Assembly (NCBI GenBank): GCA_943736015.1
Contig: OX031066.1
Location: 7,568,245 to 7,632,244 of the forward strand
Source of the DNA: Tridacna crocea
Lineage: Eukaryota; Mollusca; Bivalvia; Cardiida; Cardiidae
Length of the DNA stretch: 64,000 nt
Reading direction: 5' to 3'
Of this stretch, positions 1-64,000 are shown piece after piece. The position numbers and the translations under genes are program-made. The notes under the pieces were generated by a model, which saw only the letters and a list, made by a program, of their open reading frames with translations, did no database searches and was not told the DNA's origin. Positions within the stretch are counted from its first letter, which is position 1. Each line of letters starts with the position of its first letter.

Positions 1-138
1 CCGTGCGAGTCAAAAGTCAATGTCATGTTTAACCGCTGCACAAAAAAATAAAATTCAGAAGCAACTGGTTGCTGTTGCAGAAACTTTTTCTGATGAAAAA
101 AAAAAAAATCTTGTTTTCGTTTGAAGAATTAAAAAAAT
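1..138 (+). repeat. Partial macrosatellite monomer (3' end only)
   Basis: This is the last 138 bp of a monomer that begins outside the window. It contains the last subrepeat, with GCAAC/GTTGC arms, an AATAAA at 47-52 and the A13 tract before the monomer boundary. Confidence 0.97.
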
Positions 139-211
139 AGGCCATAGAGATACAATAAGATGTAAGAATAACTAATAATCAAAATTTTCTTTGATAGGGT
201 AGAAGACATAT

Positions 212-258
212 TGAGAAAAGGGGAAAATGCTGGTAACCTGCATTGTCTCCTTTTCTCA
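212..258 (+). other. Large stem-loop, one per monomer (monomer 1 copy)
   Basis: Read outside in: TGAGAAAAGGGGA pairs with TCTCCTTTTCTCA (13 positions), then one A/G mismatch, then AATGC with GCATT (5 pairs), closing a 9-nt loop TGGTAACCT. In type 2 monomers the left arm is TGAGAAAAGGAGA, giving 13 perfect Watson-Crick pairs. In type 1 the pair 222/248 is G with T, a wobble in RNA. The element lies at monomer start +73 to +119 in all 35 copies (for example 7580-7626), and the loop is changed only in monomer 21. It could be an RNA hairpin, a DNA cruciform, or a remnant of an inverted-repeat element. The stem is short for a canonical pre-miRNA. Confidence 0.8.
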
Positions 259-316
259 GATTATTTTCCAAAGCCTTCTCTTTTAGGGGTGTTAAAAGGC
301 GTCATTGTATGGTAAG
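246..316 (+). promoter_or_regulatory. Candidate 52-nt exon: splice-acceptor-like and donor-like sites
   Basis: A pyrimidine run ending in CAG (TCTCCTTTTCTCAG, 246-259) has the form of a strong 3' splice site. Branch-point-like ACTAATAA lies upstream near 171. Fifty-two bases later, TG|GTAAGAG at 310-317 resembles a 5' splice site. The enclosed 260-311 segment would be a 52-nt exon. It has an in-frame stop in frame 1, and 52 is not a multiple of three, so chained exons would not code. The acceptor is also the 3' arm of the stem-loop, so pairing could hide it. Splicing is inferred from motif form only. Confidence 0.35.
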
Positions 317-340
317 AGGTCAATAAGGATAAACATATAC

Positions 341-533
341 CCCCCCTCCCAATCATCCAATCAAATCTCATCCCTCTGTGAAATTATTCAATCACAGAAG
401 CTTTTAGGAAATCAGAATGGGTGCCAACAGCCAATCAGAGAGGCTGTGAGAAATTCAAAATTGGGCCCGGCCTGGCAGTCAGAGAGGCTTTGAGAAATCA
501 AAATGGGCCCAGTCAGCCAAACAAAATGGCGCC
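341..533 (+). promoter_or_regulatory. CCAAT-box array ending in a YY1-like site (monomer 1 copy)
   Basis: CCAATCA occurs at 349-355, 357-363 and 431-437 in every copy. A further one at 388-394 exists only in type 2 monomers, because type 1 has TCAATCA. These boxes head degenerate 31-44 bp repeats starting near 357, 388, 431 and 475 and ending in variants of AAAATGGGCCC. A last partial repeat gives AAAATGGCGCC at 523-533, which resembles the YY1 core. Clustered CCAATCA is the classic NF-Y target. Together with the TATA-like box downstream this looks like a Pol II promoter or enhancer on the + strand; activity is inferred. Confidence 0.5.
357..510 (+). repeat. Short degenerate direct repeats (31-44 bp) inside the monomer
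   Basis: Four related blocks start near 357, 388, 431 and 475. The clearest pair is ATCAGAGAGGCTGTGAG (434-450) followed by TTGGGCCC, and GTCAGAGAGGCTTTGAG (478-494) followed by ATGGGCCC. The block at 388 keeps CAATCACAGAAGCTTTTAGG and AATGGGTGCC; the one at 357 is the most diverged. The block at 388 contains the HindIII site AAGCTT at 398-403, the only one I see per monomer. Confidence 0.7.
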
Positions 534-571
534 CTAATATATCAATTGAAAAAACAGTGAACAAAAAACGG

Positions 572-579
572 CATAAAAG
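572..579 (+). promoter_or_regulatory. TATA-like box CATAAAAG
   Basis: CATAAAAG lies about 40 bp after the YY1-like site and 135 bp after the last full CCAAT box, at a plausible distance for a core promoter. It differs by one base from TATAAAAG. The same sequence is present in every monomer except 7, which has the consensus form. Confidence 0.35.
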
Positions 580-601
580 TGGATTTAAAGTCTTTTTTAA
601 A

Positions 602-633
602 GGCTGCTGTGCAGTCCTTGGCAAACTGCCAGG
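602..633 (+). other. Two abutting small hairpins
   Basis: Hairpin one (602-616) pairs GGCTGC with GCAGTC around loop TGT, with one G/T wobble. Hairpin two (617-633) pairs CTTGGCA with TGCCAGG around loop AAC, with one T/G wobble. They touch without a spacer and start 23 bases after the TATA-like box, so they would lie at or near the 5' end of a transcript from it. They are invariant in all copies. Small hairpins of this size also arise by chance. Confidence 0.4.
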
Positions 634-738
634 CTTGCACCATCCACACATGCCAGATTTCACTGAAAAAGGGCCAAAATTCAAGAAAACGAGGTGGCAG
701 AAGACCTTGTTTTGGTCCTTTCAAGCCCCTTGCAAGAG

Positions 739-756
739 TTACTTCCCTTAAAGTAA
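739..756 (+). other. Small stem-loop TTACTT/AAGTAA
   Basis: Perfect 6-bp arms TTACTT and AAGTAA enclose a 6-nt loop CCCTTA, after CTTGCAAG, an 8-bp palindrome at 729-736. Present in every monomer. No function can be assigned. Confidence 0.35.
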
Positions 757-837
757 ACCCTTGATGCCCCCTTTACCCTTCAATTGGATTTCCTGATTCG
801 GGCCACATCAAATTCATATAAGCCAAAATGATCAATG

Positions 838-858
838 TACAGTGTAAAAAAAACTGTA
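838..858 (+). other. Inverted repeat TACAGT/ACTGTA at the unique/subrepeat junction
   Basis: Six-base arms flank a 9-nt A-rich loop. It lies just before the A9-(CA)n tract (859-874) and the first subrepeat, marking the border between the two halves of the monomer. Confidence 0.35.
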
Positions 859-922
859 AAAAAAAACACACACAAACTAATGTGACAAGTTGCTAAAAAA
901 GGGACTGAAAACTCTTTATTTA

Positions 923-940
923 GCAATTGTTTCCTATTGC
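923..940 (+). other. Inverted-repeat anchor GCAAT-N8-ATTGC in the first subrepeat
   Basis: The equivalent site in subrepeats at 1270, 1763 and 1903 is GCAAC-N8-GTTGC. Here both arms have changed so that pairing is kept. In the subrepeats at 1111, 1446 and 1615 the symmetry is lost. Confidence 0.5.
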
Positions 941-1311
941 ATAAATCAAACAAAGGGAACTGAAATGTTACTTTTTCTAATCGCTTCAAACCATGACAAG
1001 AAACCCAGTTACGTTGATTACCACCTCATACGTGCCAATTATGCACATGCGAAAAGCACAGAAAACAATGTGACAAGTGGCTAAAAAAAAGACTGAAAAC
1101 TCTTTCAGTAGGAAGGAATTGCAGCATAATTTTTCTAATATCTTAAAAGCGCAACAAGAAACCCAGTTACGTTGACTACTGTTTCATACGTGCCAGTTAC
1201 GCACATGCAAGAACACCAGAAAATGATGTGACAAGTGGCTAAAAAAAGACATGAAGACTCTTTTCAGTAGCAACTGCTTCCTGTTGCATAAGTCAAACAA
1301 AGAGAACTGAA

Positions 1312-1329
1312 TTTTTTTTTTTTTTTTTT
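1312..1329 (+). repeat. Length-variable T tract (T14-T20)
   Basis: T18 in this copy. Across monomers 1-35 I count 18, 17, 17, 19, 16, 18, 18, 20, 19, 18, 18, 19, 18, 18, 18, 18, 19, 18, 18, 19, 19, 15, 15, 18, 17, 16, 18, 17, 16, 14, 18, 18, 17, 19 and 18. It is the main source of monomer length variation. Confidence 0.9.
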
Positions 1330-1888
1330 CTCCAATCTCTCTATATCGTACGTGACAACAAACCCATTTACGTTGACTACCGTCTCGTAGGTGCCAGTTA
1401 CGTATCCGCGAAAACATGAAAAATCGACTTACGGGACATTTCATAGCAGACGACACCTGTTTCCCAAGTCAAATATAGGGAACTGAATTTCTATTTTTTT
1501 TCCTCCAATCTCTTTATACCGTGACAACAAACCCATTTACGCTGACTACCGTTTGTAGGTGCCAGTTACGTATCCGCTAAAACATGAAAAAATCGACTTA
1601 CGGGACATTTCATAGCAGAAGACACCTGTTTCTCAAGTCAAATATAGGGATTTTTCTTTTTTCGTTTTTTCTCACTAGGACCATTGATTCAGTTGCGATG
1701 ACCATCTCACCCATATGAGACGGTTACGTGCTGCGCATGAAATTGTAAAGACACTTTCGGAGGCAACTGAAACCTGTTGCACAAATCAAAGAAAGGTAAA
1801 TCAAACATTTCCCTGTTTTCATACCAGGGTCAGTTTTGGTGACCGTGCGAGTCAAAAGTCAATGTTATGTTTAACCGCTGCACAAAAA

Positions 1889-1894
1889 AATAAA
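1889..1894 (+). promoter_or_regulatory. Candidate poly(A) signal AATAAA
   Basis: AATAAA lies about 1.3 kb downstream of the TATA-like box on the same strand and is followed within 20-35 nt by GT-rich GGTTGCTGTTG. It is present at 47-52 and in every complete monomer except 24 and 27, where AATAGA replaces it. The surrounding sequence is A-rich, so a chance match is possible. Confidence 0.4.
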
Positions 1895-1980
1895 ATTCAG
1901 AAGCAACTGGTTGCTGTTGCAGAAACTTTTTCAGATGAAAAAAAAAAAAATCTTGTTTTCGTTTGAAGAATTAAAAAAAT

Positions 1981-3821
1981 AGGCCATAGAGATACAATAA
2001 GATGTAAGAATAACTAATAATCAAAATTTTCTTTGATAGGGTAGAAGACATATTGAGAAAAGGGGAAAATGCTGGTAACCTGCATTGTCTCCTTTTCTCA
2101 GATTATTTTCCAAAGCCTTCTCTTTTAGGGGTGTTAAAAGGCGTCATTGTATGGTAAGAGGTCAATAAGGATAAACATATACCCCCCCTCCCAATCATCC
2201 AATCAAATCTCATCCCTCTGTGAAATTATTCAATCACAGAAGCTTTTAGGAAATCAGAATGGGTGCCAACAGCCAATCAGAGAGGCTGTGAGAAATTCAA
2301 AATTGGGCCCGGCCTGGCAGTCAGAGAGGCTTTGAGAAATCAAAATGGGCCCAGTCAGCCAAACAAAATGGCGCCCTAATATATCAATTGAAAAAACAGT
2401 GAACAAAAAACGGCATAAAAGTGGATTTAAAGTCTTTTTTAAAGGCTGCTGTGCAGTCCTTGGCAAACTGCCAGGCTTGCACCATCCACACATGCCAGAT
2501 TTCACTGAAAAAGGGCCAAAATTCAAGAAAACGAGGTGGCAGAAGACCTTGTTTTGGTCCTTTCAAGCCCCTTGCAAGAGTTACTTCCCTTAAAGTAAAC
2601 CCTTGATGCCCCCTTTACCCTTCAATTGGATTTCCTGATTCGGGCCACATCAAATTCATATAAGCCAAAATGATCAATGTACAGTGTAAAAAAAACTGTA
2701 AAAAAAAACACACACAAACTAATGTGACAAGTTGCTAAAAAAGGGACTGAAAACTCTTTATTTAGCAATTGTTTCCTATTGCATAAATCAAACAAAGGGA
2801 ACTGAAATGTTACTTTTTCTAATCGCTTCAAACCATGACAAGAAACCCAGTTACGTTGATTACCACCTCATACGTGCCAATTATGCACATGCGAAAAGCA
2901 CAGAAAACAATGTGACAAGTGGCTAAAAAAAAGACTGAAAACTCTTTCAGTAGGAAGGAATTGCAGCATAATTTTTCTAATATCTTAAAAGCGCAACAAG
3001 AAACCCAGTTACGTTGACTACTGTTTCATACGTGCCAGTTACGCACATGCAAGAACACCAGAAAATGATGTGACAAGTGGCTAAAAAAAGACATGAAGAC
3101 TCTTTTCAGTAGCAACTGCTTCCTGTTGCATAAGTCAAACAAAGAGAACTGAATTTTTTTTTTTTTTTTTCTCCAATCTCTCTATATCGTACGTGACAAC
3201 AAACCCATTTACGTTGACTACCGTCTCGTAGGTGCCAGTTACGTATCCGCGAAAACATGAAAAATCGACTTACGGGACATTTCATAGCAGACGACACCTG
3301 TTTCCCAAGTCAAATATAGGGAACTGAATTTCTATTTTTTTTCCTCCAATCTCTTTATACCGTGACAACAAACCCATTTACGCTGACTACCGTTTGTAGG
3401 TGCCAGTTACGTATCCGCTAAAACATGAAAAAATCGACTTACGGGACATTTCATAGCAGAAGACACCTGTTTCTCAAGTCAAATATAGGGATTTTTCTTT
3501 TTTCGTTTTTTCTCACTAGGACCATTGATTCGGTTGCGATGACCATCTCACCCATATGAGACGGTTACGTGCTGCGCATGAAATTGTAAAGACACTTTCG
3601 GAGGCAACTGAAACCTGTTGCACAAATCAAAGAAAGGTAAATCAAACATTTCCCTGTTTTCATACCAGGGTCAGTTTTGGTGACCGTGCGAGTCAAAAGT
3701 CAATGTCATGTTTAACCGCTGCACAAAAAAATAAAATTCAGAAGCAACTGGTTGCTGTTGCAGAAACTTTTTCTGATGAAAAAAAAAAAAATCTTGTTTT
3801 CGTTTGAAGAATTAAAAAAAT
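1981..3821 (+). repeat. Macrosatellite monomer 2 (1,841 bp, type 1, site E AG)
   Basis: Type 1 at sites a and b, G at c and d, T17. It matches monomer 1 apart from that copy's private changes and one T. Confidence 0.98.
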
Positions 3822-5663
3822 AGGCCATAGAGATACAATAAGATGTAAGAATAACTAATAATCAAAATTTTCTTTGATAGGGTAGAAGACATATTGAGAA
3901 AAGGGGAAAATGCTGGTAACCTGCATTGTCTCCTTTTCTCAGATTATTTTCCAAAGCCTTCTCTTTTAGGGGTGTTAAAAGGCGTCATTGTATGGTAAGA
4001 GGTCAATAAGGATAAACATATACCCCCCCCTCCCAATCATCCAATCAAATCTCATCCCTCTGTGAAATTATTCAATCACAGAAGCTTTTAGGAAATCAGA
4101 ATGGGTGCCAACAGCCAATCAGAGAGGCTGTGAGAAATTCAAAATTGGGCCCGGCCTGGCAGTCAGAGAGGCTTTGAGAAATCAAAATGGGCCCAGTCAG
4201 CCAAACAAAATGGCGCCCTAATATATCAATTGAAAAAACAGTGAACAAAAAACGGCATAAAAGTGGATTTAAAGTCTTTTTTAAAGGCTGCTGTGCAGTC
4301 CTTGGCAAACTGCCAGGCTTGCACCATCCACACATGCCAGATTTCACTGAAAAAGGGCCAAAATTCAAGAAAACGAGGTGGCAGAAGACCTTGTTTTGGT
4401 CCTTTCAAGCCCCTTGCAAGAGTTACTTCCCTTAAAGTAAACCCTTGATGCCCCCTTTACCCTTCAATTGGATTTCCTGATTCGGGCCACATCAAATTCA
4501 TATAAGCCAAAATGATCAATGTACAGTGTAAAAAAAACTGTAAAAAAAAACACACACAAACTAATGTGACAAGTTGCTAAAAAAGGGACTGAAAACTCTT
4601 TATTTAGCAATTGTTTCCTATTGCATAAATCAAACAAAGGGAACTGAAATGTTACTTTTTCTAATCGCTTCAAACCATGACAAGAAACCCAGTTACGTTG
4701 ATTACCACCTCATACGTGCCAATTATGCACATGCGAAAAGCACAGAAAACAATGTGACAAGTGGCTAAAAAAAAGACTGAAAACTCTTTCAGTAGGAAGG
4801 AATTGCAGCATAATTTTTCTAATATCTTAAAAGCGCAACAAGAAACCCAGTTACGTTGACTACTGTTTCATACGTGCCAGTTACGCACATGCAAGAACAC
4901 CAGAAAATGATGTGACAAGTGGCTAAAAAAAGACATGAAGACTCTTTTCAGTAGCAACTGCTTCCTGTTGCATAAGTCAAACAAAGAGAACTGAATTTTT
5001 TTTTTTTTTTTTCTCCAATCTCTCTATATCGTACGTGACAACAAACCCATTTACGTTGACTACCGTCTCGTAGGTGCCAGTTACGTATCCGCGAAAACAT
5101 GAAAAATCGACTTACGGGACATTTCATAGCAGACGACACCTGTTTCCCAAGTCAAATATAGGGAACTGAATTTCTATTTTTTTTCCTCCAATCTCTTTAT
5201 ACCGTGACAACAAACCCATTTACGCTGACTACCGTTTGTAGGTGCCAGTTACGTATCCGCTAAAACATGAAAAAATCGACTTACGGGACATTTCATAGCA
5301 GAAGACACCTGTTTCTCAAGTCAAATATAGGGATTTTTCTTTTTTCGTTTTTTCTCACTAGGACCATTGATTCGGTTGCGATGACCATCTCACCCATATG
5401 AGACGGTTACGTGCTGCGCATGAAATTGTAAAGACACTTTCGGAGGCAACTGAAACCTGTTGCACAAATCAAAGAAAGGTAAATCAAACATTTCCCTGTT
5501 TTCATACCAGGGTCAGTTTTGGTGACCGTGCGAGTCAAAAGTCAATGTCATGTTTAACCGCTGCACAAAAAAATAAAATTCAGAAGCAACTGGTTGCTGT
5601 TGCAGAAACTTTTTCTGATGAAAAAAAAAAAAATATTGTTTTCGTTTGAAGAATTAAAAAAAT
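3822..5663 (+). repeat. Macrosatellite monomer 3 (1,842 bp, type 1, site E AG)
   Basis: Type 1 at a and b. It has the only C8 tract (others are C7 or C6), and T17. Near its end, A at 5635 gives AATATTG after the A tract, a change also found at the ends of monomers 25 and 28. Confidence 0.98.
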
Positions 5664-7506
5664 AGGCCATAGAGATACAATAAGATGTAAGAATAACTAA
5701 TAATCAAAATTTTCTTTGATAGGGTAGAAGACATATTGAGAAAAGGGGAAAATGCTGGTAACCTGCATTGTCTCCTTTTCTCAGATTATTTTCCAAAGCC
5801 TTCTCTTTTAGGGGTGTTAAAAGGCGTCATTGTATGGTAAGAGGTCAATAAGGATAAACATATACCCCCCCTCCCAATCATCCAATCAAATCTCATCCCT
5901 CTGTGAAATTATTCAATCACAGAAGCTTTTAGGAAATCAGAATGGGTGCCAACAGCCAATCAGAGAGGCTGTGAGAAATTCAAAATTGGGCCCGGCCTGG
6001 CAGTCAGAGAGGCTTTGAGAAATCAAAATGGGCCCAGTCAGCCAAACAAAATGGCGCCCTAATATATCAATTGAAAAAACAGTGAACAAAAAACGGCATA
6101 AAAGTGGATTTAAAGTCTTTTTTAAAGGCTGCTGTGCAGTCCTTGGCAAACTGCCAGGCTTGCACCATCCACACATGCCAGATTTCACTGAAAAAGGGCC
6201 AAAATTCAAGAAAACGAGGTGGCAGAAGACCTTGTTTTGGTCCTTTCAAGCCCCTTGCAAGAGTTACTTCCCTTAAAGTAAACCCTTGATGCCCCCTTTA
6301 CCCTTCAATTGGATTTCCTGATTCGGGCCACATCAAATTCATATAAGCCAAAATGATCAATGTACAGTGTAAAAAAAACTGTAAAAAAAAACACACACAA
6401 ACTAATGTGACAAGTTGCTAAAAAAGGGACTGAAAACTCTTTATTTAGCAATTGTTTCCTATTGCATAAATCAAACAAAGGGAACTGAAATGTTACTTTT
6501 TCTAATCACTTCAAACCATGACAAGAAACCCAGTTACGTTGATTACCACCTCATACGTGCCAATTATGCACATGCCAAAAGCACAGAAAACAATGTGACA
6601 AGTGGCTAAAAAAAAGACTGAAAACTCTTTCAGTAGGAAGGAATTGCAGCATAATTTTTCTAATATCTTAAAAGCGCAACAAGAAACCCAGTTACGTTGA
6701 CTACTGTTTCATACGTGCCAGTTACGCACATGCAAGAACACCAGAAAATGATGTGACAAGTGGCTAAAAAAAGACATGAAGACTCTTTTCAGTAGCAACT
6801 GCTTCCTGTTGCATAAGTCAAACAAAGAGAACTGAATTTTTTTTTTTTTTTTTTTCTCCAATCTCTCTATATCGTACGTGACAACAAACCCATTTACGTT
6901 GACTACCGTCTCGTAGGTGCCAGTTACGTATCCGCGAAAACATGAAAAATCGACTTACGGGACATTTCATAGCAGACGACACCTGTTTCCCAAGTCAAAT
7001 ATAGGGAACTGAATTTCTATTTTTTTTCCTCCAATCTCTTTATACCGTGACAACAAACCCATTTACGCTGACTACCGTTTGTAGGTGCCAGTTACGTATC
7101 CGCTAAAACATGAAAAAATCGACTTACGGGACATTTCATAGCAGACGACACCTGTTTCTCAAGTCAAATATAGGGATTTTTCTTTTTTCGTTTTTTCTCA
7201 CTAGGACCATTGATTCGGTTGCGATGACCATCTCACCCATATGAGACGGTTACGTGCTGCGCATGAAATTGTAAAGACACTTTCGGAGGCAACTGAAACC
7301 TGTTGCACAAATCAAAGAAAGGTAAATCAAACATTTCCCTGTTTTCATACCAGGGTCAGTTTTGGTGACCGTGCGAGTCAAAAGTCAATGTCATGTTTAA
7401 CCGCTGCACAAAAAAATAAAATTCAGAAGCAACTGGTTGCTGTTGCAGAAACTTTTTCTGATGAAAAAAAAAAAAATCTTGTTTTCGTTTGAAGAATTAA
7501 AAAAAT
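5664..7506 (+). repeat. Macrosatellite monomer 4 (1,843 bp, type 1 start, A/C at sites c/d)
   Basis: Type 1 at a and b, but A at site c and C at site d, a pair shared with monomers 9, 10, 21 and 34. Site E is CG. T19. Confidence 0.98.
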
Positions 7507-9346
7507 AGGCCATAGAGATACAATAAGATGTAAGAATAACTAATAATCAAAATTTTCTTTGATAGGGTAGAAGACATTGTGAGAAAAGGAGAAAATGCTG
7601 GTAACCTGCATTGTCTCCTTTTCTCAGATTATTTTCCAAAGCCTTCTCTTTTAGGGGTGTTAAAAGGCGTCATTGTATGGTAAGAGGTCAATAAGGATAA
7701 ACATATACCCCCCCTCCCAATCATCCAATCAAATCTCATCCCTCTGTGAAATTATCCAATCACAGAAGCTTTTAGGAAATCAGAATGGGTGCCAACAGCC
7801 AATCAGAGAGGCTGTGAGAAATTCAAAATTGGGCCCGGCCTGGCAGTCAGAGAGGCTTTGAGAAATCAAAATGGGCCCAGTCAGCCAAACAAAATGGCGC
7901 CCTAATATATCAATTGAAAAAACAGTGAACAAAAAACGGCATAAAAGTGGATTTAAAGTCTTTTTTAAAGGCTGCTGTGCAGTCCTTGGCAAACTGCCAG
8001 GCTTGCACCATCCACACATGCCAGATTTCACTGAAAAAGGGCCAAAATTCAAGAAAACGAGGTGGCAGAAGACCTTGTTTTGGTCCTTTCAAGCCCCTTG
8101 CAAGAGTTACTTCCCTTAAAGTAAACCCTTGATGCCCCCTTTACCCTTCAATTGGATTTCCTGATTCGGGCCACATCAAATTCATATAAGCCAAAATGAT
8201 CAATGTACAGTGTAAAAAAAACTGTAAAAAAAAACACACACAAACTAATGTGACAAGTTGCTAAAAAAGGGACTGAAAACTCTTTATTTAGCAATTGTTT
8301 CCTATTGCATAAATCAAACAAAGGGAACTGAAATGTTACTTTTTCTAATCGCTTCAAACCATGACAAGAAACCCAGTTACGTTGATTACCACCTCATACG
8401 TGCCAATTATGCACATGCGAAAAGCACAGAAAACAATGTGACAAGTGGCTAAAAAAAAGACTGAAAACTCTTTCAGTAGGAAGGAATTGCAGCATAATTT
8501 TTCTAATATCTTAAAAGCGCAACAAGAAACCCAGTTACGTTGACTACTGTTTCATACGTGCCAGTTACGCACATGCAAGAACACCAGAAAATGATGTGAC
8601 AAGTGGCTAAAAAAAGACATGAAGACTCTTTTCAGTAGCAACTGCTTCCTGTTGCATAAGTCAAACAAAGAGAACTGAATTTTTTTTTTTTTTTTCTCCA
8701 ATCTCTCTATATCGTACGTGACAACAAACCCATTTACGTTGACTACCGTCTCGTAGGTGCCAGTTACGTATCCGCGAAAACATGAAAAATCGACTTACGG
8801 GACATTTCATAGCAGACGACACCTGTTTCCCAAGTCAAATATAGGGAACTGAATTTCTATTTTTTTTCCTCCAATCTCTTTATACCGTGACAACAAACCC
8901 ATTTACGCTGACTACCGTTTGTAGGTGCCAGTTACGTATCCGCTAAAACATGAAAAAATCGACTTACGGGACATTTCATAGCAGACGACACCTGTTTCTC
9001 AAGTCAAATATAGGGATTTTTCTTTTTTCGTTTTTTCTCACTAGGACCATTGATTCGGTTGCGATGACCATCTCACCCATATGAGACGGTTACGTGCTGC
9101 GCATGAAATTGTAAAGACACTTTCGGAGGCAACTGAAACCTGTTGCACAAATCAAAGAAAGGTAAATCAAACATTTCCCTGTTTTCATACCAGGGTCAGT
9201 TTTGGTGACCGTGCGAGTCAAAAGTCAATGTCATGTTTAACCGCTGCACAAAAAAATAAAATTCAGAAGCAACTGGTTGCTGTTGCAGAAACTTTTTCTG
9301 ATGAAAAAAAAAAAAATCTTGTTTTCGTTTGAAGAATTAAAAAAAT
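7507..9346 (+). repeat. Macrosatellite monomer 5 (1,840 bp, type 2)
   Basis: First type 2 copy: site a type 2, site b C (giving an extra CCAATCA), c and d G, site E CG, T16. Confidence 0.98.
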
Positions 9347-11189
9347 AGGCCATAGAGATACAATAAGATGTAAGAATAACTAATAATCAAAATTTTCTTT
9401 GATAGGGTAGAAGACATTGTGAGAAAAGGAGAAAATGCTGGTAACCTGCATTGTCTCCTTTTCTCAGATTATTTTCCAAAGCCTTCTCTTTTAGGGGTGT
9501 TAAAAGGCGTCATTGTATGGTAAGAGGTCAATAAGGATAAACATATACCCCCCCTCCCAATCATCCAATCAAATCTCATCCCTCTGTGAAATTATCCAAT
9601 CACAGAAGCTTTTAGGAAATCAGAATGGGTGCCAACAGCCAATCAGAGAGGCTGTGAGAAATTCAAAATTGGGCCCGGCCTGGCAGTCAGAGAGGCTTTG
9701 AGAAATCAAAATGGGCCCAGTCAGCCAAACAAAATGGCGCCCTAATATATCAATTGAAAAAACAGTGAACAAAAAACGGCATAAAAGTGGATTTAAAGTC
9801 TTTTTTAAAGGCTGCTGTGCAGTCCTTGGCAAACTGCCAGGCTTGCACCATCCACACATGCCAGATTTCACTGAAAAAGGGCCAAAATTCAAGAAAACGA
9901 GGTGGCAGAAGACCTTGTTTTGGTCCTTTCAAGCCCCTTGCAAGAGTTACTTCCCTTAAAGTAAACCCTTGATGCCCCCTTTACCCTTCAATTGGATTTC
10001 CTGATTCGGGCCACATCAAATTCATATAAGCCAAAATGATCAATGTACAGTGTAAAAAAAACTGTAAAAAAAAACACACACAAACTAATGTGACAAGTTG
10101 CTAAAAAAGGGACTGAAAACTCTTTATTTAGCAATTGTTTCCTTTTGACATAAATCAAACAAAGGGAACTGAAATGTTACTTTTTCTAATCGCTTCAAAC
10201 CATGACAAGAAACCCAGTCACGTTGATTACCACCTCATACGTGCCAATTATGCACATGCGAAAAGCACAGAAAACAATGTGACAAGTGGCTAAAAAAAAG
10301 ACTGAAAACTCTTTCAGTAGGAAGGAATTGCAGCATAATTTTTCTAATATCTTAAAAGCGCAACAAGAAACCCAGTTACGTTGACTACTGTTTCATACGT
10401 GCCAGTTACGCACATGCAAGAACACCAGAAAATGATGTGACAAGTGGCTAAAAAAAGACATGAAGACTCTTTTCAGTAGCAACTGCTTCCTGTTGCATAA
10501 GTCAAACAAAGAGAACTGAATTTTTTTTTTTTTTTTTTCCTCCAATCTCTCTATATCGTACGTGACAACAAACCCATTTACGTTGACTACCGTCTCGTAG
10601 GTGCCAGTTACGTATCCGCGAAAACATGAAAAATCGACTTACGGGACATTTCATAGCAGACGACACCTGTTTCCCAAGTCAAATATAGGGAACTGAATTT
10701 CTATTTTTTTTCCTCCAATCTCTTTATACCGTGACAACAAACCCATTTACGCTGACTACCGTTTGTAGGTGCCAGTTACGTATCCGCTAAAACATGAAAA
10801 AATCGACTTACGGGACATTTCATAGCAGACAACACCTGTTTCTCAAGTCAAATATAGGGATTTTTCTTTTTTCGTTTTTTCTCACTAGGACCATTGATTC
10901 GGTTGCGATGACCATCTCACCCATATGAGACGGTTACGTGCTGCGCATGAAATTGTAAAGACACTTTCGGAGGCAACTGAAACCTGTTGCACAAATCAAA
11001 GAAAGGTAAATCAAACATTTCCCTGTTTTCATACCAGGGTCAGTTTTGGTGACCGTGCGAGTCAAAAGTCAATGTCATGTTTAACCGCTGCACAAAAAAA
11101 TAAAATTCAGAAGCAACTGGTTGCTGTTGCAGAAACTTTTTCTGATGAAAAAAAAAAAATCTTGTTTTCGTTTGAAGAATTAAAAAAAT
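9347..11189 (+). repeat. Macrosatellite monomer 6 (1,843 bp, type 2, rare-variant copy)
   Basis: It carries CCTTTTGACATAAATC in place of CCTATTGCATAAATC (about 10142), CCCAGTCACG (about 10215), an extra C after the T18 tract, site E CA, and A12. The first three variants recur together only in monomer 31. Confidence 0.98.
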
Positions 11190-13037
11190 AGGCCATAGAG
11201 ATACAATAAGATGTAAGAATAACTAATAATCAAAATTTTCTTTGATAGGGTAGAAGACATTGTGAGAAAAGGAGAAAATGCTGGTAACCTGCATTGTCTC
11301 CTTTTCTCAGATTATTTTCCAAAGCCTTCTCTTTTAGGGGTGTTAAAAGGCGTCATTGTATGGTAAGAGGTCAATAAGGATAAACATATACCCCCCCTCC
11401 CAATCATCCAATCAAATCTCATCCCTCTGTGAAATTATCCAATCACAGAAGCTTTTAGGAAATCAGAATGGGTGCCAACAGCCAATCAGAGAGGCTGTGA
11501 GAAATTCAAAATTGGGCCCGGCCTGGCAGTCAGAGAGGCTTTGAGAAATCAAAATGGGCCCAGTCAGCCAAACAAAATGGCGCCCTAATATATCAATTGA
11601 AAAAACAGTGAACAAAAAACGGTATAAAAGTGGATTTAAAGTCTTTTTTAAAGGCTGCTGTGCAGTCCTTGGCAAACTGCCAGGCTTGCACCATCCACAC
11701 ATGCCAGATTTCACTGAAAAAGGGCCAAAATTCAAGAAAACGAGGTGGCAGAAGACCTTGTTTTGGTCCTTTCAAGCCCCTTGCAAGAGTTACTTCCCTT
11801 AAAGTAAACCCTTGATGCCCCCTTTACCCTTCAATTGGATTTCCTGATTCGGGCCACATCAAATTCATATAAGCCAAAATGATCAATGTACAGTGTAAAA
11901 AAAACTGTAAAAAAAAACACACACAAACTAATGTGACAAGTTGCTAAAAAAGGGACTGAAAACTCTTTATTTAGCAATTGTTTCCTATTGCATAAATCAA
12001 ACAAAGGGAACTGAAATGTTACTTTTTCTAATCGCTTCAAACCATGACAAGAAACCCAGTTACGTTGATTACCACCTCATACGTGCCAATTATGCACATG
12101 CGAAAAGCACAGAAAACAATGTGACAAGTGGCTAAAAAAAAGACTGAAAACTCTTTCAGTAGGAAGGAATTGCAGCATAATTTTTCTAATATCTTAAAAG
12201 CGCAACAAGAAACCCAGTTACGTTGACTACTGTTTCATACGTGCCAGTTACGCACATGCAAGAACACCAGAAAATGATGTGACAAGTGGCTAAAAAAAGA
12301 CATGAAGACTCTTTTCAGTAGCAACTGCTTCCTGTTGCATAAGTCAAACAAAGAGAACTGAATTTTTTTTTTTTTTTTTTCTCCAATCTCTCTATATCGT
12401 ACGTGACAACAAACCCATTTACGTTGACTACCGTCTCGTAGGTGCCAGTTACGTATCCGCGAAAACATGAAAAATCGACTTACGGGACATTTCATAGCAG
12501 ACGACACCTGTTTCCCAAGTCAAATATAGGGAACTGAATTTCTATTTTTTTTCCTCCAATCTCTTTATACCGTGACAACAAACCCATTTACGCTGACTAC
12601 CGTTTGTAGGTGCCAGTTACGTATCCGCTAAAACATGAAAAAATCAAAATCGACTTACGGGACATTTCATAGCAGACGACACCTGTTTCTCAAGTCAAAT
12701 ATAGGGATTTTTCTTTTTTCGTTTTTTCTCACTAGGACCATTGATTCGGTTGCGATGACCATCTCACCCATATGAGACGGTTACGTGCTGCGCATGAAAT
12801 TGTAAAGACACTTTCGGAGGCAACTGAAACCTGTTGCACAAATCAAAGAAAGGTAAATCAAACATTTCCCTGTTTTCATACCAGGGTCAGTTTTGGTGAC
12901 CGTGCGAGTCAAAAGTCAATGTCATGTTTAACCGCTGCACAAAAAAATAAAATTCAGAAGCAACTGGTTGCTGTTGCAGAAACTTTTTCTGATGAAAAAA
13001 AAAAAAATCTTGTTTTCGTTTGAAGAATTAAAAAAAT
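11190..13037 (+). repeat. Macrosatellite monomer 7 (1,848 bp, type 2, longest copy)
   Basis: It is 6 bp longer because AAAATC is duplicated in tandem (12640-12651). It also has the only substitution in the invariant core: a C to T that turns CATAAAAG into TATAAAAG at 11623-11630. T18, site E CG. Confidence 0.98.
11623..11630 (+). promoter_or_regulatory. Consensus TATA box TATAAAAG, monomer 7 only
   Basis: A C to T change unique to this copy makes TATAAAAG. It is the only substitution I detect in the roughly 340-bp core across 35 monomers. Confidence 0.4.
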
Positions 13038-14880
13038 AGGCCATAGAGATACAATAAGATGTAAGAATAACTAATAATCAAAATTTTCTTTGATAGGGTA
13101 GAAGACATTGTGAGAAAAGGAGAAAATGCTGGTAACCTGCATTGTCTCCTTTTCTCAGATTATTTTCCAAAGCCTTCTCTTTTAGGGGTGTTAAAAGGCG
13201 TCATTGTATGGTAAGAGGTCAATAAGGATAAACATATACCCCCCCTCCCAATCATCCAATCAAATCTCATCCCTCTGTGAAATTATCCAATCACAGAAGC
13301 TTTTAGGAAATCAGAATGGGTGCCAACAGCCAATCAGAGAGGCTGTGAGAAATTCAAAATTGGGCCCGGCCTGGCAGTCAGAGAGGCTTTGAGAAATCAA
13401 AATGGGCCCAGTCAGCCAAACAAAATGGCGCCCTAATATATCAATTGAAAAAACAGTGAACAAAAAACGGCATAAAAGTGGATTTAAAGTCTTTTTTAAA
13501 GGCTGCTGTGCAGTCCTTGGCAAACTGCCAGGCTTGCACCATCCACACATGCCAGATTTCACTGAAAAAGGGCCAAAATTCAAGAAAACGAGGTGGCAGA
13601 AGACCTTGTTTTGGTCCTTTCAAGCCCCTTGCAAGAGTTACTTCCCTTAAAGTAAACCCTTGATGCCCCCTTTACCCTTCAATTGGATTTCCTGATTCGG
13701 GCCACATCAAATTCATATAAGCCAAAATGATCAATGTACAGTGTAAAAAAAACTGTAAAAAAAAACACACACAAACTAATGTGACAAGTTGCTAAAAAAG
13801 GGACTGAAAACTCTTTATTTAGCAATTGTTTCCTATTGCATAAATCAAACAAAGGGAACTGAAATGTTACTTTTTCTAATCGCTTCAAACCATGACAAGA
13901 AACCCAGTTACATTGATTACCACCTCATACGTGCCAATTATGCACATGCGAAAAGCACAGAAAACAATGTGACAAGTGGCTAAAAAAAAGACTGAAAACT
14001 CTTTCAGTAGGAAGGAATTGCAGCATAATTTTTCTAATATCTTAAAAGCGCAACAAGAAACCCAGTTACGTTGACTACTGTTTCATACGTGCCAGTTACG
14101 CACATGCAAGAACACCAGAAAATGATGTGACAAGTGGCTAAAAAAAGACATGAAGACTCTTTTCAGTAGCAACTGCTTCCTGTTGCATAAGTCAAACAAA
14201 GAGAACTGAATTTTTTTTTTTTTTTTTTTTCTCCAATCTCTCTATATCGTACGTGACAACAAACCCATTTACGTTGACTACCGTCTCGTAGGTGCCAGTT
14301 ACGTATCCGCGAAAACATGAAAAATCGACTTACGGGACATTTCATAGCAGACGACACCTGTTTCCCAAGTCAAATATAGGGAACTGAATTTCTATTTTTT
14401 TTCCTCCAATCTCTTTATACCGTGACAACAAACCCATTTACGCTGACTACCGTTTGTAGGTGCCAGTTACGTATCCGCTAAAACATGAAAAAATCGACTT
14501 ACGGGACATTTCATAGCAGACAACACCTGTTTCTCAAGTCAAATATAGGGATTTTTCTTTTTTCGTTTTTTCTCACTAGGACCATTGATTCGGTTGCGAT
14601 GACCATCTCACCCATATGAGACGGTTACGTGCTGCGCATGAAATTGTAAAGACACTTTCGGAGGCAACTGAAACCTGTTGCACAAATCAAAGAAAGGTAA
14701 ATCAAACATTTCCCTGTTTTCATACCAGGGTCAGTTTTGGTGACCGTGCGAGTCAAAAGTCAATGTCATGTTTAACCGCTGCACAAAAAAATAAAATTCA
14801 GAAGCAACTGGTTGCTGTTGCAGAAACTTTTTCTGATGAAAAAAAAAAAATCTTGTTTTCGTTTGAAGAATTAAAAAAAT
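13038..14880 (+). repeat. Macrosatellite monomer 8 (1,843 bp, type 2, site E CA)
   Basis: It has the longest T tract (T20), A12, and site E CA shared only with monomer 6. Private A at 13912 (TTACATTGATT). Confidence 0.98.
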
Positions 14881-16723
14881 AGGCCATAGAGATACAATAA
14901 GATGTAAGAATAACTAATAATCAAAATTTTCTTTGATAGGGTAGAAGACATTGTGAGAAAAGGAGAAAATGCTGGTAACCTGCATTGTCTCCTTTTCTCA
15001 GATTATTTTCCAAAGCCTTCTCTTTTAGGGGTGTTAAAAGGCGTCATTGTATGGTAAGAGGTCAATAAGGATAAACATATACCCCCCCTCCCAATCATCC
15101 AATCAAATCTCATCCCTCTGTGAAATTATTCAATCACAGAAGCTTTTAGGAAATCAGAATGGGTGCCAACAGCCAATCAGAGAGGCTGTGAGAAATTCAA
15201 AATTGGGCCCGGCCTGGCAGTCAGAGAGGCTTTGAGAAATCAAAATGGGCCCAGTCAGCCAAACAAAATGGCGCCCTAATATATCAATTGAAAAAACAGT
15301 GAACAAAAAACGGCATAAAAGTGGATTTAAAGTCTTTTTTAAAGGCTGCTGTGCAGTCCTTGGCAAACTGCCAGGCTTGCACCATCCACACATGCCAGAT
15401 TTCACTGAAAAAGGGCCAAAATTCAAGAAAACGAGGTGGCAGAAGACCTTGTTTTGGTCCTTTCAAGCCCCTTGCAAGAGTTACTTCCCTTAAAGTAAAC
15501 CCTTGATGCCCCCTTTACCCTTCAATTGGATTTCCTGATTCGGGCCACATCAAATTCATATAAGCCAAAATGATCAATGTACAGTGTAAAAAAAACTGTA
15601 AAAAAAAACACACACAAACTAATGTGACAAGTTGCTAAAAAAGGGACTGAAAACTCTTTATTTAGCAATTGTTTCCTATTGCATAAATCAAACAAAGGGA
15701 ACTGAAATGTTACTTTTTCTAATCACTTCAAACCATGACAAGAAACCCAGTTACGTTGATTACCACCTCATACGTGCCAATTATGCACATGCCAAAAGCA
15801 CAGAAAACAATGTGACAAGTGGCTAAAAAAAAGACTGAAAACTCTTTCAGTAGGAAGGAATTGCAGCATAATTTTTCTAATATCTTAAAAGCGCAACAAG
15901 AAACCCAGTTACGTTGACTACTGTTTCATACGTGCCAGTTACGCACATGCAAGAACACCAGAAAATGATGTGACAAGTGGCTAAAAAAAGACATGAAGAC
16001 TCTTTTCAGTAGCAACTGCTTCCTGTTGCATAAGTCAAACAAAGAGAACTGAATTTTTTTTTTTTTTTTTTTCTCCAATCTCTCTATATCGTACGTGACA
16101 ACAAACCCATTTACGTTGACTACCGTCTCGTAGGTGCCAGTTACGTATCCGCGAAAACATGAAAAATCGACTTACGGGACATTTCATAGCAGACGACACC
16201 TGTTTCCCAAGTCAAATATAGGGAACTGAATTTCTATTTTTTTTCCTCCAATCTCTTTATACCGTGACAACAAACCCATTTACGCTGACTACCGTTTGTA
16301 GGTGCCAGTTACGTATCCGCTAAAACATGAAAAAATCGACTTACGGGACATTTCATAGCAGACGACACCTGTTTCTCAAGTCAAATATAGGGATTTTTCT
16401 TTTTTCGTTTTTTCTCACTAGGACCATTGATTCGGTTGCGATGACCATCTCACCCATATGAGACGGTTACGTGCTGCGCATGAAATTGTAAAGACACTTT
16501 CGGAGGCAACTGAAACCTGTTGCACAAATCAAAGAAAGGTAAATCAAACATTTCCCTGTTTTCATACCAGGGTCAGTTTTAGTGACCGTGCGAGGCAAAA
16601 GTCAATGTCATGTTTAACCGCTGCACAAAAAAATAAAATTCAGAAGCAACTGGTTGCTGTTGCAGAAACTTTTTCTGATGAAAAAAAAAAAAATCTTGTT
16701 TTCGTTTGAAGAATTAAAAAAAT
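14881..16723 (+). repeat. Macrosatellite monomer 9 (1,843 bp, type 2/type 1 recombinant)
   Basis: Site a is type 2 but site b is type 1, the only copy where they disagree. Sites c/d are A/C and site E is CG. Site f carries both changes (TTTTAGTG and GCGAGGC), shared with monomer 12. T19. Confidence 0.98.
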
Positions 16724-18565
16724 AGGCCATAGAGATACAATAAGATGTAAGAATAACTAATAATCAAAATTTTCTTTGATAGGGTAGAAGACATTGTGAG
16801 AAAAGGAGAAAATGCTGGTAACCTGCATTGTCTCCTTTTCTCAGATTATTTTCCAAAGCCTTCTCTTTTAGGGGTGTTAAAAGGCGTCATTGTATGGTAA
16901 GAGGTCAATAAGGATAAACATATACCCCCCCTCCCAATCATCCAATCAAATCTCATCCCTCTGTGAAATTATCCAATCACAGAAGCTTTTAGGAAATCAG
17001 AATGGGTGCCAACAGCCAATCAGAGAGGCTGTGAGAAATTCAAAATTGGGCCCGGCCTGGCAGTCAGAGAGGCTTTGAGAAATCAAAATGGGCCCAGTCA
17101 GCCAAACAAAATGGCGCCCTAATATATCAATTGAAAAAACAGTGAACAAAAAACGGCATAAAAGTGGATTTAAAGTCTTTTTTAAAGGCTGCTGTGCAGT
17201 CCTTGGCAAACTGCCAGGCTTGCACCATCCACACATGCCAGATTTCACTGAAAAAGGGCCAAAATTCAAGAAAACGAGGTGGCAGAAGACCTTGTTTTGG
17301 TCCTTTCAAGCCCCTTGCAAGAGTTACTTCCCTTAAAGTAAACCCTTGATGCCCCCTTTACCCTTCAATTGGATTTCCTGATTCGGGCCACATCAAATTC
17401 ATATAAGCCAAAATGATCAATGTACAGTGTAAAAAAAACTGTAAAAAAAAACACACACAAACTAATGTGACAAGTTGCTAAAAAAGGGACTGAAAACTCT
17501 TTATTTAGCAATTGTTTCCTATTGCATAAATCAAACAAAGGGAACTGAAATGTTACTTTTTCTAATCACTTCAAACCATGACAAGAAACCCAGTTACGTT
17601 GATTACCACCTCATACGTGCCAATTATGCACATGCCAAAAGCACAGAAAACAATGTGACAAGTGGCTAAAAAAAAGACTGAAAACTCTTTCAGTAGGAAG
17701 GAATTGCAGCATAATTTTTCTAATATCTTAAAAGCGCAACAAGAAACCCAGTTACGTTGACTACTGTTTCATACGTGCCAGTTACGCACATGCAAGAACA
17801 CCAGAAAATGATGTGACAAGTGGCTAAAAAAAGACATGAAGACTCTTTTCAGTAGCAACTGCTTCCTGTTGCATAAGTCAAACAAAGAGAACTGAATTTT
17901 TTTTTTTTTTTTTTCTCCAATCTCTCTATATCGTACGTGACAACAAACCCATTTACGTTGACTACCGTCTCGTAGGTGCCAGTTACGTATCCGCGAAAAC
18001 ATGAAAAATCGACTTACGGGACATTTCATAGCAGACGACACCTGTTTCCCAAGTCAAATATAGGGAACTGAATTTCTTTTTTTTTTCCTCCAATCTCTTT
18101 ATACCGTGACAACAAACCCATTTACGCTGACTACCGTTTGTAGGTGCCAGTTACGTATCCGCTAAAACATGAAAAAATCGACTTACGGGACATTTCATAG
18201 CAGACGACACCTGTTTCTCAAGTCAAATATAGGGATTTTTCTTTTTTCGTTTTTTCTCACTAGGACCATTGATTCGGTTGCGATGACCATCTCACCCATA
18301 TGAGACGGTTACGTGCTGCGCATGAAATTGTAAAGACACTTTCGGAGGCAACTGAAACCTGTTGCACAAATCAAAGAAAGGTAAATCAAACATTTCCCTG
18401 TTTTCATACCAGGGTCAGTTTTGGTGACCATGCGAGTCAAAAGTCAATGTCATGTTTAACCGCTGCACAAAAAAATAAAATTCAGAAGCAACTGGTTGCT
18501 GTTGCAGAAACTTTTTCTGATGAAAAAAAAAAAAATCTTGTTTTCGTTTGAAGAATTAAAAAAAT
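16724..18565 (+). repeat. Macrosatellite monomer 10 (1,842 bp, type 2, A/C at c/d)
   Basis: Type 2 at a and b, with A and C at sites c and d. Private changes are T at 18078 and A at 18430 (ACCATGCG). T18, site E CG. Confidence 0.98.
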
Positions 18566-20407
18566 AGGCCATAGAGATACAATAAGATGTAAGAATAACT
18601 AATAATCAAAATTTTCTTTGATAGGGTAGAAGACATTGTGAGAAAAGGAGAAAATGCTGGTAACCTGCATTGTCTCCTTTTCTCAGATTATTTTCCAAAG
18701 CCTTCTCTTTTAGGGGTGTTAAAAGGCGTCATTGTATGGTAAGAGGTCAATAAGGATAAACATATACCCCCCCTCCCAATCATCCAATCAAATCTCATCC
18801 CTCTGTGAAATTATCCAATCACAGAAGCTTTTAGGAAATCAGAATGGGTGCCAACAGCCAATCAGAGAGGCTGTGAGAAATTCAAAATTGGGCCCGGCCT
18901 GGCAGTCAGAGAGGCTTTGAGAAATCAAAATGGGCCCAGTCAGCCAAACAAAATGGCGCCCTAATATATCAATTGAAAAAACAGTGAACAAAAAACGGCA
19001 TAAAAGTGGATTTAAAGTCTTTTTTAAAGGCTGCTGTGCAGTCCTTGGCAAACTGCCAGGCTTGCACCATCCACACATGCCAGATTTCACTGAAAAAGGG
19101 CCAAAATTCAAGAAAACGAGGTGGCAGAAGACCTTGTTTTGGTCCTTTCAAGCCCCTTGCAAGAGTTACTTCCCTTAAAGTAAACCCTTGATGCCCCCTT
19201 TACCCTTCAATTGGATTTCCTGATTCGGGCCACATCAAATTCATATAAGCCAAAATGATCAATGTACAGTGTAAAAAAAACTGTAAAAAAAAACACACAC
19301 AAACTAATATGACAAGTTGCTAAAAAAGGGACTGAAAACTCTTTATTTAGCAATTGTTTCCTATTGCATAAATCAAACAAAGGGAACTGAAATGTTACTT
19401 TTTCTAATCGCTTCAAACCATGACAAGAAACCCAGTTACGTTGATTACCACCTCATACGTGCCAATTATGCACATGCGAAAAGCACAGAAAACAATGTGA
19501 CAAGTGGCTAAAAAAAAGACTGAAAACTCTTTCAGTAGGAAGGAATTGCAGCATAATTTTTCTAATATCTTAAAAGCGCAACAAGAAACCCAGTTACGTT
19601 GACTACTGTTTCATACGTGCCAGTTACGCACATGCAAGAACACCAGAAAATGATGTGACAAGTGGCTAAAAAAAGACATGAAGACTCTTTTCAGTAGCAA
19701 CTGCTTCCTGTTGCATAAGTCAAACAAAGAGAACTGAATTTTTTTTTTTTTTTTTTCTCCAATCTCTCTATATCGTACGTGACAACAAACCCATTTACGT
19801 TGACTACCGTCTCGTAGGTGCCAGTTACGTATCCGCGAAAACATGAAAAATCGACTTACGGGACATTTCATAGCAGACGACACCTGTTTCCCAAGTCAAA
19901 TATAGGGAACTGAATTTCTATTTTTTTTCCTCCAATCTCTTTATACCGTGACAACAAACCCATTTACGCTGACTACCGTTTGTAGGTGCCAGTTACGTAT
20001 CCGCTAAAACATGAAAAAATCGACTTACGGGACATTTCATAGCAGAAGACACCTGTTTCTCAAGTCAAATATAGGGATTTTTCTTTTTTCGTTTTTTCTC
20101 ACTAGGACCATTGATTCGGTTGCGATGACCATCTCACCCATATGAGACGGTTACGTGCTGCGCATGAAATTGTAAAGACACTTTCGGAGGCAACTGAAAC
20201 CTGTTGCACAAATCAAAGAAAGGTAAATCAAACATTTCCCTGTTTTCATACCAGGGTCAGTTTTGGTGACCGTGCGAGTCAAAAGTCAATGTCATGTTTA
20301 ACCGCTGCACAAAAAAATAAAATTCAGAAGCAACTGGTTGCTGTTGCAGAAACTTTTTCTGATGAAAAAAAAAAAAATCTTGTTTTCGTTTGAAGAATTA
20401 AAAAAAT
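18566..20407 (+). repeat. Macrosatellite monomer 11 (1,842 bp, type 2 start, site E AG)
   Basis: It carries A at 19309 (CTAATATGAC), shared only with monomer 14, and site E AG. First member of a duplicated trimer. Confidence 0.98.
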
Positions 20408-22250
20408 AGGCCATAGAGATACAATAAGATGTAAGAATAACTAATAATCAAAATTTTCTTTGATAGGGTAGAAGACATATTGAGAAAAGGGGAAAATGCT
20501 GGTAACCTGCATTGTCTCCTTTTCTCAGATTATTTTCCAAAGCCTTCTCTTTTAGGGGTGTTAAAAGGCGTCATTGTATGGTAAGAGGTCAATAAGGATA
20601 AACATATACCCCCCCTCCCAATCATCCAATCAAATCTCATCCCTCTGTGAAATTATTCAATCACAGAAGCTTTTAGGAAATCAGAATGGGTGCCAACAGC
20701 CAATCAGAGAGGCTGTGAGAAATTCAAAATTGGGCCCGGCCTGGCAGTCAGAGAGGCTTTGAGAAATCAAAATGGGCCCAGTCAGCCAAACAAAATGGCG
20801 CCCTAATATATCAATTGAAAAAACAGTGAACAAAAAACGGCATAAAAGTGGATTTAAAGTCTTTTTTAAAGGCTGCTGTGCAGTCCTTGGCAAACTGCCA
20901 GGCTTGCACCATCCACACATGCCAGATTTCACTGAAAAAGGGCCAAAATTCAAGAAAACGAGGTGGCAGAAGACCTTGTTTTGGTCCTTTCAAGCCCCTT
21001 GCAAGAGTTACTTCCCTTAAAGTAAACCCTTGATGCCCCCTTTACCCTTCAATTGGATTTCCTGATTCGGGCCACATCAAATTCATATAAGCCAAAATGA
21101 TCAATGTACAGTGTAAAAAAAACTGTAAAAAAAAACACACACAAACTAATGTGACAAGTTGCTAAAAAAGGGACTGAAAACTCTTTATTTAGCAATTGTT
21201 TCCTATTGCATAAATCAAACAAAGGGAACTGAAATGTTACTTTTTCTAATCACTTCAAACCATGACAAGAAACCCAGTTACGTTGATTACCACCTCATAC
21301 GTGCCAATTATGCACATGTGAAAAGCACAGAAAACAATGTGACAAGTGGCTAAAAAAAAGACTGAAAACTCTTTCAGTAGGAAGGAATTGCAGCATAATT
21401 TTTCTAATATCTTAAAAGCGCAACAAGAAACCCAGTTACGTTGACTACTGTTTCATACGTGCCAGTTACGCACATGCAAGAACACCAGAAAATGATGTGA
21501 CAAGTGGCTAAAAAAAGACATGAAGACTCTTTTCAGTAGCAACTGCTTCCTGTTGCATAAGTCAAACAAAGAGAACTGAATTTTTTTTTTTTTTTTTTTC
21601 TCCAATCTCTCTATATCGTACGTGACAACAAACCCATTTACGTTGACTACCGTCTCGTAGGTGCCAGTTACGTATCCGCGAAAACATGAAAAATCGACTT
21701 ACGGGACATTTCATAGCAGACGACACCTGTTTCCCAAGTCAAATATAGGGAACTGAATTTCTATTTTTTTTCCTCCAATCTCTTTATACCGTGACAACAA
21801 ACCCATTTACGCTGACTACCGTTTGTAGGTGCCAGTTACGTATCCGCTAAAACATGAAAAAATCGACTTACGGGACATTTCATAGCAGACGACACCTGTT
21901 TCTCAAGTCAAATATAGGGATTTTTCTTTTTTCGTTTTTTCTCACTAGGACCATTGATTCGGTTGCGATGACCATCTCACCCATATGAGACGGTTACGTG
22001 CTGCGCATGAAATTGTAAAGACACTTTCGGAGGCAACTGAAACCTGTTGCACAAATCAAAGAAAGGTAAATCAAACATTTCCCTGTTTTCATACCAGGGT
22101 CAGTTTTAGTGACCGTGCGAGGCAAAAGTCAATGTCATGTTTAACCGCTGCACAAAAAAATAAAATTCAGAAGCAACTGGTTGCTGTTGCAGAAACTTTT
22201 TCTGATGAAAAAAAAAAAAATCTTGTTTTCGTTTGAAGAATTAAAAAAAT
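20408..22250 (+). repeat. Macrosatellite monomer 12 (1,843 bp, type 1 start)
   Basis: Type 1 at a and b, A at site c, a private T giving CATGTGAAAAG near 21318, both site f changes as in monomer 9, T19, site E CG. Confidence 0.98.
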
Positions 22251-24092
22251 AGGCCATAGAGATACAATAAGATGTAAGAATAACTAATAATCAAAATTTT
22301 CTTTGATAGGGTAGAAGACATTGTGAGAAAAGGAGAAAATGCTGGTAACCTGCATTGTCTCCTTTTCTCAGATTATTTTCCAAAGCCTTCTCTTTTAGGG
22401 GTGTTAAAAGGCGTCATTGTATGGTAAGAGGTCAATAAGGATAAACATATACCCCCCCTCCCAATCATCCAATCAAATCTCATCCCTCTGTGAAATTATC
22501 CAATCACAGAAGCTTTTAGGAAATCAGAATGGGTGCCAACAGCCAATCAGAGAGGCTGTGAGAAATTCAAAATTGGGCCCGGCCTGGCAGTCAGAGAGGC
22601 TTTGAGAAATCAAAATGGGCCCAGTCAGCCAAACAAAATGGCGCCCTAATATATCAATTGAAAAAACAGTGAACAAAAAACGGCATAAAAGTGGATTTAA
22701 AGTCTTTTTTAAAGGCTGCTGTGCAGTCCTTGGCAAACTGCCAGGCTTGCACCATCCACACATGCCAGATTTCACTGAAAAAGGGCCAAAATTCAAGAAA
22801 ACGAGGTGGCAGAAGACCTTGTTTTGGTCCTTTCAAGCCCCTTGCAAGAGTTACTTCCCTTAAAGTAAACCCTTGATGCCCCCTTTACCCTTCAATTGGA
22901 TTTCCTGATTCGGGCCACATCAAATTCATATAAGCCAAAATGATCAATGTACAGTGTAAAAAAAACTGTAAAAAAAAACACACACAAACTAATGTGACAA
23001 GTTGCTAAAAAAGGGACTGAAAACTCTTTATTTAGCAATTGTTTCCTATTGCATAAATCAAACAAAGGGAACTGAAATGTTACTTTTTCTAATCGCTTCA
23101 AACCATGACAAGAAACCCAGTTACGTTGATTACCACCTCATACGTGCCAATTATGCACATGCGAAAAGCACAGAAAACAATGTGACAAGTGGCTAAAAAA
23201 AAGACTGAAAACTCTTTCAGTAGGAAGGAATTGCAGCATAATTTTTCTAATATCTTAAAAGCGCAACAAGAAACCCAGTTACGTTGACTACTGTTTCATA
23301 CGTGCCAGTTACGCACATGCAAGAACACCAGAAAATGATGTGACAAGTGGCTAAAAAAAGACATGAAGACTCTTTTCAGTAGCAACTGCTTCCTGTTGCA
23401 TAAGTCAAACAAAGAGAACTGAATTTTTTTTTTTTTTTTTTCTCCAATCTCTCTATATCGTACGTGACAACAAACCCATTTACGTTGACTACCGTCTCGT
23501 AGGTGCCAGTTACGTATCCGCGAAAACATGAAAAATCGACTTACGGGACATTTCATAGCAGACGACACCTGTTTCCCAAGTCAAATATAGGGAACTGAAT
23601 TTCTATTTTTTTTCCTCCAATCTCTTTATACCGTGACAACAAACCCATTTACGCTGACTACCGTTTGTAGGTGCCAGTTACGTATCCGCTAAAACATGAA
23701 AAAATCGACTTACGGGACATTTCATAGCAGACGACACCTGTTTCTCAAGTCAAATATAGGGATTTTTCTTTTTTCGTTTTTTCTCACTAGGACCATTGAT
23801 TCGGTTGCGATGACCATCTCACCCATATGAGACGGTTACGTGCTGCGCATGAAATTGTAAAGACACTTTCGGAGGCAACTGAAACCTGTTGCACAAATCA
23901 AAGAAAGGTAAATCAAACATTTCCCTGTTTTCATACCAGGGTCAGTTTTGGTGACCGTGCGAGTCAAAAGTCAATGTCATGTTTAACCGCTGCACAAAAA
24001 AATAAAATTCAGAAGCAACTGGTTGCTGTTGCAGAAACTTTTTCTGATGAAAAAAAAAAAAATCTTGTTTTCGTTTGAAGAATTAAAAAAAT
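22251..24092 (+). repeat. Macrosatellite monomer 13 (1,842 bp, type 2)
   Basis: Majority sequence at every marker: type 2, c and d G, site E CG, T18. I saw no private change. Confidence 0.98.
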
Positions 24093-25934
24093 AGGCCATA
24101 GAGATACAATAAGATGTAAGAATAACTAATAATCAAAATTTTCTTTGATAGGGTAGAAGACATTGTGAGAAAAGGAGAAAATGCTGGTAACCTGCATTGT
24201 CTCCTTTTCTCAGATTATTTTCCAAAGCCTTCTCTTTTAGGGGTGTTAAAAGGCGTCATTGTATGGTAAGAGGTCAATAAGGATAAACATATACCCCCCC
24301 TCCCAATCATCCAATCAAATCTCATCCCTCTGTGAAATTATCCAATCACAGAAGCTTTTAGGAAATCAGAATGGGTGCCAACAGCCAATCAGAGAGGCTG
24401 TGAGAAATTCAAAATTGGGCCCGGCCTGGCAGTCAGAGAGGCTTTGAGAAATCAAAATGGGCCCAGTCAGCCAAACAAAATGGCGCCCTAATATATCAAT
24501 TGAAAAAACAGTGAACAAAAAACGGCATAAAAGTGGATTTAAAGTCTTTTTTAAAGGCTGCTGTGCAGTCCTTGGCAAACTGCCAGGCTTGCACCATCCA
24601 CACATGCCAGATTTCACTGAAAAAGGGCCAAAATTCAAGAAAACGAGGTGGCAGAAGACCTTGTTTTGGTCCTTTCAAGCCCCTTGCAAGAGTTACTTCC
24701 CTTAAAGTAAACCCTTGATGCCCCCTTTACCCTTCAATTGGATTTCCTGATTCGGGCCACATCAAATTCATATAAGCCAAAATGATCAATGTACAGTGTA
24801 AAAAAAACTGTAAAAAAAAACACACACAAACTAATATGACAAGTTGCTAAAAAAGGGACTGAAAACTCTTTATTTAGCAATTGTTTCCTATTGCATAAAT
24901 CAAACAAAGGGAACTGAAATGTTACTTTTTCTAATCGCTTCAAACCATGACAAGAAACCCAGTTACGTTGATTACCACCTCATACGTGCCAATTATGCAC
25001 ATGCGAAAAGCACAGAAAACAATGTGACAAGTGGCTAAAAAAAAGACTGAAAACTCTTTCAGTAGGAAGGAATTGCAGCATAATTTTTCTAATATCTTAA
25101 AAGCGCAACAAGAAACCCAGTTACGTTGACTACTGTTTCATACGTGCCAGTTACGCACATGCAAGAACACCAGAAAATGATGTGACAAGTGGCTAAAAAA
25201 AGACATGAAGACTCTTTTCAGTAGCAACTGCTTCCTGTTGCATAAGTCAAACAAAGAGAACTGAATTTTTTTTTTTTTTTTTTCTCCAATCTCTCTATAT
25301 CGTACGTGACAACAAACCCATTTACGTTGACTACCGTCTCGTAGGTGCCAGTTACGTATCCGCGAAAACATGAAAAATCGACTTACGGGACATTTCATAG
25401 CAGACGACACCTGTTTCCCAAGTCAAATATAGGGAACTGAATTTCTATTTTTTTTCCTCCAATCTCTTTATACCGTGACAACAAACCCATTTACGCTGAC
25501 TACCGTTTGTAGGTGCCAGTTACGTATCCGCTAAAACATGAAAAAATCGACTTACGGGACATTTCATAGCAGAAGACACCTGTTTCTCAAGTCAAATATA
25601 GGGATTTTTCTTTTTTCGTTTTTTCTCACTAGGACCATTGATTCGGTTGCGATGACCATCTCACCCATATGAGACGGTTACGTGCTGCGCATGAAATTGT
25701 AAAGACACTTTCGGAGGCAACTGAAACCTGTTGCACAAATCAAAGAAAGGTAAATCAAACATTTCCCTGTTTTCATACCAGGGTCAGTTTTGGTGACCGT
25801 GCGAGTCAAAAGTCAATGTCATGTTTAACCGCTGCACAAAAAAATAAAATTCAGAAGCAACTGGTTGCTGTTGCAGAAACTTTTTCTGATGAAAAAAAAA
25901 AAAATCTTGTTTTCGTTTGAAGAATTAAAAAAAT
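24093..25934 (+). repeat. Macrosatellite monomer 14 (1,842 bp, type 2 start, site E AG)
   Basis: Shares A at 24836 (CTAATATGAC) and site E AG with monomer 11, exactly three monomers (5,527 bp) upstream. T18. Confidence 0.98.
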
Positions 25935-27776
25935 AGGCCATAGAGATACAATAAGATGTAAGAATAACTAATAATCAAAATTTTCTTTGATAGGGTAGAA
26001 GACATATTGAGAAAAGGGGAAAATGCTGGTAACCTGCATTGTCTCCTTTTCTCAGATTATTTTCCAAAGCCTTCTCTTTTAGGGGTGTTAAAAGGCGTCA
26101 TTGTATGGTAAGAGGTCAATAAGGATAAACATATACCCCCCCTCCCAATCATCCAATCAAATCTCATCCCTCTGTGAAATTATTCAATCACAGAAGCTTT
26201 TAGGAAATCAGAATGGGTGCCAACAGCCAATCAGAGAGGCTGTGAGAAATTCAAAATTGGGCCCGGCCTGGCAGTCAGAGAGGCTTTGAGAAATCAAAAT
26301 GGGCCCAGTCAGCCAAACAAAATGGCGCCCTAATATATCAATTGAAAAAACAGTGAACAAAAAACGGCATAAAAGTGGATTTAAAGTCTTTTTTAAAGGC
26401 TGCTGTGCAGTCCTTGGCAAACTGCCAGGCTTGCACCATCCACACATGCCAGATTTCACTGAAAAAGGGCCAAAATTCAAGAAAACGAGGTGGCAGAAGA
26501 CCTTGTTTTGGTCCTTTCAAGCCCCTTGCAAGAGTTACTTCCCTTAAAGTAAACCCTTGATGCCCCCTTTACCCTTCAATTGGATTTCCTGATTCGGGCC
26601 ACATCAAATTCATATAAGCCAAAATGATCAATGTACAGTGTAAAAAAAACTGTAAAAAAAAACACACACAAACTAATGTGACAAGTTGCTAAAAAAGGGA
26701 CTGAAAACTCTTTATTTAGCAATTGTTTCCTATTGCATAAATCAAACAAAGGGAACTGAAATGTTACTTTTTCTAATCACTTCAAACCATGACAAGAAAC
26801 CCAGTTACGTTGATTACCACCTCATACGTGCCAATTATGCACATGCGAAAAGCACAGAAAACAATGTGACAAGTGGCTAAAAAAAAGACTGAAAACTCTT
26901 TCAGTAGGAAGGAATTGCAGCATAATTTTTCTAATATCTTAAAAGCGCAACAAGAAACCCAGTTACGTTGACTACTGTTTCATACGTGCCAGTTACGCAC
27001 ATGCAAGAACACCAGAAAATGATGTGACAAGTGGCTAAAAAAAGACATGAAGACTCTTTTCAGTAGCAACTGCTTCCTGTTGCATAAGTCAAACAAAGAG
27101 AACTGAATTTTTTTTTTTTTTTTTTCTCCAATCTCTCTATATCGTACGTGACAACAAACCCATTTACGTTGACTACCGTCTCGTAGGTGCCAGTTACGTA
27201 TCCGCGAAAACATGAAAAATCGACTTACGGGACATTTCATAGCAGACGACACCTGTTTCCCAAGTCAAATATAGGGAACTGAATTTCTATTTTTTTTCCT
27301 CCAATCTCTTTATACCGTGACAACAAACCCATTTACGCTGACTACCGTTTGTAGGTGCCAGTTACGTATCCGCTAAAACATGAAAAAATCGACTTTCGGG
27401 ACATTTCATAGCAGACGACACCTGTTTCTCAAGTCAAATATAGGGATTTTTCTTTTTTCGTTTTTTCTCACTAGGACCATTGATTCGGTTGCGATGACCA
27501 TCTCACCCATATGAGACGGTTACGTGCTGCGCATGAAATTGTAAAGACACTTTCGGAGGCAACTGAAACCTGTTGCACAAATCAAAGAAAGGTAAATCAA
27601 ACATTTCCCTGTTTTCATACCAGGGTCAGTTTTGGTGACCGTGCGAGGCAAAAGTCAATGTCATGTTTAACCGCTGCACAAAAAAATAAAATTCAGAAGC
27701 AACTGGTTGCTGTTGCAGAAACTTTTTCTGATGAAAAAAAAAAAAATCTTGTTTTCGTTTGAAGAATTAAAAAAAT
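25935..27776 (+). repeat. Macrosatellite monomer 15 (1,842 bp, type 1 start)
   Basis: Type 1 at a and b, A at c, G at d, GACTTTCGGG near 27395 (also in monomer 32), and the site f GCGAGGC change without the TTTTAGTG change. T18. Confidence 0.98.
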
Positions 27777-29617
27777 AGGCCATAGAGATACAATAAGATG
27801 TAAGAATAACTAATAATCAAAATTTTCTTTGATAGGGTAGAAGACATTGTGAGAAAAGGAGAAAATGCTGGTAACCTGCATTGTCTCCTTTTCTCAGATT
27901 ATTTTCCAAAGCCTTCTCTTTTAGGGGTGTTAAAAGGCGTCATTGTATGGTAAGAGGTCAATAAGGATAAACATATACCCCCCCTCCCAATCATCCAATC
28001 AAATCTCATCCCTCTGTGAAATTATCCAATCACAGAAGCTTTTAGGAAATCAGAATGGGTGCCAACAGCCAATCAGAGAGGCTGTGAGAAATTCAAAATT
28101 GGGCCCGGCCTGGCAGTCAGAGAGGCTTTGAGAAATCAAAATGGGCCCAGTCAGCCAAACAAAATGGCGCCCTAATATATCAATTGAAAAAACAGTGAAC
28201 AAAAAACGGCATAAAAGTGGATTTAAAGTCTTTTTTAAAGGCTGCTGTGCAGTCCTTGGCAAACTGCCAGGCTTGCACCATCCACACATGCCAGATTTCA
28301 CTGAAAAAGGGCCAAAATTCAAGAAAACGAGGTGGCAGAAGACCTTGTTTTGGTCCTTTCAAGCCCCTTGCAAGAGTTACTTCCCTTAAAGTAAACCCTT
28401 GATGCCCCCTTTACCCTTCAATTGGATTTCCTGATTCGGGCCACATCAAATTCATATAAGCCAAAATGATCAATGTACAGTGTAAAAAAAACTGTAAAAA
28501 AAAACACACACAAACTAATGTGACAAGTTGCTAAAAAAGGGACTGAAAACTCTTTATTTAGCAATTGTTTCCTATTGCATAAATCAAACAAAGGGAACTG
28601 AAATGTTACTTTTTCTAATCGCTTCAAACCATGACAAGAAACCCAGTTACGTTGATTACCACCTCATACATGCCAATTATGCACATGCGAAAAGCACAGA
28701 AAACAATGTGACAAGTGGCTAAAAAAAAGACTGAAAACTCTTTCAGTAGGAAGGAATTGCAGCATAATTTTTCTAATATCTTAAAAGCGCAACAAGAAAC
28801 CCAGTTACGTTGACTACTGTTTCATACGTGCCAGTTACGCACATGCAAGAACACCAGAAAATGATGTGACAAGTGGCTAAAAAAAGACATGAAGACTCTT
28901 TTCAGTAGCAACTGCTTCCTGTTGCATAAGTCAAACAAAGAGAACTGAATTTTTTTTTTTTTTTTTTCTCCAATCTCTCTATATCGTACGTGACAACAAA
29001 CCCATTTACGTTGACTACCGTCTCGTAGGTGCCAGTTACGTATCCGCGAAAACATGAAAAATCGACTTACGGGACATTTCATAGCAGACGACACCTGTTT
29101 CCCAAGTCAAATATAGGGAACTGAATTTCTATTTTTTTTCCTCCAATCTCTTTATACCGTGACAACAAACCCATTTACGCTGACTACCGTTTGTAGGTGC
29201 CAGTTACGTATCCGCTAAAACATGAAAAAATCGACTTACGGGACATTTCATAGCAGAAGACACCTGTTTCTCAAGTCAAATATAGGGATTTTTCTTTTTT
29301 CGTTTTTTCTCACTAGGACCATTGATTCGGTTGCGATGACCATCTCACCCATATGAGACGGTTACGTGCTGCGCATGAAATTGTAAAGACACTTTCGGAG
29401 GCAACTGAAACCTGTTGCACAAATCAAAGAAAGGTAAATCAAACATTTCCCTGTTTTCATACCAGGGTCAGTTTTGGTGACCGTGCGAGTCAAAAGTCAA
29501 TGTCATGTTTAACCGCTGCACAAAAAAATAAAATTCAGAAGCAACTGGTTGCTGTTGCAGAAACTTTTTCTGATGAAAAAAAAAAAATCTTGTTTTCGTT
29601 TGAAGAATTAAAAAAAT
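27777..29617 (+). repeat. Macrosatellite monomer 16 (1,841 bp, type 2 start, site E AG)
   Basis: Type 2 start, private A at 28670 (CATACATGCC), site E AG, A12, T18. Confidence 0.98.
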
Positions 29618-31460
29618 AGGCCATAGAGATACAATAAGATGTAAGAATAACTAATAATCAAAATTTTCTTTGATAGGGTAGAAGACATATTGAGAAAAGG
29701 GGAAAATGCTGGTAACCTGCATTGTCTCCTTTTCTCAGATTATTTTCCAAAGCCTTCTCTTTTAGGGGTGTTAAAAGGCGTCATTGTATGGTAAGAGGTC
29801 AATAAGGATAAACATATACCCCCCCTCCCAATCATCCAATCAAATCTCATCCCTCTGTGAAATTATTCAATCACAGAAGCTTTTAGGAAATCAGAATGGG
29901 TGCCAACAGCCAATCAGAGAGGCTGTGAGAAATTCAAAATTGGGCCCGGCCTGGCAGTCAGAGAGGCTTTGAGAAATCAAAATGGGCCCAGTCAGCCAAA
30001 CAAAATGGCGCCCTAATATATCAATTGAAAAAACAGTGAACAAAAAACGGCATAAAAGTGGATTTAAAGTCTTTTTTAAAGGCTGCTGTGCAGTCCTTGG
30101 CAAACTGCCAGGCTTGCACCATCCACACATGCCAGATTTCACTGAAAAAGGGCCAAAATTCAAGAAAACGAGGTGGCAGAAGACCTTGTTTTGGTCCTTT
30201 CAAGCCCCTTGCAAGAGTTACTTCCCTTAAAGTAAACCCTTGATGCCCCCTTTACCCTTCAATTGGATTTCCTGATTCGGGCCACATCAAATTCATATAA
30301 GCCAAAATGATCAATGTACAGTGTAAAAAAAACTGTAAAAAAAAACACACACAAACTAATGTGACAAGTTGCTAAAAAAGGGACTGAAAACTCTTTATTT
30401 AGCAATTGTTTCCTATTGCATAAATCAAACAAAGGGAACTGAAATGTTACTTTTTCTAATCACTTCAAACCATGACAAGAAACCCAGTTACGTTGATTAC
30501 CACCTCATACGTGCCAATTATGCACATGCGAAAAGCACAGAAAACAATGTGACAAGTGGCTAAAAAAAAGACTGAAAACTCTTTCAGTAGGAAGGAATTG
30601 CAGCATAATTTTTCTAATATCTTAAAAGCGCAACAAGAAACCCAGTTACGTTGACTACTGTTTCATACGTGCCAGTTACGCACATGCAAGAACACCAGAA
30701 AATGATGTGACAAGTGGCTAAAAAAAGACATGAAGACTCTTTTCAGTAGCAACTGCTTCCTGTTGCATAAGTCAAACAAAGAGAACTGAATTTTTTTTTT
30801 TTTTTTTTTCTCCAATCTCTCTATATCGTACGTGACAACAAACCCATTTACGTTGACTACCGTCTCGTAGGTGCCAGTTACGTATCCGCGAAAACATGAA
30901 AAATCGACTTACGGGACATTTCATAGCAGACGACACCTGTTTCCCAAGTCAAATATAGGGAACTGAATTTCTATTTTTTTTCCTCCAATCTCTTTATACC
31001 GTGACAACAAACCCATTTACGCTGACTACCGTTTGTAGGTGCCAGTTACGTATCTGCTAAAACATGAAAAAATCGACTTACGGGACATTTCATAGCAGAC
31101 GACACCTGTTTCTCAAGTCAAATATAGGGATTTTTCTTTTTTCGTTTTTTCTCACTAGGACCATTGATTCGGTTGCGATGACCATCTCACCCATATGAGA
31201 CGGTTACGTGCTGCGCATGAAATTGTAAAGACACTTTCGGAGGCAACTGAAACCTGTTGCACAAATCAAAGAAAGGTAAATCAAACATTTCCCTGTTTTC
31301 ATACCAGGGTCAGTTTTGGTGACCGTGCGAGGCAAAAGTCAATGTCATGTTTAACCGCTGCACAAAAAAATAAAATTCAGAAGCAACTGGTTGCTGTTGC
31401 AGAAACTTTTTCTGATGAAAAAAAAAAAAATCTTGTTTTCGTTTGAAGAATTAAAAAAAT
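29618..31460 (+). repeat. Macrosatellite monomer 17 (1,843 bp, type 1 start)
   Basis: Type 1 at a and b, A at c, GTATCTGCT instead of GTATCCGCT near 31054 (shared with monomers 18, 24 and 27), GCGAGGC at site f, T19. Confidence 0.98.
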
Positions 31461-33303
31461 AGGCCATAGAGATACAATAAGATGTAAGAATAACTAATAA
31501 TCAAAATTTTCTTTGATAGGGTAGAAGACATTGTGAGAAAAGGAGAAAATGCTGGTAACCTGCATTGTCTCCTTTTCTCAGATTATTTTCCAAAGCCTTC
31601 TCTTTTAGGGGTGTTAAAAGGCGTCATTGTATGGTAAGAGGTCAATAAGGATAAACATATACCCCCCCTCCCAATCATCCAATCAAATCTCATCCCTCTG
31701 TGAAATTATCCAATCACAGAAGCTTTTAGGAAATCAGAATGGGTGCCAACAGCCAATCAGAGAGGCTGTGAGAAATTCAAAATTGGGCCCGGCCTGGCAG
31801 TCAGAGAGGCTTTGAGAAATCAAAATGGGCCCAGTCAGCCAAACAAAATGGCGCCCTAATATATCAATTGAAAAAACAGTGAACAAAAAACGGCATAAAA
31901 GTGGATTTAAAGTCTTTTTTAAAGGCTGCTGTGCAGTCCTTGGCAAACTGCCAGGCTTGCACCATCCACACATGCCAGATTTCACTGAAAAAGGGCCAAA
32001 ATTCAAGAAAACGAGGTGGCAGAAGACCTTGTTTTGGTCCTTTCAAGCCCCTTGCAAGAGTTACTTCCCTTAAAGTAAACCCTTGATGCCCCCTTTACCC
32101 TTCAATTGGATTTCCTGATTCGGGCCACATCAAATTCATATAAGCCAAAATGATCAATGTACAGTGTAAAAAAAACTGTAAAAAAAAACACACACAAACT
32201 AATGTGACAAGTTGCTAAAAAAGGGACTGAAAACTCTTTATTTAGCAATTGTTTCCTATTGCATAAATCAAACAAAGGGAACTGAAATGTTACTTTTTCT
32301 AATCACTTCAAACCATGACAAGAAACCCAGTTACGTTGATTACCACCTCATACGTGCCAATTATGCACATGCGAAAAGCACAGAAAACAATGTGACAAGT
32401 GGCTAAAAAAAAGACTGAAAACTCTTTCAGTAGGAAGGAATTGCAGCATAATTTTTCTAATATCTTAAAAGCGCAACAAGAAACCCAGTTACGTTGACTA
32501 CTGTTTCATACGTGCCAGTTACGCACATGCAAGAACACCAGAAAATGATGTGACAAGTGGCTAAAAAAAGACATGAAGACTCTTTTCAGTAGCAACTGCT
32601 TCCTGTTGCATAAGTCAAACAAAGAGAACTGAATTTTTTTTTTTTTTTTTTCTCCAATCTCTCTATATCGTACGTGACAACAAACCCATTTACGTTGACT
32701 ACCGTCTCGTAGGTGCCAGTTACGTATCCGCGAAAACATGAAAAATCGACTTACGGGACATTTCATAGCAGACGACACCTGTTTCCCAAGTCAAATATAG
32801 GGAACTGAATTTCTATTTTTTTTCCTCCAATCTCTTTATACCGTGACAACAAACCCATTTACGCTGACTACCGTTTGTAGGTGCCAGTTACGTATCTGCT
32901 AAAACATGAAAAAATCGACTTACGGGACATTTCATAGCAGACGACACCTGTTTCTCAAGTCAAATATAGGGATTTTTCTTTTTTCGTTTTTTCTCACTAG
33001 GACCATTGATTCGGTTGCGATGACCATCTCACCCATATGAGACGGTTACGTGCTGCGCATGAAATTGTAAAGACACTTTCGGAGGCAACTGAAACCTGTT
33101 GCACAAATCAAAGAAAGGTAAATCAAACATTTCCCTGTTTTCATACCAGGGTCAGTTTTGGTGACCGTGCGAGTCAAAAGTCAATGTCATGTTTAACCGC
33201 TGCACAAAAAAATAAAATTCAGAAGCAACTGGTTGCTGTTGCAGAAACTTTTTCTGATGAAAAAAAAAAAAAATCTTGTTTTCGTTTGAAGAATTAAAAA
33301 AAT
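31461..33303 (+). repeat. Macrosatellite monomer 18 (1,843 bp, type 2)
   Basis: Type 2 at a and b, A at c, GTATCTGCT near 32896, and the only A14 tract in the window. T18. Confidence 0.98.
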
Positions 33304-35144
33304 AGGCCATAGAGATACAATAAGATGTAAGAATAACTAATAATCAAAATTTTCTTTGATAGGGTAGAAGACATTGTGAGAAAAGGAGAAAATGCTGGTA
33401 ACCTGCATTGTCTCCTTTTCTCAGATTATTTTCCAAAGCCTTCTCTTTTAGGGGTGTTAAAAGGCGTCATTGTATGGTAAGAGGTCAATAAGGATAAACA
33501 TATACCCCCCCTCCCAATCATCCAATCAAATCTCATCCCTCTGTGAAATTATCCAATCACAGAAGCTTTTAGGAAATCAGAATGGGTGCCAACAGCCAAT
33601 CAGAGAGGCTGTGAGAAATTCAAAATTGGGCCCGGCCTGGCAGTCAGAGAGGCTTTGAGAAATCAAAATGGGCCCAGTCAGCCAAACAAAATGGCGCCCT
33701 AATATATCAATTGAAAAAACAGTGAACAAAAAACGGCATAAAAGTGGATTTAAAGTCTTTTTTAAAGGCTGCTGTGCAGTCCTTGGCAAACTGCCAGGCT
33801 TGCACCATCCACACATGCCAGATTTCACTGAAAAAGGGCCAAAATTCAAGAAAACGAGGTGGCAGAAGACCTTGTTTTGGTCCTTTCAAGCCCCTTGCAA
33901 GAGTTACTTCCCTTAAAGTAAACCCTTGATGCCCCCTTTACCCTTCAATTGGATTTCCTGATTCGGGCCACATCAAATTCATATAAGCCAAAATGATCAA
34001 TGTACAGTGTAAAAAAAACTGTAAAAAAAAACACACACAAACTAATGTGACAAGTTGCTAAAAAAGGGACTGAAAACTCTTTATTTAGCAATTGTTTCCT
34101 ATTGCATAAATCAAACAAAGGGAACTGAAATGTTACTTTTTCTAATCGCTTCAAACCATGACAAGAAACCCAGTTACGTTGATTACCACCTCATACGTGC
34201 CAATTATGCACATGCGAAAAGCACAGAAAACAATGTGACAAGTGGCTAAAAAAAAGACTGAAAACTCTTTCAGTAGGAAGGAATTGCAGCATAATTTTTC
34301 TAATATCTTAAAAGCGCAACAAGAAACCCAGTTACGTTGACTACTGTTTCATACGTGCCAGTTACGCACATGCAAGAACACCAGAAAATGATGTGACAAG
34401 TGGCTAAAAAAAGACATGAAGACTCTTTTCAGTAGCAACTGCTTCCTGTTGCATAAGTCAAACAAAGAGAACTGAATTTTTTTTTTTTTTTTTTCTCCAA
34501 TCTCTCTATATCGTACGTGACAACAAACCCATTTACGTTGACTACCGTCTCGTAGGTGCCAGTTACGTATCCGCGAAAACATGAAAAATCGACTTACGGG
34601 ACATTTCATAGCAGACGACACCTGTTTCCCAAGTCAAATATAGGGAACTGAATTTCTATTTTTTTTCCTCCAATCTCTTTATACCGTGACAACAAACCCA
34701 TTTACGCTGACTACCGTTTGTAGGTGCCAGTTACGTATCCGCTAAAACATGAAAAAATCGACTTACGGGACATTTCATAGCAGAAGACACCTGTTTCTCA
34801 AGTCAAATATAGGGATTTTTCTTTTTTCGTTTTTTCTCACTAGGACCATTGATTCGGTTGCGATGACCATCTCACCCATATGAGACGGTTACGTGCTGCG
34901 CATGAAATTGTAAAGACACTTTCGGAGGCAACTGAAACCTGTTGCACAAATCAAAGAAAGGTAAATCAAACATTTCCCTGTTTTCATACCAGGGTCAGTT
35001 TTGGTGACCGTGCGAGTCAAAAGTCAATGTCATGTTTAACCGCTGCACAAAAAAATAAAATTCAGAAGCAACTGGTTGCTGTTGCAGAAACTTTTTCTGA
35101 TGAAAAAAAAAAAATCTTGTTTTCGTTTGAAGAATTAAAAAAAT
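33304..35144 (+). repeat. Macrosatellite monomer 19 (1,841 bp, type 2 start, site E AG)
   Basis: Type 2 start, c and d G, site E AG, A12, T18. Confidence 0.98.
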
Positions 35145-36988
35145 AGGCCATAGAGATACAATAAGATGTAAGAATAACTAATAATCAAAATTTTCTTTGA
35201 TAGGGTAGAAGACATATTGAGAAAAGGGGAAAATGCTGGTAACCTGCATTGTCTCCTTTTCTCAGATTATTTTCCAAAGCCTTCTCTTTTAGGGGTGTTA
35301 AAAGGCGTCATTGTATGGTAAGAGGTCAATAAGGATAAACATATACCCCCCCTCCCAATCATCCAATCAAATCTCATCCCTCTGTGAAATTATTCAATCA
35401 CAGAAGCTTTTAGGAAATCAGAATGGGTGCCAACAGCCAATCAGAGAGGCTGTGAGAAATTCAAAATTGGGCCCGGCCTGGCAGTCAGAGAGGCTTTGAG
35501 AAATCAAAATGGGCCCAGTCAGCCAAACAAAATGGCGCCCTAATATATCAATTGAAAAAACAGTGAACAAAAAACGGCATAAAAGTGGATTTAAAGTCTT
35601 TTTTAAAGGCTGCTGTGCAGTCCTTGGCAAACTGCCAGGCTTGCACCATCCACACATGCCAGATTTCACTGAAAAAGGGCCAAAATTCAAGAAAACGAGG
35701 TGGCAGAAGACCTTGTTTTGGTCCTTTCAAGCCCCTTGCAAGAGTTACTTCCCTTAAAGTAAACCCTTGATGCCCCCTTTACCCTTCAATTGGATTTCCT
35801 GATTCGGGCCACATCAAATTCATATAAGCCAAAATGATCAATGTACAGTGTAAAAAAAACTGTAAAAAAAACACACACACAAACTAATGTGACAAGTTGC
35901 TAAAAAAGGGACTGAAAACTCTTTATTTAGCAATTGTTTCCTATTGCATAAATCAAACAAAGGGAACTGAAATGTTACTTTTTCTAATCGCTTCAAACCA
36001 TGACAAGAAACCCAGTTACGTTGATTACCACCTCATACGTGCCAATTATGCACATGCGAAAAGCACAGAAAACAATGTGACAAGTGGCTAAAAAAAAGAC
36101 TGAAAACTCTTTCAGTAGGAAGGAATTGCAGCATAATTTTTCTAATATCTTAAAAGCGCAACAAGAAACCCAGTTACGTTGACTACTGTTTCATACGTGC
36201 CAGTTACGCACATGCAAGAACACCAGAAAATGATGTGACAAGTGGCTAAAAAAAGACATGAAGACTCTTTTCAGTAGCAACTGCTTCCTGTTGCATAAGT
36301 CAAACAAAGAGAACTGAATTTTTTTTTTTTTTTTTTTCTCCAATCTCTCTATATCGTACGTGACAACAAACCCATTTACGTTGACTACCGTCTCGTAGGT
36401 GCCAGTTACGTATCCGCGAAAACATGAAAAATCGACTTACGGGACATTTCATAGCAGACGACACCTGTTTCCCAAGTCAAATATAGGGAACTGAATTTCT
36501 ATTTTTTTTCCTCCAATCTCTTTATACCGTGACAACAAACCCATTTACGCTGACTACCGTTTGTAGGTGCCAGTTACGTATCCGCTAAAACATGAAAAAA
36601 TCGACTTACGGGACATTTCATAGCAGACGACACCTGTTTCTCAAGTCAAATATAGGGATTTTTCTTTTTTCGTTTTTTCTCACTAGGACCATTGATTCGG
36701 TTGCGATGACCATCTCACCCATATGAGACGGTTACGTGCTGCGCATGAAATTGTAAAGACACTTTCGGAGGCAACTGAAACCTGTTGCACAAATCAAAGA
36801 AAGGTAAATCAAATATTTCCCTGTTTTCATACCAGGGTCAGTTTTGGTGACCGTGCGAGTCAAAAGTCAATGTCATGTTTAACCGCTGCACAAAAAAATA
36901 AAATTCAGAAGCAACTGGTTGCTGTTGCAGAAACTTTTTCTGATGAAAAAAAAAAAAATCTTGTTTTCGTTTGAAGAATTAAAAAAAT
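35145..36988 (+). repeat. Macrosatellite monomer 20 (1,844 bp, type 1 start)
   Basis: Type 1 at a and b, c and d G, one extra CA with one fewer A in the A/CA tract near 35865, T19, private T at 36814. Confidence 0.98.
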
Positions 36989-38830
36989 AGGCCATAGAGA
37001 TACAATAAGATGTAAGAATAACTAATAATCAAAATTTTCTTTGATAGGGTAGAAGACATTGTGAGAAAAGGAGAAAATGCTGGTACCCTGCATTGTCTCC
37101 TTTTCTCAGATTATTTTCCAAAGCCTTCTCTTTTAGGGGTGTTAAAAGGCGTCATTGTATGGTAAGAGGTCAATAAGGATAAACATATACCCCCCCTCCC
37201 AATCATCCAATCAAATCTCATCCCTCTGTGAAATTATCCAATCACAGAAGCTTTTAGGAAATCAGAATGGGTGCCAACAGCCAATCAGAGAGGCTGTGAG
37301 AAATTCAAAATTGGGCCCGGCCTGGCAGTCAGAGAGGCTTTGAGAAATCAAAATGGGCCCAGTCAGCCAAACAAAATGGCGCCCTAATATATCAATTGAA
37401 AAAACAGTGAACAAAAAACGGCATAAAAGTGGATTTAAAGTCTTTTTTAAAGGCTGCTGTGCAGTCCTTGGCAAACTGCCAGGCTTGCACCATCCACACA
37501 TGCCAGATTTCACTGAAAAAGGGCCAAAATTCAAGAAAACGAGGTGGCAGAAGACCTTGTTTTGGTCCTTTCAAGCCCCTTGCAAGAGTTACTTCCCTTA
37601 AAGTAAACCCTTGATGCCCCCTTTACCCTTCAATTGGATTTCCTGATTCGGGCCACATCAAATTCATATAAGCCAAAATGATCAATGTACAGTGTAAAAA
37701 AAACTGTAAAAAAAAACACACACAAACTAATGTGACAAGTTGCTAAAAAAGGGACTGAAAACTCTTTATTTAGCAATTGTTTCCTATTGCATAAATCAAA
37801 CAAAGGGAACTGAAATGTTACTTTTTCTAATCACTTCAAACCATGACAAGAAACCCAGTTACGTTGATTACCACCTCATACGTGCCAATTATGCACATGC
37901 CAAAAGCACAGAAAACAATGTGACAAGTGGCTAAAAAAAAGACTGAAAACTCTTTCAGTAGGAAGGAATTGCAGCATAATTTTTCTAATATCTTAAAAGC
38001 GCAACAAGAAACCCAGTTACGTTGACTACTGTTTCATACGTGCCAGTTACGCACATGCAAGAACACCAGAAAATGATGTGACAAGTGGCTAAAAAAAGAC
38101 ATGAAGACTCTTTTCAGTAGCAACTGCTTCCTGTTGCATAAGTCAAACAAAGAGAACTGAATTTTTTTTTTTTTTTTTTTCTCCAATCTCTCTATATCGT
38201 ACGTGACAACAAACCCATTTACGTTGACTACCGTCTCGTAGGTGCCAGTTACGTATCCGCGAAAACATGAAAAATCGACTTACGGGACATTTCATAGCAG
38301 ACGACACCTGTTTCCCAAGTCAAATATAGGGAACTGAATTTCTATTTTTTTTCCTCCAATCTCTTTATACCGTGACAACAAACCCATTTACGCTGACTAC
38401 CGTTTGTAGGTGCCAGTTACGTATCCGCTAAAACATGAAAAAATCGACTTACGGGACATTTCATAGCAGACGACACCTGTTTCTCAAGTCAAATATAGGG
38501 ATTTTTCTTTTTTCGTTTTTTCTCACTAGGACCATTGATTCGGTTGCGATGACCATCTCACCCATATGAGACGGTTACGTGCTGCGCATGAAATTGTAAA
38601 GACACTTTCGGAGGCAACTGAAACCTGTTGCACAAATCAAAGAAAGGTAAATCAAACATTTCCCTGTTTTCATACCAGGGTCAGTTTTGGTGACCGTGCG
38701 AGTCAAAAGTCAATGTCATGTTTAACCGCTGCACAAAAAAATAAAATTCAGAAGCAACTGGTTGCTGTTGCAGAAACTTTTTCTGATGAAAAAAAAAAAA
38801 TCTTGTTTTCGTTTGAAGAATTAAAAAAAT
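36989..38830 (+). repeat. Macrosatellite monomer 21 (1,842 bp, type 2, A/C at c/d)
   Basis: Private C at 37086 in the loop of the large stem-loop (TGGTACCCT). A and C at sites c and d, T19, A12. Confidence 0.98.
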
Positions 38831-40668
38831 AGGCCATAGAGATACAATAAGATGTAAGAATAACTAATAATCAAAATTTTCTTTGATAGGGTAGAAGACA
38901 TTGTGAGAAAAGGAGAAAATGCTGGTAACCTGCATTGTCTCCTTTTCTCAGATTATTTTCCAAAGCCTTCTCTTTTAGGGGTGTTAAAAGGCGTCATTGT
39001 ATGGTAAGAGGTCAATAAGGATAAACATATACCCCCCCTCCCAATCATCCAATCAAATCTCATCCCTCTGTGAAATTATCCAATCACAGAAGCTTTTAGG
39101 AAATCAGAATGGGTGCCAACAGCCAATCAGAGAGGCTGTGAGAAATTCAAAATTGGGCCCGGCCTGGCAGTCAGAGAGGCTTTGAGAAATCAAAATGGGC
39201 CCAGTCAGCCAAACAAAATGGCGCCCTAATATATCAATTGAAAAAACAGTGAACAAAAAACGGCATAAAAGTGGATTTAAAGTCTTTTTTAAAGGCTGCT
39301 GTGCAGTCCTTGGCAAACTGCCAGGCTTGCACCATCCACACATGCCAGATTTCACTGAAAAAGGGCCAAAATTCAAGAAAACGAGGTGGCAGAAGACCTT
39401 GTTTTGGTCCTTTCAAGCCCCTTGCAAGAGTTACTTCCCTTAAAGTAAACCCTTGATGCCCCCTTTACCCTTCAATTGGATTTCCTGATTCGGGCCACAT
39501 CAAATTCATATAAGCCAAAATGATCAATGTACAGTGTAAAAAAAACTGTAAAAAAAAACACACACAAACTAATGTGACAAGTTGCTAAAAAAGGGACTGA
39601 AAACTCTTTATTTAGCAATTGTTTCCTATTGCATAAATCAAACAAAGGGAACTGAAATGTTACTTTTTCTAATCGCTTCAAACCATGACAAGAAACCCAG
39701 TTACGTTGATTACCACCTCATACGTGCCAATTATGCACATGCGAAAAGCACAGAAAACAATGTGACAAGTGGCTAAAAAAAAGACTGAAAACTCTTTCAG
39801 TAGGAAGGAATTGCAGCATAATTTTTCTAATATCTTAAAAGCGCAACAAGAAACCCAGTTACGTTGACTACTGTTTCATACGTGCCAGTTACGCACATGC
39901 AAGAACACCAGAAAATGATGTGACAAGTGGCTAAAAAAAGACATGAAGACTCTTTTCAGTAGCAACTGCTTCCTGTTGCATAAGTCAAACAAAGAGAACT
40001 GAATTTTTTTTTTTTTTTCTCCAATCTCTCTATATCGTACGTGACAACAAACCCATTTACGTTGACTACCGTCTCGTAGGTGCCAGTTACGTATCCGCGA
40101 AAACATGAAAAATCGACTTACGGGACATTTCATAGCAGACGACACCTGTTTCCCAAGTCAAATATAGGGAACTGAATTTCTATTTTTTTTCCTCCAATCT
40201 CTTTATACCGTGACAACAAACCCATTTACGCTGACTACCGTTTGTAGGTGCCAGTTACGTATCCGCTAAAACATGAAAAAATCGACTTACGGGACATTTC
40301 ATAGCAGACGACACCTGTTTCTCAAGTCAAATATAGGGATTTTTCTTTTTTCGTTTTTTCTCACTAGGACCATTGATTCGGTTGCGATGACCATCTCACC
40401 CATATGAGACGGTTACGTGCTGCGCATGAAATTGTAAAGACACTTTCGGAGGCAACTGAAACCTGTTGCACAAATCAAAGAAAGGTAAATCAAACATTTC
40501 CCTGTTTTCATACCAGGGTCAGTTTTGGTGACCGTGCGAGTCAAAAGTCAATGTCATGTTTAACCGCTGCACAAAAAAATAAAATTCAGAAGCAACTGGT
40601 TGCTGTTGCAGAAACTTTTTCTGATGAAAAAAAAAAAATCTTGTTTTCGTTTGAAGAATTAAAAAAAT
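38831..40668 (+). repeat. Macrosatellite monomer 22 (1,838 bp, type 2)
   Basis: Majority sequence at the markers. It is short because of T15 and A12. The T15 allele is shared only with monomer 23. Confidence 0.98.
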
Positions 40669-42507
40669 AGGCCATAGAGATACAATAAGATGTAAGAATA
40701 ACTAATAATCAAAATTTTCTTTGATAGGGTAGAAGACATTGTGAGAAAAGGAGAAAATGCTGGTAACCTGCATTGTCTCCTTTTCTCAGATTATTTTCCA
40801 AAGCCTTCTCTTTTAGGGGTGTTAAAAGGCGTCATTGTATGGTAAGAGGTCAATAAGGATAAACATATACCCCCCCTCCCAATCATCCAATCAAATCTCA
40901 TCCCTCTGTGAAATTATCCAATCACAGAAGCTTTTAGGAAATCAGAATGGGTGCCAACAGCCAATCAGAGAGGCTGTGAGAAATTCAAAATTGGGCCCGG
41001 CCTGGCAGTCAGAGAGGCTTTGAGAAATCAAAATGGGCCCAGTCAGCCAAACAAAATGGCGCCCTAATATATCAATTGAAAAAACAGTGAACAAAAAACG
41101 GCATAAAAGTGGATTTAAAGTCTTTTTTAAAGGCTGCTGTGCAGTCCTTGGCAAACTGCCAGGCTTGCACCATCCACACATGCCAGATTTCACTGAAAAA
41201 GGGCCAAAATTCAAGAAAACGAGGTGGCAGAAGACCTTGTTTTGGTCCTTTCAAGCCCCTTGCAAGAGTTACTTCCCTTAAAGTAAACCCTTGATGCCCC
41301 CTTTACCCTTCAATTGGATTTCCTGATTCGGGCCACATCAAATTCATATAAGCCAAAATGATCAATGTACAGTGTAAAAAAAACTGTAAAAAAAAACACA
41401 CACAAACTAATGTGACAAGTTGCTAAAAAAGGGACTGAAAACTCTTTATTTAGCAATTGTTTCCTATTGCATAAATCAAACAAAGGGAACTGAAATGTTA
41501 CTTTTTCTAATCGCTTCAAACCATGACAAGAAACCCAGTTACGTTGATTACCACCTCATACGTGCCAATTATGCACATGCGAAAAGCACAGAAAACAATG
41601 TGACAAGTGGCTAAAAAAAAGACTGAAAACTCTTTCAGTAGGAAGGAATTGCAGCATAATTTTTCTAATATCTTAAAAGCGCAACAAGAAACCCAGTTAC
41701 GTTGACTACTGTTTCATACGTGCCAGTTACGCACATGCAAGAACACCAGAAAATGATGTGACAAGTGGCTAAAAAAAGACATGAAGACTCTTTTCAGTAG
41801 CAACTGCTTCCTGTTGCATAAGTCAAACAAAGAGAACTGAATTTTTTTTTTTTTTTCTCCAATCTCTCTATATCGTACGTGACAACAAACCCATTTACGT
41901 TGACTACCGTCTCGTAGGTGCCAGTTACGTATCCGCGAAAACATGAAAAATCGACTTACGGGACATTTCATAGCAGACGACACCTGTTTCCCAAGTCAAA
42001 TATAGGGAACTGAATTTCTATTTTTTTTCCTCCAATCTCTTTATACCGTGACAACAAACCCATTTACGCTGACTACCGTTTGTAGGTGCCAGTTACGTAT
42101 CCGCTAAAACATGAAAAAATCGACTTACGGGACATTTCATAGCAGACGACACCTGTTTCTCAAGTCAAATATAGGGATTTTTCTTTTTTCGTTTTTTCTC
42201 ACTAGGACCATTGATTCGGTTGCGATGACCATCTCACCCATATGAGACGGTTACGTGCTGCGCATGAAATTGTAAAGACACTTTCGGAGGCAACTGAAAC
42301 CTGTTGCACAAATCAAAGAAAGGTAAATCAAACATTTCCCTGTTTTCATACCAGGGTCAGTTTTGGTGACCGTGCGAGTCAAAAGTCAATGTCATGTTTA
42401 ACCGCTGCACAAAAAAATAAAATTCAGAAGCAACTGGTTGCTGTTGCAGAAACTTTTTCTGATGAAAAAAAAAAAAATCTTGTTTTCGTTTGAAGAATTA
42501 AAAAAAT
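40669..42507 (+). repeat. Macrosatellite monomer 23 (1,839 bp, type 2)
   Basis: Majority sequence with T15 and A13. It matches monomer 22 except for one A, which suggests a recent single-monomer duplication. Confidence 0.98.
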
Positions 42508-44349
42508 AGGCCATAGAGATACAATAAGATGTAAGAATAACTAATAATCAAAATTTTCTTTGATAGGGTAGAAGACATTGTGAGAAAAGGAGAAAATGCT
42601 GGTAACCTGCATTGTCTCCTTTTCTCAGATTATTTTCCAAAGCCTTCTCTTTTAGGGGTGTTAAAAGGCGTCATTGTATGGTAAGAGGTCAATAAGGATA
42701 AACATATACCCCCCCTCCCAATCATCCAATCAAATCTCATCCCTCTGTGAAATTATCCAATCACAGAAGCTTTTAGGAAATCAGAATGGGTGCCAACAGC
42801 CAATCAGAGAGGCTGTGAGAAATTCAAAATTGGGCCCGGCCTGGCAGTCAGAGAGGCTTTGAGAAATCAAAATGGGCCCAGTCAGCCAAACAAAATGGCG
42901 CCCTAATATATCAATTGAAAAAACAGTGAACAAAAAACGGCATAAAAGTGGATTTAAAGTCTTTTTTAAAGGCTGCTGTGCAGTCCTTGGCAAACTGCCA
43001 GGCTTGCACCATCCACACATGCCAGATTTCACTGAAAAAGGGCCAAAATTCAAGAAAACGAGGTGGCAGAAGACCTTGTTTTGGTCCTTTCAAGCCCCTT
43101 GCAAGAGTTACTTCCCTTAAAGTAAACCCTTGATGCCCCCTTTACCCTTCAATTGGATTTCCTGATTCGGGCCACATCAAATTCATATAAGCCAAAATGA
43201 TCAATGTACAGTGTAAAAAAAACTGTAAAAAAAAACACACACAAACTAATGTGACAAGTTGCTAAAAAAGGGACTGAAAACTCTTTATTTAGCAATTGTT
43301 TCCTATTGCATAAATCAAACAAAGGGAACTGAAATGTTACTTTTTCTAATCGCTTCAAACCATGACAAGAAACCCAGTTACGTTGATTACCACCTCATAC
43401 GTGCCAATTATGCACATGCGAAAAGCACAGAAAACAATGTGACAAGTGGCTAAAAAAAAGACTGAAAACTCTTTCAGTAGGAAGGAATTGCAGCATAATT
43501 TTTCTAATATCTTAAAAGCGCAACAAGAAACCCAGTTACGTTGACTACTGTTTCATACGTGCCAGTTACGCACATGCAAGAACACCAGAAAATGATGTGA
43601 CAAGTGGCTAAAAAAAGACATGAAGACTCTTTTCAGTAGCAACTGCTTCCTGTTGCATAAGTCAAACAAAGAGAACTGAATTTTTTTTTTTTTTTTTTCT
43701 CCAATCTCTCTATATCGTACGTGACAACAAACCCATTTACGTTGACTACCGTCTCGTAGGTGCCAGTTACGTATCCGCGAAAACATGAAAAATCGACTTA
43801 CGGGACATTTCATAGCAGACGACACCTGTTTCCCAAGTCAAATATAGGGAACTGAATTTCTATTTTTTTTCCTCCAATCTCTTTATACCGTGACAACAAA
43901 CCCATTTACGCTGACTACCGTTTGTAGGTGCCAGTTACGTATCTGCTAAAACATGAAAAAATCGACTTACGGGACATTTCATAGCAGACGACACCTGTTT
44001 CTCAAGTCAAATATAGGGATTTTTCTTTTTTCGTTTTTTCTCACTAGGACCATTGATTCGGTTGCGATGACCATCTCACCCATATGAGACGGTTACGTGC
44101 TGCGCATGAAATTGTAAAGACACTTTCGGAGGCAACTGAAACCTGTTGCACAAATCAAAGAAAGGTAAATCAAACATTTCCCTGTTTTCATACCAGGGTC
44201 AGTTTTGGTGACCGTGCGAGTCAAAAGTCAATGTCATGTTTAACCGCTGCACAAAAAAATAGAATTCAGAAGCAACTGGTTGCTGTTGCAGAAACTTTTT
44301 CTGATGAAAAAAAAAAAAATCTTGTTTTCGTTTGAAGAATTAAAAAAAT
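42508..44349 (+). repeat. Macrosatellite monomer 24 (1,842 bp, type 2, EcoRI variant)
   Basis: GTATCTGCT near 43943 and AATAGAATTC near 44259, which destroys the AATAAA and makes an EcoRI site at 44262-44267. Both changes recur in monomer 27. T18. Confidence 0.98.
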
Positions 44350-46189
44350 AGGCCATAGAGATACAATAAGATGTAAGAATAACTAATAATCAAAATTTTC
44401 TTTGATAGGGTAGAAGACATTGTGAGAAAAGGAGAAAATGCTGGTAACCTGCATTGTCTCCTTTTCTCAGATTATTTTCCAAAGCCTTCTCTTTTAGGGG
44501 TGTTAAAAGGCGTCATTGTATGGTAAGAGGTCAATAAGGATAAACATATACCCCCCCTCCCAATCATCCAATCAAATCTCATCCCTCTGTGAAATTATCC
44601 AATCACAGAAGCTTTTAGGAAATCAGAATGGGTGCCAACAGCCAATCAGAGAGGCTGTGAGAAATTCAAAATTGGGCCCGGCCTGGCAGTCAGAGAGGCT
44701 TTGAGAAATCAAAATGGGCCCAGTCAGCCAAACAAAATGGCGCCCTAATATATCAATTGAAAAAACAGTGAACAAAAAACGGCATAAAAGTGGATTTAAA
44801 GTCTTTTTTAAAGGCTGCTGTGCAGTCCTTGGCAAACTGCCAGGCTTGCACCATCCACACATGCCAGATTTCACTGAAAAAGGGCCAAAATTCAAGAAAA
44901 CGAGGTGGCAGAAGACCTTGTTTTGGTCCTTTCAAGCCCCTTGCAAGAGTTACTTCCCTTAAAGTAAACCCTTGATGCCCCCTTTACCCTTCAATTGGAT
45001 TTCCTGATTCGGGCCACATCAAATTCATATAAGCCAAAATGATCAATGTACAGTGTAAAAAAAACTGTAAAAAAAACACACACAAACTAATGTGACAAGT
45101 TGCTAAAAAAGGGACTGAAAACTCTTTATTTAGCAATTGTTTCCTATTGCATAAATCAAACAAAGGGAACTGAAATGTTACTTTTTCTAATCGCTTCAAA
45201 CCATGACAAGAAACCCAGTTACGTTGATTACCACCTCATACGTGCCAATTATGCACATGCGAAAAGCACAGAAAACAATGTGACAAGTGGCTAAAAAAAA
45301 GACTGAAAACTCTTTCAGTAGGAAGGAATTGCAGCATAATTTTTCTAATATCTTAAAAGCGCAACAAGAAACCCAGTTACGTTGACTACTGTTTCATACG
45401 TGCCAGTTACGCACATGCAAGAACACCAGAAAATGATGTGACAAGTGGCTAAAAAAAGACATGAAGACTCTTTTCAGTAGCAACTGCTTCCTGTTGCATA
45501 AGTCAAACAAAGAGAACTGAATTTTTTTTTTTTTTTTTCTCCAATCTCTCTATATCGTACGTGACAACAAACCCATTTACGTTGACTACCGTCTCGTAGG
45601 TGCCAGTTACGTATCCGCGAAAACATGAAAAATCGACTTACGGGACATTTCATAGCAGACGACACCTGTTTCCCAAGTCAAATATAGGGAACTGAATTTC
45701 TATTTTTTTTCCTCCAATCTCTTTATACCGTGACAACAAACCCATTTACGCTGACTACCGTTTGTAGGTGCCAGTTACGTATCCGCTAAAACATGAAAAA
45801 ATCGACTTACGGGACATTTCATAGCAGAAGACACCTGTTTCTCAAGTCAAATATAGGGATTTTTCTTTTTTCGTTTTTTCTCACTAGGACCATTGATTCG
45901 GTTGCGATGACCATCTCACCCATATGAGACGGTTACGTGCTGCGCATGAAATTGTAAAGACACTTTCGGAGGCAACTGAAACCTGTTGCACAAATCAAAG
46001 AAAGGTAAATCAAACATTTCCCTGTTTTCATACCAGGGTCAGTTTTGGTGACCGTGCGAGTCAAAAGTCAATGTCATGTTTAACCGCTGCACAAAAAAAT
46101 AAAATTCAGAAGCAACTGGTTGCTGTTGCAGAAACTTTTTCTGATGAAAAAAAAAAAAATATTGTTTTCGTTTGAAGAATTAAAAAAAT
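44350..46189 (+). repeat. Macrosatellite monomer 25 (1,840 bp, type 2 start, site E AG)
   Basis: Site E AG, A at 46161 (AATATTG), T17, and one A fewer in the tract before CACACA near 45069. Apart from that A it matches monomer 28. Confidence 0.98.
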
Positions 46190-48029
46190 AGGCCATAGAG
46201 ATACAATAAGATGTAAGAATAACTAATAATCAAAATTTTCTTTGATAGGGTAGAAGACATATTGAGAAAAGGGGAAAATGCTGGTAACCTGCATTGTCTC
46301 CTTTTCTCAGATTATTTTCCAAAGCCTTCTCTTTTAGGGGTGTTAAAAGGCGTCATTGTATGGTAAGAGGTCAATAAGGATAAACATATACCCCCCCTCC
46401 CAATCATCCAATCAAATCTCATCCCTCTGTGAAATTATTCAATCACAGAAGCTTTTAGGAAATCAGAATGGGTGCCAACAGCCAATCAGAGAGGCTGTGA
46501 GAAATTCAAAATTGGGCCCGGCCTGGCAGTCAGAGAGGCTTTGAGAAATCAAAATGGGCCCAGTCAGCCAAACAAAATGGCGCCCTAATATATCAATTGA
46601 AAAAACAGTGAACAAAAAACGGCATAAAAGTGGATTTAAAGTCTTTTTTAAAGGCTGCTGTGCAGTCCTTGGCAAACTGCCAGGCTTGCACCATCCACAC
46701 ATGCCAGATTTCACTGAAAAAGGGCCAAAATTCAAGAAAACGAGGTGGCAGAAGACCTTGTTTTGGTCCTTTCAAGCCCCTTGCAAGAGTTACTTCCCTT
46801 AAAGTAAACCCTTGATGCCCCCTTTACCCTTCAATTGGATTTCCTGATTCGGGCCACATCAAATTCATATAAGCCAAAATGATCAATGTACAGTGTAAAA
46901 AAAACTGTAAAAAAAAACACACACAAACTAATGTGACAAGTTGCTAAAAAAGGGACTGAAAACTCTTTATTTAGCAATTGTTTCCTATTGCATAAATCAA
47001 ACAAAGGGAACTGAAATGTTACTTTTTCTAATCGCTTCAAACCATGACAAGAAACCCAGTTACGTTGATTACCACCTCATACGTGCCAATTATGCACATG
47101 CGAAAAGCACAGAAAACAATGTGACAAGTGGCTAAAAAAAAGACTGAAAACTCTTTCAGTAGGAAGGAATTGCAGCATAATTTTTCTAATATCTTAAAAG
47201 CGCAACAAGAAACCCAGTTACGTTGACTACTGTTTCATACGTGCCAGTTACGCACATGCAAGAACACCAGAAAATGATGTGACAAGTGGCTAAAAAAAGA
47301 CATGAAGACTCTTTTCAGTAGCAACTGCTTCCTGTTGCATAAGTCAAACAAAGAGAACTGAATTTTTTTTTTTTTTTTCTCCAATCTCTCTATATCGTAC
47401 GTGACAACAAACCCATTTACGTTGACTACCGTCTCGTAGGTGCCAGTTACGTATCCGCGAAAACATGAAAAATCGACTTACGGGACATTTCATAGCAGAC
47501 GACACCTGTTTCCCAAGTCAAATATAGGGAACTGAATTTCTATTTTTTTTCCTCCAATCTCTTTATACCGTGACAACAAACCCATTTACGCTGACTACCG
47601 TTTGTAGGTGCCAGTTACGTATCCGCTAAAACATGAAAAAATCGACTTACGGGACATTTCATAGCAGACGACACCTGTTTCTCAAGTCAAATATAGGGAT
47701 TTTTCTTTTTTCGTTTTTTCTCACTAGGACCATTGATTCGGTTGCGATGACCATCTCACCCATATGAGACGGTTACGTGCTGCGCATGAAATTGTAAAGA
47801 CACTTTCGGAGGCAACTGAAACCTGTTGCACAAATCAAAGAAAGGTAAATCAAACATTTCCCTGTTTTCATACCAGGGTCAGTTTTGGTGACCGTGCGAG
47901 TCAAAAGTCAATGTCATGTTTAACCGCTGCACAAAAAAATAAAATTCAGAAGCAACTGGTTGCTGTTGCAGAAACTTTTTCTGATGAAAAAAAAAAAAAT
48001 CTTGTTTTCGTTTGAAGAATTAAAAAAAT
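46190..48029 (+). repeat. Macrosatellite monomer 26 (1,840 bp, type 1 start)
   Basis: Type 1 at a and b, c and d G, site E CG, T16. Same allele set as monomer 29. Confidence 0.98.
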
Positions 48030-49870
48030 AGGCCATAGAGATACAATAAGATGTAAGAATAACTAATAATCAAAATTTTCTTTGATAGGGTAGAAGACAT
48101 TGTGAGAAAAGGAGAAAATGCTGGTAACCTGCATTGTCTCCTTTTCTCAGATTATTTTCCAAAGCCTTCTCTTTTAGGGGTGTTAAAAGGCGTCATTGTA
48201 TGGTAAGAGGTCAATAAGGATAAACATATACCCCCCTCCCAATCATCCAATCAAATCTCATCCCTCTGTGAAATTATCCAATCACAGAAGCTTTTAGGAA
48301 ATCAGAATGGGTGCCAACAGCCAATCAGAGAGGCTGTGAGAAATTCAAAATTGGGCCCGGCCTGGCAGTCAGAGAGGCTTTGAGAAATCAAAATGGGCCC
48401 AGTCAGCCAAACAAAATGGCGCCCTAATATATCAATTGAAAAAACAGTGAACAAAAAACGGCATAAAAGTGGATTTAAAGTCTTTTTTAAAGGCTGCTGT
48501 GCAGTCCTTGGCAAACTGCCAGGCTTGCACCATCCACACATGCCAGATTTCACTGAAAAAGGGCCAAAATTCAAGAAAACGAGGTGGCAGAAGACCTTGT
48601 TTTGGTCCTTTCAAGCCCCTTGCAAGAGTTACTTCCCTTAAAGTAAACCCTTGATGCCCCCTTTACCCTTCAATTGGATTTCCTGATTCGGGCCACATCA
48701 AATTCATATAAGCCAAAATGATCAATGTACAGTGTAAAAAAAACTGTAAAAAAAAACACACACAAACTAATGTGACAAGTTGCTAAAAAAGGGACTGAAA
48801 ACTCTTTATTTAGCAATTGTTTCCTATTGCATAAATCAAACAAAGGGAACTGAAATGTTACTTTTTCTAATCGCTTCAAACCATGACAAGAAACCCAGTT
48901 ACGTTGATTACCACCTCATACGTGCCAATTATGCACATGCGAAAAGCACAGAAAACAATGTGACAAGTGGCTAAAAAAAAGACTGAAAACTCTTTCAGTA
49001 GGAAGGAATTGCAGCATAATTTTTCTAATATCTTAAAAGCGCAACAAGAAACCCAGTTACGTTGACTACTGTTTCATACGTGCCAGTTACGCACATGCAA
49101 GAACACCAGAAAATGATGTGACAAGTGGCTAAAAAAAGACATGAAGACTCTTTTCAGTAGCAACTGCTTCCTGTTGCATAAGTCAAACAAAGAGAACTGA
49201 ATTTTTTTTTTTTTTTTTTCTCCAATCTCTCTATATCGTACGTGACAACAAACCCATTTACGTTGACTACCGTCTCGTAGGTGCCAGTTACGTATCCGCG
49301 AAAACATGAAAAATCGACTTACGGGACATTTCATAGCAGACGACACCTGTTTCCCAAGTCAAATATAGGGAACTGAATTTCTATTTTTTTTCCTCCAATC
49401 TCTTTATACCGTGACAACAAACCCATTTACGCTGACTACCGTTTGTAGGTGCCAGTTACGTATCTGCTAAAACATGAAAAAATCGACTTACGGGACATTT
49501 CATAGCAGACGACACCTGTTTCTCAAGTCAAATATAGGGATTTTTCTTTTTTCGTTTTTTCTCACTAGGACCATTGATTCGGTTGCGATGACCATCTCAC
49601 CCATATGAGACGGTTACGTGCTGCGCATGAAATTGTAAAGACACTTTCGGAGGCAACTGAAACCTGTTGCACAAATCAAAGAAAGGTAAATCAAACATTT
49701 CCCTGTTTTCATACCAGGGTCAGTTTTGGTGACCGTGCGAGTCAAAAGTCAATGTCATGTTTAACCGCTGCACAAAAAAATAGAATTCAGAAGCAACTGG
49801 TTGCTGTTGCAGAAACTTTTTCTGATGAAAAAAAAAAAAATCTTGTTTTCGTTTGAAGAATTAAAAAAAT
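48030..49870 (+). repeat. Macrosatellite monomer 27 (1,841 bp, type 2, EcoRI variant)
   Basis: C6 tract (shared only with monomer 30), GTATCTGCT near 49464, and AATAGAATTC with an EcoRI site at 49783-49788. T18. Confidence 0.98.
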
Positions 49871-51711
49871 AGGCCATAGAGATACAATAAGATGTAAGAA
49901 TAACTAATAATCAAAATTTTCTTTGATAGGGTAGAAGACATTGTGAGAAAAGGAGAAAATGCTGGTAACCTGCATTGTCTCCTTTTCTCAGATTATTTTC
50001 CAAAGCCTTCTCTTTTAGGGGTGTTAAAAGGCGTCATTGTATGGTAAGAGGTCAATAAGGATAAACATATACCCCCCCTCCCAATCATCCAATCAAATCT
50101 CATCCCTCTGTGAAATTATCCAATCACAGAAGCTTTTAGGAAATCAGAATGGGTGCCAACAGCCAATCAGAGAGGCTGTGAGAAATTCAAAATTGGGCCC
50201 GGCCTGGCAGTCAGAGAGGCTTTGAGAAATCAAAATGGGCCCAGTCAGCCAAACAAAATGGCGCCCTAATATATCAATTGAAAAAACAGTGAACAAAAAA
50301 CGGCATAAAAGTGGATTTAAAGTCTTTTTTAAAGGCTGCTGTGCAGTCCTTGGCAAACTGCCAGGCTTGCACCATCCACACATGCCAGATTTCACTGAAA
50401 AAGGGCCAAAATTCAAGAAAACGAGGTGGCAGAAGACCTTGTTTTGGTCCTTTCAAGCCCCTTGCAAGAGTTACTTCCCTTAAAGTAAACCCTTGATGCC
50501 CCCTTTACCCTTCAATTGGATTTCCTGATTCGGGCCACATCAAATTCATATAAGCCAAAATGATCAATGTACAGTGTAAAAAAAACTGTAAAAAAAAACA
50601 CACACAAACTAATGTGACAAGTTGCTAAAAAAGGGACTGAAAACTCTTTATTTAGCAATTGTTTCCTATTGCATAAATCAAACAAAGGGAACTGAAATGT
50701 TACTTTTTCTAATCGCTTCAAACCATGACAAGAAACCCAGTTACGTTGATTACCACCTCATACGTGCCAATTATGCACATGCGAAAAGCACAGAAAACAA
50801 TGTGACAAGTGGCTAAAAAAAAGACTGAAAACTCTTTCAGTAGGAAGGAATTGCAGCATAATTTTTCTAATATCTTAAAAGCGCAACAAGAAACCCAGTT
50901 ACGTTGACTACTGTTTCATACGTGCCAGTTACGCACATGCAAGAACACCAGAAAATGATGTGACAAGTGGCTAAAAAAAGACATGAAGACTCTTTTCAGT
51001 AGCAACTGCTTCCTGTTGCATAAGTCAAACAAAGAGAACTGAATTTTTTTTTTTTTTTTTCTCCATTCTCTCTATATCGTACGTGACAACAAACCCATTT
51101 ACGTTGACTACCGTCTCGTAGGTGCCAGTTACGTATCCGCGAAAACATGAAAAATCGACTTACGGGACATTTCATAGCAGACGACACCTGTTTCCCAAGT
51201 CAAATATAGGGAACTGAATTTCTATTTTTTTTCCTCCAATCTCTTTATACCGTGACAACAAACCCATTTACGCTGACTACCGTTTGTAGGTGCCAGTTAC
51301 GTATCCGCTAAAACATGAAAAAATCGACTTACGGGACATTTCATAGCAGAAGACACCTGTTTCTCAAGTCAAATATAGGGATTTTTCTTTTTTCGTTTTT
51401 TCTCACTAGGACCATTGATTCGGTTGCGATGACCATCTCACCCATATGAGACGGTTACGTGCTGCGCATGAAATTGTAAAGACACTTTCGGAGGCAACTG
51501 AAACCTGTTGCACAAATCAAAGAAAGGTAAATCAAACATTTCCCTGTTTTCATACCAGGGTCAGTTTTGGTGACCGTGCGAGTCAAAAGTCAATGTCATG
51601 TTTAACCGCTGCACAAAAAAATAAAATTCAGAAGCAACTGGTTGCTGTTGCAGAAACTTTTTCTGATGAAAAAAAAAAAAATATTGTTTTCGTTTGAAGA
51701 ATTAAAAAAAT
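49871..51711 (+). repeat. Macrosatellite monomer 28 (1,841 bp, type 2 start, site E AG)
   Basis: Site E AG, A at 51683 (AATATTG), T17, private T at 51066 (CTCCATTCTC). Confidence 0.98.
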
Positions 51712-53551
51712 AGGCCATAGAGATACAATAAGATGTAAGAATAACTAATAATCAAAATTTTCTTTGATAGGGTAGAAGACATATTGAGAAAAGGGGAAAA
51801 TGCTGGTAACCTGCATTGTCTCCTTTTCTCAGATTATTTTCCAAAGCCTTCTCTTTTAGGGGTGTTAAAAGGCGTCATTGTATGGTAAGAGGTCAATAAG
51901 GATAAACATATACCCCCCCTCCCAATCATCCAATCAAATCTCATCCCTCTGTGAAATTATTCAATCACAGAAGCTTTTAGGAAATCAGAATGGGTGCCAA
52001 CAGCCAATCAGAGAGGCTGTGAGAAATTCAAAATTGGGCCCGGCCTGGCAGTCAGAGAGGCTTTGAGAAATCAAAATGGGCCCAGTCAGCCAAACAAAAT
52101 GGCGCCCTAATATATCAATTGAAAAAACAGTGAACAAAAAACGGCATAAAAGTGGATTTAAAGTCTTTTTTAAAGGCTGCTGTGCAGTCCTTGGCAAACT
52201 GCCAGGCTTGCACCATCCACACATGCCAGATTTCACTGAAAAAGGGCCAAAATTCAAGAAAACGAGGTGGCAGAAGACCTTGTTTTGGTCCTTTCAAGCC
52301 CCTTGCAAGAGTTACTTCCCTTAAAGTAAACCCTTGATGCCCCCTTTACCCTTCAATTGGATTTCCTGATTCGGGCCACATCAAATTCATATAAGCCAAA
52401 ATGATCAATGTACAGTGTAAAAAAAACTGTAAAAAAAAACACACACAAACTAATGTGACAAGTTGCTAAAAAAGGGACTGAAAACTCTTTATTTAGCAAT
52501 TGTTTCCTATTGCATAAATCAAACAAAGGGAACTGAAATGTTACTTTTTCTAATCGCTTCAAACCATGACAAGAAACCCAGTTACGTTGATTACCACCTC
52601 ATACGTGCCAATTATGCACATGCGAAAAGCACAGAAAACAATGTGACAAGTGGCTAAAAAAAAGACTGAAAACTCTTTCAGTAGGAAGGAATTGCAGCAT
52701 AATTTTTCTAATATCTTAAAAGCGCAACAAGAAACCCAGTTACGTTGACTACTGTTTCATACGTGCCAGTTACGCACATGCAAGAACACCAGAAAATGAT
52801 GTGACAAGTGGCTAAAAAAAGACATGAAGACTCTTTTCAGTAGCAACTGCTTCCTGTTGCATAAGTCAAACAAAGAGAACTGAATTTTTTTTTTTTTTTT
52901 CTCCAATCTCTCTATATCGTACGTGACAACAAACCCATTTACGTTGACTACCGTCTCGTAGGTGCCAGTTACGTATCCGCGAAAACATGAAAAATCGACT
53001 TACGGGACATTTCATAGCAGACGACACCTGTTTCCCAAGTCAAATATAGGGAACTGAATTTCTATTTTTTTTCCTCCAATCTCTTTATACCGTGACAACA
53101 AACCCATTTACGCTGACTACCGTTTGTAGGTGCCAGTTACGTATCCGCTAAAACATGAAAAAATCGACTTACGGGACATTTCATAGCAGACGACACCTGT
53201 TTCTCAAGTCAAATATAGGGATTTTTCTTTTTTCGTTTTTTCTCACTAGGACCATTGATTCGGTTGCGATGACCATCTCACCCATATGAGATGGTTACGT
53301 GCTGCGCATGAAATTGTAAAGACACTTTCGGAGGCAACTGAAACCTGTTGCACAAATCAAAGAAAGGTAAATCAAACATTTCCCTGTTTTCATACCAGGG
53401 TCAGTTTTGGTGACCGTGCGAGTCAAAAGTCAATGTCATGTTTAACCGCTGCACAAAAAAATAAAATTCAGAAGCAACTGGTTGCTGTTGCAGAAACTTT
53501 TTCTGATGAAAAAAAAAAAAATCTTGTTTTCGTTTGAAGAATTAAAAAAAT
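51712..53551 (+). repeat. Macrosatellite monomer 29 (1,840 bp, type 1 start)
   Basis: Type 1 at a and b, T16, site E CG, private T at 53292 (GAGATGGTT). Confidence 0.98.
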
Positions 53552-55388
53552 AGGCCATAGAGATACAATAAGATGTAAGAATAACTAATAATCAAAATTT
53601 TCTTTGATAGGGTAGAAGACATTGTGAGAAAAGGAGAAAATGCTGGTAACCTGCATTGTCTCCTTTTCTCAGATTATTTTCCAAAGCCTTCTCTTTTAGG
53701 GGTGTTAAAAGGCGTCATTGTATGGTAAGAGGTCAATAAGGATAAACATATACCCCCCTCCCAATCATCCAATCAAATCTCATCCCTCTGTGAAATTATC
53801 CAATCACAGAAGCTTTTAGGAAATCAGAATGGGTGCCAACAGCCAATCAGAGAGGCTGTGAGAAATTCAAAATTGGGCCCGGCCTGGCAGTCAGAGAGGC
53901 TTTGAGAAATCAAAATGGGCCCAGTCAGCCAAACAAAATGGCGCCCTAATATATCAATTGAAAAAACAGTGAACAAAAAACGGCATAAAAGTGGATTTAA
54001 AGTCTTTTTTAAAGGCTGCTGTGCAGTCCTTGGCAAACTGCCAGGCTTGCACCATCCACACATGCCAGATTTCACTGAAAAAGGGCCAAAATTCAAGAAA
54101 ACGAGGTGGCAGAAGACCTTGTTTTGGTCCTTTCAAGCCCCTTGCAAGAGTTACTTCCCTTAAAGTAAACCCTTGATGCCCCCTTTACCCTTCAATTGGA
54201 TTTCCTGATTCGGGCCACATCAAATTCATATAAGCCAAAATGATCAATGTACAGTGTAAAAAAAACTGTAAAAAAAAACACACACAAACTAATGTGACAA
54301 GTTGCTAAAAAAGGGACTGAAAACTCTTTATTTAGCAATTGTTTCCTATTGCATAAATCAAACAAAGGGAACTGAAATGTTACTTTTTCTAATCGCTTCA
54401 AACCATGACAAGAAACCCAGTTACGTTGATTACCACCTCATACGTGCCAATTATGCACATGCGAAAAGCACAGAAAACAATGTGACAAGTGGCTAAAAAA
54501 AAGACTGAAAACTCTTTCAGTAGGAAGGAATTGCAGCATAATTTTTCTAATATCTTAAAAGCGCAACAAGAAACCCAGTTACGTTGACTACTGTTTCATA
54601 CGTGCCAGTTACGCACATGCAAGAACACCAGAAAATGATGTGACAAGTGGCTAAAAAAAGACATGAAGACTCTTTTCAGTAGCAACTGCTTCCTGTTGCA
54701 TAAGTCAAACAAAGAGAACTGAATTTTTTTTTTTTTTCTCCAATCTCTCTATATCGTACGTGACAACAAACCCATTTACGTTGACTACCGTCTCGTAGGT
54801 GCCAGTTACGTATCCGCGAAAACATGAAAAATCGACTTACGGGACATTTCATAGCAGACGACACCTGTTTCCCAAGTCAAATATAGGGAACTGAATTTCT
54901 ATTTTTTTTCCTCCAATCTCTTTATACCGTGACAACAAACCCATTTACGCTGACTACCGTTTGTAGGTGCCAGTTACGTATCCGCTAAAACATGAAAAAA
55001 TCGACTTACGGGACATTTCATAGCAGACGACACCTGTTTCTCAAGTCAAATATAGGGATTTTTCTTTTTTCGTTTTTTCTCACTAGGACCATTGATTCGG
55101 TTGCGATGACCATCTCACCCATATGAGACGGTTACGTGCTGCGCATGAAATTGTAAAGACACTTTCGGAGGCAACTGAAACCTGTTGCACAAATCAAAGA
55201 AAGGTAAATCAAACATTTCCCTGTTTTCATACCAGGGTCAGTTTTGGTGACCGTGCGAGTCAAAAGTCAATGTCATGTTTAACCGCTGCACAAAAAAATA
55301 AAATTCAGAAGCAACTGGTTGCTGTTGCAGAAACTTTTTCTGATGAAAAAAAAAAAAATCTTGTTTTCGTTTGAAGAATTAAAAAAAT
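53552..55388 (+). repeat. Macrosatellite monomer 30 (1,837 bp, type 2, shortest copy)
   Basis: C6 tract and the shortest T tract (T14) together explain its length. Other markers are majority type. Confidence 0.98.
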
Positions 55389-57232
55389 AGGCCATAGAGA
55401 TACAATAAGATGTAAGAATAACTAATAATCAAAATTTTCTTTGATAGGGTAGAAGACATTGTGAGAAAAGGAGAAAATGCTGGTAACCTGCATTGTCTCC
55501 TTTTCTCAGATTATTTTCCAAAGCCTTCTCTTTTAGGGGTGTTAAAAGGCGTCATTGTATGGTAAGAGGTCAATAAGGATAAACATATACCCCCCCTCCC
55601 AATCATCCAATCAAATCTCATCCCTCTGTGAAATTATCCAATCACAGAAGCTTTTAGGAAATCAGAATGGGTGCCAACAGCCAATCAGAGAGGCTGTGAG
55701 AAATTCAAAATTGGGCCCGGCCTGGCAGTCAGAGAGGCTTTGAGAAATCAAAATGGGCCCAGTCAGCCAAACAAAATGGCGCCCTAATATATCAATTGAA
55801 AAAACAGTGAACAAAAAACGGCATAAAAGTGGATTTAAAGTCTTTTTTAAAGGCTGCTGTGCAGTCCTTGGCAAACTGCCAGGCTTGCACCATCCACACA
55901 TGCCAGATTTCACTGAAAAAGGGCCAAAATTCAAGAAAACGAGGTGGCAGAAGACCTTGTTTTGGTCCTTTCAAGCCCCTTGCAAGAGTTACTTCCCTTA
56001 AAGTAAACCCTTGATGCCCCCTTTACCCTTCAATTGGATTTCCTGATTCGGGCCACATCAAATTCATATAAGCCAAAATGATCAATGTACAGTGTAAAAA
56101 AAACTGTAAAAAAAAACACACACAAACTAATGTGACAAGTTGCTAAAAAAGGGACTGAAAACTCTTTATTTAGCAATTGTTTCCTTTTGACATAAATCAA
56201 ACAAAGGGAACTGAAATGTTACTTTTTCTAATCGCTTCAAACCATGACAAGAAACCCAGTCACGTTGATTACCACCTCATACGTGCCAATTATGCACATG
56301 CGAAAAGCACAGAAAACAATGTGACAAGTGGCTAAAAAAAAGACTGAAAACTCTTTCAGTAGGAAGGAATTGCAGCATAATTTTTCTAATATCTTAAAAG
56401 CGCAACAAGAAACCCAGTTACGTTGACTACTGTTTCATACGTGCCAGTTACGCACATGCAAGAACACCAGAAAATGATGTGACAAGTGGCTAAAAAAAGA
56501 CATGAAGACTCTTTTCAGTAGCAACTGCTTCCTGTTGCATAAGTCAAACAAAGAGAACTGAATTTTTTTTTTTTTTTTTTCCTCAAATCTCTCTATATCG
56601 TACGTGACAACAAACCCATTTACGTTGACTACCGTCTCGTAGGTGCCAGTTACGTATCCGCGAAAACATGAAAAATCGACTTACGGGACATTTCATAGCA
56701 GACGACACCTGTTTCCCAAGTCAAATATAGGGAACTGAATTTCTATTTTTTTTCCTCCAATCTCTTTATACCGTGACAACAAACCCATTTACGCTGACTA
56801 CCGTTTGTAGGTGCCAGTTACGTATCCGCTAAAACATGAAAAAATCGACTTACGGGACATTTCATAGCAGACGACACCTGTTTCTCAAGTCAAATATAGG
56901 GATTTTTCTTTTTTCGTTTTTTCTCACTAGGACCATTGATTCGGTTGCGATGACCATCTCACCCATATGAGACGGTTACGTGCTGCGCATGAAATTGTAA
57001 AGACACTTTCGGAGGCAACTGAAACCTGTTGCACAAATCAAAGAAAGGTAAATCAAACATTTCCCTGTTTTCATACCAGGGTCAGTTTTGGTGACCGTGC
57101 GAGTCAAAAGTCAATGTCATGTTTAACCGCTGCACAAAAAAATAAAATTCAGAAGCAACTGGTTGCTGTTGCAGAAACTTTTTCTGATGAAAAAAAAAAA
57201 AATCTTGTTTTCGTTTGAAGAATTAAAAAAAT
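55389..57232 (+). repeat. Macrosatellite monomer 31 (1,844 bp, type 2, rare-variant copy)
   Basis: Carries CCTTTTGACATAAATC, CCCAGTCACG and the extra C after T18, as monomer 6 does, plus a private A at 56585 (CCTCAAATC). Confidence 0.98.
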
Positions 57233-59075
57233 AGGCCATAGAGATACAATAAGATGTAAGAATAACTAATAATCAAAATTTTCTTTGATAGGGTAGAAGA
57301 CATTGTGAGAAAAGGAGAAAATGCTGGTAACCTGCATTGTCTCCTTTTCTCAGATTATTTTCCAAAGCCTTCTCTTTTAGGGGTGTTAAAAGGCGTCATT
57401 GTATGGTAAGAGGTCAATAAGGATAAACATATACCCCCCCTCCCAATCATCCAATCAAATCTCATCCCTCTGTGAAATTATCCAATCACAGAAGCTTTTA
57501 GGAAATCAGAATGGGTGCCAACAGCCAATCAGAGAGGCTGTGAGAAATTCAAAATTGGGCCCGGCCTGGCAGTCAGAGAGGCTTTGAGAAATCAAAATGG
57601 GCCCAGTCAGCCAAACAAAATGGCGCCCTAATATATCAATTGAAAAAACAGTGAACAAAAAACGGCATAAAAGTGGATTTAAAGTCTTTTTTAAAGGCTG
57701 CTGTGCAGTCCTTGGCAAACTGCCAGGCTTGCACCATCCACACATGCCAGATTTCACTGAAAAAGGGCCAAAATTCAAGAAAACGAGGTGGCAGAAGACC
57801 TTGTTTTGGTCCTTTCAAGCCCCTTGCAAGAGTTACTTCCCTTAAAGTAAACCCTTGATGCCCCCTTTACCCTTCAATTGGATTTCCTGATTCGGGCCAC
57901 ATCAAATTCATATAAGCCAAAATGATCAATGTACAGTGTAAAAAAAACTGTAAAAAAAAACACACACAAACTAATGTGACAAGTTGCTAAAAAAGGGACT
58001 GAAAACTCTTTATTTAGCAATTGTTTCCTTTTGACATAAATCAAACAAAGGGAACTGAAATGTTACTTTTTCTAATCGCTTCAAACCATGACAAGAAACC
58101 CAGTTACGTTGATTACCACCTCATACGTGCCAATTATGCACATGCGAAAAGCACAGAAAACAATGTGACAAGTGGCTAAAAAAAAGACTGAAAACTCTTT
58201 CAGTAGGAAGGAATTGCAGCATAATTTTTCTAATATCTTAAAAGCGCAACAAGAAACCCAGTTACGTTGACTACTGTTTCATACGTGCCAGTTACGCACA
58301 TGCAAGAACACCAGAAAATGATGTGACAAGTGGCTAAAAAAAGACATGAAGACTCTTTTCAGTAGCAACTGCTTCCTGTTGCATAAGTCAAACAAAGAGA
58401 ACTGAATTTTTTTTTTTTTTTTTTCCTCCAATCTCTCTATATCGTACGTGACAACAAACCCATTTACGTTGACTACCGTCTCGTAGGTGCCAGTTACGTA
58501 TCCGCGAAAACATGAAAAATCGACTTACGGGACATTTCATAGCAGACGACACCTGTTTCCCAAGTCAAATATAGGGAACTGAATTTCTATTTTTTTTCCT
58601 CCAATCTCTTTATACCGTGACAACAAACCCATTTACGCTGACTACCGTTTGTAGGTGCCAGTTACGTATCCGCTAAAACATGAAAAAATCGACTTTCGGG
58701 ACATTTCATAGCAGACGACACCTGTTTCTCAAGTCAAATATAGGGATTTTTCTTTTTTCGTTTTTTCTCACTAGGACCATTGATTCGGTTGCGATGACCA
58801 TCTCACCCATATGAGACGGTTACGTGCTGCGCATGAAATTGTAAAGACACTTTCGGAGGCAACTGAAACCTGTTGCACAAATCAAAGAAAGGTAAATCAA
58901 ACATTTCCCTGTTTTCATACCAGGGTCAGTTTTGGTGACCGTGCGAGTCAAAAGTCAATGTCATGTTTAACCGCTGCACAAAAAAATAAAATTCAGAAGC
59001 AACTGGTTGCTGTTGCAGAAACTTTTTCTGATGAAAAAAAAAAAATCTTGTTTTCGTTTGAAGAATTAAAAAAAT
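57233..59075 (+). repeat. Macrosatellite monomer 32 (1,843 bp, type 2, rare-variant copy)
   Basis: Shares CCTTTTGACATAAATC and the extra C after T18 with monomers 6 and 31 but has the common CCCAGTTACG. GACTTTCGGG near 58695 as in monomer 15. A12. Confidence 0.98.
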
Positions 59076-60916
59076 AGGCCATAGAGATACAATAAGATGT
59101 AAGAATAACTAATAATCAAAATTTTCTTTGATAGGGTAGAAGACATTGTGAGAAAAGGAGAAAATGCTGGTAACCTGCATTGTCTCCTTTTCTCAGATTA
59201 TTTTCCAAAGCCTTCTCTTTTAGGGGTGTTAAAAGGCGTCATTGTATGGTAAGAGGTCAATAAGGATAAACATATACCCCCCCTCCCAATCATCCAATCA
59301 AATCTCATCCCTCTGTGAAATTATCCAATCACAGAAGCTTTTAGGAAATCAGAATGGGTGCCAACAGCCAATCAGAGAGGCTGTGAGAAATTCAAAATTG
59401 GGCCCGGCCTGGCAGTCAGAGAGGCTTTGAGAAATCAAAATGGGCCCAGTCAGCCAAACAAAATGGCGCCCTAATATATCAATTGAAAAAACAGTGAACA
59501 AAAAACGGCATAAAAGTGGATTTAAAGTCTTTTTTAAAGGCTGCTGTGCAGTCCTTGGCAAACTGCCAGGCTTGCACCATCCACACATGCCAGATTTCAC
59601 TGAAAAAGGGCCAAAATTCAAGAAAACGAGGTGGCAGAAGACCTTGTTTTGGTCCTTTCAAGCCCCTTGCAAGAGTTACTTCCCTTAAAGTAAACCCTTG
59701 ATGCCCCCTTTACCCTTCAATTGGATTTCCTGATTCGGGCCACATCAAATTCATATAAGCCAAAATGATCAATGTACAGTGTAAAAAAAACTGTAAAAAA
59801 AAACACACACAAACTAATGTGACAAGTTGCTAAAAAAGGGACTGAAAACTCTTTATTTAGCAATTGTTTCCTATTGCATAAATCAAACAAAGGGAACTGA
59901 AATGTTACTTTTTCTAATCGCTTCAAACCATGACAAGAAACCCAGTTACGTTGATTACCACCTCATACGTGCCAATTATGCACATGCGAAAAGCACAGAA
60001 AACAATGTGACAAGTGGCTAAAAAAAAGACTGAAAACTCTTTCAGTAGGAAGGAATTGCAGCATAATTTTTCTAATATCTTAAAAGCGCAACAAGAAACC
60101 CAGTTACGTTGACTACTGTTTCATACGTGCCAGTTACGCACATGCAAGAACACCAGAAAATGATGTGACAAGTGGCTAAAAAAAGACATGAAGACTCTTT
60201 TCAGTAGCAACTGCTTCCTGTTGCATAAGTCAAACAAAGAGAACTGAATTTTTTTTTTTTTTTTTCTCCAATCTCTCTATATCGTACGTGACAACAAACC
60301 CATTTACGTTGACTACCGTCTCGTAGGTGCCAGTTACGTATCCGCGAAAACATGAAAAATCGACTTACGGGACATTTCATAGCAGACGACACCTGTTTCC
60401 CAAGTCAAATATAGGGAACTGAATTTCTATTTTTTTTCCTCCAATCTCTTTATACCGTGACAACAAACCCATTTACGCTGACTACCGTTTGTAGGTGCCA
60501 GTTACGTATCCGCTAAAACATGAAAAAATCGACTTACGGGACATTTCATAGCAGAAGACACCTGTTTCTCAAGTCAAATATAGGGATTTTTCTTTTTTCG
60601 TTTTTTCTCACTAGGACCATTGATTCGGTTGCGATGACCATCTCACCCATATGAGACGGTTACGTGCTGCGCATGAAATTGTAAAGACACTTTCGGAGGC
60701 AACTGAAACCTGTTGCACAAATCAAAGAAAGGTAAATCAAACATTTCCCTGTTTTCATACCAGGGTCAGTTTTGGTGACCGTGCGAGTCAAAAGTCAATG
60801 TCATGTTTAACCGCTGCACAAAAAAATAAAATTCAGAAGCAACTGGTTGCTGTTGCAGAAACTTTTTCTGATGAAAAAAAAAAAAATCTTGTTTTCGTTT
60901 GAAGAATTAAAAAAAT
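59076..60916 (+). repeat. Macrosatellite monomer 33 (1,841 bp, type 2 start, site E AG)
   Basis: Type 2 start, c and d G, site E AG, T17. Confidence 0.98.
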
Positions 60917-62759
60917 AGGCCATAGAGATACAATAAGATGTAAGAATAACTAATAATCAAAATTTTCTTTGATAGGGTAGAAGACATATTGAGAAAAGGG
61001 GAAAATGCTGGTAACCTGCATTGTCTCCTTTTCTCAGATTATTTTCCAAAGCCTTCTCTTTTAGGGGTGTTAAAAGGCGTCATTGTATGGTAAGAGGTCA
61101 ATAAGGATAAACATATACCCCCCCTCCCAATCATCCAATCAAATCTCATCCCTCTGTGAAATTATTCAATCACAGAAGCTTTTAGGAAATCAGAATGGGT
61201 GCCAACAGCCAATCAGAGAGGCTGTGAGAAATTCAAAATTGGGCCCGGCCTGGCAGTCAGAGAGGCTTTGAGAAATCAAAATGGGCCCAGTCAGCCAAAC
61301 AAAATGGCGCCCTAATATATCAATTGAAAAAACAGTGAACAAAAAACGGCATAAAAGTGGATTTAAAGTCTTTTTTAAAGGCTGCTGTGCAGTCCTTGGC
61401 AAACTGCCAGGCTTGCACCATCCACACATGCCAGATTTCACTGAAAAAGGGCCAAAATTCAAGAAAACGAGGTGGCAGAAGACCTTGTTTTGGTCCTTTC
61501 AAGCCCCTTGCAAGAGTTACTTCCCTTAAAGTAAACCCTTGATGCCCCCTTTACCCTTCAATTGGATTTCCTGATTCGGGCCACATCAAATTCATATAAG
61601 CCAAAATGATCAATGTACAGTGTAAAAAAAACTGTAAAAAAAAACACACACAAACTAATGTGACAAGTTGCTAAAAAAGGGACTGAAAACTCTTTATTTA
61701 GCAATTGTTTCCTATTGCATAAATCAAACAAAGGGAACTGAAATGTTACTTTTTCTAATCACTTCAAACCATGACAAGAAACCCAGTTACGTTGATTACC
61801 ACCTTATACGTGCCAATTATGCACATGCCAAAAGCACAGAAAACAATGTGACAAGTGGCTAAAAAAAAGACTGAAAACTCTTTCAGTAGGAAGGAATTGC
61901 AGCATAATTTTTCTAATATCTTAAAAGCGCAACAAGAAACCCAGTTACGTTGACTACTGTTTCATACGTGCCAGTTACGCACATGCAAGAACACCAGAAA
62001 ATGATGTGACAAGTGGCTAAAAAAAGACATGAAGACTCTTTTCAGTAGCAACTGCTTCCTGTTGCATAAGTCAAACAAAGAGAACTGAATTTTTTTTTTT
62101 TTTTTTTTCTCCAATCTCTCTATATCGTACGTGACAACAAACCCATTTACGTTGACTACCGTCTCGTAGGTGCCAGTTACGTATCCGCGAAAACATGAAA
62201 AATCGACTTACGGGACATTTCATAGCAGACGACACCTGTTTCCCAAGTCAAATATAGGGAACTGAATTTCTATTTTTTTTCCTCCAATCTCTTTATACCG
62301 TGACAACAAACCCATTTACGCTGACTACCGTTTGTAGGTGCCAGTTACGTATCCGCTAAAACATGAAAAAATCGACTTACGGGACATTTCATAGCAGACG
62401 ACACCTGTTTCTCAAGTCAAATATAGGGATTTTTCTTTTTTCGTTTTTTCTCACTAGGACCATTGATTCGGTTGCGATGACCATCTCACCCATATGAGAC
62501 GGTTACGTGCTGCGCATGAAATTGTAAAGACACTTTCGGAGGCAACTGAAACCTGTTGCACAAATCAAAGAAAGGTAAATCAAACATTTCCCTGTTTTCA
62601 TACCAGGGTCAGTTTTGGTGACCGTGCGAGTCAAAAGTCAATGTCATGTTTAACCGCTGCACAAAAAAATAAAATTCAGAAGCAACTGGTTGCTGTTGCA
62701 GAAACTTTTTCTGATGAAAAAAAAAAAAATCTTGTTTTCGTTTGAAGAATTAAAAAAAT
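60917..62759 (+). repeat. Macrosatellite monomer 34 (1,843 bp, type 1 start, A/C at c/d)
   Basis: Type 1 at a and b, A and C at sites c and d as in monomer 4, private T at 61805 (ACCTTATACG), T19, site E CG. Confidence 0.98.
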
Positions 62760-64000
62760 AGGCCATAGAGATACAATAAGATGTAAGAATAACTAATAAT
62801 CAAAATTTTCTTTGATAGGGTAGAAGACATTGTGAGAAAAGGAGAAAATGCTGGTAACCTGCATTGTCTCCTTTTCTCAGATTATTTTCCAAAGCCTTCT
62901 CTTTTAGGGGTGTTAAAAGGCGTCATTGTATGGTAAGAGGTCAATAAGGATAAACATATACCCCCCCTCCCAATCATCCAATCAAATCTCATCCCTCTGT
63001 GAAATTATCCAATCACAGAAGCTTTTAGGAAATCAGAATGGGTGCCAACAGCCAATCAGAGAGGCTGTGAGAAATTCAAAATTGGGCCCGGCCTGGCAGT
63101 CAGAGAGGCTTTGAGAAATCAAAATGGGCCCAGTCAGCCAAACAAAATGGCGCCCTAATATATCAATTGAAAAAACAGTGAACAAAAAACGGCATAAAAG
63201 TGGATTTAAAGTCTTTTTTAAAGGCTGCTGTGCAGTCCTTGGCAAACTGCCAGGCTTGCACCATCCACACATGCCAGATTTCACTGAAAAAGGGCCAAAA
63301 TTCAAGAAAACGAGGTGGCAGAAGACCTTGTTTTGGTCCTTTCAAGCCCCTTGCAAGAGTTACTTCCCTTAAAGTAAACCCTTGATGCCCCCTTTACCCT
63401 TCAATTGGATTTCCTGATTCGGGCCACATCAAATTCATATAAGCCAAAATGATCAATGTACAGTGTAAAAAAAACTGTAAAAAAAAACACACACAAACTA
63501 ATGTGACAAGTTGCTAAAAAAGGGACTGAAAACTCTTTATTTAGCAATTGTTTCCTATTGCATAAATCAAACAAAGGGAACTGAAATGTTACTTTTTCTA
63601 ATCGCTTCAAACCATGACAAGAAACCCAGTTACGTTGATTACCACCTCATACGTGCCAATTATGCACATGCGAAAAGCACAGAAAACAATGTGACAAGTG
63701 GCTAAAAAAAAGACTGAAAACTCTTTCAGTAGGAAGGAATTGCAGCATAATTTTTCTAATATCTTAAAAGCGCAACAAGAAACCCAGTTACGTTGACTAC
63801 TGTTTCATACGTGCCAGTTACGCACATGCAAGAACACCAGAAAATGATGTGACAAGTGGCTAAAAAAAGACATGAAGACTCTTTTCAGTAGCAACTGCTT
63901 CCTGTTGCATAAGTCAAATAAAGAGAACTGAATTTTTTTTTTTTTTTTTTCTCCAATCTCTCTATATCGTACGTGACGACAAACCCATTTACGTTGACTA
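62760..64000 (+). repeat. Partial macrosatellite monomer 35 (first 1,241 bp)
   Basis: Type 2 at a and b, c and d G, T18. Private T at 63919, which creates an extra AATAAA at 63917-63922, and private G at 63978. The window ends inside the third to fourth subrepeat. Confidence 0.98.

Follow-up and report, generated by a model that had tools for sequence, protein, structure and literature searches.

Results

The array in the window

The window analysed here, a 64-kb stretch of the Tridacna crocea genome (C11:7,568,245-7,632,244 in the 1.05-Gb assembly), is built throughout from a single 1,842-bp unit repeated head to tail. A 29-kb contig of the same assembly holds COX1, read under the invertebrate mitochondrial code, which suggests a mollusc. 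HindIII sites occur once per unit, 35 in all at spacings of 1,838-1,848 bp, and phasing on this site yields complete units of the same range of lengths.

1..64000, + strand: portion of a satellite array, with 34 complete units and two partial ones; the array measures 418 kb in all
398..2239, + strand: unit 1, complete, in HindIII phase (consensus coordinate = window coordinate minus 397)
11449..13296, + strand: unit 7, 1,848 bp, with a private 6-bp insertion

The complete units differ by a mean of 5.3 substitutions per pair, and of the 1,854 columns in their alignment 33 vary by substitution and 19 by indel. The indels comprise one tract each of T, A and C, the 6-bp insertion, an extra base next to an A-to-T change that units 6, 31 and 32 share, and single changes within the A/CA tract. 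A first-pass annotation had described the window as made entirely of a 1.84-kb tandem repeat whose differences in length reduce to three homopolymers, a 6-bp duplication, two 1-bp changes in monomers 6, 31 and 32, and small A/CA changes; the restriction sites and the alignment bear out both statements, the second apart from minor wording concerning the indel columns. It had also reported a single orientation without insertion, which holds inside the window; elsewhere the array contains an LTR element of 9.37 kb and a short inverted segment, and it has suffered deletions toward its right edge. The annotation was right that the true array exceeds the window: the array continues in both directions, occupying C11:7,304,957-7,723,087. 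Continuous reading covered C11:7,558,245-7,642,244, within which the window lies, and 7,658,245-7,734,000; the rest was sampled at the left edge (7,292,001-7,312,000) and at five points (7.33, 7.35, 7.37, 7.47 and 7.53 Mb).

A composite unit

The unit combines parts of different kinds: a relic of a miniature transposable element (MITE), about 147 bp long, a block of degenerate subrepeats of about 1,056 bp, and an unmatched remainder. The parts are given below in the coordinates of unit 1.

869..1924 (consensus 472-1527), + strand: seven degenerate subrepeats, of which four are nearly complete at 153-187 bp and three are partial at 49-116 bp, found by iterated nhmmer, TRF and find_repeats
2016..2162 (consensus 1619-1765), + strand: what remains of a palindromic MITE of a dispersed, TTAA-type family, with the 3' terminal repeat retained, from a match to the MITE model
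2051..2104, + strand: hairpin inside the MITE relic (fold z = -5.4), origin of a sub-threshold mir-31 match in Rfam
2191..2384, + strand: cluster of CCAATCA motifs with short repeats spaced 43-44 bp, in the unmatched part

The subrepeats were recovered with E values of 3.5e-05 to 1.7e-54, and the relic matches positions 78-224 of the 226-position MITE model (E=9.5e-36). This MITE family is present in 31 of 51 sampled non-array stretches and occupies approximately one eighth of the sampled background. Among 33 full-length copies, TTAA is found at both ends in 17, at one end in 11 and at neither in five, and one filled and several empty TTAA sites were observed; the family thus combines a TTAA target duplication with terminal inverted repeats, and from the TTAA site it is putatively piggyBac-like. 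The unit had at first been called unrecognised. That description is only partly right, since consensus 1619-1765 belongs to this dispersed family. At E<0.001 only the MITE part of the unit is dispersed in the sampled background, the subrepeat model finds no better background match than its reversed control (best E 4.5 versus 0.66), and the unmatched part occurs outside arrays only as a 52-bp piece in the left flank among the BLAST matches listed. The MITE is also the only recognised element type common to the units of all six aligned lineages.

Distribution and turnover

One 24-mer of the unit, allowing up to three mismatches, has 1,183 + 3,058 = 4,241 matches in the genome, and another, matched exactly, has 757 + 1,606 = 2,363; the reversed-pattern control gave 0 in both cases. 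Among the matches listed, arrays lie at 11.09 and 52.18 Mb on C6, 41 Mb apart, and C11 has several more from 0.95 to 7.7 Mb. There is no exact 24-mer on C1-C5, because the matches, ordered from C1 up, begin on C6; those listed cover the C6 and C11 sites, with C7-C10 and C12-C18 outside them. Probes of 300 bases taken at one place each on C1, C2, C3, C10, C12, C14, C16 and C18, and on three small contigs, met no array.

Within the window, two stretches hold identical units three units apart.

42767..53809, + strand: a block of three units recently duplicated in tandem (24-26 and 27-29, with units 24 and 27 identical), seen at lag 3
18825..26193, + strand: identical units 11 and 14, three units apart

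The longest run of near-identical units at one lag is four, at lag 3 (shuffle p=0.004). A fixed higher-order repeat of period 3 was considered and set aside, as the lag-3 periodicity is not significant after lag correction (0.10 or 0.26).

Homogeneity is mostly array-specific. In identities computed from substitutions only, window unit 13 matches a unit at 7.37 Mb at 99.84%, the left end of its own array at 99.40%, units at 7.70-7.71 Mb at 99.1-99.3% and right-edge units at 97-98%, and it matches four other arrays at 98.97%, 95.5%, 94.7% and 93.6%. Units are therefore more alike within than between arrays, as expected of concerted evolution, with the exception of the right edge: the array at C11:5.0 Mb (98.97%) is nearer to the window unit than is the right edge of the unit's own array, so the pattern is not clean.

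Transposon capture in a sister array

In a sister array, a retroposon was captured in one unit and then co-amplified, such that transposon-bearing units now lie beside empty ones. The 364-bp retroposon is 100% identical and occupies the same target site in all six long units read (L074, L095-L099), and it is absent from two other units of the array that were read across the site (one in L074, one in L102). Genome-wide the 3' end of the retroposon is found 896 + 830 = 1,726 times, against 0 for the control. The long unit of L099 also holds a fresh MITE, complete at 226 bp and known from this one unit only; the TTAA site at which it lies is empty in both L074 units and in L102.

CpG substitutions

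Among the window units, transitions affect 9 of 88 CpG positions versus 7 of the 620 C/G positions outside CpG (Fisher p=2.6e-5), and 1 of 127 GpC control positions. Among the six lineages, 67 of 148 CpG columns are variable versus 169 of 1,694 others. We read the excess of CpG transitions as a mark of germline CpG methylation; to judge from this mutation spectrum, the CpGs of the satellite are probably methylated in the germline. The array may be heterochromatic. Substitutions in the window are denser in the subrepeat block (25 of 1,056 positions) than in the rest of the unit (8 of 786; p=0.033), an excess that vanishes once CpG transitions are removed (p=0.41).

Searches for genes, RNAs and conserved regions

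The unit contains no ORF beyond chance (p=0.55), and a Pfam scan of eight of the 52 listed frames found no transposase-like frame (best E=0.01, below the cut-off); a coding unit was dropped on these grounds. Over window positions 1-6000, Rfam searched at E up to 5 gave no match at gathering score, the best scores being about half of it, and ARAGORN found 0 tRNAs across the window. These searches found none of the rRNA, snRNA, 5S or tRNA sequences that would mark an rDNA spacer or small-RNA array. The initial description, a tandem repeat of long units in which no gene can be recognised, is correct. A mir-31 gene was rejected (27.1 bits versus a gathering score of 51, E=0.0087), since the sub-threshold match arises from the MITE hairpin.

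The consensus carries four CCAATCA motifs on its plus strand, above chance (shuffle p=0.002). One of the four is absent from type-A units such as unit 1, and at least four copies are retained in each of the six lineages. The cluster could be a hint of a promoter; all CCAAT boxes taken together give p=0.10. Each unit also has one AAAATGGCG, which we take to be a YY1-like motif, at a frequency not above chance (p=0.10). Between the six lineages no region is significantly constrained, and functional constraint on the unmatched part was accordingly dropped as a candidate; region 1-140 ranks with the least variable stretches, not significantly so (6.7% versus 10.0%, p=0.13).

Searches of the unit against plasmids and phages, of two exact patterns each against GTDB and viral contigs, and of six 17- to 21-base unit strings against the full texts of papers found nothing. 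The term "1842 bp" is absent among the literature matches listed, and literature searches for a Gypsy element carrying TatD and PHD, and for composite satDNA, turned up nothing that matched directly, which does not prove absence from print.

Discussion

What kind of sequence is this array? It belongs to a known kind, ordinary long non-coding satellite DNA. Very probably it is one array of a non-coding, multi-array family of approximately 4,241 copies, homogenised mainly within arrays and methylated in the germline, whose composite unit has been shaped by transposon capture. We infer no sequence-specific job for the unit.

Other readings account for parts of these data. Long homogeneous arrays of large units are common at centromeres, and the unit might mark functional centromeres; this is highly unlikely for a family that, instead of one site on every chromosome, has, among the matches listed, two distant sites on C6, several on C11 and no exact 24-mer on C1-C5. 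Sites resembling the box of the centromere protein CENP-B, 70 found against 86.7 expected, are not above chance and were dropped as a candidate. An array of transcribed non-coding RNA units with a CCAAT-box promoter, like DXZ4, would draw on the retained CCAATCA cluster and on the single YY1-like motif per unit, and is very unlikely given the negative Rfam (positions 1-6000), tRNA and ORF searches, the lack of significant regional constraint and the result for all CCAAT boxes together.

The MITE relic raises the question of whether the entire 1.84-kb unit is a transposon multiplied head to tail, the more so as some Helitron-type elements have a similar layout, with subrepeats ahead of a unique part. 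We consider this highly improbable: only the MITE part is dispersed in the sampled background, where neither the subrepeats nor, beyond the 52-bp piece, the unmatched part recurs among the matches listed, and the eight scanned frames hold nothing like a transposase. That the assembly inflated a short array is exceedingly unlikely. The two pairs of identical units would suit such an artefact, and our basis is the assembly rather than raw reads, but the 33 substitution columns, the non-repeating order of units, the private variants and the divergence at the edges are variation not expected of a looped assembly; other arrays of the family exist as well. Finally, the arrays might act as a trap, in which unit-borne insertions multiply with array turnover, leaving every unit with sequence of this widespread MITE family, array transcripts could feed small-RNA silencing of such elements and the MITE palindrome could stimulate exchange between units; we hold this to be distinctly unlikely.

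For the non-coding, homogenised satellite family that we favour, we propose that uniformity would be kept by unequal exchange or conversion, mainly inside each array. A transposon may insert into one unit, and the altered unit may then be copied through the array, so that complexity would grow; the MITE now in every unit presumably arrived by the same route of insertion and spread. How long composite satellite units originate is an open question, which this family addresses. The sister array is a clear example of how satellite repeats gain complexity, and one genome presents the stages side by side: a MITE relic in all six lineages, a retroposon that some but not all units of one array carry, a second MITE in one retroposon-bearing unit and, as far as the window's array was read, one LTR element there. 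The route should therefore be measurable with long reads. The CpG signature, in turn, offers a mutation-based prediction of germline methylation for a little-studied genome.

Comparison with known systems

The array consists of long head-to-tail runs of a non-coding unit, as expected of a complex satellite. The first-pass term "macrosatellite" suits the unit length of 1,842 bp (above 1 kb) and in its narrow sense, a repeat, often gene-bearing, at one or two loci, fits less well; "complex satellite DNA" is preferred because of the 4,241 24-mer matches and the arrays at several sites on at least two chromosomes. Each of the primate macrosatellites DXZ4, D4Z4 and RNU2 is found at a single locus or a few, and carries genes or has a defined function. 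The T. crocea family shares with them kilobase units and long arrays, and differs in its thousands of copies, its several sites and the absence of any gene found.

The excerpted text of "Satellite DNAs rising from the transposon graveyards" (PMC12628747) puts forward the hypothesis that composite satDNA monomers come from tandemised, already shuffled transposon remnants. As there, the present unit carries a transposable-element stretch plus other sequence; in contrast, a retroposon here entered an existing unit and spread in one sister array; one element type, the MITE, was recognised in the units of all six lineages, with the retroposon added in one array. In Xstir and miDNA4 of Xenopus, as the same excerpt describes them, repeats lie within a MITE or derive from its inside. 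MITE and tandem array are likewise physically combined here, whereas the relic makes up about 8% of a much longer unit.

Among bivalve satellites, SSUsat of Spisula subtruncata is, in the part of PMC5537241 that describes it, an abundant intercalary satellite with raised cytosine methylation; by description the two are alike as abundant invertebrate satellites, with methylation measured there and inferred from mutations here. Oyster satDNAs, according to the corresponding part of PMC11136912, have units that reach 8,637 bp, and the majority of the C. angulata satellites are similar to known repeats; the long-monomer members resemble the T. crocea family, again by description, in their long units.

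Composition of the satellite unit

The window consists of end-to-end units, as proposed by the first-pass annotation, which took the whole window for one tandem repeat; 35 HindIII sites, spaced 1,838-1,848 bp apart, mark the units. The annotation's list of length differences also holds: besides three homopolymers and the A/CA tract, unit 7 has an insertion of 6 bp and units 6, 31, and 32 have one of 1 bp. When aligned, the 34 complete units vary by substitution in 33 columns and by indel in 19, and their consensus is 1,842 bp long; pairs of these units differ at a mean of 5.3 positions (maximum 12). The window sequence is of an ordinary kind, satellite DNA, a reading here confirmed and extended.

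Features of the unit and of the window's array on contig C11 (OX031066.1)
Consensus 472-1527: seven degenerate subrepeats, of which four are near-complete (153-187 bp) and the other three partial
Consensus 1619-1765: MITE relic; the match (E=9.5e-36) is to positions 78-224 in a dispersed element of 226 bp
C11:7,666,880-7,667,338 (L021:4636-5094): inverted unit piece of 459 bp inside the array, consensus 609-1069
C11:7,683,963-7,693,330 (L023:1719-10000 + L024:1-1086): LTR retrotransposon of 9.37 kb, frames on the strand opposite to the units

When sampled non-array sequence was searched with the whole consensus (E<0.001), only the MITE part was matched. A more sensitive search outside the arrays yielded, among the matches listed, nothing convincing against the reversed control besides one 52-bp piece. 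This diverged copy of consensus 278-329 (82.7%, E=4.5e-09) lies at L042:2895-2946 (C11:7,304,895-7,304,946), ~10 bp to the left of the array, whose first base is consensus 1780; it is possibly the remnant of a shorter ancestral unit. The remainder of the unit carries a CCAATCA cluster (4 versus 0.37 expected, p=0.002); for all CCAAT boxes of the unit pooled, p=0.10. Within the subrepeats, dyads of the form GCAAC-N8-GTTGC recur (window 869-1924; also stretches L013, L018, L048, and L061), and one is GCAAT-N8-ATTGC, a paired change. Their number was matched by 0 of 500 shuffles, the copies being homologous and not independent, and fewer are retained in the lineage at C11:2.0 Mb.

No gene was recognised in the unit. 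Its longest stop-free run is 102 codons, equalled by 55% of shuffles. Pfam gave no match above cut-off for eight of the 52 listed frames, Rfam gave nothing close to the gathering score on window 1-6000, and an ARAGORN scan of the window for tRNAs was negative. The unit hairpin (z = -5.4) and a sub-threshold mir-31 match are explained by the central palindrome of the MITE. At window 2116-2160, in the 3′ part of the relic, an acceptor-like CCTTCTCTTTTAG and a donor-like GTAAGAG, noted by eye only, stand either side of 25 bp; the pair is probably due to chance.

A TTAA-type MITE, abundant in the sampled background

The 226-bp element is a TTAA-type MITE: of its 33 full-length copies, 17 are bounded by TTAA on both sides, 11 on one side, and five on neither, and TTAA sites are seen both filled and empty. 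From the TTAA site we presume that the label "piggyBac-like" applies. At E<0.001 the element was matched 183 times, and 31 of the 51 background stretches sampled contain it; merging the matches at E<1e-5 gives 90 stretches covering 16,686 of 134,285 bases (12.4%, or ~670 stretches per Mb) in a non-random sample, mostly from C11 and partly close to the array. If this sample is typical, the MITE would be among the most abundant elements of the genome.

Arrays, family size, and turnover

The assembly totals 1,048,827,098 bases in 31 contigs. The large contigs seem to number 18, judging from the sizes of C1-C3, C6, C10-C12, C14, C16, C18-C20, and C31: those up to C18 range from 77 Mb (C1) to 40 Mb (C18), and C19 has only 57 kb. 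C31 is a 29-kb contig in which COX1 is readable with the invertebrate mitochondrial code (L073, C31:25,016-29,009); it is therefore probably mitochondrial, and bigger than usual for an animal mitochondrial genome. C11:1-6000 is all N, and stretch L032 has 756 N.

The window's array extends over C11:7,304,957-7,723,087, which is 418 kb or ~222 units by division; it was read in two long continuous stretches, at both edges, and at five further points rather than unit by unit. Its right-edge units are more diverged (95-98%, BLAST) and carry deletions. Genome-wide, a 24-mer of the unit gave 1,183 + 3,058 = 4,241 matches with up to 3 mismatches (reversed control, 0), and at 1.85 kb each these copies would amount to ~7.8 Mb, 0.75% of the assembly; a second 24-mer gave 2,363 exact matches (control, 0). 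The exact 24-mer is absent from C1-C5, since listings run from C1 and the first of the matches listed is on C6. Sites are given here for a listing that leaves out C7-C10 and C12-C18. On C11, arrays were found at nine other sampled places (0.95, 1.0, 1.15, 1.3, 1.45, 2.0, 4.85, 5.0, and 5.15 Mb), all nine in the orientation opposite to the window's array; no array was met in 30 further samples below the window's array or in 14 samples beyond its right end, at 7.73 to 57.8 Mb. On C6, minus-strand array sequence is listed at 11.087 Mb and was met again by a probe at 11.7 Mb, and plus-strand array sequence lies from 52.18 to 52.374 Mb; probes at 11.0, 12.0, 12.4, 52.1, 52.6, 52.9, 53.1, and 53.3 Mb were without array.

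Along the window, unit types are interspersed. A recent block duplication relates units 24-26 to units 27-29: the longest run of near-identical units at a single lag has length 4, which 0.4% of shuffles attain. Compared with shuffles, mean distance is lowest at lag 3, but the corrected p-values (0.10 when indels are counted, 0.26 when they are not) fall short of significance. Counting substitutions only, window unit 13 is 99.84% identical to units of its own array at 7.37 Mb and 99.40% identical to those of the left end; the value is 99.1-99.3% for units at 7.70-7.71 Mb and 97-98% for right-edge units. Against other arrays the values are 98.97% (C11:5.0 Mb), 95.5% (C11:1.0 and 1.3 Mb), 94.7% (C6:11.2 Mb), and 93.6% (C11:2.0 Mb). 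These within- and between-array identities argue that homogenisation acts mainly within arrays and is weaker at the edge, and the C11:5.0 Mb array is close to that of the window.

Minority C-to-T or G-to-A changes occur at 9 of 88 CpG positions and, outside CpG, at 7 of 620 positions with C or G (Fisher p=2.6e-5); in the GpC control they occur at 1 of 127 positions. Among the six lineages aligned, 67 of 148 CpG columns are variable versus 169 of 1,694 others. The cause to be expected would be germline methylation of CpG followed by deamination. Background CpG observed/expected runs from 0.15 to 1.07 (40 pieces), a range as in animals with patchy methylation. A seeming substitution excess in the subrepeats (p=0.033) is lost once CpG transitions are set aside (p=0.41). 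Between lineages, no significant constraint was seen in any of 13 regions, the lowest p being 0.078 for consensus 930-1100; for region 1-140, p=0.13.

Transposon entry into the satellite

Among the first 24 spacings listed for the C6:52.18 Mb array, five of ~2,222 bp and three of ~2,448 bp stand among units of ~1,847 bp. Six long units were read, five of the ~2,222-bp kind (in L074 and L095-L098) and one of the three of ~2,448 bp (L099). All six hold an identical 364-bp insert (100%) at one common place, consensus 1236-1249, where it is flanked by a target duplication of 12 to 14 bp that is also the same in each; two units, in L074 and L102, read through this site without it. The insert is a dispersed element, since its 3′ end has 1,726 matches genome-wide with up to 3 mismatches (control, 0), and its ATTC-type simple-repeat tail and target duplication indicate that it is probably a retroposon. 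The simplest account would be a single insertion event followed by co-amplification through exchange. L099 also holds a complete 226-bp MITE (E=8.6e-67) at a TTAA within the old MITE relic, a site that is empty in both L074 units and in L102.

The LTR element in the window's array is of the Ty3/Gypsy type. Its target duplication is 5 bp long, and its end repeats agree at 228 of 229 positions. By Pfam it has gag, protease, reverse transcriptase, RNase H, and integrase domains and, where pol ends, a PHD finger; an additional frame carries a TatD DNase domain. Among the papers listed by a literature search, none described TatD in an element of this type.

The value of this family lies in the visible stages of transposon entry into a satellite unit: the MITE relic in all six lineages aligned, the retroposon in part of one array, the second MITE in one unit read, and the single LTR element in the window's array as far as read. 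These stages agree with the idea of composite satellites, as set out in PMC12628747, and supply further examples of it.
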